From NCBI RefSeq assembly GCF_945957525.1, contig NZ_CAMFLA010000027.1, positions 1 to 51,152 of the forward strand: a stretch of 51,152 nt of DNA. Reading direction: 5' to 3'. Within the stretch, counting starts at the first letter, position 1, and each line of letters begins with the position of its first letter. The notes under the pieces were generated by a model. The model saw only the letters and a list, made by a program, of their open reading frames with translations. It did no database searches and had not been told where the DNA came from. Position numbers and translations under genes: made by a program. Source of the DNA: an uncultured Aquitalea sp. Lineage in GTDB: Bacteria; Pseudomonadota; Gammaproteobacteria; Burkholderiales; Chromobacteriaceae. This document shows positions 1 to 51,152 of the stretch, piece by piece.

Positions 1-73
1 CGCGAGTTCAGCCGCGCCTGTGGCGACGGATTTTGCCCGGGGTTTCGCGCGACGCAGGGTCGCCTTTTCTTTG

Positions 74-108
74 GGTACTTTCTTTTTGGCGAAGCAAAAG
101 AAAGTACC
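74..108. repeat. Perfect 13-bp inverted repeat (hairpin)
   Basis: The arms GGTACTTTCTTTT (74-86) and AAAAGAAAGTACC (96-108) are exact reverse complements around a 9-nt loop. Hairpins built on this GTACTTTCTTTT...AAAAGAAAGTAC core are familiar between genes of many beta- and gamma-proteobacteria, so this is probably a dispersed repeat. It could also terminate transcription in either direction. No gene lies immediately before it in the window. Confidence 0.7.
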
Positions 109-176
109 TCGCCAGCGGGGCGAGACCCGCAAACATGACGGGGTAAAGGCGTAGCCGTCAGCCAAGGTATTAGTAC

Positions 177-192
177 AAGGTTGGCCGAAGGG
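177..192 (+). repeat. Uptake-sequence-like motif copy
   Basis: The bases AAGGTTGGCCGAAGGG match the recurring 16-mer AAGGTTGGCCGAAGGC at 15 of 16 positions. This is the first of 13 copies of the 11-base core in the window, and it stands alone between genes. Confidence 0.6.
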
Positions 193-334
193 GGGACAAG
201 CCGTTTTGACTCTGGTGGCCTGCTGCGCGGGCGGGCCTGTGCGACAGCTTCGCCGTTTCTGCCTGGCAGGCGGGCGGGTGCGGGTCGCCGCCCCTGTATT
301 TATTTGACGCGTTATCAAGTCTAACCGGAAGAAG

Positions 335-1405
335 TCAAATACCCTTCTTTGGTATTTTCACAATAAATTCTACGTGTGCAAATTTTTTTTGGTTTAGTAG
401 AGCATTTTTCGGAGCGCTGTTAACTGTTATTTCTGTTTGATTTGCCTCAGCGCAAAGCTTGGCAATATACAGACCGAATCCACTGCCTTCGGCATCGACG
501 CCAATGTTATTTCCGCGATATCCTTTTTCAAAAATTCGCTCCCTTTCATATTCTTCTATGTGAGGGCTTATTGTTTCAATGCGTATATACACATTTTCAG
601 CATCTTCTGAAATTACTGCTGATATCTCTTGATTGCTAATTGAGTATTTAATAGCATTGTCAAGCAGTGATAGCAAAATTATTTTGAATGAGCTAAATAG
701 GGTTATCTTTGCAAAGCAGTTGCCCTTGATGGCAATTTTCTTTTTTTGCTCTTTTGCCTGGGAATTGTTTAAAATTGTTGCAATTTTTACAAGTAAGCTG
801 TGTATTGTTATTGACCCCTTTTTTTTCTTGGTGGCAGAACTGTTGTGTAAAATCGAGACTAAGTCTAGTGTGTCTTTTAGTAAAGTGGCTGTTTCATATA
901 TTGATTTTTCCAACGCTGAAGATGTGTTATATTTATCTTCAAAAGAGTGCCCTTTGTTGTTGTCAATAAGAGTGTTCGCGAGTCTGGCTAGTTGCCCTGA
1001 CCATTTGTCAATGTCGTGCAGGGAGTCGTATGTGTTTTTTTGAATTAAATCGGATTCTTTGTAGATTTCTTGAATTATATTTTCAATTCGCTCAAATATT
1101 CTATCGATATCATCTGTTGTTCCTCTGAGCTTCTTGTATAATTTTTTTGTCCCAAAGAAGCTATTTTTTCCAGAAGTTAAGTCGACATCGACTGAGCAAA
1201 TAATAATGCTTCTTCCTGAAATTATTCTTTTGTGATAGGAGAGTTTGTGCTTGCAAAATATAACGCCTTCATCCTGACTTTCAATGCTTGTCTTTAAGCA
1301 TTCTTCGGTGCATGGCTTCTGCATGGGGATAGTCATCTCGCCTAGCTTATCATCTATGCAGATTGGCCATTTTGAATTGGTTATATTTGATATTATATAT
1401 TTCAT
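335..1405 (-). CDS. Histidine-kinase-like ATPase (HATPase_c), orphan sensor
   Basis: A 356-residue protein whose C-terminal third is a GHKL/HATPase_c domain. It has an N-box LLDNAIKYS (about 247-255, Asn250), an F-box-like RIFEKGYRG (about 290-298) and a glycine-rich G2 box GSGFGLYIAK (307-316). A histidine in DSLHDIDKW (His130) sits in a helical region where a dimerisation/phosphoacceptor helix would be expected, but the match to HisKA is poor. No membrane segment is evident, so it is probably cytoplasmic. The ATG overlaps the stop of the upstream membrane receiver-like gene by four bases (ATGA), so the two are co-translated and probably partners. Codon use is much more AT-rich than in the nrd genes next door, which suggests horizontal acquisition. 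What it senses cannot be told from sequence. Confidence 0.7.
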   Translation of the reverse strand: MKYIISNITNSKWPICIDDKLGEMTIPMQKPCTEECLKTSIESQDEGVIFCKHKLSYHKRIISGRSIIICSVDVDLTSGKNSFFGTKKLYKKLRGTTDDIDRIFERIENIIQEIYKESDLIQKNTYDSLHDIDKWSGQLARLANTLIDNNKGHSFEDKYNTSSALEKSIYETATLLKDTLDLVSILHNSSATKKKKGSITIHSLLVKIATILNNSQAKEQKKKIAIKGNCFAKITLFSSFKIILLSLLDNAIKYSISNQEISAVISEDAENVYIRIETISPHIEEYERERIFEKGYRGNNIGVDAEGSGFGLYIAKLCAEANQTEITVNSAPKNALLNQKKFAHVEFIVKIPKKGI

Positions 1406-2178
1406 TTTTTGAAAAATTTTATTCTGTGAATTGTGTTAGCTATTCTTTGAGCTTCTTGGGATGTGCTTTTGTTTTTTATAATTTCTTCCACTGCAGCCAA
1501 GTCAAGTTTGCCTTGAATGTAGTCATAAGTGGCATTGCGTATTTTTATGCGATGAATTACGGACTGTTTGTTGGTAAAAATTTTAAATTCGTTAACTAAA
1601 CTATTTATGTTCAGGTGCTCACTAATTAGAGAGGCGAACTTATCATCCCATTCGGCATTGTTTTCAAAATTTTTATCCCATTCGGCATCTGCACTTCGCA
1701 TGTATTTGTTATTGCTTAGGTCAAATTTATTGTTCGATATTGCAACAAGTACCGGCCTGTCAGAATGCGCCCCTAATTTTTCAATGATGCGTCCTCCACC
1801 AGTTCTTTTGTCATCGGGTGAAACTCCAGTAAAGTCGATTAGGGCTATTTCATAGCTCAAAAGATCTTTATATTGATTTATCGGCAGCGATGTAATTTGC
1901 GATATGCTATTTTTGTTTGATAGGTATGCGTGAGGGTAGTATTCTTGCTCATCATCCAGTATTGCTAGTTTCCACTTTCCCTTTTCTTTGTTGATGAGAC
2001 TTTCGATGTTTTTTTGGCTTTTTACTAAGGTTTTTCCAGTATTTGTTATTTTCTCCCAAAGCAAAAGGATTACAGCTATTAATCCTACTCCAGAGAGTGT
2101 GACAATGTTGGAAAGCCATGCAATGTTGTTACCAAAATCTTGAATGATCGACATGGCAGATGATGATGAATGCGGCAT
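1402..2178 (-). CDS. Membrane-anchored receiver-like (CheY-like) protein
   Basis: I do not recognise a named family. From the ATG at 2178 the product is 258 residues. One hydrophobic segment near the N-terminus (WLSNIVTLSGVGLIAVILLL) is followed by a charged linker. Then comes a receiver-like fold: an acidic LAILDDE strand, an ALIDFTGV strand with a candidate phospho-acceptor Asp, and a PVLVAISNN strand. The usual conserved lysine is not obvious, so phosphorylation is uncertain. A longer ATG at 2226 lies inside the nrdB terminator hairpin and is unlikely; 2178 has a weak GGAT upstream, and 2154 is a further option. The gene is coupled to the downstream kinase-like gene by an ATGA overlap and shares its AT-rich composition. 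Inference: the two form a compact membrane-tethered signalling pair. Confidence 0.6.
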   Translation of the reverse strand: MPHSSSSAMSIIQDFGNNIAWLSNIVTLSGVGLIAVILLLWEKITNTGKTLVKSQKNIESLINKEKGKWKLAILDDEQEYYPHAYLSNKNSISQITSLPINQYKDLLSYEIALIDFTGVSPDDKRTGGGRIIEKLGAHSDRPVLVAISNNKFDLSNNKYMRSADAEWDKNFENNAEWDDKFASLISEHLNINSLVNEFKIFTNKQSVIHRIKIRNATYDYIQGKLDLAAVEEIIKNKSTSQEAQRIANTIHRIKFFKK

Positions 2179-2191
2179 TGCTGATAAATCC

Positions 2192-2221
2192 AAAAAAAAA
2201 GGCACACCGAAGTGTGCCTTT
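2192..2221 (-). terminator. Rho-independent terminator of nrdB
   Basis: On the minus strand the stem AAAGGCACAC / GTGTGCCTTT closes a UUCG tetraloop and runs into eight further T residues. It starts 33 bases after the nrdB stop codon and ends the nrd transcript before the AT-rich gene pair. Confidence 0.9.
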
Positions 2222-2253
2222 GTCATTAGTGAGAGTCAATGCGCTATGTCAAA

Positions 2254-3330
2254 TCAATCCCAGCTCAGCGCTCCGCCAGTCTGATACTCGGTAACCCGCG
2301 TCTCAAAGAAGTTCTTCTCCTTCTTCAAGTCGATCATCTCGCTCATCCACGGGAAGGGGTTGTTCACGCCCGGGAACAACTGGTCCAGACCAATCTGCTG
2401 CATGCGGCGGTTGGCGATAAAGCGCAGATATTCCTTGAACATGGCCGCGTTCAGGCCCAGTACGCCGCGCGGCATGGTGTCTTCCGCGTAAGCGTATTCC
2501 AGATCCACCGCCTGCTTGAACAGCTCGGTGATTTCCGCCTTGAAGCTGTCCGTCCACAGATGCGGGTTTTCCAGCTTGATGGTGTTGATCAGGTCGATGC
2601 CGAAATTGCAGTGGCTGGACTCGTCGCGCAGGATGTACTGGTACTGCTCGGCGGCTCCGGTCATCTTGTTCTGACGGCCCAGGGCCAGAATCTGCACAAA
2701 GCCCACATAGAAGAACAGGCCTTCCATGATGCAGGCAAACACGATCAGCGACTTCAGCAGCTTTTGATCGTTTTCCGGCGTGCCGGTCTTGAAGGCCGGG
2801 TCGCACAGCACATCGATGAAGGGGATGAGGAACTCGTCCTTGTCACGGATGGAAGTCACCTCGTGATAGGCGTTGAACACTTCGCCTTCGTCCAGGCCCA
2901 GGCTTTCCACGATGTACTGGTAAGCGTGGGTGTGGATGGCCTCGTCGAAAGCCTGACGCAGCAGGTACTGGCGGCATTCCGGGCTGGTGATCTGACGGTA
3001 GGTGCCCAGCACGATGTTGTTGGCGGCCAGGCTGTCGGCGGTGACGAAGAAGCCGAGGTTGCGCTTGACGATGCGCATTTCGTCTTCGGTCAGCTGGCCG
3101 GTTTTCCACTGTTCGATGTCGCGCTGCATGTTCACTTCTTGCGGCATCCAGTGGTTGGCGCACTGGGCGAGGTATTTTTCCCAGGCCCACTTGTGCTTGA
3201 AGGGCACCAGCTGGTTGACGTCGGTGGTGCCGTTGATGACTTTCTTGTCCACAACATTGACGCGGCCGGTGCCGTGGGCATCCATGGAATTGGTAGCGGC
3301 GGTGGCCGGTGCGTCGTCAAAGCTCAGCAT
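2254..3330 (-). CDS. nrdB: Class Ia ribonucleotide reductase beta subunit
   Basis: The 358-residue radical-bearing subunit of aerobic ribonucleotide reductase, which supplies the tyrosyl radical to NrdA for making dNTPs. The ferritin-like metal site is visible: Asp99 (VTADS), Glu130 and His133 in the run DEAIHTHAY, Glu203 (IMEGLFF), and Glu237 and His240 (RDESSH). Tyr137, four residues after His133, sits where the E. coli radical Tyr122 lies in the ETIHSRSY context, so this is a conventional diiron-tyrosyl R2. A CGGAGA ribosome-binding site precedes the ATG. It lies 21 bases downstream of a small gene and in line with nrdA, so it is probably expressed from the NrdR-type promoter before nrdA, and it ends at the strong terminator at 2192-2221. 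Confidence 0.95.
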
Positions 3331-3351
3331 GGGGTATCTCCGTTGATTCTG

Positions 3352-3618
3352 TTATTTGCCGGCAACGCCCGCGGGGACGCTGCGCTGGATGGTGATGGGT
3401 GTCTTGTTGCCACAGCCGGCGGTGTCGGCGTGGATGTTTTCCTGTTGCATGGCCAGGTTGAAATCACACTGGCGGATGATGCGGATGGCGGTGCGCGGCG
3501 GCGGCGGGTTGCGCGCGGCATCGCTCAGCGCCACGTTGATGCGGCCCAGCTTGCGGAAGCGGTCGGCTTCCGGGTTGGCCCCGGCGCGGGCAGCGGTACA
3601 AAAGAGGGTGGTGCTCAT
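3352..3618 (-). CDS. Small hypothetical protein between nrdA and nrdB
   Basis: An 88-residue reading frame preceded by a strong AAGGAGA ribosome-binding site and followed after 21 bases by nrdB. The spacing and RBS argue that it is real. I do not recognise the family. The middle is arginine/proline rich (ARNPPPPRTAIRI), and the C-terminal half contains QCDFNLAMQQENIHAD followed by CGNKT. There is no signal peptide or membrane segment. Two cysteines in the second half could bind a metal or be redox active, but that is speculation. A role linked to the reductase is suggested only by its place in the operon. Confidence 0.5.
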   Translation of the reverse strand: MSTTLFCTAARAGANPEADRFRKLGRINVALSDAARNPPPPRTAIRIIRQCDFNLAMQQENIHADTAGCGNKTPITIQRSVPAGVAGK

Positions 3619-3717
3619 GCCTGCCTTCTCCTTGCGTGGATGCTGCTGGCCCGTGGGCCGTGTGTTGCGGTTGGCGGCGCGGCCTGCGGTGTTGGCCGAA
3701 GGCGCGCCCTGTTTGTG

Positions 3718-4101
3718 TCAGTTGGGGTGGTCGTCGTACTGCACGACGCCATACACCCGCCATTCGCCCTGGCTGCGCTTGAGGTGGTAGCCGGTGTGAA
3801 ACCGCCAGGGCTCGGCATCAAGCCGGTGTACGGTCCAGTGCAGTTTCACGTTGGCCACGTCATCGCCAAAGCGCTGGGCTTCGGTAATCAATCCGTCGGC
3901 GCCTGTGGCGCCTTGCGCGCGGTAGTAGGCCATGATGCCGTGCGTGGCCTGCCGCAGCGCTTCGCCATCCTGTTCGCCGTACACGGTGGTTTCGCCGTGG
4001 TGAATGGCGATCAGCGGCATGGTGAACAGCTGGCTGATGCTATCCGCGTCCAGCGCCGAGTAGGCCTGGATATAGCGGTGAAAAAATTCTTGCAGTGTCA
4101 T
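3718..4101 (-). CDS. NTF2-like / SnoaL-type small protein
   Basis: A 127-residue protein with the pattern of the NTF2-like cone fold: an N-terminal helix (LQEFFHRYIQAYSALDADSI), a short PLIAIHHGE segment, then alternating strands ending in GEWRVYGVVQYDD. Members of this superfamily include enzymes and ligand-binding proteins, and no catalytic residues can be assigned. It lies between nrdA and the 88-residue gene on the same strand. A motif copy (GTTGGCCGAAGGC, 3691-3703) sits just beyond its stop codon. The ribosome-binding site before 4101 is weak. Function unknown. Confidence 0.6.
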   Translation of the reverse strand: MTLQEFFHRYIQAYSALDADSISQLFTMPLIAIHHGETTVYGEQDGEALRQATHGIMAYYRAQGATGADGLITEAQRFGDDVANVKLHWTVHRLDAEPWRFHTGYHLKRSQGEWRVYGVVQYDDHPN

Positions 4102-4472
4102 GCGTGTGCTCGCCTGTAGAAGCCCGGGGGCTTGTTCAGTAAGCGGTTGCCGTATCTTGAGCCGGCTGGCCGCTGCGCTTGGTCACACTTCACCCATTCA
4201 GAAACCGGCTGGGGTCAACCGGTTTGAGACTGGGGGTTGGCCGAAGGCTTCGGCCAACCTTGCCGTGCATCAACTGGTCCTGCTTGCTCGCCCTGGTGGG
4301 CTGCACCCCGTCGCCATGCTCCGGGGTGGTCCGGGTTGTTGCTTCGCATCAACCCTTCCTGCTTATTGGCCTTGCTTGCAAGCTTCGCAAGCCCGGCGGG
4401 CTGCACCCCGGTCGCCATGCCCCGGGGTGGTCCGGGTTGTTGCTTCGCATCAACCCTTCCTGCTCGCTTGCC
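4102..4472. other. nrdA 3' spacer with tandem repeats and motif hairpin
   Basis: This 371-base gap downstream of nrdA contains a decayed repeat start (about 4263-4297), two roughly 100-bp tandem units (4298-4497, the second running into the nrdA coding end) and the inverted motif pair at 4235-4259. No convincing gene was found in either strand. Confidence 0.6.
4235..4259. repeat. Inverted pair of the GGTTGGCCGAAG motif
   Basis: The arms GGTTGGCCGAA (4235-4245) and TTCGGCCAACC (4249-4259) are perfect reverse complements around a 3-nt GGC loop, so one motif copy reads on each strand. It lies downstream of nrdA and may form a hairpin, but no T-tract follows on either side. Inverted motif pairs between genes are how uptake sequences commonly occur in Neisseria. 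Confidence 0.75.
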
Positions 4473-4497
4473 TTACTGGCAAGCTTCGCAGTCCGGG
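4298..4497. repeat. Two-unit ~100-bp tandem duplication including the nrdA 3' end
   Basis: The stretch beginning GGGCTGCACCCCG at 4298 reappears at 4398 almost unchanged for about 66 bases (CCGGGGTGGTCCGGGTTGTT and the following CTTCGCATCAACCC are shared). After a more diverged stretch both units end in similar sequence, GCAAGCTTCGCAAGCCCGG against GCAAGCTTCGCAGTCCGGG. In the second unit that ending is the last codons of nrdA. The first unit is therefore a decayed copy of the nrdA C-terminal coding sequence and its downstream DNA. Confidence 0.7.
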
Positions 4498-7346
4498 TTG
4501 TCAATGCTGCAGAACTTCACGTCGGTGGCCGGGGTGTCGTCCACTTCCGGTGCCGCGGCCTGTTCGGCGGCGGCGTTGTAGCCGGCGGACGGGATGTTGC
4601 TGGACACGGCGTTCAGTTCGCCACCCTTGCCGGTGGACTTCTCGGCGCTGGAGGCGGCGAGGGTGCGCAGGTAGTAGGTGGTCTTGATGCCGCGAATCCA
4701 CGCCAGCTTGTACAGGTCGTCCAGCTTCTTGCCGGAAGCGCCGGCCATGTACAGGTTGAGCGACTGCGCCTGGTCGATCCATTTCTGGCGACGGGCGGCG
4801 GCTTCAACCAGCCATTTCGGGTCGATTTCGAAGGCGGTGGCGTAGATGGCTTTCAGATCGGCCGGGATGCGGTCGATGCGGCCCAGGCTGCCGTCGAAGT
4901 ACTTGAGATCGGCCACCATCACTTCGTCCCACAGGCCGGCTTTTTTCAGGTCGCGCACCAGGTATTCGTTGGTGACGGTGAATTCGCCGGACAGGTTGGA
5001 TTTGACGAATAGGTTCTGGAAGGTGGGTTCGATGGACGCCGACACGCCAATGATGTTGGCGATGGTGGCGGTGGGCGCAATCGCCAGCGTGTTGGAGTTG
5101 CGCATGCCGTGCAGCTTGATGCGCTCGCGCAGGGCGTTCCAGTTCATGCGTTCGGTGCGGTCCACTTCCAGATAGCCGCCGCGCTCGGCCGCCAGCAGGT
5201 TGTTGCTGTCGTGCGGCAGGATGCCGCGATCCCACAGGCTGCCCTTGTAGGACGGGTAGCGGCCGCGTTCTTCGGCCAGATCGCAAGAGGCGGAGTAGGC
5301 GTAGAAGGCCACCATTTCCATGGATTCGTCGGCAAATTCCACGGCGGCGTCGGAGGCGTACGGGATGCGCTTGATGTGCAGGCAATCCTGGAAGCCCATG
5401 ATGCCCATGCCCACCGGACGGTGCTTGAGGTTGGAGTTGCGCGCCTTCTTCACCGGGTAGAAGTTGATGTCGATCACGTTGTCCAGCATGCGCAGGGCGA
5501 TGCGGATGGTGCGCTGCAGCTTCTCGGCGTTCAGGCTGCCGTCTTCCTTGAGGTGGGCGGCCAGGTTGACGGAGCCGAGGTTGCACACGGCGATCTCGTT
5601 CTCGTTGGTGTTGAGGGTGATCTCGGTGCAGAGGTTGGAGCTGTGCACCACGCCCATGTGTTGCTGCGGGCTGCGGATGTTGCACGGGTCCTTGAAGGTG
5701 ATCCAGGGATGGCCGGTTTCAAACAGCATGGTCAGCATCTTGCGCCACAGCGACAGGGCCGGGATGCGCTTGTACACGCGCAGCTCGCCGCGCTCGCCCA
5801 TGGCTTCGTATTCCTTGTAGCGCTTCTCGAAGGCGCTGCCGAACAGGTCGTGCAGGTCCGGTGCTTCGGACGGGGAGAACAGGCTCCAGTCCGCGCCTTC
5901 CATCACGCGCTTCATGAATAGGTCCGGAATCCAGTTGGCGGTGTTCATGTCGTGGGTGCGGCGGCGGTCGTCGCCGGTGTTCTTGCGCAGCTCGAGGAAT
6001 TCTTCCACGTCGGCGTGCCAGGTTTCCAGGTAGGCGCAGACCGCGCCCTTGCGCTTGCCGCCCTGGTTGACCGCCACGGCGGTGTCGTTCACTACCTTGA
6101 GGAAGGGGACAATGCCCTGGCTCTTGCCGTTGGTGCCCTTGATGTGGGAGCCCATGGCGCGCACCGGAGTCCAGTCGTTGCCCAGGCCGCCGGCAAACTT
6201 GGACAGCAGGGCGTTTTCCTTCAGGCCTTCGTAGATGCCGTCCAGGTCATCGGCGATGGTGGTCAGGTAGCAGCTGGACAGCTGGCTGCGACGGGTACCG
6301 GAGTTGAACAGCGTGGGGGTGGACGACATGAAGTCGAAGCTGGACAGGATGTTGTAGAACTCGATGGCGCGGGCTTCGCGGTCCACTTCGTTCAGGGCCA
6401 GGCCCATGGCGACGCGCATGTAGAAAGCCTGCGGCATTTCGATGCGGGTGCCGTCGATGTGCAGGAAGTAGCGGTCGAACAGGGTTTGCAGGCCGAGGTA
6501 GCCGAATTTCAGGTCGCGCTTCGGGTCCAGCGCCGCGCCCAGCTTTTTCAGGTCGAACTGGGCGAGGGTTTCATCCAGCAGTTCGGCCTTGATGCCTTTT
6601 TTGATGAATTCCGGGAAGTAGTCGGCGTAGCGCTCGGCCATTTCTTCCTGGCTGAGGGATTCGCCGATGATTTCCAGGCGGATGCTGTCCATCAGCAGGC
6701 GGGCAGTGACATAGTCGTAGGTGGGGTCCTGCTCGATCATAGAGCGAGCGGCCAGAATGGCGGACTTGTTCACTTCGTCTTCCGGCACGCCGTCGTAAAT
6801 GTTCTTCAGCGTTTCGGAGAGGATGGCGTCGATGTCGATATTGGCCAGGCCCTGGCTGGCGGATTCGATGCGGGCGCGCAGACGGGCGATGTCCAGCGGC
6901 TGCTTGCGGCCATCCTTGCGGATGATGTTGATCTGGATCTGGGTGAGGGCTTCGCCGCGGGCGGCGCGCTCTTGCGAGCGCTGTTCGCGGTACAGCACGT
7001 AGGCGCGGGCCACGTCGTGTTCGCCGAAGCGCATCAGCGACAGTTCCACTTGGTCCTGGATGTCTTCAATGTGAATGGCGCCGCCTTCCGGCTTGCGACG
7101 CATCAGGGCGTTGACCACCTGTTCGGTCAGCTGGGCCACCTTGTCGCGGATGCTGGCGGACGTGGCGCCTTGATGCCCCATCACGGCCAGAAAAGCCTTG
7201 GTCATGGCGATGGAGATCTTCACCGGCTCGAAAGCTACCACGGCACCGTTGCGGCGGATGGTCTTGTACAGGCTGAAATCAGCCTGCGGAGCGGCGGCCC
7301 GGCCCAGTTCTGCGGCGGTTTGCCCTTCAAAGGTGGTCAATTGCAT
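4473..7346 (-). CDS. nrdA: Class Ia ribonucleotide reductase alpha subunit
   Basis: The catalytic subunit, 957 residues from the chosen ATG at 7346, which has an AAAGAGGG ribosome-binding site. A longer in-frame ATG at 7511 would add 55 unrelated residues and run through the NrdR-type operator, so it is rejected. The N-terminus appears to carry two ATP-cone modules (one around VKISIAMTKAFLAVMG, a second around RKDGRKQPLDIARLRARI), which explains a length well above the 761 residues of E. coli NrdA. Active-site signatures are present: QLSSCYLTTIADD (first redox cysteine), SNLCTEI (Asn-Cys-Glu of the catalytic site) and AVCNLGSVNL (second redox cysteine). The protein ends in CEACQ, the mobile C-terminal cysteine pair re-reduced by thioredoxin or glutaredoxin. 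Confidence 0.96.
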   Translation of the reverse strand: MQLTTFEGQTAAELGRAAAPQADFSLYKTIRRNGAVVAFEPVKISIAMTKAFLAVMGHQGATSASIRDKVAQLTEQVVNALMRRKPEGGAIHIEDIQDQVELSLMRFGEHDVARAYVLYREQRSQERAARGEALTQIQINIIRKDGRKQPLDIARLRARIESASQGLANIDIDAILSETLKNIYDGVPEDEVNKSAILAARSMIEQDPTYDYVTARLLMDSIRLEIIGESLSQEEMAERYADYFPEFIKKGIKAELLDETLAQFDLKKLGAALDPKRDLKFGYLGLQTLFDRYFLHIDGTRIEMPQAFYMRVAMGLALNEVDREARAIEFYNILSSFDFMSSTPTLFNSGTRRSQLSSCYLTTIADDLDGIYEGLKENALLSKFAGGLGNDWTPVRAMGSHIKGTNGKSQGIVPFLKVVNDTAVAVNQGGKRKGAVCAYLETWHADVEEFLELRKNTGDDRRRTHDMNTANWIPDLFMKRVMEGADWSLFSPSEAPDLHDLFGSAFEKRYKEYEAMGERGELRVYKRIPALSLWRKMLTMLFETGHPWITFKDPCNIRSPQQHMGVVHSSNLCTEITLNTNENEIAVCNLGSVNLAAHLKEDGSLNAEKLQRTIRIALRMLDNVIDINFYPVKKARNSNLKHRPVGMGIMGFQDCLHIKRIPYASDAAVEFADESMEMVAFYAYSASCDLAEERGRYPSYKGSLWDRGILPHDSNNLLAAERGGYLEVDRTERMNWNALRERIKLHGMRNSNTLAIAPTATIANIIGVSASIEPTFQNLFVKSNLSGEFTVTNEYLVRDLKKAGLWDEVMVADLKYFDGSLGRIDRIPADLKAIYATAFEIDPKWLVEAAARRQKWIDQAQSLNLYMAGASGKKLDDLYKLAWIRGIKTTYYLRTLAASSAEKSTGKGGELNAVSSNIPSAGYNAAAEQAAAPEVDDTPATDVKFCSIDNPDCEACQ

Positions 7347-7423
7347 TCGTGCCCTCTTTGGGTGGTTGGTCCCGCCGCTGGGCCGTCGTTTTCCAGCGAG
7401 GCGGCAGGGGCTGTGGACAATTC

Positions 7424-7470
7424 TGTTGAAAAGCTGTGTGTTTGCTGTGGGTAAACACAATATGTACTGT
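7424..7470 (-). promoter_or_regulatory. NrdR-box pair upstream of nrdA
   Basis: ACACAATATGTACTGT (7455-7470) closely fits the NrdR box consensus ACACWATATATWGTGT. A weaker box lies at 7424-7439 (minus strand ACACAGCTTTTCAACA). The centres are 31 bp apart, three helical turns, which is the usual geometry of NrdR operators. The pair is 78-124 bases before the nrdA start codon, so the nrdA-nrdB unit is probably repressed by NrdR. The nrdR gene is not in the window. Confidence 0.8.
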
Positions 7471-7899
7471 TTGTACTGCTCAATGGACCCAAATTCTAGG
7501 GGTGCGAGCACGCTCCGACAAGTCTTGACAGTGTTTTAAAACCTCGAAATCCGCGTCAGGCAAGGCTTGGCGGGGTGTAAGATTTTTTTGGCATTTTGTT
7601 GGGGGAGCGTGGCGAAAATGCTAATAGCTTGATTATCAAGCTTGTGGGGGCGGGTGTGTTGCGCAGCACAAGATGTGGTGGAAATACGTAGTTGCACACA
7701 TGCCACGCCGTCGGCATGAATTGTTTGTGACGCGTCATGAAACATGTTGTGGGTCGGTTTGCGGCTTGCACGCAGGATTCATGACAGGCGCGGGGCGGCG
7801 TTGGCTGGGCTGGGGCGGGCGGACTAGGGGGTAAGGCGCATTGATCGGGCCGACTTGTCGCCCTGGCGAGCAGGGTGGGTAAGACGGCCCGGTGCTGGC
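7471..7899. other. Intergenic region upstream of nrdA
   Basis: No supportable gene is seen. The part nearest nrdA should contain its promoter, but several weak -35/-10 combinations fit and I do not choose one. A palindrome AGCTTGA-TTA-TCAAGCT lies at 7626-7642 without a clear T-tract. The stretch also lies downstream of pgeF, and no obvious terminator for that gene is visible. Confidence 0.4.
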
Positions 7900-8649
7900 T
7901 CAGTCTTGCAACCAGATCAGGCTTGCCATGCGGCCGGTGACGCGGTCGCGGCGGTAGGAGTAGAAGCGGGGACGGTCGATAACGGTGCAGAAATCTCCGC
8001 CGTACACTTCGGTCACGCCCAGGGCCTGCAGGCGCTGGCGCGCCAGCAGGTAGATGTCGGCCAGGTATTTGCCGTCAGCGATGGGGCTGAAGGCGGCGTC
8101 TGCCGCCGGGTCTGCCGCCATGAAGGCGTCGCGTACTTCGCCGCCCACTTCGAAAGCGTCCGGGCCGATGGCGGGGCCCAGCCAGGCCATCAGGGTGGCC
8201 GGCTCGGCGCCCATGCTTTCCACGGTGGCTTCGATAACGCCATCGCACAGGCCGCGCCAACCTGCATGGGCCGCGCCAACCGTTGTGCCTTCGCGGTTGG
8301 TCAGCAACACCGGCAGGCAGTCGGCTGTCATTACCACGCACACCGCTCCCGGCGCGCGCGCTACGCTGGCGTCGGCGTCGACCAGGATTTCGCCGATGTC
8401 GGCGGCATCAACCACATGCGTGCCGTGCACCTGATTGAGCCAGGCCGGCTCGGCGGGCAGCAACTGGCGCAGCTGCTCGCGATTGGCCGCTACGTGGGCT
8501 GGGTCGTCCCCCACGTGGGTGCCAAGATTGAAGCCGGCATACGGGCCCTGGCTGGCACCGCCCTGACGGGTGGTGATCAGGGTGCGTACGCGAGCCGGTG
8601 CGGGCCAGTCGGCGCTCAGCCATGCCGGCTGGGCATTACTCTCGGACAT
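7900..8649 (-). CDS. pgeF: Peptidoglycan editing factor PgeF / YfiH laccase-domain protein
   Basis: A 249-residue member of the YfiH (DUF152, multicopper polyphenol oxidase-like) family. Relatives act on purine nucleosides and help clear wrongly made UDP-MurNAc-L-Ser. The conserved metal-ligand set is visible: His75 in NQVHGTH, Cys111 in MTADCLP and His128 in GAAHAGWRG. Its ATG overlaps the 3' end of rluD by 14 bases, so the two are translationally coupled, a common rluD-pgeF arrangement. There is no signal peptide; it acts in the cytoplasm. Length and motifs are normal for the family. Confidence 0.92.
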   Translation of the reverse strand: MSESNAQPAWLSADWPAPARVRTLITTRQGGASQGPYAGFNLGTHVGDDPAHVAANREQLRQLLPAEPAWLNQVHGTHVVDAADIGEILVDADASVARAPGAVCVVMTADCLPVLLTNREGTTVGAAHAGWRGLCDGVIEATVESMGAEPATLMAWLGPAIGPDAFEVGGEVRDAFMAADPAADAAFSPIADGKYLADIYLLARQRLQALGVTEVYGGDFCTVIDRPRFYSYRRDRVTGRMASLIWLQD

Positions 8650-9730
8650 AGATCACCTCGATGTCGCCATCGTCTTCGTCGTCCCAGTCTTCGTCATCGT
8701 CTTCTTCATTGTGCGTCGGGGCGGCTTCCATGAATTCGCCTTCTTCGCCGCGCAGGGTTTCCAGCAGGCGGCGGAAATCGTCCGGCAGTGGCGCTTGCCA
8801 GCTGCGTTCCTCACCGGTGGCGGGGTGAACCAGCGCCAGCTTGTAGGCGTGCAAGGCCTGGCGGCCCAGCGCTTTCACCGCGTCGGCGACCGGTTCGTCC
8901 ATCTTGTGGCGCGGATTGCCGTACAGTGCGTCGCCGGCCAGCGGATGGCGGGCTTCTTTCATGTGTACGCGAATCTGATGGGTGCGACCGGTTTCCAGCT
9001 TGCATTCGATGAGGGAGTGGCTGTCGAAGCGTTCCAGCACGCGCACGTGGGTGATGGCCGTCTTGCCGCCAAATTTCAGCACCGCCATTTTGAGGCGGTT
9101 GTGCGGGTCGCGGCCAATCAGTGTATTGATGACGCCGTCGAAGGGTACGACGCCGTCGGCAATGGCGCGGTAGATGCGCTTGACAGTGCGGGCCTGCAGC
9201 TGGCGCACCAGCTCGGTTTGCGCTGGCACGGTTTTGGCCACCACCATCAGTCCGCTTGTGTCCTTGTCCAGCCGGTGCACGATGCCGGCGCGGGGCACCT
9301 GGGCCAGTTGCGGGCAAAGATGCAGCAGGCCGTTGAGCAGGGTGCCGGACCAGTTGCCGGACGCCGGGTGCACGACCAAGCCCGCCGGTTTGTTGATCAC
9401 CAGGATGTGTTCGTCCTCGAAAACGATGGGGATGTCCATCGGCTCCGGATGAAAAGCCATTTCTTCATTGGACTGAACAATGGTAACTTCCAGCTTTTCG
9501 CCGCCCAGCAGCTTGGTTTTGGGTGCGACAGTCTTGCCGTCTACCAGTACCGCGCCGTCCTTGATCCATTGGGTCAGGCGGCTGCGGGAGTAATCGGGGA
9601 GGAGTTTCGCCAACGCGGCGTCCAGTCGCTCGCCGCAAAGCGAGAGGGGGACGTCGATCTGTTGTCGAGCGGGTACCTCGTTTTCGGAGATATCGCTATA
9701 ATCCTCCGAGTCAAAGTAAGGATCGGTCAT
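8636..9730 (-). CDS. rluD: 23S rRNA pseudouridine synthase RluD
   Basis: A 364-residue pseudouridine synthase of the RluA/RluD family, expected to modify helix 69 of 23S rRNA. An N-terminal S4 RNA-binding domain (DVPLSLCGERLDAALAKLLP onward) is followed by the catalytic domain with HRLDKDTSGL; Asp155 is the catalytic aspartate. The start chosen is the ATG at 9730. A GTG at 9787 would add 19 residues lying inside bamD. The start codon shares the bases CATG with the divergent bamD start. The C-terminus ends in a very acidic tail (NEEDDDEDWDDEDDGD) beyond the family core, which is unusual for an RNA-binding enzyme. pgeF follows with a 14-base overlap. Confidence 0.93.
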   Translation of the reverse strand: MTDPYFDSEDYSDISENEVPARQQIDVPLSLCGERLDAALAKLLPDYSRSRLTQWIKDGAVLVDGKTVAPKTKLLGGEKLEVTIVQSNEEMAFHPEPMDIPIVFEDEHILVINKPAGLVVHPASGNWSGTLLNGLLHLCPQLAQVPRAGIVHRLDKDTSGLMVVAKTVPAQTELVRQLQARTVKRIYRAIADGVVPFDGVINTLIGRDPHNRLKMAVLKFGGKTAITHVRVLERFDSHSLIECKLETGRTHQIRVHMKEARHPLAGDALYGNPRHKMDEPVADAVKALGRQALHAYKLALVHPATGEERSWQAPLPDDFRRLLETLRGEEGEFMEAAPTHNEEDDDEDWDDEDDGDIEVIYVRE

Positions 9731-10520
9731 GAAAAGATACGTTGTGGCAGCAATGTTGGTGATGGGGCTTGCGGGTTGCGCAACCACGGAAACCTACGAC
9801 GAAACGCGCGGATGGACCGTGGAAAAGCTCTACTCGGAAGCCCGGGATGAGTTGAATAGCGGTAATTATACCCGCGCTGTCAAGCTGTACGAAACGCTGC
9901 AAGCCCGTTACCCCTACGGTCGCTTTGCGCAGCAGGCCGAAATGGATCTGGCTTACACCCACTACAAGGATAACGAGCCCGAGCTAGCTATTGCGGCGGC
10001 CGATCGCTTCATCAAGCTGCACCCGGCGCATCCCAACGTCGACTACATGTACTACCTGAAGGGCTTGGTCTATTACAACGACGACCAGGGCCTGCTGTCC
10101 AAGTGGGCCGGCCAGGACATGAGCGAGCGCGACCCGAAGGCCGCGCGCGAATCCTTCCTCGCTTTTCGCGAGCTGACCACCCGTTTCCCCGCCAGTAAAT
10201 ATAGCCCGGATGCGCTGGCCAAGATGAACCGTCTGGTGGATGCGCTGGGCGGCAGCGAAATGCACATCGCCCGCTACTACATGAAGCGCGGCGCCTGGTT
10301 GGCCGCGGCCAACCGCGCGCAGGGCGTGGTGAAGGACTATTCCAACACCAAGTACCCGGAAGAAGCGCTGGCGGTGATGGTGGTGGCTTACCAGAAACTG
10401 GACATGCCCAAGCTGAGCGACGACGCCAAGCGCGTGCTGGTACTGAATTATCCTAACAGCCAGTATCTGCAAACACCGTGGCAAGTGAAAGAAATGCCCT
10501 GGTGGAAACTCTGGAAGTAA
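9729..10520 (+). CDS. bamD: Outer-membrane assembly lipoprotein BamD (ComL)
   Basis: A 263-residue essential lipoprotein of the beta-barrel assembly (BAM) complex, acting on the periplasmic face of the outer membrane. The signal peptide ends in the lipobox LAGC with Cys17 as the lipidated residue. TPR-type helical repeats follow, including AVKLYETLQARYPYGRFAQQ and ELAIAAADRFIKLHP. In Neisseria the homologue is ComL, named for a competence defect. An AAGGA ribosome-binding site (within rluD) precedes the ATG. The gene is divergent to rluD and ends at the hairpin at 10557-10584. Confidence 0.95.
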   Translation: MKRYVVAAMLVMGLAGCATTETYDETRGWTVEKLYSEARDELNSGNYTRAVKLYETLQARYPYGRFAQQAEMDLAYTHYKDNEPELAIAAADRFIKLHPAHPNVDYMYYLKGLVYYNDDQGLLSKWAGQDMSERDPKAARESFLAFRELTTRFPASKYSPDALAKMNRLVDALGGSEMHIARYYMKRGAWLAAANRAQGVVKDYSNTKYPEEALAVMVVAYQKLDMPKLSDDAKRVLVLNYPNSQYLQTPWQVKEMPWWKLWK

Positions 10521-10556
10521 GCTCCCTTGCTCGGCCATTCCGGCCGGGCAGGCAAG

Positions 10557-10584
10557 AAAAAAGGCCGCGGAAGCGGCCTTTTTT
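10557..10584. terminator. Bidirectional terminator between bamD and glnB
   Basis: The stem AAAAAAGGCCGC / GCGGCCTTTTTT closes a GGAA loop. Because the arms themselves carry A6 and T6, it can end both the plus-strand bamD and minus-strand PII transcripts, which converge here. Confidence 0.9.
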
Positions 10585-10605
10585 CTTGGGTGGTCAGGTG
10601 CCGGC

Positions 10606-11013
<408 letters not shown>

Positions 11014-11028
11014 CTACCGTGAATGGCC

Positions 11029-11057
11029 TTAAATTGCAGGCCGTTTTGCTGTATTAT
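11029..11057 (+). promoter_or_regulatory. Probable purL promoter
   Basis: TTAAAT (11029-11034) and TATTAT (11052-11057) are separated by 17 bp and lie about 35 bases before the purL ATG. The -10 is good and the -35 moderate. No riboswitch-like fold is apparent in the short leader. Confidence 0.45.
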
Positions 11058-11091
11058 GACGCGCTTTCCTGATACTTGTCGCGGGTGTTGC

Positions 11092-14000
11092 ATGTCGCAC
11101 ATTCTCAAGCTGCGGGGCGGTGCTGCCCTGTCCCAGTTTCGTCTTGAAAAACTTCTTGCCGCGGCGGCCGAAGCCGGCCTGCCGGACCTGAGCCTGAAGG
11201 CGGAATTCTGGCATTTTGCCGAGAGTGAAACCCCGCTTTCCACCGAGCAGCAGGGCACGCTGGGCAAGCTGCTGAGCTACGGCGAAGCGCCGTACGCCGA
11301 AACGCCGGAAGGCGAACTCTTTATGGTGACGCCGCGCCTGGGTACGTTGTCGCCCTGGGCTTCCAAGGCCACCGACATCGCCAGGCACTGCGGCCTGGAG
11401 CAGGTGCAACGCATCGAACGCGGCACCGCCTTCTGGGTAAAAACCAGCGGAATATCTTTAAGTGAAGAGGCTCGTCAGATTCTGACGGGCCTCTTGCACG
11501 ACAGGATGACGGAAACGGTATTGTCCTCGCTGGACGACGCCGACCGCCTCTTCGTGCACATCGATCCGCAGCCGATGACCAGCGTGGACATCCTCGCCGG
11601 CGGCCGCGCGGCTCTGGCTTCGGCCAACCAGACGCTGGGTCTGGCCTTGTCCGAAGATGAAATCGATTATCTGGTGGAAAACTTCATCAAGCTGGGCCGC
11701 AATCCCAGCGACGTGGAACTGATGATGTTCGCGCAGGCCAATTCCGAGCACTGCCGCCACAAGATTTTCAACGCGCAATTCATCATTGACGGCGTAGAGC
11801 AGGGCAAATCCCTGTTCCGCATGATTCGCGACACGCACGACGCGCATCCCGAAGGCACGCTGGTGGCCTACAAGGACAACGCTTCCGTGATTGAAGGCGC
11901 CTTCATCGACCGCTTCTATCCGGCGCCGGAAACCCACGCTTACGCCTACAGCACCGAACCCACCGACATCCTGATGAAGGTGGAAACGCATAATCACCCG
12001 ACGGCCATTTCGCCGTTCCCGGGCGCGGCCACCGGCTCCGGCGGCGAAATCCGCGACGAAGGCGCTACCGGTCGTGGTTCCCGCCCGAAAGCCGGCCTCA
12101 CCGGCTTTACCGTGTCCAACCTGAACATCCCGGGCTTTACCCAGCCTTGGGAAAAATTCAGCGACGCGCAAGCGGAATACGGCCGTCCGGGCCGCATCGC
12201 GTCGGCCCTGCAAATCATGCTGGACGGCCCGATTGGCGGCGCGGCCTTCAACAATGAATTCGGTCGCCCGAACCTGACCGGTTACTTCCGCACCTTTGAA
12301 GAGCTGTTTGAAGGCGAAATGCGCGGCTACCACAAGCCGATCATGATTGCCGGCGGTCTGGGCAATATCCAGCAACAGCAGATCCACAAGAATGAAATCC
12401 CGGAAGGCGCGTTGCTGATCCAGCTGGGAGGCCCGAGCCTGCTGATCGGTCTGGGCGGCGGCGCGGCATCCTCGATGGACACCGGCGCCAATAGCGAAAA
12501 TCTGGACTTCGATTCCGTGCAGCGCGGCAATCCGGAAATCCAGCGCCGCTGTCAGGAAGTGATCGACCGTTGCTGGCAGTACGGCGATGCCAACCCCATC
12601 GTGTCCATTCATGACGTGGGCGCCGGAGGTCTGTCCAACGCCTTCCCCGAGCTGGTGAACGACGCCGGCCGCGGCGCCATCTTCGAGCTGCGCAAAGTGC
12701 ATCTGGAAGAAAAGGGCATGACGCCGATGCAGATCTGGTCCAACGAGTCGCAAGAGCGCTATGTGCTGGCCATCCTGCCGCAGGATCTGGATCGCTTCAC
12801 CGCTTTGGCCGAGCGTGAGCGTTGCCCCTTCGCCGTGCTGGGCGTGGCCACCGACGACGGCCATCTGCAGGTGCGCGACGATGTGTTCGGCAACAGCCCG
12901 GTGGACATGCCGCTGAATGTTCTGCTGGGCAAGCCGCCGCGCATGACGCGCGACGTGAAAACCCGCGACAGCGAATTCAAGGTGTTCGACGCATCCCGCT
13001 TCGATCTGAAAGAAACCGCCTTCCGCGTTCTGCGCCACCCCACCGTGGCGGACAAGAGCTTCCTGATCACCATCGGCGACCGTACCGTGGGCGGCATGAC
13101 CGCGCGCGACCAGATGGTGGGCCGCTGGCAGGTACCAGTAGCCGACGTGGCCGTGACCACCATGGGCTTCAACAGCTATCGCGGCGAAGCCATGGCCATG
13201 GGCGAGCGCACGCCGGCGGCGCTGTTCAACGCCGCCGCATCCGGCCGCATGGCGATTGGCGAATCGCTGACCAATATTGCCGCCAGCTTCGTCGGCAATC
13301 TGGGCAATGTGAAGCTGTCCGCCAACTGGATGGCCGCTGCCGGTCACCCCGGCGAGGAAGCCAAGCTGTACCAGACCGTGGCCGCCGTGTCCGAGCTGAG
13401 CCAGCAGCTGGGCGTCAGCATTCCGGTGGGCAAGGACTCTCTGTCCATGAAAACCGTCTGGGAAGATCAAGGCGAGAAGAAGGCTGTTACCGCGCCGGTA
13501 TCGCTGATCGTTACCGCCTTCGCCCCGGTTGAGGATGTGCGCAAGACCGTCACCCCGGCACTGAAGGACGAGAAAGACACCGATATCATTCTGGTGGACC
13601 TGGGCTATGGCCGGTGCCGTCTGGGCGGTTCTATCTATGGTCAGGTATGGAAAGCCATGGAAGGCCGTGCGCCGGATGTGGAAAGCCCGTCGCAATTGGC
13701 GTCGTTCTTCCATGTGGTGCAGAGCCTGCTGCGCGACGACATGCTGCTGGCCTACCACGACCGCTCGGACGGCGGCCTGTTCGCCACCCTGAGCGAGATG
13801 ATGTTCGCCGGCCATGTGGGCCTGACCGTGGACCTGCAAGAGCTGGTGATCGAGCGCAAGAACACCCAGCGCATCATCGACGACTTCGTGCAGCCCACCC
13901 CGGCTGCCGCCACGCACGGCCGCATCATGCGCGTTTTGTTCAATGAAGAGCTGGGCGCCGTGCTGCAGGTGAAAAAGGCGCATACCTCCGAGGTGATCTC

Positions 14001-15051
14001 GCGCTTCATGGGCGCAGGCATCGGTCGCGAGCTGTTTGTACTGGGCAAGCTCAACAGCAAGGATCGCTTGGTGATCAACCATCGCGGCGAAGAGCTGTTC
14101 AGCGAAAGCCGCGTGGAGTTGCACAAGGCCTGGTCCGAGACCAGCTATCAGTTGCAACGCCTGCGCGACAATCCGGCCGGCGCCGACAGCGAGCATCTGC
14201 TGCTGTCCAACGCCAAGTCGCGCGGTCTGTTCGCCAACCTGAGCTTTGACGTCAACGAAAACCCGGCGGCGCCGTTCATCGCCACCGGCGCCCGTCCGCG
14301 CATGGCCATCCTGCGCGAGCAGGGCGTCAACGGCCAGATCGAAATGGCCGCCGCGTTTGATCGCGCCGGTTTCGATAGCGTGGATGTGCACATGAGCGAC
14401 ATCATCAGCGGCCGCGTGTCGCTGGCTGATTTCAAGGGCCTGGCCGCTTGCGGCGGCTTCAGCTACGGCGACGTGCTGGGCGCAGGCGAAGGTTGGGCGA
14501 AGAGCGTGCTGTTCAATCCGCGCGCCCGCGACCAGTTCGAGGCTTTCTTCGGCCGTGCCGATACCTTCGCGCTGGGCGTGTGCAATGGCTGCCAGATGAT
14601 GTCCAACCTGTCGTCCATCATCCCGGGCGCCGAGTTCTGGCCGAAGTTCCAGCGCAACGCTTCCGAGCAGTTTGAAGCCCGCTTCGCTATGGTGGAAGTC
14701 ACCCGTTCGCCATCCATCTTCCTCTCGGACATGGTAGGCAGCATGCTGCCGGTGGTGGTAAGCCATGGCGAAGGCCGCGCGGTGTTTGCGCCGGGTAGTC
14801 AGGACAAGGTGAGCATGGCGCTGCGCTACGTGGACTTTGACGGTCGCGCCACCGAAACCTACCCGCTGAACCCCAACGGTTCGCCGGCAGGCGTGACGGG
14901 CGTTACTACGGCTGATGGTCGCTTCACCATCATGATGCCGCACCCTGAGCGCGTGTTCCGCACCGTGCAGAACAGCTGGCATCCGGCAGAGTGGGGCGAG
15001 AACGGCGGCTGGTTCCGCATGTTCGCCTCCGCCCGTCGCTGGGTGGGTTGA
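11092..15051 (+). CDS. purL: Phosphoribosylformylglycinamidine synthase
   Basis: A 1319-residue large-type PurL that converts FGAR, glutamine and ATP to FGAM in purine synthesis. The start [10 protein letters not shown] at 11092 matches family N-termini; a GTG-type extension to 11023 is not credible. The N-terminal PurS-like and linker domains lead to two ATP-grasp-like AIRS halves ([19 protein letters not shown] and, later, [10 protein letters not shown]). The C-terminal class I glutaminase has its nucleophile in GVCNGCQMM and a PHPERVFR histidine/glutamate pair. It carries one uptake-like motif in antisense (11616-11629). It is followed directly by a terminator (15074-15101). Confidence 0.96.
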
Positions 15052-15073
15052 TCGCCCGCCTTGGCGGCAAAGC

Positions 15074-15101
15074 AAAACGGAAGCCTGCGGGCTTCCGTTT
15101 T
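15074..15101 (+). terminator. purL terminator
   Basis: The stem AAAACGGAAGCC / GGCTTCCGTTTT with a 4-nt loop is followed by further T residues, 22 bases after the purL stop. The A-rich left arm may also serve cdd on the minus strand. Confidence 0.9.
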
Positions 15102-15125
15102 TTTATGGCTGAGCTGCTGGGCGTG

Positions 15126-15560
15126 TCAGCCGGCGGCGTCGGTCAGGTTTTTCGGGCCAAAGGCGTGCGGCAATAGCTGGTCCAGCGTGGTCTCTATCAC
15201 CTCGTCGCCATCGCAGACGCAGCGCACGGCCATGGCCGGGCCGAATTCATTGAGCACCTGACGGCATGCGCCACAAGGCGTGGTAGCGCGGGCGGTGGGG
15301 GTGTACACCACCACGGAGATGATTTCCTGCAGGTCGTGCAGCACGCGGGCCGAGTAAATGGCGGTGCGTTCGGCGCAGTTGCCTAGGCCGTAAGACGCGT
15401 TTTCCACATTGCAGCCCGGGTGGATGCCGCCCTGGCTATCCAGAATGGCGGCGCCCACGGCAAAGCGGCTGTAGGGTACGTAGGCGCGCTTGGCCGCCAG
15501 ACGGGCGGCGCGCTCGAGTTGCGCCCATTGTTCGGGCGTGGGAGTGAGGGGCGTTGTCAT
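15126..15560 (-). CDS. cdd: Cytidine deaminase
   Basis: A 144-residue zinc enzyme that deaminates cytidine and deoxycytidine for pyrimidine salvage. The zinc ligands Cys62 (NCAERTA, with proton shuttle Glu64) and Cys96/Cys99 (PCGACRQ) are all present. The small size is typical of the tetrameric class rather than the 290-residue E. coli dimer form. It has a clear AAGGAG ribosome-binding site. The gene converges on purL; no operon partner is evident. Confidence 0.93.
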   Translation of the reverse strand: MTTPLTPTPEQWAQLERAARLAAKRAYVPYSRFAVGAAILDSQGGIHPGCNVENASYGLGNCAERTAIYSARVLHDLQEIISVVVYTPTARATTPCGACRQVLNEFGPAMAVRCVCDGDEVIETTLDQLLPHAFGPKNLTDAAG

Positions 15561-15611
15561 GCAAGGCTCCTTGTGGGCGGGGCGTGATCTTGCGCCGGCT
15601 GTCTCCGGCTG

Positions 15612-16532
15612 TCAATCGCCGCCGCGCGAGGGTGCGGCAAGACCTTGTTGCAGATGGGTTTTCCCATAGCGCACCAGCGCTTCTGCCAACTCGCGCGCCA
15701 GCGAGGACTCCACGCGCCAGTGGTGCCACCACAAGGGCAAGTCCACGTAACGGCCGGGCAGCAGATCTACCAGCCGGCCTTGCTGCAGGTCGTCGCCTAT
15801 CATCAATTCCGGCAGCAGGCTGTAGGCTAGGCCAAGCCGGGTGGCTTCGACAAAGCCCTGCGGCGTGGGCAGCAGAAAATGGGGATAGGGGCCGTCATAA
15901 CCGGTTTCCTGTTGCAGGAACTGGTGGTGCAGGTCGTCCTTGCGGCTGAACACAATCGCCGGTGCGCGCGATAGGGCGTCGGCGTTGACGCCTTGCGGGA
16001 AGTAGTCTTCGGCAAACCCCGGCGTGGCCAGGCACAGGTAGCGCATGCTGCCAAGAAAGTGGCATTCACCGCCCTGTATCGGCGTAGGCTTGGTGCCGAC
16101 GCAGCCGGCCACGTGGCCGCTGCGCATCAGCTCATGGGTGTAGTCCTGATCGTCCATGGCGATGTCCAGCAGCAAGCGGCGCGAACGGATTACCGGCGCG
16201 GCGGCTTCCAGAAACCAGGTGGCCATGCTGTCGTTGTTGACGCCCACCGCCAGCGTGGTGAAGGCCTGCTCCGCCGACTCCGGCCCCAGCGCCGACATCA
16301 GCTCTCCCTCCATCAGCGATAGCTGACGATAATGTTGCAGCAGTTTGCGTCCGGCGGCGGTGGCGTCCACCGGAGAGGTGCGGGTGAGGACGGGTTGCCC
16401 CAGTTGCTCCTCCAACTGACGAATGCGTTGCGAGATGGCGGACTGGGTGAGAAACAGCTTGCGCGCGGCCTTGTCGAAACCGCCGGTTTCCAGTACGGCG
16501 GACAGGGCTTGCAGGTGGCGTGGGTCCAGCAT
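15612..16532 (-). CDS. argP: LysR-type regulator ArgP (IciA)
   Basis: A 306-residue LysR-family activator. An N-terminal winged helix-turn-helix (GGFDKAARKLFLTQSAISQRIRQLEEQLGQP) is followed by a substrate-binding domain. It is divergent from a lysine/arginine exporter of the ArgO/LysE family, the classical ArgP target, which supports the assignment strongly. In E. coli ArgP binds lysine or arginine and switches argO transcription on or off. A GGAAG ribosome-binding site precedes the ATG. The C-terminal LPLWWHHWRVESSLARELA stretch is typical of the ArgP subgroup. Confidence 0.9.
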   Translation of the reverse strand: MLDPRHLQALSAVLETGGFDKAARKLFLTQSAISQRIRQLEEQLGQPVLTRTSPVDATAAGRKLLQHYRQLSLMEGELMSALGPESAEQAFTTLAVGVNNDSMATWFLEAAAPVIRSRRLLLDIAMDDQDYTHELMRSGHVAGCVGTKPTPIQGGECHFLGSMRYLCLATPGFAEDYFPQGVNADALSRAPAIVFSRKDDLHHQFLQQETGYDGPYPHFLLPTPQGFVEATRLGLAYSLLPELMIGDDLQQGRLVDLLPGRYVDLPLWWHHWRVESSLARELAEALVRYGKTHLQQGLAAPSRGGD

Positions 16533-16636
16533 GGCACTTCCATTGGCTTTATTAGTAAAAATGATGATACATAAAAATTATCAGTTTTACTTGTTATGCG
16601 AATGGCCTTAGCCTGACAGGCAACAAGGAGTTCGCC
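16533..16636 (+). promoter_or_regulatory. argP-argO divergent control region
   Basis: This AT-rich 104-base region separates the divergent genes. It contains TTAGTAAAAATGATGATAC and TATCAGTTTTACTTG as likely parts of the ArgP operator; the AGTAAAA and TTTTACT segments form an interrupted inverted repeat. An AAGGAG ribosome-binding site (16626-16631) serves argO. The exact -10 was not fixed. Confidence 0.5.
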
Positions 16637-17260
16637 ATGTTCAATTTCAATGTGTATTTGGCTGCGCTGGGGCTGTCCACCAGCCAGATCGTGGGCATCG
16701 GCCCGCAAAACGCCTATGTATTGCGGCAAGGCATCGGCCGCAGCCATATCCTGCCCATCGTGCTGATCTGCATCGTGGCCGATGTGTTGCTGATCAGTGC
16801 CGGCGTGCTGGGCATGGGGCAGGTGATTGCCGGCATTCCGGGCTTCATTCGCGTAGTGACCTGGCTGGGTGCGGCCTTTTTGCTGTGGCTGGGCATCAAG
16901 TCGTTCCGGGCGGCGTGGAGCGCCGGCGGCATGCAACTGGAAGGCAGCGTGGAGCGCGATCGGCAGCGCGCCATTCGCACCATTCTGGTGGTGACGCTGC
17001 TCAACCCTTACGTTTGGCTGGATACGGTGATCCTGATCGGCAGCGTGGCGTCGGTATACGGCAGTCATGCCGCGCCGTCCTTCATTCTTGGCAGCATCAC
17101 GGCGTCCATCTGCTGGTTCGCCGGCATTGGCTTCTTTGCCGGCAAGCTGGCGCCTTGGTTCAAGAAGCCGGGCAGCTGGCGGGCGCTGGATATCATCATC
17201 GGTCTGGTGATGGTGTTTACCAGCAGCATGCTGGTCTGGAATTACGGCCTCAATCACTGA
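16637..17260 (+). CDS. argO: LysE/ArgO-family amino-acid exporter
   Basis: A 207-residue inner-membrane exporter with about six hydrophobic segments, expected to expel arginine and/or lysine. The family signatures are present: the N-terminal GIGPQNAYVLRQG, the mid-protein TLLNPYVWLDTVILIGS, and a C-terminal hydrophobic pair ending in MLVWNYGLNH. It is divergent from argP, so control by ArgP is expected. Whether arginine or lysine is the main substrate cannot be decided from sequence. Confidence 0.88.
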   Translation: MFNFNVYLAALGLSTSQIVGIGPQNAYVLRQGIGRSHILPIVLICIVADVLLISAGVLGMGQVIAGIPGFIRVVTWLGAAFLLWLGIKSFRAAWSAGGMQLEGSVERDRQRAIRTILVVTLLNPYVWLDTVILIGSVASVYGSHAAPSFILGSITASICWFAGIGFFAGKLAPWFKKPGSWRALDIIIGLVMVFTSSMLVWNYGLNH

Positions 17261-17375
17261 GCGCGGCCAATAGCGCTCCTGATGCTGCGTGCGCCTGCAT
17301 GTGTTGCCTGTGTCGGCGCGCCTTGGCTCAGTCGGGATGCTGATTGTTGTCAGCCGCTCTGAATCGCCCGCGCAT

Positions 17376-17420
17376 AAAAGCCTTCGGCCAACCTTTACAA
17401 CAGGTTGGCCGAAGGCTTTT
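17376..17420. terminator. Bidirectional terminator made of two inverted uptake-like motifs
   Basis: A perfect 19-bp inverted repeat: AAAAGCCTTCGGCCAACCT (17376-17394), a 7-nt loop, then AGGTTGGCCGAAGGCTTTT (17402-17420) followed by T. Each arm contains the full GGTTGGCCGAAGGC motif, one per strand. The T/A tails let it end both argO (plus) and prmB (minus), which converge here. This is the same construction as terminators built from paired DNA uptake sequences in Neisseria. Confidence 0.88.
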
Positions 17421-17538
17421 TCGGACTGGCGCGCCGCGTGGACCCGCTGACAAAACTGCAGATCCTGCGTTGCGCTATCTTGGCGTACTGCATGCACCGC
17501 CTGTGTCGGTGCGCGACACAGGCTTGTGTGAGTCGCTC

Positions 17539-18450
17539 TTAGTTGTCGGCAGCCAGTCCGGCTACCAGCTCTTCGCGTGTCAGCAGGAAAACGAAGCCGT
17601 CGCCGCTGGCGGTTTCCAGCCAGGTGAAGGGCAGGCTGGGGAAGCACTCTTCCAGCATGTCGCGGTTGTGGCCAATCTCCACCAGCAGCACGCCGCCGTC
17701 GTTCAGGCGGTCTGCGGCCTGGCGCAGGATTTCGCGGGTGGCATCCAGGCCGTCTTCGCCGGAACCCAGCGCCAGTTCCGGTTCGTGCAGGTATTCCTGC
17801 GGCAACGCGTCTACCGATTCCGCATCGACATAGGGCGGATTGGAGATGATCAAGTCGTACTTGTCTTCCAGGCCTTCGAACAAGTCGGTATGGATCAGCT
17901 GCACCTGTTCTTCCAGGCCGTAGTTCTGCACATTGATGGCCGCCACTTCCAGCGCGTCCAGCGAGATGTCCACGGCGTCCACCTCGGCATCCGGATAGTG
18001 ATGCGCCAGCTGGATGGCCAGGCAGCCGGAGCCGGTGCACAAATCCAGCGCGCGGTGCACCAGCTCGGGGTGTTCGATCCACGGCGACAGCGGCTCGCCC
18101 AAGAGTTCGTGGATGAAGGAGCGCGGCACCAGCACGCGCTCATCCACGTAGAAGCTGAAGTCGCCCTGCCAGGCTTCGTGAGTGAGGTAGGCCACCGGCA
18201 CGCGCTCTTCGGCGCGACGCTCGATGAGATCCACCACGTCTTTGACCTCGGTGGGCAGCAGACGGGCGTCCAGATAGGGTTCCAGCCGGTCGATGGGCAG
18301 TTTCAGCGTGCTGAGGATGAGGTAGGCGGCTTCGTCATGGGCATTGTCGGTGCCGTGGCCAAAGGTCAGGCCGGCATCGTTGAAACGCGAAACGGCGAAG
18401 CGCAGCAGATCGCGTACGGTGGTGAAAGTGTCGGCGGCTTGTGCGTACAT
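17539..18450 (-). CDS. prmB: 50S ribosomal protein L3 glutamine methyltransferase
   Basis: A 303-residue SAM-dependent N5-glutamine methyltransferase that modifies L3. It has the SAM motif DLCTGSGCLAIQLA, the catalytic NPPY in DLIISNPPYVDAESV, and the ERVPVAYLTHEAWQGDFSFYV region that separates PrmB from PrmC. An AAGGAT ribosome-binding site precedes the ATG. It is a single gene, convergent with argO. Confidence 0.92.
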   Translation of the reverse strand: MYAQAADTFTTVRDLLRFAVSRFNDAGLTFGHGTDNAHDEAAYLILSTLKLPIDRLEPYLDARLLPTEVKDVVDLIERRAEERVPVAYLTHEAWQGDFSFYVDERVLVPRSFIHELLGEPLSPWIEHPELVHRALDLCTGSGCLAIQLAHHYPDAEVDAVDISLDALEVAAINVQNYGLEEQVQLIHTDLFEGLEDKYDLIISNPPYVDAESVDALPQEYLHEPELALGSGEDGLDATREILRQAADRLNDGGVLLVEIGHNRDMLEECFPSLPFTWLETASGDGFVFLLTREELVAGLAADN

Positions 18451-18667
18451 GGCGCATCCTTATCAAAGCAAACGGGCACAGGGTATCACCTTGTGCCCGA
18501 TGGGTCCGGTTCAAGATCCGCTTGCAAAACTCTGCTCCCGCCATGCGCCTTCTTGTCGTGCTTTGCGCACGGCCCGCGCCGGCGCGCATTGGCTAGGGGT
18601 GGCTATGAGATTTTGTCAGCGGCTCCAAATCAGGTTCGGGTGTTGCGACGCCTTGCGAAGAGGCGGG

Positions 18668-20044
18668 TCAGAACGGCAGCGCCGCGCTGGTGGCGGCAGC
18701 CAGCACGCGGCGGAAGTCGCTCTTGATGCGCTCCAGCGCGGCTTCGTTGTCGGCCTCAAAGCGCAGCACGATCACTGGCGTGGTGTTGGAGGCGCGCGCC
18801 AGGCCGAAGCCGTCGGCGTACTCCACGCGCAAGCCGTCCATCGTGTTGACTTCTTCCGCGCCGTCAAAGCTGGCGGTTTCCTGCAGGCGGGCGATCAGCG
18901 CGTGGTTGTCGCCTTCCTTTTCCATCTTGAGGTTGAGTTCCGGCGTGGAGACGGCGTTGGGCAGCGCATTAAGTAGCTCGCTGGGGTCTTCCACGCGCGA
19001 CAGCACTTCTAGCAGGCGCGCGCCAGCGTACATGCCGTCGTCAAAGCCGTACCAGCGTTCCTTGAAGAACACGTGACCGCTCATCTCGCCAGCCACCAGC
19101 GCGCCGGTTTCCTTGATCTTGGCCTTGATGAAACTGTGGCCGGTGCGGCACATCACCGGCTTGCCGCCGTTTTCCTTGATCCAGGGCTTGAGCAGGCGGG
19201 TGGATTTGACGTCGTAGATCACCTTGGCGCCGCGATTGCGCTCCAGCACATCCGCGGCAAACAGCATCAACTGGCGGTCCGGCCAGATGATGTTGCCGTC
19301 CTTGGTTACCACGCCCAGGCGGTCGCCGTCGCCGTCGAAGGCCAGGCCTATTTCCGAGTCGGTCTTCGCCAGCGCCTCGATCACGTCTTGCAGGTTTTCC
19401 GGTTTGGCCGGGTCGGGATGGTGGTTGGGGAAGGTGCCGTCCACCTCGCAGAACAGCTCGCGCACGCGGCAACCCAGCCGGCGGAACAGCACGGGAGCGA
19501 AAGCGCCCGGCACGCCGTTGCCGCAGTCCACCACGATGTTCATCGGGCGATCCAGTTTGATGTCGGAGGTGATGCGGTTGATGTAGGACTCGGCGATGTC
19601 GTGGGTGTCGTAGCCGCCTTCTCCCTGAGCCAGATCGCCATTGACGATGCGCTGATACAGGGCCTGGATGTCTTCGCCGGCCAGCGTGTCGCCGGCCAGC
19701 ATCATCTTGAAGCCGTTGTAATCCGGCGGATTGTGGCTGCCGGTCACCATTACCCCGGACAGGGTGCCCAGCTCGTGGGCGGCAAAGTACAGCATGGGTG
19801 TGGCGACGCGGCCGACATCGATGACGTCGACGCCGGCGGCGCGCAGGCCCTCGCCCAGAGCTTCGCAGAGGGCGGGGCCGGACAGGCGGCCGTCGCGACC
19901 GATCACAACGCGCTTCACCTTGCGGGCAAGGGCTTCGGAGCCGATGGCCTGGCCAATCAGGCGGGCGGCGTCTTCGGTAAGGGTATTGCCCACCACGCCG
20001 CGGATGTCGTAGGCCTTGAAGATGTCTTTGGAAAGAGTGCTCAT
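18668..20044 (-). CDS. algC: Phosphomannomutase/phosphoglucomutase (AlgC type)
   Basis: A 458-residue alpha-D-phosphohexomutase that interconverts hexose 6- and 1-phosphates for LPS, exopolysaccharide or alginate-type sugars. It has the active-site phosphoserine loop TGSHNPP (Ser103), the metal loop DGDGDR, and a C-terminal phosphate-binding region (ASNTTPVIVLRFEA). The length matches Pseudomonas AlgC (463). It lies 57 bases after trpD on the same strand, with a GGCCGGTC/GACCGGCC hairpin at about 20076-20093 between them, so it may be read partly from the trp transcript. PMM and PGM activity cannot be separated from sequence. Confidence 0.9.
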   Translation of the reverse strand: MSTLSKDIFKAYDIRGVVGNTLTEDAARLIGQAIGSEALARKVKRVVIGRDGRLSGPALCEALGEGLRAAGVDVIDVGRVATPMLYFAAHELGTLSGVMVTGSHNPPDYNGFKMMLAGDTLAGEDIQALYQRIVNGDLAQGEGGYDTHDIAESYINRITSDIKLDRPMNIVVDCGNGVPGAFAPVLFRRLGCRVRELFCEVDGTFPNHHPDPAKPENLQDVIEALAKTDSEIGLAFDGDGDRLGVVTKDGNIIWPDRQLMLFAADVLERNRGAKVIYDVKSTRLLKPWIKENGGKPVMCRTGHSFIKAKIKETGALVAGEMSGHVFFKERWYGFDDGMYAGARLLEVLSRVEDPSELLNALPNAVSTPELNLKMEKEGDNHALIARLQETASFDGAEEVNTMDGLRVEYADGFGLARASNTTPVIVLRFEADNEAALERIKSDFRRVLAAATSAALPF

Positions 20045-20101
20045 GGCTTTGGGTATCTTGCTAGGAGAAATGACAAGGCCGGTCTTGACCGGCCCCTGTG
20101 T

Positions 20102-21133
20102 TCAATGGCTTGCCATCGACTGGCTTAGCCGGATCAGCTGATCCAGCTTGGCGCGTGCCTGGCCCGAGGCCAGCGCTTCGCGCGCCATGGCGATGCCGTC
20201 GCGCAGTGTGCCGGCGATGTCGGCGGTGTAGATGGCCGCGCCAGCGTTGAGCAAAACAATATCCTGTGCCGGGCCGGGCTGGTTGTCCAGCACGGACAGC
20301 AGCACATCGCGAGAGGCGGCGGCGGAGTCGGCCTGGATAGTTTTCAGCTCAGCAATCTGGAAACCGTAGTCGCGTGGGTCCAGTTCGAACTCTTCGATGT
20401 AGCCGTTTTTCAGCTCGGCCACCATGGTAATGGCGCCAAGGGTGATCTCGTCCAGCCCGTCCTTGCCGTGCACAATCATTACGTGCTTGCTGCCCAGTTG
20501 CTTGAGCACGCGGGACTGAATGCCCACCAGATCGGGGTGAAACACGCCCATCACTTGGTGATCGGCGTCTGCCGGGTTGGTCAGCGGGCCGAGAATATTG
20601 AAGATGGTGCGCGCGCCCAGTTCCTTGCGGATGGGGGCCACATGCTTCATGGCGCTGTGATGATTGGGCGCGAACATGAAGCCGACGCCGATTTCATCGA
20701 TGCAGCGGCCTACCTGCTCGGGCGTCAGGTTCAGGTTGACGCCCAGCAGTTCCAGCACGTCGGCACTGCCGGAGCTGGACGACACCGATCGCCCGCCATG
20801 CTTGGCCACGCGCGCGCCGGCCGCCGCGGCGACGAAGGCCGAGGTGGTGGAGATGTTGAAGGTGTGCGACTTGTCGCCGCCGGTGCCGCAGGTGTCGATC
20901 AGATGCTCGCGCTTTTGTACCGGCACATGGGTGGCGAATTCGCGCATCACAGTGGCGGCGGCGGCAATCTCCGACACGCTTTCCACCTTGGTGCGCAGGC
21001 CGATAAGAATGGCGGCTGTCTGCGCCGGCGTCAGCTCGCCGCGCATGATCTGGCGCATCAGCTCCAGCATTTCGTCGAAGAACAGTTCATTGCCGTCAAT
21101 CAGACGGTTGAGAGCGGCCTGGGGAGTCAGCAT
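20102..21133 (-). CDS. trpD: Anthranilate phosphoribosyltransferase
   Basis: A 343-residue enzyme of tryptophan synthesis that joins anthranilate to PRPP. The PRPP loop [25 protein letters not shown], the [18 protein letters not shown] segment and [10 protein letters not shown] are all canonical. An AGGAAAG ribosome-binding site precedes the ATG. It is 53 bases downstream of trpG on the same strand, forming trpG-trpD. trpE and trpC are not adjacent in the window. Confidence 0.95.
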
Positions 21134-21168
21134 TCAGCTTTCCTGAGGTAGGGCGGGCGTTCCGGCGC

Positions 21169-21184
21169 AAGGTTGGCCGAAGGC
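21169..21184 (+). repeat. Uptake-sequence-like motif between trpG and trpD
   Basis: A full AAGGTTGGCCGAAGGC copy lies in the 53-base trpG-trpD gap, ending two bases from the trpG stop codon. No inverted partner is present. Confidence 0.7.
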
Positions 21185-21186
21185 GC

Positions 21187-21756
21187 TCAGGCGAATTCTT
21201 TAAGGAAGTTGTCCAGCATCTTGTGGCCATGCTGGGTCAGGATCGATTCGGGGTGGAATTGCACGCCCTCGATTGGCAGTGTCTTGTGTCGAACACCCAT
21301 GATCTCGCCATCGTCGGTCCAGGCGGTGATGTCAAGACAGTCTGGCAGGGTTTCGCGCTCGATCACCAGCGAATGGTAGCGGGTGCAGGTTACCGGATTG
21401 GGAATGTCGCGGAACATTCCGACATTGTGGTGCGATACCGGCGACACCTTGCCGTGCATCAATTGCTTGGCGTGAATGATATTGCCGCCGAAAGCCTGGC
21501 CGATGCTCTGGTGGCCGAGGCATACGCCCATGATGGGGAGCTTGCCGGCAAAGTGCTTGATGGCGGGCACGGAAATGCCGGCTTCGTTCGGCGAACAAGG
21601 GCCGGGAGAGACCACCAAGTATTGCGGCGCAAGGCGTTCGATGTCTTGCAGCGTAATCTCATCATTGCGGAACACCTTCACTTCCTGTCCCAGTTCGCCG
21701 AAATACTGCACCAGGTTATAGGTGAAAGAGTCGTAGTTGTCGATCATCAAAAGCAT
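21187..21756 (-). CDS. trpG: Anthranilate synthase component II (glutamine amidotransferase)
   Basis: A 189-residue class I amidotransferase that supplies ammonia to TrpE, and often also to PabB for folate. The catalytic cysteine is Cys79 in [16 protein letters not shown], and the His-Glu pair is in [19 protein letters not shown] is the family oxyanion-side signature. It is paired with trpD. Because no trpE is adjacent, a dual TrpG/PabA role is possible. Confidence 0.92.
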
Positions 21757-22101
21757 AATCGTGTTAAACCCTTGATTTAACTAGAGGCTGTCGGCTTTCT
21801 AGTGTTTTGATACCCCCTTTTGTACCCCGTTTTACTTTCACTGGGCCAGAAGTGCAGGCAAATGAAGACGATGGCCATAACTATACCGGATTCGCGGCTC
21901 TGTGCGAACGCAGAGGCACAGCCTGCCTGGATGTCTGCCGCCGCCTGAGGCTGGCCTGGGCGGCACGTAGCGGGAAACCGGCGGCAGGTGGTGTGATGGC
22001 TGGGCCCGGGGCGCTTGCTTCCACACGGCTCCGGGCCCGGCAAAAAGCACCCGTGGCGGGGTGCCCAAGTCGAAAACAGCAATCCGCGCCGGCGGGCCTG
22101 C
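21757..22101. other. Intergenic region upstream of trpG, downstream of the FadL-type gene
   Basis: No supportable gene is seen. Nearest trpG is an ACTAGA/TCTAGT inverted pair (minus strand) that could be part of a leader or operator. There is no peptide rich in tryptophan codons to suggest classical attenuation. The other half contains a GGGCCCGG/CCGGGCCC long-range hairpin (about 22003-22038) and the terminator at 22042-22064. Confidence 0.4.
22042..22064 (-). terminator. Terminator of the FadL-type gene
   Basis: On the minus strand the stem GCACCC/GGGTGC with a 6-nt loop is followed by TTTTT, 38 bases after the gene's stop. The stem is short, so strength is uncertain. Confidence 0.55.
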
Positions 22102-23343
22102 TTAGAACTTCCAGCCGTAAGCGATGCCGAGGATGTTTTCCTGCAGCTGGATGTTGGCTTCGCCGCCGCCAAAGGAAGCCGGGATGGATGAGGATCCGGA
22201 TACCTTTTGCCGGAAGCCGTGGGTGTATGCCACGCTCAGTTCGCCGTTGCCGCTGGTCTGGTAAGTGGCGCCCAGAGACAGGTGGTTCTGGATCACGCCC
22301 GGCGCCAGAATGTTGAACAAGGTCTGGCTGGCGGGAATGGGCTGGCTGGAGTGGTTGTAGCCCGCGCGCAAGGTCAGCTCCGGCGTAGCTTGATAAATCA
22401 CGCCCAGCTTGTACACCGTCACGTTTTGCCAGCCGAACCCCGCGCCGCCGGCCGCGCCAAGCCCATTGCCGATGTTGGACAACGGGTTGTTGATGCTGGC
22501 AACGTCGCCGTAGAGGATGCGCTCGACATCCGCCGCCAGCGTCAGGCTGTCGCTGGCCTTGAACGCGAGGCCGGCGCCGTAGCTGGCCGGGATGTCAAAG
22601 CTGCCGCTGTCGGCAAACAGCCCCTTGTACTTTTCAAACTTGCCGGCGTGGATTTTGGATGCCCAGGTGAGGCCCAGTCGCAGATTGGGCAGCACATCAC
22701 CCTGCCAGCCCAGCCGCACGCCCCAGCCGCTGGAGCTGTCGCTACCCTTGTTGGTGACATTGCCGGGACTGGTGGAGAAGTTGGCGTTATCGAAATTTTG
22801 CAGGCCGTCGGCGGAGAAGCGCTGATAGGCATAGTTGAGCGCCAGACCCAGCGAGTGCTGTTCATTGAGCTTGTAGGAAATGGAGGGGGTGATGAACAGC
22901 TGTTCCAGATTGACGCCGGCCTGACCGCGGCCGAACAGGGGCAAGCCTTTGTCGTACTGGGTGTTCATGCCGCCATTGCCGTAGATGGCGAGGCCGAGCG
23001 CGAGGTCGGGCGACAGGCGTTTGATCAGGCCCAGTTCCGGCAGGTAAAAGTTGCTCTTGCCATTGCCGTTGTACTGACCGGCTGTAGGGTTGGGAGCAGT
23101 GATGGTGGTTTCGCGCTGGGGCGAAAACCAGGTGATGCCGGCATCGATGCGGTCTTCCAGAAAGGCGGCGCCGGCCGGGTTTGTGGCGCCGGCCAGGCCG
23201 TCCTGCGAGTAGGCGATGCCCACGCCGCCAGCGCCTTGCGATTTGACGCCGTAACCATGCTGGAAATAGCCGTCGGTGGCGTGCGCCAGCAAGGGGACGG
23301 CCAGCAATGCCGCCAGAGTGAGGGTTTTCAAGCGAGCTTCCAC
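22102..23343 (-). CDS. OmpP1/FadL/TodX-family outer-membrane transporter
   Basis: A 413-residue outer-membrane beta-barrel that probably admits long-chain fatty acids or other hydrophobic compounds. A signal peptide ends near LLAHA|TDGYF. The FadL-type N-terminal hatch region contains the NPA motif in GATNPAGAAFLED. Amphipathic strands fill the rest, and the last residue is Phe, as expected for BAM-assembled barrels. The start is a GTG at 23343 with a good AGGAGA ribosome-binding site. Monocistronic. The substrate cannot be assigned, so I give no symbol. Confidence 0.88.
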   Translation of the reverse strand: MEARLKTLTLAALLAVPLLAHATDGYFQHGYGVKSQGAGGVGIAYSQDGLAGATNPAGAAFLEDRIDAGITWFSPQRETTITAPNPTAGQYNGNGKSNFYLPELGLIKRLSPDLALGLAIYGNGGMNTQYDKGLPLFGRGQAGVNLEQLFITPSISYKLNEQHSLGLALNYAYQRFSADGLQNFDNANFSTSPGNVTNKGSDSSSGWGVRLGWQGDVLPNLRLGLTWASKIHAGKFEKYKGLFADSGSFDIPASYGAGLAFKASDSLTLAADVERILYGDVASINNPLSNIGNGLGAAGGAGFGWQNVTVYKLGVIYQATPELTLRAGYNHSSQPIPASQTLFNILAPGVIQNHLSLGATYQTSGNGELSVAYTHGFRQKVSGSSSIPASFGGGEANIQLQENILGIAYGWKF

Positions 23344-23525
23344 GCGATTCTCCTGTTGTTGTCGGGCGAGGCGGGCGGGAGAGCCCGGCCTGCCGTTTGG
23401 AGAAACCAGTGTAGAAGCGGCCTGGTTTGGCCGGAATCAATATGATTTCATAACATTATCGATTTAGTGAAAATGACAAGGGCCAGCGAACCAGGCCGAC
23501 CCTCGCCGCGCAGAGGACAGGGGCG

Positions 23526-24296
23526 TTATTGTCGCCACCCCTCCGGCAAGCCTTCCTGCAGGGTGGCCACATAGCTGGCGGTGCGCGGGTTGCGCGGCTG
23601 CAGGAATAGCTCGCGGCTGTCGCCGTGCTCTACGATGCGGCCATCTTCCAGAAATACCACCGTATCGGCCAAGGTGGCCGCTAGTCGCAAGTCGTGAGTG
23701 GCGATCAGCATGGTCATCCTGTTTGCGGCCAGATCGCGCAGTACGGCCACCACCTCGCTGGCCAGCTCCGGGTCCAGCGCCGAGGTGGGCTCATCGCACA
23801 GCAGCAGGCTGGGCGATTGGGCCAGCGCGCGGGCGATCGCCACGCGTTGTTGCTGTCCGCCCGACAGCGTTCCCGGCCAGGCATCGGCCTTGTGCGCCAG
23901 CCCCACCTGCTGCAGCAGTTCCAGTGCCCGGGCGGCGGCCTGATCCCGTGACCACTTGCGGACTACCAGCAAGCCCTCCATGACGTTTTCCAGCGCGGTG
24001 CGATGCGGGAACAACTGGAAATTCTGAAACACCATGCCGGTTTGCAGGCGCAGTGCATGTATATCTTGCCGGCTGGGCGGAGGGCTGTCAGGGCTGAACG
24101 TGAGCTTGGCGTCGCCCACCGCCACCGTGCCGGCGGTGGGGGTTTCCAGCAGATTGACGCAACGAAGCAGGGTGCTCTTGCCGCTGCCGGAGGGGCCGAT
24201 CAGCGCAGTGACCCGTCCTTGGGGCACCGTCAGCGAAACATCGCTCAGCACTTGATGCTGACCGAAGCGCTTGTCGATATGGTTCAGTTGAATCAT
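23526..24296 (-). CDS. tcyN: Polar amino-acid (cystine-type) ABC transporter ATPase
   Basis: A 256-residue ABC ATPase of the polar amino-acid uptake family. It has the Walker [11 protein letters not shown]-loop [10 protein letters not shown], signature [16 protein letters not shown], Walker [13 protein letters not shown] and switch His in IATHDLRLA. It overlaps the permease gene by four bases (ATGA). The order binding protein, permease, ATPase and the similarity of the binding protein to cystine binders suggest L-cystine uptake, equivalent to the E. coli TcyJ-TcyL-TcyN (FliY-YecS-YecC) system. Confidence 0.85.
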
Positions 24297-24973
24297 GGCT
24301 GCTCCTTCGGCTCGGACAGATGTTGGCCGAAGCGTTGTTCCAGCTTCTGCTGGCCGGCGGACAATACCGAGCTGAATACCAGATAAATCAATGCCGTTTC
24401 CGTATAGAGGATCAATGGCTCATAGGTGACCGAGGCAATGCGCTGCGCGGCCTGGAATATTTCCGGCACGGTCAGCACCGCCGCCAGCGAGGTGTCCTTG
24501 ATCAGCGAAATGAAGGAGTTGGCCAGCGGCGGCACCGCCACGCGGCTGGCTTGCGGCAGAATGGTGCGACGCATGGCCTGAGCCCATGTCAGGCCGATGG
24601 AGTAGGCCGCTTCCCATTGGCCGCGCGGCACCGCCAGCAAGGCGGCGCGGATCACTTCCGAGGTGTAGGCGCCCACGTTCAGGGAAAAACCAAGGACGGC
24701 GGCGGGCAGTGGATCGAACACGATGCCGGCCTTCGGCAAACCATAAAAAATCAGGAACAGTTGTACCAGCAAGGGCGTGCCGCGGATCAGCCACACGTAG
24801 AAGCGGAAGCCGTCGGCCAGCGCCCTGGGGCCGTAAAGACGGGCCAGCGCAGTAACAAAGCCCAGCGTCAAGCCAAAGGCGAAAGACAGCAAAGTGAGCG
24901 GCACGGTGAATACCAGTCCCGCGTATAACAGGGGAGGCAGCGACTCCCACATCAGTTTCAGCCAGTCAGGCAT
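24293..24973 (-). CDS. tcyL: Polar amino-acid (cystine-type) ABC transporter permease
   Basis: A 226-residue inner-membrane permease of the His/Glu/Gln/Arg/opine family. It has several hydrophobic helices and the EAA loop EAAYSIGLTWAQAMRRTILPQA that docks on the ATPase. It is translationally coupled to the downstream ATPase gene. A GC-rich hairpin separates it from the upstream binding-protein gene and probably lowers its expression relative to that gene. It also carries one antisense motif copy (24322-24333). Confidence 0.87.
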   Translation of the reverse strand: MPDWLKLMWESLPPLLYAGLVFTVPLTLLSFAFGLTLGFVTALARLYGPRALADGFRFYVWLIRGTPLLVQLFLIFYGLPKAGIVFDPLPAAVLGFSLNVGAYTSEVIRAALLAVPRGQWEAAYSIGLTWAQAMRRTILPQASRVAVPPLANSFISLIKDTSLAAVLTVPEIFQAAQRIASVTYEPLILYTETALIYLVFSSVLSAGQQKLEQRFGQHLSEPKEQP

Positions 24974-25013
24974 GGCGATTTCTCATTTATCAGGCTGGAG
25001 CAAGTGGAAAGCA

Positions 25014-25036
25014 ACTGCCCCGCGGCGCGGGGCAGT
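25014..25036 (-). promoter_or_regulatory. Intra-operon hairpin between binding protein and permease
   Basis: A perfect 10-bp stem ACTGCCCCGC/GCGGGGCAGT with a 3-nt loop and no T-tract. Hairpins at this place in ABC operons commonly stabilise the upstream binding-protein mRNA; that role is inferred. Confidence 0.55.
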
Positions 25037-25094
25037 ATGGGCGAGCTCGCGCCGACAGGGATTGTCGGTGCAACGCAGGTTTTGCCGGCGACGC

Positions 25095-25853
25095 TTAGCG
25101 GGAAACGTCTTCGCCGAAGTACTTGAAAGAAATCTTCTGATAGCTGCCGTCCGCCTTGATATCGGCCAGCGCCTTGTTGATGGCGGCCTGCAACTGCGGG
25201 TTGCCCTTGCGGAAAATGATGCCGGAGAAGTCGGCGTCCTTTTCCGTGGCGGCGATCTTCAATTTGGAATTGGGCTGATGCTTCTTGTAGTCGAGGAAGG
25301 ACAGGCTGTCGTTGATGGTGGCGTCCACGCGGCCGGAGGCCAGCAGTTCCAGCGAATCATTAAAACCTTGTACAGGCACGATTTCCGCGCCGAAAGATTG
25401 CGCTAGTTTGCCGAAGTTGCTGGTCAGTGTGTTGGCGGATTTCTTGCCTTTGAGATCGGCGAAGGTCTTGATGGCGGTATTGTCGCCGCGCACGATCAGC
25501 GCCGCCTTGGAGGCGATATAGGGGCTGGAGAAATCGTACTTGGCCTTGCGCGCCTCGGTAATGGACACTTCGTTGGCCACCGCGTCATAACGGTTGGCGT
25601 CCAGGCCGGCAATCAGGCCATCCCATTTGCCTTCGATGAATTCCGCTTTGACCCCCAGCTTGGCGGCGACGGCCTGGGCGATTTCCACATCGAAGCCCAC
25701 CAGCTTGCCGCTGGCGTCATGGTAGGTAAACGGCGCGTATGTGCCTTCGGTGCCTACGCGGATAACGCCGGCGGATTTGATTTTGGCGAGATCCTCGGCA
25801 GCTGCCAGGGCGGGTATCAGGGCGATCAGCAAAGCAATGGTGGCGCGTTTCAT
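25095..25853 (-). CDS. tcyJ: Cystine-type amino-acid ABC transporter binding protein
   Basis: A 252-residue periplasmic binding protein of family 3. The start at 25853 is chosen because it has a TGGAG ribosome-binding site and begins a proper signal peptide (MKRATIALLIALIPALAAAE). An in-frame ATG at 25925 would bury it. Family features include GVIRVGTEGTYAPFTYHDASGKLVGFDVEIA and KWDGLIAGLDANRYDAVANEVSITEAR. It resembles cystine binders such as E. coli FliY/TcyJ; other polar amino acids are possible. It is divergent from the TauD-family gene, which supports a sulfur role. Confidence 0.87.
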   Translation of the reverse strand: MKRATIALLIALIPALAAAEDLAKIKSAGVIRVGTEGTYAPFTYHDASGKLVGFDVEIAQAVAAKLGVKAEFIEGKWDGLIAGLDANRYDAVANEVSITEARKAKYDFSSPYIASKAALIVRGDNTAIKTFADLKGKKSANTLTSNFGKLAQSFGAEIVPVQGFNDSLELLASGRVDATINDSLSFLDYKKHQPNSKLKIAATEKDADFSGIIFRKGNPQLQAAINKALADIKADGSYQKISFKYFGEDVSR

Positions 25854-25979
25854 TGTGTACTCCAGGCTGGTTTTGTCGTGATTTTTCAGAGTTGCCAACC
25901 GTGTTCGCAAAGGCCTTTTTGCCATGCGAAAAGCGGGTTTTACAGGCGTTTCTGGTCGCTGTTGCGGCGACTTGGGGCG

Positions 25980-26050
25980 ACTATACCAAGCTGTTGTTAT
26001 TCCCGATAAACAAGAAAAACGGCTTTCTTAATCTGCTTTTGGAATAACAA
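25980..26050. promoter_or_regulatory. Cystine-operon promoter with long inverted repeat
   Basis: On the minus strand a TATAGT -10 (25980-25985) lies about 125 bases before the binding-protein start. Just upstream, TTGTTATTCC (25994-26003) and GGAATAACAA (26041-26050) form a perfect 10-bp inverted repeat 37 bp apart. This looks like an operator pair for a sulfur regulator such as CysB, but the protein is a guess. Confidence 0.5.
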
Positions 26051-26073
26051 GACTGTGGGCCTACCAGCCTGGA

Positions 26074-26132
26074 AAACCGCATAAGCTTTGCAGGAATTGA
26101 TGGTTCGCTAGGGAAAGGCGCAGGGCTAGTAT
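26074..26132 (+). promoter_or_regulatory. tauD-like promoter with shared sulfur-block motif
   Basis: AAACCGCATAAGCTTTGC (26074-26091) recurs with one change upstream of sbp. TGGTT follows 9 bases later (26101-26105), and a -10-like TAGTAT lies at 26127-26132. The motif centre would be near -57 relative to the inferred start, a usual place for a LysR-type activator such as CysB or Cbl. Confidence 0.6.
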
Positions 26133-26198
26133 CCACAATAATTTAGTGGTTATTCGCCGTGCTGCGAAATCCGCCTTACTCTGCCTACAGGAACCGAC

Positions 26199-27143
26199 AT
26201 GAGCTTCTATCAGGACTACAACGACAAACTGGCCATCGAAAACTGGAATCGTCGCGAGCGCGCCAGTTTCAAGCATTTTGACGCCAGGCCGATTTCTCCC
26301 GCGCTGGGCGCGGAGATTCGCGGGCTGGATCTGTCCGCGCCCTTGTCGGACGAGCAGTTTGCCGAAGTGCGCCAGGCATTGTCGGATTACCTGGTGCTGA
26401 CTTTTCCCGATCAAAAACTGGATCGCGAAGCGCATAAGGCGTTTGGCCGCCGCTTCGGCAAACTGCATCAGCATGTGCTGGGTGACAGCACCGCGCTGAC
26501 TGCGCGCAGCGGCGACCCGGAAATCCTGGGTTGGCAAACCGGTCGCACCACGCGTTACACCGCCGGCGACGCATGGCACAACGATGTCTCTTGCGATCCG
26601 CATCCCATCTGGGCTTCCTTGCTGCGGGTAACGCGCTTGCCGGAAGTCGGCGGCGGGGATACCGCTTTCGCGAATCTCTATCTGGCCTTTGAATCATTGT
26701 CCACGCCGTTTCAGCGCTTCCTGGAAGGGCTGAGCGCGGTGCACGACGGACGCGAGGGTTGGAGCAATGGTTATGGGGCGCAGCCCAAGGATGGCCAGAT
26801 ATTCAACGCCGCCGTGCATCCGGTGGTGGCGCGCCACCCGGTGACCGGGCGTAAATTCCTCTTCGTCAACGAGGCGTTTACCTCGCACATCGTCCAGCTG
26901 ACTCGCGCCGAGAGCGACAAGGTACTGGCGGCCTTGTACCAGCACATTGAAAAACACCAATCCTTCCAGGCGCGCATCCGTTGGCAGACAAACCAACTGT
27001 TGCTGTGGGACAACTGGGCCACCCAGCACCACGCCATTTGGGATTACTACCCGTTTGAGCGCTGGGGCGAGCGCGTTTCCGCTTATCTGGAGCATGGACC
27101 GGAGGCTGCTGGCGACATCATCGCGCCGGCGCAAGCGGACTGA
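26199..27143 (+). CDS. TauD/TfdA-family Fe(II)/2-oxoglutarate dioxygenase
   Basis: A 314-residue non-haem iron dioxygenase. The iron facial triad is visible as His127 and Asp129 in WHNDVS and a distal histidine at 277 or 278 in ATQHHAIWDY. The 2-oxoglutarate-binding arginine is in the following ERWGERVS. The family includes taurine, alkylsulfonate and alkylsulfate dioxygenases that release sulfite. The position between cystine-uptake and sulfate-binding genes, and the shared promoter motif, point to sulfur scavenging. The true substrate (taurine, another sulfonate, a sulfate ester) is open, so no symbol is given. An AGGAA ribosome-binding site precedes the ATG. Confidence 0.85.
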   Translation: MSFYQDYNDKLAIENWNRRERASFKHFDARPISPALGAEIRGLDLSAPLSDEQFAEVRQALSDYLVLTFPDQKLDREAHKAFGRRFGKLHQHVLGDSTALTARSGDPEILGWQTGRTTRYTAGDAWHNDVSCDPHPIWASLLRVTRLPEVGGGDTAFANLYLAFESLSTPFQRFLEGLSAVHDGREGWSNGYGAQPKDGQIFNAAVHPVVARHPVTGRKFLFVNEAFTSHIVQLTRAESDKVLAALYQHIEKHQSFQARIRWQTNQLLLWDNWATQHHAIWDYYPFERWGERVSAYLEHGPEAAGDIIAPAQAD

Positions 27144-27176
27144 ACTCCGGCGTTGAATGTTGAGCGGCAAACAAAC

Positions 27177-27206
27177 ACGCCGCGCGCTCACCGCAGCGTG
27201 CGGCGT
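27177..27206 (+). terminator. Probable terminator after the TauD-family gene
   Basis: The 12-bp stem ACGCCGCGCGCT/AGCGTGCGGCGT (one G-U pair) has a 6-nt loop but only a short T run after it. It lies 33 bases after the stop codon. Confidence 0.5.
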
Positions 27207-27233
27207 TTGGCTATTCGGGCTCTGCTGCAGGGC

Positions 27234-27292
27234 AAACCGAATAAGCTTTGCGCATTTTCTTGGTTGGGTCGCGACGGGGCGACGATTAGATT
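27234..27292 (+). promoter_or_regulatory. sbp promoter with shared sulfur-block motif
   Basis: AAACCGAATAAGCTTTGC (27234-27251) differs at one base from the tauD-side copy. TGGTT again follows after 9 bases (27261-27265), and a -10-like TAGATT starts exactly 35 bases after the motif (27287-27292), the same spacing as upstream of the TauD-family gene. Confidence 0.6.
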
Positions 27293-27324
27293 CGGCTTTT
27301 CTACCGTTTGTCTGAGGATGTTTC

Positions 27325-28326
27325 ATGAAACCGATCGCGCGATTGGCGCTTATCGCCGGCGTTTTGCTGGGAAACGCCGGACTGGCTCTGGCTGATGTCA
27401 CACTGCTGAACGTGTCCTACGACCCCACCCGCGAGTTTTATCAGGATTACAACGCCCAATTTGCCAAATACTGGAAAAGCAAGACCGGCGAGACCGTCAC
27501 CATCAAGCAATCGCACGGTGGCAGCGGCAAGCAGGCCCGCTCGGTGATAGATGGTCTGGACGCCGATGTGGTGACGCTGGCGCTGGGGCTGGACATTGAT
27601 GAAATCAGCAACAAAGCGGGGCTGATCGATCCCAAATGGCAGCAACGTTTGCCGAACCACGCCTCGCCGTACTCTTCCACCATTGTGTTTCTGGTGCGCA
27701 AGGGCAATCCGAAAGGCATACGCGACTGGGGCGACCTGGCCAAACCTGGTGTGGAAATCGTTACCCCCAATCCGAAAACCGGCGGCGGGGCGCGCTGGAA
27801 CTATCTGGCGGCCTGGGGTTACGCGCTGAAGCAGCCCGGCGGCAATGAAGCCAAGGCGCAAGATTTCGTCAAGCGGCTGTACGGCAACGTCAAGGTGCTG
27901 GATTCCGGCGCGCGCGGTTCGCTGATTACCTTCACCCAGCGCAATATCGGCGATGTGCTGATCTCATGGGAAAACGAAGCTTTTCTGGCCACCAAAGAGC
28001 TGGGGCCGGACAAATACGACATCGTGACGCCGTCCGTTTCCATTCTGGCTGAGCCGCCGGTGAGCGTGGTGGACAAGGTGGTGGACCGCAAGGGCACGCG
28101 CAAGGTGGCCGAGGCCTATCTGAAAAACCTGTACACGCCCGAGGCGCAGGAGCTGGCCGCCCGCCATTACTACCGCCCGCGCGATCCTAAAGTAGCGGCC
28201 CGTTACGCCGACCGTTTCAGCAAGGTGAAGCTGTTTACTGTGGAGCAGCTGTTTGGCGGCTGGGCGCGCGCGCAGAAGACCCACTTTGACGATGGCGGCG
28301 TGTTCGACCAGATCCAGCCGCATTGA
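27325..28326 (+). CDS. sbp: Sulfate ABC transporter substrate-binding protein
   Basis: A 333-residue periplasmic sulfate/thiosulfate-binding protein (Sbp/CysP family). A signal peptide ends at [10 protein letters not shown]. The family blocks [53 protein letters not shown]-type sequence (here [16 protein letters not shown]) and [13 protein letters not shown] are all present. The membrane and ATPase genes of a sulfate ABC system (cysTWA) are not adjacent, so this is an orphan binding protein in the window. A GAGGA ribosome-binding site and the shared upstream motif suggest control by sulfur limitation. Confidence 0.93.
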
Positions 28327-28380
28327 GCAGAGCCTGGGTCTAAGCAGCACTGCCTCATGTGAAACAGGCAGGCATTGCGA

Positions 28381-28407
28381 AAAAGCCATCGCTTGTCGGT
28401 GGCTTTT
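28381..28407 (+). terminator. sbp terminator
   Basis: The stem AAAAGCCATCG/CGGTGGCTTTT (one G-U pair) with a 5-nt loop lies 54 bases after the sbp stop codon. Confidence 0.75.
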
Positions 28408-28504
28408 CATTTGCCGGCGGAGCTGGCAAAAAACGGCCGGCATATTATCCGGCCTAGAGCAAAGGAGGAAAACAGAAACCGACAGGGTAGGGGGCTGCCT
28501 TGTC

Positions 28505-28528
28505 GGTGGCGCAAGCCACCCTTTTTTT
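28505..28528 (+). terminator. Orphan terminator upstream of sulP
   Basis: GGTGGC-GCAA-GCCACC followed by C and seven T residues is a clear rho-independent terminator, about 100 bases beyond the sbp terminator and about 220 bases before sulP. With no gene between the two, it may end a small RNA or act in a leader. Confidence 0.7.
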
Positions 28529-28744
28529 ATTGTGCAAGGCTGCCGTCAGGCCCGCCGGCAATCGCCCTGTCAAACCGTTTTCCCGGCGCGGTATTCCTGA
28601 TTTGGCCGCGAAGGGCTGCGCCGACTGACGCGGCTGGATCAAACAAGACGGGACGGGTGGTTGACCCTGACAGCCGTCATGGCACTATGATTGATAAAGA
28701 AACAAGCATCTGCTTGGGTTTGTGATCATCAGAAGGGGGCGGGA

Positions 28745-30484
28745 GTGATTGCTTTTCTGGAAGCGCAGCGCGCGGGTTTGTTCCGCCGGGACAACTGGGC
28801 GGGCAACATCACGGCGGGCATCGTGGTGGGCGTGGTGGCGCTGCCCTTGTCGATGGCTTTCGCCATTGCCTCCGGCGCGCGGCCGGAACAGGGCCTGTAC
28901 ACGGCCATTATCGGCGGACTGTTTGTGTCCCTTTTTGGCGGCAGCCGGCTGCAAATTGCCGGGCCTACCGGCGCCTTTATCGCCATTCTTTCCGGCATCA
29001 CGCTCAAATACGGCATCAGTGGTTTGCAGCTGGCCACCCTGATGGCGGGCATCATCCTGCTGTGCATGGGCGCGGCCCGGATGGGGGGCGTGATCAAATT
29101 CATTCCGGACCCGGTCATTGTCGGCTTCACCGCCGGCATCGGTGTCATCATCTTTGTGGGGCAGTGGAAGGACTTCTTCGGTTTGCCAGCGGTTGGCGGC
29201 CTGCACTTCCACGAAAAATTCTGGCATTTGCTGGAGGCGCTGCCACATCTGCACCTGGCCACCACCGCACTGGCTGTTTTCAGCCTGGCGCTGGTGCTGC
29301 TGACGCCGCGCATTCCTTATCTGTGCAAGGCGCCCGGCCCGCTGGTGGCCATGCTGGCAGCCACATTGGTGCAATCTCTTTTTCATTTTGACGGCGTCGC
29401 CACCATCGGCAGCACCTTTGGCGGCATTCCTGGTGGTTTGCCGAAGCCCGCCTTGCCTAGCGTGAGCATGACGCAGGTCGTGGAGCTGATCGGCCCGGCC
29501 TTCGCCATCGCCATGCTGGGGGCGATTGAATCCCTGCTGTCCGCCGTGGTGGCGGACGGTATGGCGGGCACCAAGCATGACTCCAATCAGGAACTGATCG
29601 GGCAGGGGCTGGCCAATATCGCCGCGCCGTTGCTGGGCGGCTTCGCCGCCACCGGCGCCATCGCCCGTACCGCCACCAATATCCGCAATGGCGGCACCAG
29701 CCCGCTGGCCGGCATCGTGCATGCGGCGGCGCTATTGTGCATCATTTTGTTTCTTGCGCCACTGGCCGCCAATATTCCGCTGGCGGTGTTGTCGGCTATT
29801 CTTTTTGTCGTGGCCTACAACATGAGCGAGCTGGGTCACTTTGCGCATATGCTGCGGCGCGCGCCCAGAGCCGATGTGGCCATTTTGCTGATTACCTTTT
29901 TCCTGACGGTGTTCACCGATCTGGTGCTGGCTGTGAACATCGGCGTCACCCTGGCCATCCTGCAGTTCATGCGGCGCATGACCGAATCGGTGGAAGTGCA
30001 GCAACTGAGCGATCAGGCCTTGAAACTGGAGCTGTTCAGCCAGGGCCTGTTCAGCCTGCCGCCCGGTGTGCTGGTTTATGAAATCGACGGCCCGTTTTTC
30101 TTTGGCGCAGTGGAAAACTTTGAACGGGCCTTGCTGCAGACGCATACCGACCCGGACATTCTCATCCTGCGCTTGCGGCGCGTGCCTTTCACCGATATCA
30201 CCGGCATACAGACGCTGGAAGAAGCCATCGTCAAACTGCAGAAACGCGGCGTGCGCGTGATGTTGTGCGAGGCGAACGAACGAGTGCAAAGCAAGCTGGA
30301 AAAAGCCGGCATTCTTGAAAGGTTGGCCGAAGGCGATTACGCCGACGACTTTGCCACCCTGTTGGAGCGTGCGGACGGCATCAGCGGCGGCAAGGAGGAG
30401 GGGCACAGGCTGGACGCCAACGCGCGCGGCCTGATTGAAACCAGTCGAGTGTTCTTCCGCAATGAGGACAACAACAAGCACTAG
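28745..30484 (+). CDS. SulP-family anion transporter with STAS domain
   Basis: A 579-residue inner-membrane transporter. I chose the GTG at 28745 because a GGGGGCGGGA ribosome-binding site lies just before it; a TTG at 28691 would add 18 residues. About ten or more hydrophobic segments include SulP signatures such as LPLSMAFAIASGARPEQGLYTAIIGG and GPTGAF. A C-terminal STAS domain begins near VLVYEIDGPFFFGAVENFE. SulP proteins carry sulfate, bicarbonate or dicarboxylates; the neighbours favour sulfate, but bicarbonate remains possible. A complete motif copy (30319-30334) lies in the coding sequence and encodes part of ERLAEG. Confidence 0.88.
   Translation: MIAFLEAQRAGLFRRDNWAGNITAGIVVGVVALPLSMAFAIASGARPEQGLYTAIIGGLFVSLFGGSRLQIAGPTGAFIAILSGITLKYGISGLQLATLMAGIILLCMGAARMGGVIKFIPDPVIVGFTAGIGVIIFVGQWKDFFGLPAVGGLHFHEKFWHLLEALPHLHLATTALAVFSLALVLLTPRIPYLCKAPGPLVAMLAATLVQSLFHFDGVATIGSTFGGIPGGLPKPALPSVSMTQVVELIGPAFAIAMLGAIESLLSAVVADGMAGTKHDSNQELIGQGLANIAAPLLGGFAATGAIARTATNIRNGGTSPLAGIVHAAALLCIILFLAPLAANIPLAVLSAILFVVAYNMSELGHFAHMLRRAPRADVAILLITFFLTVFTDLVLAVNIGVTLAILQFMRRMTESVEVQQLSDQALKLELFSQGLFSLPPGVLVYEIDGPFFFGAVENFERALLQTHTDPDILILRLRRVPFTDITGIQTLEEAIVKLQKRGVRVMLCEANERVQSKLEKAGILERLAEGDYADDFATLLERADGISGGKEEGHRLDANARGLIETSRVFFRNEDNNKH
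30319..30334 (+). repeat. Uptake-sequence-like motif inside sulP
   Basis: A full AAGGTTGGCCGAAGGC copy lies within the STAS-domain coding region, in frame as Arg-Leu-Ala-Glu-Gly. Its presence inside an ordinary gene argues against a purely terminator role for the motif. Confidence 0.7.
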
Positions 30485-30532
30485 CCCGCGCTGTGGGCAA
30501 GGGGCGCTTGTCCTGAGCAGCATTCCGCAGAA

Positions 30533-30560
30533 AACAGGCCTGCCATGCGGCAGGCCTGTT
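30533..30560. terminator. Bidirectional terminator between sulP and cytochrome c peroxidase
   Basis: A perfect 12-bp stem AACAGGCCTGCC/GGCAGGCCTGTT with an ATGC loop lies between convergent genes. T runs are short on both sides (TTTT on the minus strand). Confidence 0.75.
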
Positions 30561-30588
30561 GCGTTTGCTCATTTGTCTGGGCGGACAA

Positions 30589-31596
30589 TCAGTTGAACGG
30601 AGTGGGTTTGGGCGTTTTGTTGCTGGAGGGTGGCAGGATGGGCAGCACGATTTGCGGCTGCTTGCCGGTGAGTGTGTTCAGGAAGGCGACAATATCGCCC
30701 ACTTCTTGCTGACTGAACTCTCTGCCCAGTTGCAGTTTGCCCATGGTGGCGACAGCGGCTTCCAGCGTGGGCGCGCCGGCATCATGGAAGTAAGGCGCGC
30801 GCAAAGCCACGTTGCGCAGCGAGGGCACTTTGAACGTCATGCGGTCAGCGTCCTTGCCTGTCACGCCAATGCGCCCTTGCGCCGGATTGCTGGTTTGATA
30901 CGGCGCAACCAGGCCCATCTTCTGGAAGGAGTTGCCGCCCACTGCCGGTCCATTGTGACAAGCGACGCAACCGGCGGTCTTGAAGGTTTGATAGCCGCGT
31001 ACTTCCTGCGCCGACAGTGCTTTCTTGTCGCCCTTCAACCATTGATCGAAACGCGCGTCCGGCGTGACCAGGGTTTCTTCAAAAGCGGCGATGGCGCGGG
31101 TAACGTCTTCCATGCTGATACTTTTACTGCCAAACACTTTATCGAACTCATTCACGTACTGCGGGATGGAACGCAATACATCCAGCGCCAGTACGTGATT
31201 GGAAGCCATTTCCTTGGGGTTAGCGATCGGGCCGCTGGCCTGCTCTTCCAGAGATTTGGCGCGGCCATCCCAGAATTGGGCCACGTTCATGCTGGAATTC
31301 AATACCGATGGCGAGCGTATGGGGCCTTGCTGCCAATGGTCGCCAATTGAGGAGGGCAGATTGTCGCTGCCGCCGGTGGATAAATTGTGACAGGAATTGC
31401 AGGAAATAAAGCCGGATTTGGATAGGCGCGGTTCAAAAAACAGTTTTTTGCCCAATTCCACCAGTGCGGGGTTTTTGACAACCGCTTTGGGAATGGGTTG
31501 AATGGGCTCGCTTTGAATGGATGGCGCGGCCAGGCTGACGCCGGACGCCAATAAAAGCGGAAGAACAAGGCCAAGTGCTTTCACGAGTTTCATCAT
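30589..31596 (-). CDS. Di-haem cytochrome c peroxidase
   Basis: A 335-residue periplasmic peroxidase of the CcpA/MauG family that reduces hydrogen peroxide using cytochrome c electrons. The start at 31596 begins a clean signal peptide (MMKLVKALGLVLPLLLASGVSLAA); an ATG at 31629 would spoil it. Two haem motifs are present: CNSCH (Cys66, Cys69, His70) and CVACH (Cys210, Cys213, His214). The spacing fits bacterial CCP rather than MauG-specific proteins. It is monocistronic. In related bacteria such genes are often controlled by FNR/ANR, but I found no good site upstream. Confidence 0.9.
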   Translation of the reverse strand: MMKLVKALGLVLPLLLASGVSLAAPSIQSEPIQPIPKAVVKNPALVELGKKLFFEPRLSKSGFISCNSCHNLSTGGSDNLPSSIGDHWQQGPIRSPSVLNSSMNVAQFWDGRAKSLEEQASGPIANPKEMASNHVLALDVLRSIPQYVNEFDKVFGSKSISMEDVTRAIAAFEETLVTPDARFDQWLKGDKKALSAQEVRGYQTFKTAGCVACHNGPAVGGNSFQKMGLVAPYQTSNPAQGRIGVTGKDADRMTFKVPSLRNVALRAPYFHDAGAPTLEAAVATMGKLQLGREFSQQEVGDIVAFLNTLTGKQPQIVLPILPPSSNKTPKPTPFN

Positions 31597-32064
31597 AATG
31601 TCCCACGGTGGAAAAATGACGGCACCCATGCCTCACGGTGTTTTTATGAATGGATTTGCGCCCGAATAGGGGTTGATTCAACGGGCGCGCATTAATATTG
31701 ACTGATCGGGCATGGGTTTCATTGCCCTCACAATGATGGTTTTTTAAATGGGCCTATTTGTGACAGGTCAAATAAAAACCCAAAGCTTGCCTCAGTTTCA
31801 ATTGATTATTGCAATCAATGCAATAGCATAAAGTTATGAACATCTGCGTGAGCGCCAGTTTCTCGCTTCGGCCAGAGGTTTTCAGCGATAGCGTCTACAC
31901 AATGGGGAAAGGCCAATTCAGGAAAATTGCCTGCCAGGTTTAATGAAATGCCGGCCTGGATTGAACAACCAGCAGGAACTCATCGCCGCAGCAGCCGTTA
32001 GGGCAGGCCATGAAAGCCAGTCGCAGTCAGTCGTGGATATCGGCCTGCCGGCGCAGGCAAGGGG
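31597..32064. other. Intergenic region upstream of the peroxidase gene
   Basis: An AT-rich 468-base stretch between the peroxidase start and the end of the photolyase operon. It contains nested palindromes TTGATTATTGCAATCAA (31803-31819) and ATTGCAATCAATGCAAT, and TTTGTGACAGGTCAAA (about 31757-31772), which only distantly resembles an FNR or CRP site. No gene is supportable and no clear terminator for the operon was seen. Confidence 0.4.
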
Positions 32065-33603
32065 CTAGTCATCGGCTAGCGGCAGGCCCAATTGCTGTTG
32101 GAATGCCGTCGCGGCGTTGCCTCGCCGTGCTGCCGGGACGGCTTGCCGCGATCCATGGCGATTCACAACAGCGGCTTTGCCGGCCCGAACAGCAGGCTGC
32201 TTGCGCAAGCCATGCAGTCTTTGCTTGGCCGCGCGCGTGGCGCTTTCCAGCTCCACCGGCGGCTTGGCCGGCCAGCCTGCCTGGTCCAGCCCGTAGCGTT
32301 GGCGAAGCTCATCCGGCATTTTCCAGGGCTCGAACAGCCAGACATCCGGCACTTGTCGCAGCGCCGGCAGCCAGCGCCTAACAAAGCGACCCTGCGGGTC
32401 ATGGTCCATCGCCTGCTTGACCGGGTTGTAGACACGGGTGGCGTTGATGCCGGTGGTGCCGGACTGCATTTGCAACTGACTCCAGTGAATACCGGGCTCG
32501 TAGTCCAGAAAGGCGCGCGCCAGCCACAGACCAACCGGCCGCCAGTGCAGCCACAGGGGATAGGCCGCCACGGAAACCAGCATGGCCCGCATGCGGAAGT
32601 TGAGCCAGCCGGTGTGGTTGAGCATGGCCACGCAGGCATCCACCAGCGGCCAGCCGGTGCGTCCCGCCATCAGGGCGGCGAGCTGCGCTTCGTTGTGTTC
32701 GTTCTCGCGCAAGCCGTCGTAGCCGCGATGCATATTGCGCCATTCGATCTCCGGCTCGGATTCCAGCTTCTGCATGAAATGGCAATGCCAGTGCAGGCGG
32801 CTGATAAAGGCTTGCAGGCCTTTGCGCTGGCGGGTGTTTTCCTTCGGCAAACGCGCCATCTGGCGACGGGTGGCCTGCACGATTTCCCGCAGGCTGAGGC
32901 AGCCGGCGGCCAGGTAGGGCGACAGGCGCGAGCAGGCTGTGGGTGCGGAGAGTGGAGAGGAAATGCCGCCACGGTACTGTGCGCTGCGCTGTTCGAGAAA
33001 ATCCCGCAGCACCGCGATGGCGCGTCGTCGTCCGCCGAGTTGCCGCGCTGGCGGGTTGAAGGGAAACACACCTAGCTCTTCGGCCGTGGGCCAGGTTTGC
33101 GAGGGCTGCGGCAAAGGAATGCCGCTCAGTGACGGTGCCGGCAGGCAGGGCTGCGCGACAAAGCTTTCCCAGCGCGCTGCCCAGCCATCGCGATTGGTCA
33201 GCCTACGGATGACGCCGGTTTGTGGATATTCGCGCCAGACTACACCGCGCCGCAGGCACCAGCGCGCCACGGCTTTGTCCCGTTCAAAGGTAAAACCGTT
33301 GCCGGTTTCTTCATGCGAGTAGAGCGCGGTGAACGGCGCTGCGCGGTGGAGTTGTTCCAGCACGGCAACGGGTTCGCCGATGCGGACCAGCAGCTTGCCG
33401 CCGCGATGCGCCAGCGAGTCGGACAGATCTTGCAAGCATTCCAGCATGAAATGGTAGTGCTGGCTGGAGGCGTCGGCTTGCCGCCACAGGTCTGGCTCGA
33501 TGATGTAGAGACACAGCAGACGCCCATCGATGCTGGCTGCCGTCAATGCGGCATGGTCGTGCAGACGCAGGTCGCGTTTGAACCAGACCACGCCGTAGCT
33601 CAC
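32065..33603 (-). CDS. Deoxyribodipyrimidine photolyase / cryptochrome family protein
   Basis: A 512-residue flavoprotein of the photolyase family, last gene of the 13-gene operon. The Rossmann-like N-terminal antenna domain starts VVWFKRDLRLHDHAALTAA. The FAD-binding helical domain has HWHCHFMQKLESEPEIEWR, TGWPLVDACVAMLNHTGWLNFRMR and WSQLQMQSGTTGINATRVYNP, the strongly conserved flavin-site region. The GTG start at 33603 overlaps the previous gene's stop (GTGA); the longer upstream frame lies wholly within that gene. It is probably a light-driven repair enzyme for pyrimidine dimers. Which photolyase class, and whether repair or signalling, needs alignment. Confidence 0.85.
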   Translation of the reverse strand: MSYGVVWFKRDLRLHDHAALTAASIDGRLLCLYIIEPDLWRQADASSQHYHFMLECLQDLSDSLAHRGGKLLVRIGEPVAVLEQLHRAAPFTALYSHEETGNGFTFERDKAVARWCLRRGVVWREYPQTGVIRRLTNRDGWAARWESFVAQPCLPAPSLSGIPLPQPSQTWPTAEELGVFPFNPPARQLGGRRRAIAVLRDFLEQRSAQYRGGISSPLSAPTACSRLSPYLAAGCLSLREIVQATRRQMARLPKENTRQRKGLQAFISRLHWHCHFMQKLESEPEIEWRNMHRGYDGLRENEHNEAQLAALMAGRTGWPLVDACVAMLNHTGWLNFRMRAMLVSVAAYPLWLHWRPVGLWLARAFLDYEPGIHWSQLQMQSGTTGINATRVYNPVKQAMDHDPQGRFVRRWLPALRQVPDVWLFEPWKMPDELRQRYGLDQAGWPAKPPVELESATRAAKQRLHGLRKQPAVRAGKAAVVNRHGSRQAVPAARRGNAATAFQQQLGLPLADD

Positions 33604-34577
33604 TTTGCTGCCCGCTCCATCGCTTGATTGGCCAAGTGCCGGCCGCTGAGCCAGGCGCCTTCCACTTTGCCGCCATGCAGCCAGTCTCCGCACAGGCCAA
33701 TACCCAGCTCCGAGCTCCAGGCGCTACCGGTGTCGGTGGCATTGCAATCCGCATAGCGCCAGCGATGCGCACTGAAGACGGCGGCGGGAGGGCCGCCGAG
33801 TTGGCCGAAGGCCGCCAGCAGAGCGTGCGCCACGGTGTCCGCATCATCTTCAAGATGTTCGGCGCTCCATGCTGCATTGGCTTGCAATACCCAGCATTCG
33901 AGCCCGCTGCGACCCGGTTTGCTGTTGTTGCGGGCCAGCCAGCGCAGTGGGCCCGCATTGACGAAGGCAGCATCGAAGCCGAGTGAGGCCGGTGCTGCCG
34001 GCTGCGCCATGACCGTCCAGCATGGCAACATGCTGTGGGCTGCGGCCAGCGCGGACAGCGCTGGACAGGCTTCCTTCAGCAGGGCGGCTGCTTGCGGCGA
34101 AGGCGTCGCCACCAACACTTGCGCATAGAGGCCCGGCAGCAAGCCGTGCTCCGCGCTGGCCAGTCGCCAGCCACCGGTTTCACGGGTCAAGGCCTTGATG
34201 GTGTGGGCGGTGTGAACCTCCAGTCCGGTCGCCAGGGCTTTGGCCGGTGCGGACATGCCCGGCACGCCGACATAGCGCAGCGGGGCGTCATGTGCGGGGA
34301 CGCGGCTGTCGCCCAGCACAGCAGGGAGGGTCTGCCAGACGGCGATGGCACCGGCGTCCAGCCAGTGCAGCACTTGCCGCTGGAAGTCCGGGTGGCGGGC
34401 GGTAAAGTACTGCGCGCCGTGATCGGCCTGCCAGTCCGGGCCGCGACGCGTGCACAGGCGTCCGCCCAGCCCGCGGCTTTTATCGAACACGACGACATGA
34501 TGGCCGGCGTCGCGCAGGGCGGCGGCACAGGAAAGGCCGGCGATGCCGGCGCCGATAATGGCGATGGATTTGCTCAT
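33600..34577 (-). CDS. NAD(P)/FAD-dependent oxidoreductase, renalase-like
   Basis: A 325-residue flavoprotein beginning with a Rossmann FAD motif (IAIIGAGIAGLSCAAALRDAGHHVVVFDKS), then GLGGRLCTRR and DHGAQYFTAR, which mark the renalase-like branch of the amine-oxidase fold. The C-terminal GLCGDWLHGGKVEGAWLSGRHLA closes the FAD site. It is coupled to the photolyase gene by a four-base overlap and follows the TIGR02450 gene by 26 bases. Families of this type recur beside photolyases, but the substrate is not known. One motif copy lies in antisense (33800-33812). Confidence 0.8.
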   Translation of the reverse strand: MSKSIAIIGAGIAGLSCAAALRDAGHHVVVFDKSRGLGGRLCTRRGPDWQADHGAQYFTARHPDFQRQVLHWLDAGAIAVWQTLPAVLGDSRVPAHDAPLRYVGVPGMSAPAKALATGLEVHTAHTIKALTRETGGWRLASAEHGLLPGLYAQVLVATPSPQAAALLKEACPALSALAAAHSMLPCWTVMAQPAAPASLGFDAAFVNAGPLRWLARNNSKPGRSGLECWVLQANAAWSAEHLEDDADTVAHALLAAFGQLGGPPAAVFSAHRWRYADCNATDTGSAWSSELGIGLCGDWLHGGKVEGAWLSGRHLANQAMERAAK

Positions 34578-34603
34578 GGGGTTCCGGTTTTAAAGTGCGA
34601 GTA

Positions 34604-34828
34604 TCAATGCCAGCCTTGCCGCCAGCGTTCGGCGTCGGTCAGCGTTTTCCAGGGGATGATGCGGCTGCGTCGGCTATAGACCGCTTCCAACTCCACTTCG
34701 GTAATGGGTGCTTGCGGGTCTTCAGGCTGCAACAACCGCACCACCAGAAAGTGTTTTTCCTTGTTTTGCGGCTGCAGCGCGGTCCATTTGCTCAACAGCA
34801 GCTTGCGTGGATTGAGTTTGACGCCCAT
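34604..34828 (-). CDS. TIGR02450-family Trp-rich small protein
   Basis: A 74-residue protein beginning MGVKLNPRKLLLSKWTALQP, then NKEKHFLVVRL and a C-terminal RIIPWKTLTDAERWRQGWH. This pattern (NPxKLLLSKWTAxxPxxKEKHF, with conserved tryptophans) marks a family I know only as a conserved Trp-rich hypothetical often encoded near photolyase genes. It is three bases after the lipocalin gene. No membrane or signal sequence. Function unknown. Confidence 0.8.
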   Translation of the reverse strand: MGVKLNPRKLLLSKWTALQPQNKEKHFLVVRLLQPEDPQAPITEVELEAVYSRRSRIIPWKTLTDAERWRQGWH

Positions 34829-34831
34829 GGC

Positions 34832-35374
34832 TCAGCCGTCGCTGCGGGTCTGGCCGACGCGAATCAGCTGGTCGGTGTCAAAGCCCAGTTGCCGCGCCTG
34901 CATCAACAGCCGGGCCACCACCTCATCCGGCAAGCGTTTTTCCCGCGCCAGAATCCAGAGATAGGAATGGTCGTTGCCCGCCACCATGGACCAGCGGTAA
35001 TCCGGATCGAGCGCCACGACGTGGTAGCCGCCGTAGAAGGGGCCGAAGAAGGATACTTTCAGCGAGGCGCTGTGCGGGTCGCCGTTGAACAGTGCCTTGC
35101 CTTCCGCCTGTTTCCAGCGACCGGTTTCGCCGTCATGACCGCGATTGATGACGCGGACGCTGCCGTCCGCTTGCGGCGTATAACTGGCGCTGACATCGCT
35201 CAGGCCACGCTCGAAACTGTGGTCCAGGCGGGCGATTTCATACCACTTGCCGCTGTAGCGCTGCAAATCAAAACCGCTAACCGGTGTGATGCCCGGCGGC
35301 GGCAGGGTGGAGCAGGCGGACAGCAGCAAGCCGCAGCCTATGAGCAGGAGACGGGACAATCTGGGCAGACGCAT
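34832..35374 (-). CDS. blc: Lipocalin-family outer-membrane lipoprotein (Blc-like)
   Basis: A 180-residue bacterial lipocalin. The start at 35374 has an AAGGAA ribosome-binding site and opens a lipoprotein signal (LLLIGCGLLLSACS, lipobox LSAC). The lipocalin signature GKWYEIARLDHSFERGL and later VVALDPDYRWSMV and SYLWILAREKRLP are present. E. coli Blc binds fatty acids and lysophospholipids at the outer membrane. In this operon, beside a CFA-like enzyme, it may handle damaged or modified lipids. Confidence 0.9.
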   Translation of the reverse strand: MRLPRLSRLLLIGCGLLLSACSTLPPPGITPVSGFDLQRYSGKWYEIARLDHSFERGLSDVSASYTPQADGSVRVINRGHDGETGRWKQAEGKALFNGDPHSASLKVSFFGPFYGGYHVVALDPDYRWSMVAGNDHSYLWILAREKRLPDEVVARLLMQARQLGFDTDQLIRVGQTRSDG

Positions 35375-35397
35375 GGTGGTTTCCTTGGTCAAGAGGT

Positions 35398-36927
35398 TTA
35401 CAGGGTTTCCAGCCGTTGCAGGATGTTTGCGGCGCTGTCGGCCAGGGCGCTTTGTTCTGCTTCGCTCATCTGCGCCAGCTGTTTGTAGACCAGCCCCAGT
35501 CGAGGGTTGCCCTCCAGCAGGTCGCGCTGACGACGGAAGAAGTCCCAATACAGGGCATTGAACGGACAAGCGTCCGCGCCATGACGCGCCTCGCGTCGGT
35601 AGCGGCAGTCGCCGCAGTAATCGCTCATGCGGTGCAGGTAGGCATGGCCGGAAACATAAGGCTTGCTGGCCAGCAGGCCGCCATCGGCAAACTGACTCAT
35701 GCCCAGGGTATTGGGCAGTTCCACCCATTCGAAGGCATCGATGTACACGCCCAGATACCATTCATGCAGCGCCTGCGGCGACAAACCGGCCAGCAGGGAG
35801 AAATTGCCGATCACCATCAGCCGCTGGATATGGTGGGCGTAGGCATCGCTCAGTGATTGGCCTATGGCGTGAGCCAGGCAGCGCATGCCGGTGCGGCCAT
35901 GCCAGAACCAGCCGGGCAGGGGGCGGTGATGCCGGAGCACATTGCTTTGCGCGTAGTCCGGCATGCGCGCCCAGTACACCCCGCGCACGTATTCGCGCCA
36001 GCCGAGAATCTGGCGCACAAAGCCTTCCACGGCCGCCAGCGGTGCGCTGCCGGCCCGCCAGGCTTGCTCGGCGGCGGTCACCACCTCGTGCGGCGACAGC
36101 ATCTTGGTGTTGAGCGCGAAAGAGAGCAGCGAGTGGAACAGTCGCGGCTGCGTGGTGTGCATGGCGTCCTGATAGTCGCCAAACCGGGGCAGCGCCTGCT
36201 GGATGAAATCCGCGAGCTGGCTTAGCGCTTCCTCTCGGTTCAAGGGCCAGCGCAGCGCATCGGCGCAAGGTTGGCCGAAGGCGTCGACGCCGGCGGCCTG
36301 CAGGGTTTGCCACAGCGCGCGGTGATCGTGACTGGGGCGCATATCGGCCGGTGGCGGCGGGTCGCCTCGCCACGGCTTGCGGTTGTCCTGGTCGAAATTC
36401 CATTTGCCGCCCGCCGGCCTGCCGCCGTTCTCCAGCAACACGCCGTGCAGCTTGCGCATCTGCCGGTAGAAGGTTTCCATGCGCCACTGCTGTTTGCCGG
36501 CAAACAACTGGCCGGCCTCGTGGCGGCGGGTATAGAAATGCTCACTGTCCACCGCCTTGCAGGGAATGGTCTGTCGCGCCGCCCAGGCGCGCAGCTGCTG
36601 ATCCAGCCGCCACTCGTCCGGCAGCTGCCAGCAAAACGCGCGGGCTTGATAGTGACGCAGCAGCGCATCCAGATTGTCTTCCAGCGAGCCGCGATTAGAT
36701 GGGTGATCAATCGCCACATAACGCAGCCGGTGGCCTGCGGCTTTCAGCTTGCCGGCAAAGTCGCGCATGGCCGCCAGCACCGCCAACAGCTTTTGTGCGT
36801 GATGCAGCACGTAGCCGGTTTCCTGACGCAGTTCCAGCATCAGGTAAACCACGTCGTCGCGCTGTTCGGCAAACCAGCTGTGCCGCGGGTTGAGCTGGTC
36901 GCCCAGTATCAGCCGCAGCTCGGTCAT
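35398..36927 (-). CDS. FeS-type (6-4) photolyase / bacterial cryptochrome (PhrB/CryB family)
   Basis: A 509-residue member of the iron-sulfur bacterial cryptochrome/photolyase (FeS-BCP) family, whose Agrobacterium member PhrB repairs (6-4) photoproducts. From the ATG at 36927 the four expected cluster cysteines fall at 350 (GMRCLAH), 438 and 441 (YCGDC) and 454 (DACPF), the same numbers I recall for PhrB. That supports both the start and an intact [4Fe-4S] site. The N-terminal MTELRLILGDQLNPRHSWF is typical. The ATG overlaps the CRY-DASH stop by four bases. A full motif copy lies in antisense at 36267-36282. Confidence 0.92.
   Translation of the reverse strand: MTELRLILGDQLNPRHSWFAEQRDDVVYLMLELRQETGYVLHHAQKLLAVLAAMRDFAGKLKAAGHRLRYVAIDHPSNRGSLEDNLDALLRHYQARAFCWQLPDEWRLDQQLRAWAARQTIPCKAVDSEHFYTRRHEAGQLFAGKQQWRMETFYRQMRKLHGVLLENGGRPAGGKWNFDQDNRKPWRGDPPPPADMRPSHDHRALWQTLQAAGVDAFGQPCADALRWPLNREEALSQLADFIQQALPRFGDYQDAMHTTQPRLFHSLLSFALNTKMLSPHEVVTAAEQAWRAGSAPLAAVEGFVRQILGWREYVRGVYWARMPDYAQSNVLRHHRPLPGWFWHGRTGMRCLAHAIGQSLSDAYAHHIQRLMVIGNFSLLAGLSPQALHEWYLGVYIDAFEWVELPNTLGMSQFADGGLLASKPYVSGHAYLHRMSDYCGDCRYRREARHGADACPFNALYWDFFRRQRDLLEGNPRLGLVYKQLAQMSEAEQSALADSAANILQRLETL
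36267..36282 (+). repeat. Uptake-sequence-like motif inside the FeS photolyase gene
   Basis: A full AAGGTTGGCCGAAGGC copy on the plus strand, antisense to the coding strand of the FeS-type photolyase. It is the fourth single 16-of-16 or near-perfect copy outside hairpins. Confidence 0.65.
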
Positions 36928-38201
36928 GCAGCGCTCCACAAGGCGCGGTAAGCGCCGTCGGCATCGTATTCGGCAGCCTGCTTGTCCGGGTTGAAGCGTC
37001 GGCCGCCGCGCGGGTCGGTACCCAGGCCAGCGATGTAGAGCCAGTTGCCGTGATTGAGGCTGCAATCGTAGTCGATCAACGCGGATTCGAACCAGGCCGC
37101 ACCGGCTCGCCAATCACATTGCAGATCATGGATCAGATAACTGGCCACGATCTGGCGCATGCGATTGCCCAGATAAGCGGTGGCGGCCAGCTCGCGCATG
37201 CCGGCATCCACCAGCGCCTGCCCGGTATCGCCGCGCCGCCAGCGCCGGAAGGCCTCCTCGTCGTGCGGTGGCGGTGCTTTGCCCGGCAGCCCGCCGGCGC
37301 GGTACAGCTGTTTGCCGTATTTGAGTTGCAACAGCTTGAAATAGTCTCGCCACAGCAACTCAAACCAGAGCCAGTCACTGCTGGCGCTGGCACCGTGTAC
37401 GGCTTCGAATGCTCTGAGCTGTTGCAATACCAGGCGTGGCGATAGCGCGCCGCAGGCAAACCAGGGCGACAGCTTGCTGGAATAGTCGATGCCGCTCAGT
37501 CCGTTGCGGGTGGTCTTGTAGCTGTGGGGTAGCCCGCGCGCCAGATATTGCGCCAGGTGCGCCATGGCAGCGTCCTCGCCGCCAAGGAAGCCGGTACGGG
37601 GAAAGGGGAAACTGGAGCGTGGGTCAGCCTGCTCGGTAGGGCTGTCGAGTCTGGCGCTTGCCATGGCCTCGGCCTGCTCTGGTAGGGGCGGCAGGTTGGG
37701 TGTCGGCAGGGGCGGCGCAGGGGTTGCTCCTGCGCGCGCGAGGGTTTGCCGAAAGGTGGTGAACACATCGGGCAGATCCTGTGGCGCCCACGGCAAGGCA
37801 TCCGGCGCAAACAGTGTTGCTTGCCAATGGCTGCGGACAGCCCAGCCCTGGGCGCGCAAGGCCTGCAGGTCGGCGGCTTCTTCCGGCGTGGCGATGTCTT
37901 CGCAGTAGATGGCATCGGCATTGGCGGCGGCCGCCAACGCCGGCAGGGCCTGCGCCATCGAGCCTTGGCGCACGATCAGCCGGCTGCCCTGTCGACGCAG
38001 GGCGGCGTCCAATGCAATGGCGGCGCTGGCGCGAAATGCGCTCCGGCGCGTGCCGATGCGGGCAAAGCCCCAGGCGGTGTCGGCCGGCGTTGGCGTCAGC
38101 CACACAGGCAGCAGGCGGTCGGCCGACGCGCAGGCCGCCTGCAAGGCCGGGTTGTCATGCAGGCGCAGATCGTCGCGGAAACAGTAGAGCAGGGTGCGCA
38201 T
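36924..38201 (-). CDS. CRY-DASH-type cryptochrome/photolyase
   Basis: A 425-residue flavoprotein of the DASH cryptochrome branch, which repairs dimers mainly in single-stranded DNA and may also signal. The antenna domain opens MRTLLYCFRDDLRLHDNPAL. The DASH-like middle has TTRNGLSGIDYSSKLSPWFACGALSPR, and the flavin site is followed by NRMRQIVASYLIHDLQCDWR and SLNHGNWLYIAGLGTDPRGGRRFNP. It begins four bases after the DUF2256 gene and overlaps the FeS photolyase gene by four bases. Three photolyase homologues in one operon is unusual. Confidence 0.88.
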   Translation of the reverse strand: MRTLLYCFRDDLRLHDNPALQAACASADRLLPVWLTPTPADTAWGFARIGTRRSAFRASAAIALDAALRRQGSRLIVRQGSMAQALPALAAAANADAIYCEDIATPEEAADLQALRAQGWAVRSHWQATLFAPDALPWAPQDLPDVFTTFRQTLARAGATPAPPLPTPNLPPLPEQAEAMASARLDSPTEQADPRSSFPFPRTGFLGGEDAAMAHLAQYLARGLPHSYKTTRNGLSGIDYSSKLSPWFACGALSPRLVLQQLRAFEAVHGASASSDWLWFELLWRDYFKLLQLKYGKQLYRAGGLPGKAPPPHDEEAFRRWRRGDTGQALVDAGMRELAATAYLGNRMRQIVASYLIHDLQCDWRAGAAWFESALIDYDCSLNHGNWLYIAGLGTDPRGGRRFNPDKQAAEYDADGAYRALWSAA

Positions 38202-38205
38202 GAGG

Positions 38206-38352
38206 TCAGCGCTGCCGGCGGCAGCGTTCCGAACAGTATTTCACGTCATCCCAGCACTGCGCCCACTTGCGTCGCCAGCTCATGGGTTTGCCGCAGGCTG
38301 CGCAAGGTTTGGCGGGCAGGGCGGATTTATTGCCCTTGAAGCCGGTTTTCAT
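38206..38352 (-). CDS. DUF2256 small zinc-ribbon-like protein
   Basis: A 48-residue protein with two cysteine pairs, CAAC near residues 17-20 and the CSERC motif near 40-44, plus Cys33. The surrounding PMSWRRKW and DDVKYCSERCRR are the DUF2256 hallmarks. It probably binds a metal. This family is repeatedly found beside cryptochrome/photolyase genes. The ATG overlaps the previous stop by four bases (ATGA), which fixes the start. Function unknown. Confidence 0.88.
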   Translation of the reverse strand: MKTGFKGNKSALPAKPCAACGKPMSWRRKWAQCWDDVKYCSERCRRQR

Positions 38353-38855
38353 GTGGACGGGCCCTCGTCGCGCACCGACAGCATGCGACGCAGCAGACGC
38401 AGTGGCGGGCCGATCAGCGGCAGCTTGTGCAGCAGCTCTTCGGCTGAGTCCCAGTAGTCGCGGTGCCGGGTGACCTTGCCGCGCGCATTGAAGCGCAAGT
38501 GGCTGCCACCATGCAAGGCATACGCCTTGCCCGTCTTGCAAAAGCGGAAGTCCCAGGTGATGAAGGCCTGATCGCCATCCAGCAATTGCTCGCGGATGAC
38601 GAATACCGGCTGCTCGAGCGTCTGGAACATGTGGCGGAATACGTCGGCAATGCCTTCCCTGCTGTGCACGGTATTGAAGGGGTCCTTGAAACTGGCTGTT
38701 GCCGCGTAGAAATAGCCAATGTCCACCAGCGTGTCCGAGCTCAGATGGGCGTACCAGTCGGCCAGCTCCGCCAGACGCTGCCTCAGGTCCGCGCCAGATG
38801 GCGCAGCAGCGGCAGTCTCAGACGGTAGGGCAGCATCGCGATCAGCTTGATCCAT
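38349..38855 (-). CDS. SnoaL/NTF2-like protein of the photolyase operon
   Basis: A 168-residue protein with the NTF2-like fold pattern: a helix LRQRLAELADWYAHLSS, then YFYAATASFKDPFNTVHSREGI, VRHMF-type helix (here VFRHMFQTLEQP) and strands around QAFITWDFRFCKTG and GGSHLRFNARGKVTRHRDYWD. This matches the nuclear-transport-factor-2-like family seen in other light-responsive photolyase clusters. Its start overlaps the SDR gene by 73 bases, yet the fold needs these residues, so the overlap is likely real. Catalysis unknown. Confidence 0.8.
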   Translation of the reverse strand: MDQADRDAALPSETAAAAPSGADLRQRLAELADWYAHLSSDTLVDIGYFYAATASFKDPFNTVHSREGIADVFRHMFQTLEQPVFVIREQLLDGDQAFITWDFRFCKTGKAYALHGGSHLRFNARGKVTRHRDYWDSAEELLHKLPLIGPPLRLLRRMLSVRDEGPST

Positions 38856-39565
38856 AGCGTAAACCTGCGAGGAAAGTGGATTTCAAAACAGCCGCGCTCC
38901 ATTCCGCGCACGATGCTGGCGGCGGCTTGGTCGGGGCTGATGATGCCTGGCATGGCGAAGTCATTGAGCGCGGTGAGGCGGGTGGCGACAAAACCGGGGT
39001 TGATCAGGTACACGCTCAGACCGTGGCGTTTCAGTTCCGCATGCAGCAGTTCGGCCAGGTTGATCAGCGCCGCCTTGCTTGGCCCGTAAACGCTGGCGCC
39101 GGGCAGACCGATGTAGCCGGCCACGCTGGCCACCAGGGCAATACCGCCGGCGCGGCGCGCCATCAAATCCGGCAGCATGGTTTCCAGGCCGAAGTACACG
39201 CCGGCCAGATTGGTGTCCAGGGTTTGCCGAACCTGCTCATGCCGCAGTTGCCAGCTTTGCTCGGGCCGGTAGTCGGCGGCGCAGAAGACAATGAGATCCG
39301 GTAGACGATGCAGCTCGCTCAGTTGCGTCCAGCATTGGCGCCAGGAGTCGGGGCTGGTGACATCGTGCGGCAGGATGAGCGCGCGGGGATGAGCGTCGGC
39401 CACCTGCATGAGCGAGGTTTGCCGGCGGGCGGACAGCACTACCTCGGCGCCCTTGTCGAGCAGGTGTCTGGCCAGCGCGGCGCCAATGCCGCTGGAGGCG
39501 CCGACAAGCCATACCCGCTGGCCGGGCCAGTCGCGCAGGGGCGGGTTGAGAGGCGGGAAGGGCAT
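38783..39565 (-). CDS. Short-chain dehydrogenase/reductase
   Basis: A 260-residue SDR. The NAD(P) motif is VGASSGIGAALARHL, and the catalytic Tyr-Lys pair is in SVYGPSKAAL with the preceding active Ser in VASVAGYIG. The start at 39565 has a strong AAGGAGT ribosome-binding site; a longer frame to 39601 is rejected. It follows the DUF3833 gene by four bases and overlaps the NTF2-like gene. The substrate is unknown; similar SDRs sit in other CFA/DUF1365 clusters. Confidence 0.85.
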   Translation of the reverse strand: MPFPPLNPPLRDWPGQRVWLVGASSGIGAALARHLLDKGAEVVLSARRQTSLMQVADAHPRALILPHDVTSPDSWRQCWTQLSELHRLPDLIVFCAADYRPEQSWQLRHEQVRQTLDTNLAGVYFGLETMLPDLMARRAGGIALVASVAGYIGLPGASVYGPSKAALINLAELLHAELKRHGLSVYLINPGFVATRLTALNDFAMPGIISPDQAAASIVRGMERGCFEIHFPRRFTLWIKLIAMLPYRLRLPLLRHLART

Positions 39566-39569
39566 GGCC

Positions 39570-40097
39570 TTACTCCTTGCGGAAAAACAGGCTGACTTCA
39601 CCCAGCCCCAGGCCGAATTTGCTCATGCGCGCGCTATTGAGCATGGCGCGATCATCCAGCAGGAACATCCAGTCATCGAAGTCCACTTCCCATTCGCGCC
39701 CATTCACCGGCAGACGCAAACTGTAACGCCAGCGCAGCGCGTTCCCTGCCACTTCGCCTTGCGCTTCGCCGATTACATCCGGTGCCGTGCCGCGCCACTG
39801 GCCATTACCTTTGGGTTCGAGCCGCCAGCTGCGCTGCTGGCGCGCGCCGTCGGCGTAGACGAAGCGTTCATCCAGAATCAGGGCGTCGCCGTCGCGGCGG
39901 CCGTTGATATCCACTGTGAAACGCTTGACCAGCTGTCCGTTGCGGTCGCGAAACATGCCCCAGGCCTGGGTATGGCCGGTGAAAAAGCGGTACAAGTCCA
40001 GTTTTGGTGTGTTGTCGCGGTAGCTTTCTACGTTGGAGGTGCCGCAACCAGCCAGCAGCGCCAGCCCGGCCAGCAAGAGCTTGCGCAGGCGTTTCAT
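39570..40097 (-). CDS. DUF3833 lipoprotein
   Basis: A 175-residue lipoprotein with signal MKRLRKLLLAGLALLAGC (lipobox LAGC) and DUF3833 features such as DLYRFFTGHTQAWGMFRDR, GNALRWRYSLRLPV and DFDDWMFLLDDRAMLN. The ATG overlaps the CFA-like gene stop by four bases. The family is usually encoded beside DUF1365 and CFA-type genes. Its role at the membrane is unknown. Confidence 0.88.
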   Translation of the reverse strand: MKRLRKLLLAGLALLAGCGTSNVESYRDNTPKLDLYRFFTGHTQAWGMFRDRNGQLVKRFTVDINGRRDGDALILDERFVYADGARQQRSWRLEPKGNGQWRGTAPDVIGEAQGEVAGNALRWRYSLRLPVNGREWEVDFDDWMFLLDDRAMLNSARMSKFGLGLGEVSLFFRKE

Positions 40098-41302
40098 GTC
40101 CGCGCCTCCTGCAAGACAAACTGCGATACGCCGATGCTGTCTTCGTCGAAGCCGGCTTCGCAGTAACACAGATACAAACGCCAGACGCGGATGAAAGCAT
40201 CGTCAAAACCGAGCTTGCGCACTGCGTCCAGCGCGTGTTCGAAGCCCATTCGCCAGCGGCGCAAGGTTTCAGCGTAGTCGCGGCCAAAATCCAGCCGGTC
40301 GTGCGTATCCAGTCCTGCTTTGCGAGCCTGTCGCTGGAACTCATTCCGGCTGGGCAGCATGCCACCTGGGAAAATGAACGCCTGGATAAAGTCGCTGCCG
40401 GCGCGGTAGCTGTCAAAGCGGCGCTCATCAATGGTGATGCTCTGGACCAATGCTTTGCCGCCTGGTTTGAGCAGGCTGCGCAGCTTGCGGAAATAGCCTT
40501 GCCAGTAGGCTTCGCCTACTGCCTCAAACATCTCGATGGAGACGATGGCGTCGTACTGCCCAGTCAAGTCGCGATAGTCGCGCCACTCCAGTAGCGCCAG
40601 GGCGTTGTCGGCCAGGCGCTGCTGGGCGAACTCAAGCTGAGCGTCGGAAATGGTGACGCCATGCACAGCGATGCCTTGCCGCGTGGCATGCTCGGCAAAA
40701 CCGCCCCAGCCACAGCCTATTTCCAGCACCCGCATGCCGGGTTTCAGTCCCAGGACATCGCAGATGCGCTGGTACTTTGCCGCTTGCGCCAGTGCCAGCG
40801 GCAAATCGTAATGCCCGTCAAACCAGGCGCTGGAGTAGGTCCAGCTCGGGTCCAGCCACAATTGGTAGAAGTCGTTGCCCAGATCGTAGTGCGCATGGAT
40901 GTTGCGCTTGCTGCCGCTTTTGCTGTTGCGGCGCAGCTTGTGCTTCAGCCAGTACCAGGTCCGGGCCGGCAAACTGCCTGCAGCGGCGGAGCCGAGCGCG
41001 GCTTCGTTGCGCAACGCCAGTCGCAACAGGGCCGTCAGGTCGGGCGAATCCAGCAGGCCGTCGCGATAGGCCTCGGCAAAACCGATATCGCCAGCCAACA
41101 GCAGTTTGCGGCAAGCCGCCCAGTCATGCAGCCGCAACTCGGCTTCCGGCATTTCCCCATCAGCACCGAACCAGTGAGCCGAGCCGTCCGGCGCGATCAG
41201 GCGCAAGCTGCCGTGGGTGATGTGCTTCAGGCGCGACAATAGCAGGCGCGCGGCAAACGGCGGCGCGCAGCGCGGCGCGTCCAGCGTGCGGGATAGGCTC
41301 AT
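40094..41302 (-). CDS. cfa: Cyclopropane-fatty-acid-synthase-like SAM methyltransferase
   Basis: A 402-residue SAM-dependent methyltransferase acting on unsaturated acyl chains of phospholipids. Motifs: RNIHAHYDLGNDFYQLWLD, the SAM-binding VLEIGCGWGGFAEHA, and YDAIVSIEMFEAVGEAYW and FIFPGGMLPS of the CFA family. The start at 41302 overlaps the DUF1365 stop (ATGA). In Rhodobacter a related neighbour set (methyltransferase plus flavin enzyme) makes furan fatty acids that quench singlet oxygen. Whether this enzyme makes a cyclopropane ring or a methylated acyl chain is open. Confidence 0.87.
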   Translation of the reverse strand: MSLSRTLDAPRCAPPFAARLLLSRLKHITHGSLRLIAPDGSAHWFGADGEMPEAELRLHDWAACRKLLLAGDIGFAEAYRDGLLDSPDLTALLRLALRNEAALGSAAAGSLPARTWYWLKHKLRRNSKSGSKRNIHAHYDLGNDFYQLWLDPSWTYSSAWFDGHYDLPLALAQAAKYQRICDVLGLKPGMRVLEIGCGWGGFAEHATRQGIAVHGVTISDAQLEFAQQRLADNALALLEWRDYRDLTGQYDAIVSIEMFEAVGEAYWQGYFRKLRSLLKPGGKALVQSITIDERRFDSYRAGSDFIQAFIFPGGMLPSRNEFQRQARKAGLDTHDRLDFGRDYAETLRRWRMGFEHALDAVRKLGFDDAFIRVWRLYLCYCEAGFDEDSIGVSQFVLQEART

Positions 41303-42075
41303 GGTTGGTACTCCTGCCCGTGAGTCAGACTGTTGGAAGGGGGGTGAGGTTTGCCGAAGAAAGGCACTTTCTTCAGCCACAGGCGCAGCGCTTGCCAGTG
41401 AATCCGGACAATGATGGAGACGGTCAGCAAGGGCTGGGCGAGGAGGGCGGCGCGCGCGGCGGCCGGTGTCAGCGGGCTCAGGGCGCCGGATACGCTGGTA
41501 TTGAGCAGCAGCCCGTTCTCATCGTGGTAATCGATGCGCATCAGCATACGGTCCGGTTTTTCCGCCAGCCGGAAGGCGTAATGCCCTTCCACCCGGCAAA
41601 AGGGGGAGACATGCAAGCGCTTGCGGCAGGTAAGCGCTTGCCCGTTTCGTATGGGGCCGCCTTGTCGATTGGCCAGCAAGTAGGCGTGGTGCTCGCCAAA
41701 GGTGTTGTTGACATCGGCGAGTATGGCCACCAGCTGACCGGTGGCATCATGGCAATACCAGAAGCTGACCGGGTTGAAAGCGTAGCCGAACAGCCGGGGA
41801 AAGGTGTGCAGCCACACCTCGCCATCGTACGGCAGGCCGGCTTCTGCCAACTGCCGGCGAATCCAGGGCAGCAGCGGGCTGCCGTCGCGCGGGCCATAGT
41901 CGCGCGTTTGCACAGAAACAGGCCGTCGACGGTTGACGCCAAACCAGGCATTGCCGATGTCGTCCAGCGCCGACAGGCGCAAGCGCACGGCAAACACCGG
42001 GTAAAGGAAACGGTGGCGGGCGGGACGCAGGCGCTGATGCATCACCAGGCCCTTAACGAGGTAGGCGTCGGCCAT
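41299..42075 (-). CDS. DUF1365 protein
   Basis: A 258-residue DUF1365 protein: VKGLVMHQRLRPARHRFLYPVFAVRLRL, then the strongly conserved LHTFPRLFGYAFNPVSFWYC and VNNTFGEHHAYLL, and VSPFCRVEGHYAFRL. It sits between the FAD amine oxidase (one-base overlap) and the CFA-like gene (four-base overlap), the fixed order of this family in many bacteria. Function not established; lipid modification is inferred from context. Confidence 0.92.
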   Translation of the reverse strand: MADAYLVKGLVMHQRLRPARHRFLYPVFAVRLRLSALDDIGNAWFGVNRRRPVSVQTRDYGPRDGSPLLPWIRRQLAEAGLPYDGEVWLHTFPRLFGYAFNPVSFWYCHDATGQLVAILADVNNTFGEHHAYLLANRQGGPIRNGQALTCRKRLHVSPFCRVEGHYAFRLAEKPDRMLMRIDYHDENGLLLNTSVSGALSPLTPAAARAALLAQPLLTVSIIVRIHWQALRLWLKKVPFFGKPHPPSNSLTHGQEYQP

Positions 42076-43379
42076 CAGTCCAGTCTCGCCCAGGCCGGCA
42101 GCGCGACAAAGTCTTGCGCCACCCGCAATGCCGACTTCAGGCCATCCTCATGAAAGCCGTAGCCTGTCCAGGCGCCGGCGAACCAGGCGCGGCGCTTGCC
42201 TTGCAAGCTGGGCAGCCGGGCCTGCGCCTGGATGGCGGCTTGGTCAAACAAGGGATGTTCATAAATGAAGCGCGCGAACTCCAGCGAGCGCTCCGGCTCG
42301 CGTACCGGGTTCAGGGTTACTATCACCGGGGATGAAACGGGCAGCGGCTGCAAGGTATTGAGTAGGTAGCTGACGCAGACGGCGCGTTGCGACGACTGTC
42401 CACTGTCAGCCAGGAAGTTCCACGCCGACCACACTTTGCGTCGCCTAGGCAGCAAGGCCGGGTCGCCATGCAGGATGGCGGTATTGGGCTGATAGCGCAC
42501 CGGCGCCAGCACCGCGCGCTCTTCGGCGCTGGCGTCCTCCAGCATGGCGAGGGTTTGCGGCGCGTGGGTGGCAAAGATCACGCTGTCAAAGCGCTCCTCG
42601 CCGTGGCGACTGTTTACGATGACGCCCTGGTCATCTCGTCGCACCGAGAGCACTGGCGAGGACAGGCGCAGATCGCGTATGCGCTCCAGCAGTTTTGTTA
42701 CGTACTGGCGCGCGCCACCCGGGACCGTAAACCAGCGGGGACGCTGACTTACCTGCAACAAGCCGTGATTCATGCAGAAACGCAGGAAAGTGGCTGCCGG
42801 GAAATCCAAAATCTCACTACTGGGGCTGGACCAGATGGCAGCGGCCATCGGCACCAGATAGTGATCGCGGAAACGTTGGCCGAAGCCCTCCAACCGCAGC
42901 AACTCTCCCAGCGTCAAGCCCAGAGCGGAAGCGCTTTCCAGCAAGCGTGGCGCTGCTTTGTTGAACCGCAGGATGTCGTACAGCATGCCGTGGAAGCGCG
43001 GGGACAGCAGTTTGGCCCGTTGCGCGAACACGGTGTCGAGATTACTGCCGGCCCATTCATCCCGCCCTTGATCCAGCGATACGCTGAAGGACATCTCGGT
43101 GCTGCAGGACGGCACGCCCAGTGCGGCGAACAGGGCGATCAGGTTGGGGTAGGTGCGTTCATTGAATACCAGAAAACCGGTATCAACCGACAGGTTGCGG
43201 CCCTCCAGTTTCAGATCCACCGTGTTGGTATGGCCGCCGGCGTAATCTGCCGCCTCGAACAAGGTGACGTCATGGCTGCCGGACAGCAGCCAGGCGCTGC
43301 CAAGACCGGCGATGCCCGCGCCTATAACGGCAACGCGCTGACGTTGTACTGGATTAGCTTTCACCTGGGCTCCCGACAT
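42075..43379 (-). CDS. FAD-dependent amine-oxidase-type oxidoreductase
   Basis: A 434-residue flavoprotein, first gene of the 13-gene operon. The FAD motif is VAVIGAGIAGLGSAWLLSGSHDVTLFEA, followed by GGHTNTVDL and a C-terminal FAGAWTGYGFHEDGLKSALRVA closure. Homologues encoded with DUF1365 and CFA-type enzymes are implicated in fatty-acid desaturation or oxidation. I chose the ATG at 43379; another at 43436 has a somewhat better GGATTGGAT upstream and would add 19 residues, so the start is uncertain. An antisense motif copy lies at 42875-42887. Confidence 0.85.
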   Translation of the reverse strand: MSGAQVKANPVQRQRVAVIGAGIAGLGSAWLLSGSHDVTLFEAADYAGGHTNTVDLKLEGRNLSVDTGFLVFNERTYPNLIALFAALGVPSCSTEMSFSVSLDQGRDEWAGSNLDTVFAQRAKLLSPRFHGMLYDILRFNKAAPRLLESASALGLTLGELLRLEGFGQRFRDHYLVPMAAAIWSSPSSEILDFPAATFLRFCMNHGLLQVSQRPRWFTVPGGARQYVTKLLERIRDLRLSSPVLSVRRDDQGVIVNSRHGEERFDSVIFATHAPQTLAMLEDASAEERAVLAPVRYQPNTAILHGDPALLPRRRKVWSAWNFLADSGQSSQRAVCVSYLLNTLQPLPVSSPVIVTLNPVREPERSLEFARFIYEHPLFDQAAIQAQARLPSLQGKRRAWFAGAWTGYGFHEDGLKSALRVAQDFVALPAWARLD

Positions 43380-43497
43380 TATGGATTTGATCGCTGCGGC
43401 ATATCGCCTTGGCTGCCCGCACCCTTGTGGTGCCATGATCCAATCCGGCTATCAGTGGTGAGATGCTCAAATTGCTTGGCAGGGGGCTGCGCAGTGC

Positions 43498-43514
43498 TTA
43501 TATTCAGCATATAA
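43498..43514. promoter_or_regulatory. Candidate operator between operon and tetR
   Basis: TTATAT-TCAGC-ATATAA is a perfect inverted repeat with 6-bp arms, extended outwards by GCAGT and CTGC at slightly offset positions. It lies 43 bases before the tetR ATG and about 120 bases before the operon start, where it could overlap -10 elements in both directions. Most likely it is the binding site of the TetR-family protein. Confidence 0.6.
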
Positions 43515-43557
43515 CTGCTTTGGAAAAAAAGCTACTGATTAGTAAAAGGTCGTACTC

Positions 43558-44166
43558 ATGAGTATTTTAAGCAAGCTCAGCTTCAAGGATCAGGCGTTCA
43601 AGCTGCGTGAACAGACCGTGCTGGACGCCACCACCCGCTTGTTGGCGAGCAAGGGTTTCGACCTGATGACCATGGACGATGTGGCTGATGGCGCCGGCAT
43701 CTCCAAGCCAAGTCTGTACAAGCATTTCAAATCAAAAGAAGACCTCGCCACCGAAGTGATGATCCGTTTGCTCGACGGTGCGCTGACGTATCTGGACGGG
43801 CTGGAGGAGACACTTGGCGGTAGAGAGAAGCTGGAAAGCCTGCTGGAATGGGCGCTGCGAGTGCGGCTGGAAGGCGGCCTGCCGTTCCTGCCTTCTACTA
43901 GTCCGCAGGTGCGGGAAATGCTGACCCGCAGCCTGCGCTACGTGCAAAGAGTGTACAAGCTGCACAAACAGTTGCAGGGGATGGTGGAACAGGCCAAGAG
44001 GGCGGGCGATATTCGCAGCGACCTGCCGACGGATGTATTGCTCTACACCTACTATTCGCGGACTTGCGACCCTGCGGTGGACTACATGAAGGACTATGGC
44101 CGTTACAGCGACGATGACATCGTGTCGCACATGCGCGCCATTCTTTTTGCCGGCATTGCCGGATGA
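43558..44166 (+). CDS. TetR/AcrR-family regulator
   Basis: A 202-residue regulator with the TetR helix-turn-helix near the N-terminus (TMDDVADGAGISKPSLYKHFKSKEDL) and a helical ligand domain. It is divergent from the photolyase/lipid operon with a palindrome between, so it probably represses that operon and itself. The expected regulators for such clusters are LitR (MerR/B12) or ECF sigma-ChrR; a TetR in this position is less familiar. The ligand is unknown, and a lipid-derived or oxidised molecule is a guess. It converges with the EAL gene, with seven bases between stops. Confidence 0.87.
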   Translation: MSILSKLSFKDQAFKLREQTVLDATTRLLASKGFDLMTMDDVADGAGISKPSLYKHFKSKEDLATEVMIRLLDGALTYLDGLEETLGGREKLESLLEWALRVRLEGGLPFLPSTSPQVREMLTRSLRYVQRVYKLHKQLQGMVEQAKRAGDIRSDLPTDVLLYTYYSRTCDPAVDYMKDYGRYSDDDIVSHMRAILFAGIAG

Positions 44167-44173
44167 TCACTTT

Positions 44174-44965
44174 TCAGACGGGCAGCGTCAGGTCCGCGTC
44201 GTGCAGGCAGCTTTCAAACAGGGGCATCGATAGCAGGTAGCCCTGGATCAGCTCAACGCCGGCATCTTGCAAGCAAAACAGTTCGTCCCGTGTTTCGACG
44301 CCTTCCGCAATCAGCTGTATGTCCAACTCGTGACAGATGCCGGCAACGGCGCGGACGATGGCATGGCTGGTTTTGCGTTTGTCGATACTTCGGACCAAGC
44401 TCATATCCAGCTTGATGATGTCCGGCTGAAAATCTGCCAGCAGATTCAGCCCGGCGTAACCAGCGCCGAAGTCGTCGATGGCAGTCAGAAAGCCAATGCG
44501 CTGGTATTCGCGGAACACCTCCGCCAGCCATTTGCCGTCCTCGATACGCTCGCCTTCGACAGTTTCGAAAATGATCCGGTCGATGGGGAAACCACAGGTC
44601 TCGGCCGCCCTCAGGGTGGTGCTGATGCAGACTTCGGGACGGTAAATGGCATTGGGCAGGAAGTTGATGGACAGCTTGCCGCTCAGCCCTAGGCGCGCGG
44701 CAGTCTCAATGGCGCGTACCCGACACGCTTGGTCAAACTGATAGCGATTAGCCGGGTTTACCCTTTCCAGCACAGTCTGCGCAGGCTCGCCGCCCAGCCC
44801 GCGAATCAGGGCCTCATGAGCAAAGACCCGCGCCTTGCGCACATCGATAATCGGCTGAAAAGCGTAGCTGAAGTCGAAATCCAGGCTGCCGCCATGTCGG
44901 CACAATGAGCAGCCCGCCCCTCGGGCGGGCTCTATCGAATGGGTTTTACCGCCGCTATTGTTCAT
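44174..44965 (-). CDS. EAL-domain cyclic-di-GMP phosphodiesterase
   Basis: A 263-residue protein almost entirely made of an EAL domain. The catalytic set looks complete: EAL at 51-53 (HEALIRG), an Asn in INFLPNAIY, Glu in FETVEGERI, the DDFGAGYAG loop, IKLDMSLVR, AEGVE and QGYLLSMP. It should hydrolyse c-di-GMP. The N-terminus has CSLC (Cys19, Cys22) just before the domain, a possible metal or redox switch. No transmembrane or partner sensor domain is present. A GGGAAG ribosome-binding site precedes the ATG. It lies tail to tail with tetR, so a link to the light operon is only positional. Confidence 0.88.
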   Translation of the reverse strand: MNNSGGKTHSIEPARGAGCSLCRHGGSLDFDFSYAFQPIIDVRKARVFAHEALIRGLGGEPAQTVLERVNPANRYQFDQACRVRAIETAARLGLSGKLSINFLPNAIYRPEVCISTTLRAAETCGFPIDRIIFETVEGERIEDGKWLAEVFREYQRIGFLTAIDDFGAGYAGLNLLADFQPDIIKLDMSLVRSIDKRKTSHAIVRAVAGICHELDIQLIAEGVETRDELFCLQDAGVELIQGYLLSMPLFESCLHDADLTLPV

Positions 44966-45525
44966 CGCGTCACTTCCCGGTTTGCCCTTGCCGGCATCAT
45001 TCTACGAATGATGGATGAGTTTGAGAGTAGTTCAAGCATGCAGGTCTTGATAAGGATTGCTCCCGAGCTAGGGCATGAGGGAAAAGCGAGGGCAGGGCCG
45101 CTGATGACTTCACCTCTTGTGCGGGGCACGTCCCCCTCGGCAAAAGCGGTGTGGCCTGATCTGTTTTTCGGGCTCTTGCGGCGGAACCTCGGCAATGGCA
45201 CTTTTTTCAGATGAATTCAACAGGGGCTGCTGCTTGCCGTTTCAGAGTGCTGTGCGCACTGGCATGGTGTCATGTGTGTGAAGGTGGCTCGGCCATGAAT
45301 TTTCAATAACTGTCGTTTTGTAGCGACATTATTTTTAGATGTAAGTGTTTGTACGAAGTCATCATCATCTTCCCTTGTTTTCCGCAGGTTTTGGCAACGC
45401 CATCCGCCAGATATCAGGCTTTTCAGCCTTTTCCGAGTCCCAAAGACTGCCACGGCTACTTGGATGAGTCATATCCCGTCTTTACCATGCAATCTCATTA
45501 AAAAGTATGAGTTTGCATTGACAAG
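44966..45525. other. Intergenic boundary before the CDI remnant locus
   Basis: A 560-base region between the EAL gene and the cdiB fragment. Composition becomes more AT-rich after about 45240. I see no convincing gene. A 78-residue minus-strand frame at 45217-45453 lacks family character. TTGACA-like sequence (45517-45522) lies too close to the following ATG to be its promoter. This region probably holds the old CDI operon promoter. Confidence 0.4.
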
Positions 45526-45806
45526 ATGGTCGCTCGTTCCCCGTACGCCTGCAGTTTGCTGCTAACGCTAAGCCTTTGTTCCCCTAACGCTATCGCCACC
45601 TCGCTCTCAGATCAGGAATTCCTGCGTCAGCAGGAACGGACTCGCAGCCTGCGCCAAGAGCAAGAGGTCGCACCCGATGTCCACCTCCAGCAGGGTGTGC
45701 CCGCTAGTGCTATGGCCCCCCTGCCTGTCAACGAAGCTCCTTGCTTTCGCATTCAACAGCTCAAGCTGGTTGGGGATCAGGCTTCGGCGTTCTCTTGGCT
45801 TGCTGA
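45526..45806 (+). pseudogene. 5' fragment of cdiB/fhaC (TpsB transporter)
   Basis: From the ATG at 45526 the first ~93 codons give a signal peptide (MVARSPYACSLLLTLSLC...) and the N-terminal helix/start of the first POTRA domain of a ShlB/FhaC/HecB-type transporter: SDQEFLRQQERTRSLRQEQE, then NEAPCFRIQQLKLVGDQ. After FSWLAE near 45806 the sequence switches to the inside of a cdiA gene in another frame, and the cdiB frame stops at 45882. The whole beta-barrel is lost, so no secretion is possible from this copy. The ancestral protein would have been the outer-membrane exporter of the CdiA toxin. Confidence 0.85.
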
Positions 45807-48800
45807 ATCAACGAGGGGCCATTCAAGCCGCCCAATCCCTGTCCGCGGACACTCAGGGCGAACAGCTTCGCAATCTGGATAGCGGCGCGCAGGGTATGGT
45901 CAGCGGCGGACAACTGACGCTCAAGGCCGGTAGTCTGGACAACGCGGCGGGCTACATCGGCAGCAAAACCGGTCTGCAAGTGACAGCGCAAAGCCATGTC
46001 AGCAACCAGGGCCAGATGGTGAGCGAGGGGACGGCAAGCATCAGCACCGGCTCGCTCGACAATCATCAAGGCAAATTGCAATCAGCTGGCGATTTGACGG
46101 TACAACTGAACCAGGGCGCGCTGAACAACCAGCAAGGCTTGCTGCAAAGCGGGCAGCATCTGGCAGTAACGGCCGGCGCTGTCGACAATAGCGCCACACA
46201 CAGTACGGTAAGCGCCGCTGCCGGAGGTGACATGACGCTGACCGGCAGCCAGGTGGTGAGCGATCAAGGCACGCTGCTGCAAGCGGGCGGCAACCTCACG
46301 CTCAAGGAGGCGCGCTCCACTGACGAGTACCTCAACCACCGTGTCGAAAAAGAGTCCGGCATCATGGGTAGCGGCGGATTTGGCATTACCATCGGCAGCC
46401 GCGAACAAGGCCTGGATGGCAGCACCAGGATTACTCAGGCCACCGGCAGTACGGTTGGCGCCATCTCCGGCGACGTAACTTTGCTGGCCGGCCAGAAATA
46501 CACCCAGACAGGCAGCAGCGTCATGGCAACCGGGGTGAATGGCGGCGGCGACGTCAACATCCTCGCCAAAGACATTGCCATCACCGAAGCCCGGGAAACC
46601 ACGCAGAACGTCACCGACACCTGGTTCAAGCAAAGCGGGCTGACTGTTGCCATCTCGAATCCGGTGGTCAATGCCATCCAGACCGCCGATCAAATGGCCA
46701 AAGCCGCCAGCAATACCAGCGATTCCCGCATGAAGGCGCTGGCCGCCGCCAGTACCGGCATGTCAGCCTACTCCGCTTACAAAGCGGTGCAGGAGGGACA
46801 GGGGACAACGATCGACGGCAAGGACAACCAGATCAAAACCGGCAAGACCGGCGCCGACGGCAAGCCGGAAACCCGCGATGCCAACAGCGCCGACAAGGCC
46901 GGGGGGATTGATCTGAGCATCTCGCTCGGCAGCAGCCACAGCGAATCACATAGCGAATCCTCTTCCAATACCAGCACAGGCAGTCGCATCAATGCCGCCG
47001 GCTCCATCAACCTGGTCGCCACCGGCGCAGGTCAGGACAGCAACATCCTGATTCAGGGCAGCGACCTGAAAGCCGCCAAAGATATTGCCTTGGCCGCCGA
47101 TAACCGCATCCAGCTGCAGGCCAGCCAGGATACGGAACAACAGCATGGCAAGAACTCCGGCAGCAGCGCCAGTATTGGCGTTAGCATTGGCAGCAGCGGC
47201 TTCGCGGTGAGTGCCAACGCCTCCAAGAGCCGGGGCCATGCCGATGGCGACAGCGTCAGCTACAACAACACCCATCTCAATGCCGGCGAGAACGTCAGCC
47301 TGAGCAGCGGCGGCGACCTGGCGCTTAAAGGCGCCGTGGTGGCCGGCAAGCAGATTACCGCCGATGTGGGCGGCAATCTCAGCATTGAAAGCCTGCAAGA
47401 CAAAAACCACTACGACAGCAAACAACAAAGCCTGGGTGGCAGCCTCTCCTTTGGCACGAACGGCATCGGCGGCAGCCTCAGCTACAGCAAGAGCAAGGTC
47501 AACAGCGACTTCCTCAGTGTGGGTGAGCAGAGCGGTTTACTGGCTGGCGATGGCGGCTTCAACGTCAAGGTAAAAGGCGATACCACGCTCACTGGCGGCG
47601 TGATCACCAGCACCGAACAGGCCGTGCAGGAGCAAAAGAACCAGTTCGAAACGGGCGGCAAGCTCGCCATGACAGACCTGCACAACCATGCGGAATACCA
47701 AGCCAGCAGCGAGAGTGTCAATATCGGCACCTCGATGAACATGCAGGGAGCCTGGAGTCCGTCCGGTTCAGGGATTGGCTTTGGCAATGACAGCGGCAGC
47801 GCCGACAGCGACACCCGCAGCGGCATCAGCGGCGTGGCGGGCAACACCGCCGCCCGCACGGGAGATGCGCAGACTGGCCTCAAGCCGATCTTTGATGCGG
47901 ACAAGGTGCAGAAGGAGGTGGACGCGCAAGCGCAAATCACCCAGACCTTCGGTCAACAGGCGAGCAAACTGGTGGGGGACTATGCAGCCGAAAAGATGAA
48001 GGAGGCCAATGTTATCCAGAACAAGGCAATTAAGGCTCGGGTTGAGGGGAATGATGCTGAAGCGGACAGTCTTGATGCTCAGGCCAAACAGATCAGCGAT
48101 CAGTGGGGCGATAACGGTACTTACCGTATTGGGCTTCACACCGTTATAGGTGGACTGACAGGTGGCGCATCAGGGGCTGCAGGCAGCTTGACGGGGAGTT
48201 TGACGGCAGCACAAGCCGCTGACTTGCTTCAGTCCTCCGGTATTACACAAGAAAACGACCCCGCACTTTACAATGCCCTAGTCACATTGGCTGGAACGGC
48301 AGCTGGTGCAGCGGTTGGTGGCACTGCGGGGGCCAGTACAGCATTCAATGAGGTTACAAATAATTATCTCAAGCATCAGCAGATCGCTGACTTGGCAAAA
48401 AAAGTGGCCGCTTGTCGGGCTGCGCATGATAGTGGTTGTGTAAAGACCGTAGTTGACGAGGCTACAAAACTATCAGATGCCAACTCAGAAGCTATGCGCG
48501 CCTGCCAGACAAGATCTTGTTTGGATAGTCATATGCGCGAGATTAATGATGCGGCACTTGTATATAATCAAATCCAGAACTTGGCCCAGGGTGGTGTTGA
48601 TGTAGCAAACTTGGCTTTTGGTAACAGCAAGACTCCAAGAGAAACGGATACTCGCTATTATTTGGATGTAATTCGTCAGAATCCAAGCTTACAAACCCCA
48701 TATGAAAAGCAATTCTATGCCATGGACCATGCAAAGAGGGCTGGATTTGAACAGCTGCTCTTCGGACATCCTTTGAGTGAACAAGAGCGTTATGCACTGT

Positions 48801-49186
48801 TAACTGGGGCATCAGGCAATCCGATACAAGGGGTTCTTGCTGATGCGGCTGCTGATTATGCAAAAGGATTGGGAGTTAGTAATCAGCAGTTGGCAATATT
48901 AAGTATTGGTCTTGGTGTATTAAAAAAATCAGGTACTTCTGTAGCCAAGCCTCTTGGCTTGGGCTCTACTGGCAGAACGACTCCGGCTAATCTTACTGAA
49001 CAACTTGCAATGCAGCAGGTAATGTCAAATCACACTGCTGGGCGGCAACTTCCTGTGCCAATGACTGACCCTAGATGGCCTGCAAGTGATGGATGGGTTA
49101 AGATGAGTCAAAATGTAAATGGGGTGGAGATTCACTATGTATACAATAGGATTAGTGGCACTGTCGATGATTTCAAATTCAAATGA
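45797..49186 (+). pseudogene. 5'-truncated cdiA/filamentous haemagglutinin with C-terminal toxin region
   Basis: An open frame that resembles CdiA only from about 45797 (LLNQRGAIQAAQSLSADTQG onward); the frame before that is out-of-phase cdiB. It lacks signal peptide, TPS secretion domain and most of the stalk. It keeps haemagglutinin repeats (VSGGQLTLKAGSLDN and similar, then NVSLSSGGDLALKGA). A pretoxin-like segment follows around 48247 (ENDPALYNALVTLAGTAAGAA, a VENN-like boundary), then about 300 residues of AT-richer C-terminal domain ending GWVKMSQNVNGVEIHYVYN...DDFKFK. I do not recognise the toxin activity. Out-of-frame fusion means normal translation from the cdiB start cannot read it, so it is probably a silent toxin cassette. 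An immunity-type gene follows 12 bases later. Confidence 0.85.
46205..46619 (+). repeat. 415-bp direct repeat, copy 1 (in cdiA)
   Basis: Matches 50683-51097 at a constant offset of 4478 with no gaps and only about six or seven substitutions by eye (for example CGCCGC/AGCCGC at the start and GGAAACCACG/GGAAAGCACA near the end). It encodes haemagglutinin-type repeat sequence GGDMTLTGSQVVSDQGTLLQ. Confidence 0.9.
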
Positions 49187-49198
49187 AACGGATAGTCA

Positions 49199-49630
49199 AT
49201 GAAAGTTTTATGTTTATTTAATTCTGGAGAGCATGTTGGAAGTGAAGAGCGCTTTCTAGCAGAGTCCGATGATACTAAGTATTCACCCTTGGAGGTGGGT
49301 GAGGTGTACCGCGTTATGGGTATAATTTTTTATGAAAAAAGGATTGATTATCTTGTCAGCAAAAAGAATATTCAACCTATCTGGGCTCCATCCTCTCTAT
49401 TTCGCATTGAGAGTAATAAATTTCCGCAGCATTTTTGTGCTGAAAAAATAAATGACGGTCAGTATAACTGGTTGGCTCAAGAGTATGGGGCAAAGTTTAT
49501 TATTGGCTACCCGGCTCTTGTAAATTCATTTAGTCACTTTGTAGGCCTTCAGGAGCGAGAAGCTACTGATCTTGCTATTTTTTACAGTGCATATGAGGAA
49601 GGCTATGGAGAGCAGGATTCGGAATTGTAA
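49199..49630 (+). CDS. Probable cognate CDI immunity protein
   Basis: A 143-residue protein beginning MKVLCLFNSGEHVGSEERFL, with no signal or membrane segment and an acidic C-terminus (EEGYGEQDSEL). It starts 12 bases after the toxin frame and has the same AT-rich composition, exactly where cdiI genes lie. I do not recognise the family from sequence. The role, binding and blocking the upstream toxin domain, is inferred from position only. It appears intact although the toxin gene has lost its 5' end, which fits a need to keep immunity. Confidence 0.65.
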   Translation: MKVLCLFNSGEHVGSEERFLAESDDTKYSPLEVGEVYRVMGIIFYEKRIDYLVSKKNIQPIWAPSSLFRIESNKFPQHFCAEKINDGQYNWLAQEYGAKFIIGYPALVNSFSHFVGLQEREATDLAIFYSAYEEGYGEQDSEL

Positions 49631-49698
49631 GTGCAGTACCAAGTTGCACTCAGGGTGCATTGTGAATTGCTGAGGAAACGACGCTGTGACAAAGCGGC

Positions 49699-49740
49699 AT
49701 GGTGGTCAACCACAAGCGGATGGGCCGGCTTAATGAATAG
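49699..49740 (+). mobile_element. Possible fossil of an IS3-family transposase 3' end
   Basis: Fourteen codons read MVVNHKRMGRLNE and stop. VNHKRVxRL is a familiar motif in IS3-family OrfB transposases (IS407/IS2 groups). The flanking bases do not continue the match in one frame, so this is at most a short scar between two immunity-type genes. Confidence 0.35.
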
Positions 49741-49753
49741 CAGCTCGGTAGAA

Positions 49754-49939
49754 ATGGGTGAGTGCCCTTGCTGTGGTGATCGCACAATTTCCGTTTTGGG
49801 AGATTATGAGATATGTCCAATTTGCCTTTGGGAAGATGATCCGGTTCAGTTTAAAAAACCAAATATGGAGGGAGGAGCAAATGAGCCTAGCCTTAACCAG
49901 GCGCGGGAAATATGGTTTCGCAGCCCACATGGAAAGTAA
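49754..49939 (+). pseudogene. CPCC-type cysteine-rich protein, frameshifted
   Basis: From the ATG at 49754 (49733 is an alternative) the product starts MGECPCCGDRTISVLGDYEICPICLWEDDPVQ, the cysteine-rich CPCC family, which occurs widely next to polymorphic toxin loci. It runs to SLNQAREIWFRSPHGK and stops. The expected continuation NQAREN-Y-G-F-A is found in the +1 frame just after 49908 (YGFAAHMESNTWL), so a base was lost. The gene is probably an orphan immunity gene that has decayed. Confidence 0.6.
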
Positions 49940-49999
49940 CACGTGGCTGATCAGACCCAGGTCAATGGCCTTGGTTTTGATGGTAGTGCCTGTTGCAAG

Positions 50000-50050
50000 G
50001 GCTTTGTTGCATAAATTAGTACTTGCGACCATCCGGTGTAGAGTGACATG
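50000..50050 (+). mobile_element. Solo end of an IS903/IS5-like element
   Basis: GGCTTTGTTGCATAAATTAG and the next 30 bases align with the IS end at 51098 (shared GGCTTTGTTGC, then TTGCG, CCGGT and AGAGTGAC). GGCTTTGTTG is the start of the IS903-group terminal repeat. No transposase follows; the IS body is gone and the sequence joins a truncated barstar-like gene. Confidence 0.65.
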
Positions 50051-50064
50051 AAAAAATGAGTTAG

Positions 50065-50451
50065 CCAGGCTTCTTTTTAATATCAGGAAATACTGCGGCC
50101 GATGTTATTAATTCATACAAAAATTCCTCCTATTTAATTTTTGAACTCCCTGACGGGATTTTCTCAAAGGACACTTTTTGCAATGGCGTTAGAGCAACAT
50201 TGCCGCTTGACCCTCCTCTGGCAAGCAATCACAGCTGGGATGCCATTAATGATTCGCTTTGGTCTGGGTTGGAATTATTGCCGGAGGAGAAATTGCTAAT
50301 AATATGGCGCACTGCAAGTGAAATGAGGGCTCATGATATTCATAATTTCAAGATAGCATGTGATACCCTTGAAGATTTGCCAAAGTATATTTGTGACAGC
50401 AAAAAGCGAGAAGGCAAAGAGGCAAGTTTAGCTATTGTTGTTGTGGTTTGA
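50065..50451 (+). pseudogene. Barstar-like immunity protein, 5'-truncated
   Basis: The frame open from 50065 to 50451 has no good start codon but reads like barstar (barnase inhibitor): YLIFELPDGIFSKDTFCNGV, then LASNHSWDAINDSLWSGLEL and EEKLLIIWRTASEM. The WDAxxDSLW segment is the family hallmark. The N-terminal start is lost where the IS remnant joins. Barstar-family proteins are ribonuclease inhibitors and common orphan immunity genes of CDI and Rhs loci. Translation could start at TTG 50200, giving only 83 residues. Confidence 0.65.
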
Positions 50452-51097
50452 TTCCTAGTTGCCGGTCGCGACATTCAGGCAGTAGCGGCTGATATCTCCA
50501 GCAACAAGGGGCAGGTCCAGTTGCAGGCTGCGCGGGATATCTCACTGGACAGCGGCCAGCAAACACGCACGGTTGACTGGCAGGGCCACCATACCGAAGA
50601 AGGCACCTTCTCCAGCAAAACCATCGATGAGCGCTATCATGACCAACAAACCATTGCCAAAGGCAGCAGTGTTTCCGGCGTGACGGTAAGAGCCGCTGCC
50701 GGCGGCGACATGACGTTGACCGGCAGCCAGGTGGTGAGCGATCAAGGCACGCTGCTGCAAGCGGGCGGCAACCTCACGCTCAAGGAGGCGCGCTCCACTG
50801 ACGAGTACCTCAACCACCGTGTCGAAAAAGAGTCCGGCATCATGGGTAGCGGCGGATTTGGCATTACCATCGGCAGCCGCGAACAAGGCCTGGATGGCAG
50901 CACCAGGATTACTCAGGCCACCGGCAGTACGGTTGGCGCCATCTCCGGCGACGTAACTTTGCTGGCCGGCCAGAAATACACCCAGACAGGCAGCAGCGTC
51001 ATGGCAACCGGGGTGAATGGCGGCGGCGACGTCAACATCCTCGCCAAAGACATTGCCATCACCGAAGCCCGGGAAAGCACACAGAACGTCACCGACA
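50452..51097 (+). pseudogene. Second cdiA (haemagglutinin) fragment, cut by an IS
   Basis: Directly after the stop of the barstar-like gene, a haemagglutinin frame opens without a start: VAGRDIQAVAADISSNKGQ, then LQAARDISLDSGQQTRTVDW and TEEGTFSSKTIDERYHDQQT. From 50683 it is nearly identical to the first cdiA fragment. It is interrupted after NVTD at 51097 by an IS end. It carries a longer upstream part of this repeat region than the first copy. Such cdiA remnants downstream of displaced toxin/immunity pairs are known homology tracts for toxin swapping. Confidence 0.8.
50683..51097 (+). repeat. 415-bp direct repeat, copy 2
   Basis: Near-identical direct copy of 46205-46619 in the same orientation, 4478 bases away. 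Recombination between them would delete or loop out the toxin region and all three immunity-type genes. Confidence 0.9.
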
Positions 51098-51152
51098 GGC
51101 TTTGTTGCACAAATCAGGGCTTGCGCCTGTCCGGTAGAGTGACCGCATGAGC
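51098..51152 (+). mobile_element. End of an IS903-group (IS5 family) insertion sequence
   Basis: At 51098 the cdiA repeat is broken by GGCTTTGTTGCACAAATCAG, which fits the IS903-type terminal repeat (GGCTTTGTTGAATAAATC in IS903). The intact copy at 46611-46630 continues CACCGACACCTGG, so the junction is exact. ATGAGC at the window edge may begin the transposase. The other end and any 9-bp target duplication lie outside the window. Confidence 0.75.

What the first reader, a model, noticed from the sequence alone, without database searches (positions are those of the whole stretch)
177..42887. GTTGGCCGAAG: a DNA-uptake-sequence-like motif in a non-Neisseriaceae member of the Neisseriales
The 11-mer GTTGGCCGAAG occurs 13 times on either strand: 177-192, 3691-3703, 4235-4248, 4246-4259 (minus), 11616-11629 (minus), 17380-17394 (minus), 17402-17416, 21169-21184, 24322-24333, 30319-30334, 33800-33812, 36267-36282, 42875-42887. 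Random expectation for one 11-mer on both strands of 51 kb is about 0.03. The consensus is AAGGTTGGCCGAAGGC. Copies sit singly inside genes in either orientation and as inverted pairs between genes, one of them a bidirectional terminator. That is how the Neisseriaceae DUS (core GCCGTCTGAA) is distributed, but the sequence differs. It is absent from the two regions judged acquired (335-2178 and 44966-51152).
Basis: partly seen in the sequence, partly recalled or inferred. Interest (0 to 1): 0.88.

Follow-up and report, generated by a model that had tools for sequence, protein, structure and literature searches.

The report
DNA uptake sequence outside the Neisseriaceae
Some bacteria related to Neisseria carry a short DNA word about 1,500 times in their genome, very probably a tag by which they recognise and take up DNA of their own kind, as Neisseria itself does with a similar but distinct word.

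Summary
In detail: 13 exact GTTGGCCGAAG in the window (0.06 expected). The genome holds 1,069 copies (reversed word: 5), evenly on both strands, plus 449 GTTTGCCGAAG, abundant only here among 61 family genomes. [quoted passage not shown] The core is abundant in 23 of 61 genomes of the family (Chromobacteriaceae; Vogesella, Pseudogulbenkiania) and at background in 291 others of the order. Eight sampled genomes show three exclusive endings, GTTGGCCG+AA, +AG or +CA. AGGTTGGCCGAA shares 9 of 12 bases with two Neisseriaceae DUS dialects, but has CCG where all eight known have CTG. An orthologue of the DUS receptor ComP is present, without the second disulfide (DD region); its beta1-beta2 loop reads N-x-D in 22 of 23 motif-bearing and 0 of 29 motif-free genomes, though only 2-3 contrasts are independent. 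In purL the motif is written over protein sequence in local dialect. Best reading: a new DUS dialect group in a second family, spread by type IV pilus transformation. Function is inferred, not shown.

The parts
180..190 (+). motif GTTGGCCGAAG
3691..3701 (+). motif GTTGGCCGAAG
4236..4258 (.). inverted pair of GTTGGCCGAAG (+ 4236-4246, - 4248-4258), hairpin
11618..11628 (-). motif inside purL; the orthologous site holds the motif in G014 and, with GTTGGCCGC + A (6) or G (2), in 8 of 8 Vogesella examined; not in 7 of 7 congeners examined, 2 of which hold the 8-base core GTTGGCCG
16008..16017 (-). second form GTTTGCCGAA
17382..17414 (.). inverted pair (- 17382-17392, + 17404-17414), 19-bp stem with A run and T run between convergent genes, terminator-like
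21172..21182 (+). motif GTTGGCCGAAG, between trpD and trpG
24322..24332 (+). motif GTTGGCCGAAG
24732..24741 (-). second form GTTTGCCGAA
25406..25415 (+). second form GTTTGCCGAA
26357..26366 (+). second form GTTTGCCGAA
26454..26463 (-). second form GTTTGCCGAA
27647..27656 (+). second form GTTTGCCGAA
29436..29445 (+). second form GTTTGCCGAA
30322..30332 (+). motif GTTGGCCGAAG
32843..32852 (-). second form GTTTGCCGAA
33800..33810 (+). motif GTTGGCCGAAG
36270..36280 (+). motif GTTGGCCGAAG
36865..36874 (-). second form GTTTGCCGAA
37744..37753 (+). second form GTTTGCCGAA
39222..39231 (+). second form GTTTGCCGAA
41349..41358 (+). second form GTTTGCCGAA
42875..42885 (+). motif GTTGGCCGAAG

Best explanation
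[quoted passage not shown] Extracellular DNA that carries it would be bound preferentially by a minor pilin of the type IV pilus, most likely the ComP orthologue at G000:C9:75150-75602 (last gene of what I read as a fimT-pilV-pilW-pilX row after polA), pulled in by pilus retraction, passed through ComEC and recombined. Biased uptake of tagged alleles then spreads and maintains the word on both strands of the chromosome and leaves recent acquisitions without it. Shown: the abundance, sharpness, distribution, dialects, codon override in one gene, presence of ComP and ComEC, and the ComP loop association. Inferred: the uptake preference, the receptor and the drive.
For: Copy number 1,069 + 449 vs 5 and 3 for the reversed words. 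Top 10-mer in 451 kb, 154 vs 1.75 expected; single substitutions drop it from 204x to 15x or less, except T at position 4 (80x) and A or C at position 11 (31x, 44x). 117 + / 114 - copies in the sample; 46 + / 48 - on the 353-kb contig C1 (my count of the listing). 180 of 231 sampled copies in genes, 48 intergenic (21%; non-coding 18%), all six frames populated. Gaps more even than random: CV 0.73 vs 0.94, 0 of 1,000 simulations as even. One copy in a 20-kb prophage stretch against 8-14 in the other 19 stretches (P = 0.005 after x20). Core abundant in 23 of 61 family genomes, with exclusive endings in the 8 motif-bearing genomes sampled: AA in 6, AG in G021, CA in G013. purL: 3 of 3 Pseudogulbenkiania L-A-S-A-N (GTTGGCCGAAG) and 8 of 8 Vogesella L-A-A-A-N (GTTGGCCGCAG in 7) where the other 26 family genomes have no N. 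ComP: the G000 protein's best PDB matches are the three ComP entries, E 2e-10 to 2.7e-10; profile 1.4e-19; 52 of 52 aligned orthologues form one clade apart from 18 other pilins (support 92). ComEC 342.7 bits. Loop N-x-D: 22 of 23 vs 0 of 29.
Against: No uptake or binding data for this family in what I read. ComP is also in 34 motif-free genomes by best profile hit, so ComP alone does not predict the motif. The orthologue lacks the C76-C125 bond and so the DD region that binds DNA in Neisseria (read). The loop pattern was chosen after seeing the alignment, rests on 2-3 independent contrasts, too few for significance, and G018 breaks it. Other PilE-like pilins were not excluded as receptors. 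The CTG core of known DUS is not kept. Intragenic copies use the frames very unevenly (59 of 116 G-form copies in one frame); I take this for what proteins tolerate, untested.
Confidence: 0.83

Rival explanations
1. It is an uptake sequence, but the receptor is not the ComP orthologue: another minor pilin (the second pilin row at G000:C12:15941-19599, a FimT, or a PilE paralogue) reads it.
For: ComP lacks the DD region and is present in 34 genomes without the motif. The second pilin row is strong in all 3 of g2, 5 of 13 Vogesella, G021 and G000.
Against: The profile A1 of that row matches PilE-type pilins and none of the three ComP entries in the PDB at E <= 0.01. It is also strong in motif-free g9 (1e-42 to 1e-54), intermediate in motif-free g7, and weak (1e-13 to 1e-18) in motif-bearing G011, G020, G014, G018 and G012. 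The ComP loop that contacts DUS in Neisseria tracks the motif.
Confidence: 0.25
2. A recombination or chromosome-maintenance word (Chi-like, KOPS-like) that acts on DNA already in the cell.
For: Also DNA-level and abundant; rich only in one family.
Against: No strand polarity: 46/48 on one 353-kb contig, 117/114 in the sample. Absence in nine congeners and whole genera, depletion in a prophage stretch and dialect shifts between genera are, from general knowledge, unlike conserved RecBCD or FtsK words. Replication direction was not mapped, so a polarity relative to it is not excluded.
Confidence: 0.06
3. Selection at the level of RNA or protein: terminators, a REP/MITE element or a recurrent peptide.
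For: Inverted pairs fold as hairpins; intragenic copies favour some frames.
Against: Only 5 inverted pairs, 10 of 231 copies; all six frames and both senses occur; flanks beyond the 12-mer and the following G carry little information; the motif overrides residues otherwise shared in purL.
Confidence: 0.02
4. A relic: the word was an uptake sequence in ancestors and is only slowly decaying in this species.
For: Nine congeners have lost it or never had it; the G000 ComP has an extra Cys otherwise seen only in G084.
Against: One-mismatch forms are nearly absent, so the word is being kept exact; the second form is abundant only here, which suggests recent spread.
Confidence: 0.07

Closest known systems
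Neisseriaceae DNA uptake sequence dialects (Frye et al. 2013, PMC3630211; passages seen)
   Same: 10-12-mer as the most over-represented word, hundreds to thousands of copies, both strands, occasional inverted pairs, dialects by clade; AGGTTGGCCGAA matches AG-simDUS and AG-mucDUS at 9 of 12 bases in the same register (seven of the eight dialects compared, wadDUS not); C at +9 in Vogesella as in king3DUS.
   Different: T at +7 of the CTG core is C in all dialects here; g4 also lacks A at +10; another family. Frye et al. found no obvious DUS in Pseudogulbenkiania sp. NH8B, Lutiella, Laribacter and two Chromobacterium and listed their top 10-mers in Table S1D, which I could not read.
ComP minor pilin DUS receptor (Berry et al. 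2016, PMC4906244, passages; PDB 2NBA, 2M3K, 5HZ7)
   Same: Sequence orthologue over the soluble domain.
   Different: Only the ordinary C-terminal Cys pair is shared by all 52 aligned sequences; no Cys at the beta1 position in any; about 9 residues between the pair, so no DD region.
Pasteurellaceae uptake signal sequence (USS)
   Same: Same kind of genome tagging (PMC12616744, passages).
   Different: Unrelated word; receptor predicted there to be another minor pilin.
simDUS plus kingDUS in Simonsiella (PMC3630211, passages)
   Same: Two co-resident forms that differ by one base, as GTTG and GTTT here.
   Different: Variable base is +4 here, +3 there.

Membership tests
DNA uptake sequence (DUS) | most over-represented 10-12-mer, in great excess | tested here: met
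DNA uptake sequence (DUS) | both strands, evenly spread, inside and between genes | tested here: met
   (451-kb sample)
DNA uptake sequence (DUS) | scarce in acquired DNA | tested here: met
   one prophage stretch, 1 copy vs 8-14; window islands 0 of about 4 expected; not surveyed genome-wide
DNA uptake sequence (DUS) | clade-specific dialects | tested here: met
DNA uptake sequence (DUS) | CTG at +6 to +8 and A at +10 as in all eight known dialects | tested here: not met
   CCG in every dialect here; A+10 kept in AA and CA, G in g4. So it is not filed as one of the Neisseriaceae dialects
DNA uptake sequence (DUS) | raises transformation by DNA that carries it | not testable with these tools
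   needs an experiment
ComP | type IV pilin with ComP soluble domain | tested here: met
   PF16732 41.9 bits over the 27.3 cut-off (that family also matches other pilins)
ComP | DD region with two disulfides (four Cys) | tested here: not met
   against the text of PMC4906244
ComP | binds its DUS | not testable with these tools
   -
REP/MITE or terminator family | longer repeated unit or hairpin in most copies | tested here: not met

The most novel reading that the evidence does not exclude
Sequence-tagged transformation arose before Neisseriaceae and Chromobacteriaceae split: their last common ancestor had a ComP that read an AGG-type 12-mer. The Chromobacteriaceae branch kept it with a CCG core and a ComP that reads DNA without a DD region, mainly through the beta1-beta2 loop (N-x-D). 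Several lineages (g7, g8, g9, the rest of g1) lost it, with decay of that loop or loss of ComP.
Probability: 0.4. Interest if true: 0.85.

Novelty: new variant of a known kind. Interest (0 to 1): 0.78.

Why it matters
DUS was described as a Neisseriaceae trait that evolved after the split from C. violaceum, with a CTG core in every dialect (PMC3630211, passages). Here 23 of 61 species of a second family carry a related, CTG-free word in three dialects, with several apparent losses and a simpler ComP. That gives natural experiments on how a DNA word and its pilin receptor change together, predicts natural competence in genera such as Vogesella and Pseudogulbenkiania, and offers a practical handle: add the word to donor DNA.

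Tried and rejected
PF18223, my recalled accession for ComP, was wrong (it is PilJ_C); PF16732 is ComP_DUS but matches pilins in 56 of the 61 relatives searched and so does not discriminate. The first receptor candidate, the pilin row at G000:C12, was dropped because its profile matches PilE and its distribution does not follow the motif. 'Pseudogulbenkiania' for g2 rests on the title of one MAG. Rfam and tRNA scans of the window were empty. A library search for the literal 10-mer found 29 papers; the 10 listed are on unrelated subjects by title and abstract start, the other 19 were not seen. Vogesella indigofera was manipulated by conjugation, with no mention of competence in the passages found.

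Rows left out: one search sampled 16 of 61 family genomes (8 motif-bearing, 8 motif-free). One search's PurL tree has 49 of 61 family genomes (12 without a fetched or intact purL, G018 among them, whose frame is broken) and 3 outsiders, which did not form one side of the tree. The ComP alignment has 52 of 61 (four g9 genomes without an orthologue; G036, G062, G072, G073, G076 not fetched); its rows G010 and G019 carried extra upstream letters, cut off. One search has 37 family genomes (not G018) and 2 outsiders. Gene calls are from a simple codon-usage script (coding fraction 0.82) and miss some genes.
Full report
WHAT IS THERE. Twelve more sites read GTTTGCCGAA. In the whole genome (G000; 4,045,770 bases, 35 contigs; the window is C27:1-51152) there are 1,069 exact 11-mers, 520 and 549 by strand, against 5 for the word read backwards. 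The second form GTTTGCCGAAG has 449 copies, 225 and 224, against 3. [quoted passage not shown] the second is the overlapping TTGGCCGAAG, the third GTTTGCCGAA, 77 against 1.8 (words with at least 15 copies ranked).

SHARPNESS. A substitution scan shows an almost all-or-none word. The consensus stands at 204 times expectation. Single changes stand at 15 times or less, except T at position 4 (80x) and A or C at position 11 (31x and 44x). Upstream there is a weaker A at -2 and G at -1; beyond the following G the flanks carry little information, at most about 0.3 bit a position. The working consensus is AGGTT(G/T)GCCGAA(G).

DISTRIBUTION. Of 231 copies in the sample, 180 lie in genes, 3 on gene edges and 48 between genes (21%, where 18% is non-coding). 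All six frame-and-sense classes occur, very unevenly: 59 of 116 intragenic G-form copies fall in one. Only 5 inverted pairs within 60 bases, 10 copies, were found (gene calls from a simple script). Strands are 117 and 114. Gaps are more even than random (CV 0.73 against 0.94; 0 of 1,000 simulations reach it). Nineteen of the 20 stretches hold 8 to 14 copies; the twentieth, L011 (C4:1-20000), holds one. All 10 of its proteins that I scanned match phage families, eight with lysis or head-and-packaging functions (terminase, portal, head protease, major head protein and others), two of unknown function.

WHO HAS IT. Among 61 genomes (G000, 36 of its family, 24 of one other family each) the exact 11-mer is enriched in G000 and genera g2, g3, g6 and g10, weakly in g4 (34 and 39 copies), and at background in the nine congeners of g1 (2 to 10), in g5, g7, g8, g9 and in the 24 other families. 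With the core AGGTTGGCCG, 23 of 61 family genomes are rich (135 to 1,267 copies): G000, both of g4, both of g3, g6, g10, all three of g2 and all 13 of g5. The other 38 have 5 to 50. Of 300 genomes drawn from the order, 9 were of this family; the other 291 have 0 to 64 copies. The reversed word is not a perfect baseline there: large genomes can exceed it several-fold (64 against 11). Motif counts and contig lengths tie g5 to Vogesella (V. alkaliphila, V. urethralis), g2 to a Pseudogulbenkiania MAG and g3 to 'Neisseriaceae bacterium JH1-16'; NCBI places the first two genera in Chromobacteriaceae, Neisseriales. The window's own species and g1, g4, g6 to g10 remain unnamed.

DIALECTS. The two bases after GTTGGCCG split the 8 motif-bearing genomes sampled: AA in G000 (154; AG 4, CA 0), G010, G019, G011, G014 and G018; AG in G021 (53; AA 3, CA 0); CA in the Vogesella-genus genome G013 (47; AA 0, AG 0). 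The 8 motif-free genomes sampled (40 to 100 kb each) have 0 to 3 of each of these. Their top 10-mers reach z 7 to 10 (G001's and G030's, z 9.7 and 15.4, are mostly or wholly one local tandem repeat), against 13 to 102 in the motif-bearing samples. A thinly spread word could be missed in so little sequence. The GTTT form is abundant in G000 only: 449 copies against 1 to 26 in the other 60; the congeners, with 13 to 25, stand somewhat above their reversed controls (0 to 4), which may be a remnant or composition.

DNA OVER PROTEIN. In purL, at alignment column 973, 3 of 3 Pseudogulbenkiania-genus genomes read L-A-S-A-N (GTTGGCCGAAG on the other strand) and 8 of 8 Vogesella L-A-A-A-N (7 with GTTGGCCGCAG), while the other 26 family genomes and 2 outsiders have no N there. 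At column 1186, 8 of 8 Vogesella read A-A-N-V with GTTGGCCGCA, where 23 of the 29 others read H-G-R. At column 419, G000 and G014 read L-A-S-A-N with GTTGGCCGAAG and Vogesella L-D-A-A-N with GTTGGCCGC; this site is weaker evidence, because A-N is shared by all and 2 of 7 congeners hold the 8-base core by codon choice. The loose pattern also met motif-free genomes at four columns (741, 855, 977, 1291). So at two of these sites the word, in local dialect, is written over protein sequence. Only this one gene was examined.

RELATION TO THE NEISSERIA DUS. AGGTTGGCCGAA has 9 of 12 bases in common with AG-simDUS (AGGCTGCCTGAA) and AG-mucDUS (AGGTCGTCTGAA), in the same register, and 8 with AG-DUS. The chance of such a match for a random 12-mer of this genome to any of seven dialects is 0.006 in register and 0.011 with shifts. 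In DUS numbering, C+6, G+8 and (in the AA and CA dialects) A+10 are kept and T+7 is C. Frye et al. report CTG at +6 to +8 and A+10 in all eight dialects, near-abolition of transformation in N. meningitidis when the CTG bases are changed, and no obvious DUS in Pseudogulbenkiania, Lutiella, Laribacter and Chromobacterium (PMC3630211, passages). Common descent of the words is suggested, not proven.

RECEPTOR. A pilin clade (alignment A2) has as its best PDB matches the three ComP structures (profile 1.4e-19 to 1.7e-15); the G000 member alone gives 2e-10 to 2.7e-10 for the same three, over the soluble domain. Frye et al. had found no ComP by BLAST in C. violaceum. By this profile 57 of 61 family genomes have a best hit at 7e-25 or better; the four g9 genomes have only 1e-15 to 1e-17 and no motif. 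Paralogues reach 2e-33, so the E-value alone does not prove orthology; but the 52 best hits that I fetched form one clade apart from 18 other pilins (support 92 with G018, 97 without; quick tree, few columns). In G000 it is the last gene of a row after polA with FimT-, PilV-, PilW- and PilX-like reading frames (my reading, no family search). All 23 motif-bearing genomes have it, and so do 34 motif-free ones: it is necessary at most. All 52 share only the C-terminal Cys pair, about 9 residues apart; 14 rows have one or more further Cys, in the N-terminal helix, at one helix position (G000, G084) or beside the pair (G033), none at the beta1 position (two more apparent ones, in G010 and G019, lie in upstream letters that are not pilin). 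So the C76-C125 bond and the DD region of Neisseria ComP are missing (PMC4906244, passages). [quoted passage not shown] In what I align as that loop, 22 of 23 motif-bearing genomes read N-[TAV]-D and 0 of 29 motif-free ones do (G018 is the exception). The pattern was chosen after seeing the alignment. The plain Fisher value is 9e-14, but on the PurL tree only 2-3 independent contrasts exist, all concordant, and significance cannot be reached.

HISTORY. On the PurL tree G000 is sister to the seven congeners included (support 100), and at least four changes of motif state are needed. With the root drawn there, g4, Vogesella and Pseudogulbenkiania branch first and all bear the motif; but the Eikenella MAG falls beside g4, so the root is unsure. 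Loss in g7, g8, g9 and the rest of g1 is one account; gain in G000 is not excluded.

MECHANISM. The best account is DNA uptake: a ComP-type minor pilin on the type IV pilus prefers DNA with the word, ComEC (342.7 bits, cut-off 190) carries it in, recombination fixes tagged alleles. ComEA, PilQ and PilT were not searched. Rivals are a different pilin as receptor, a Chi- or KOPS-like word (against it: balanced strands, dialects, prophage depletion), and a relic (against it: near absence of one-mismatch copies and the G000-only second form). Terminator, REP or peptide readings fail for most copies.

NOVELTY. Searches of the paper library for DUS or natural transformation together with Chromobacterium, Chromobacteriaceae, Pseudogulbenkiania, Vogesella and Neisseriales listed no report of a DUS in this family; two searches showed only 10 of 160 and 12 of 129 papers. 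The library holds open papers only, and Table S1D of Frye et al. may list this word unlabelled. I rate it a new variant of a known kind: it looks like a DUS in what it does to the genome, but two defining features (CTG core, DD-region ComP) were tested and not met.

Noticed in passing
L011 (G000:C4:1-20000): Prophage stretch (terminase, portal, head and lysis genes) almost free of the motif; gaps in the motif could be used to map islands in this genome.
   Followed up: partly
G000:C12:15941-19599 (L018): A second row of minor pilins (PilE-like, FimT-like, PilW-like, a 601-aa PilX-like frame, PilV-like by my reading); its first gene is shared with g2, 5 of 13 Vogesella, G021 and g9.
   Followed up: partly
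window 32065-38201: A DASH-type cryptochrome gene at 36924-38201 and a second photolyase-like frame at 32065-33693.
   Followed up: no
window 45677-49186: 1,169-aa frame with filamentous haemagglutinin-type repeats in a lower-G+C stretch (0.535) without motif copies.
   Followed up: no
window 335-2178: G+C 0.36 stretch with a histidine-kinase-like frame (335-1405), far below the genome sample's 0.61.
   Followed up: no
G018:C3:1518684-1519633: Two ComP/PilE-like pilins side by side; the ComP-like one lacks N-x-D although the motif is abundant, and its place in the ComP clade is the least sure.
   Followed up: partly
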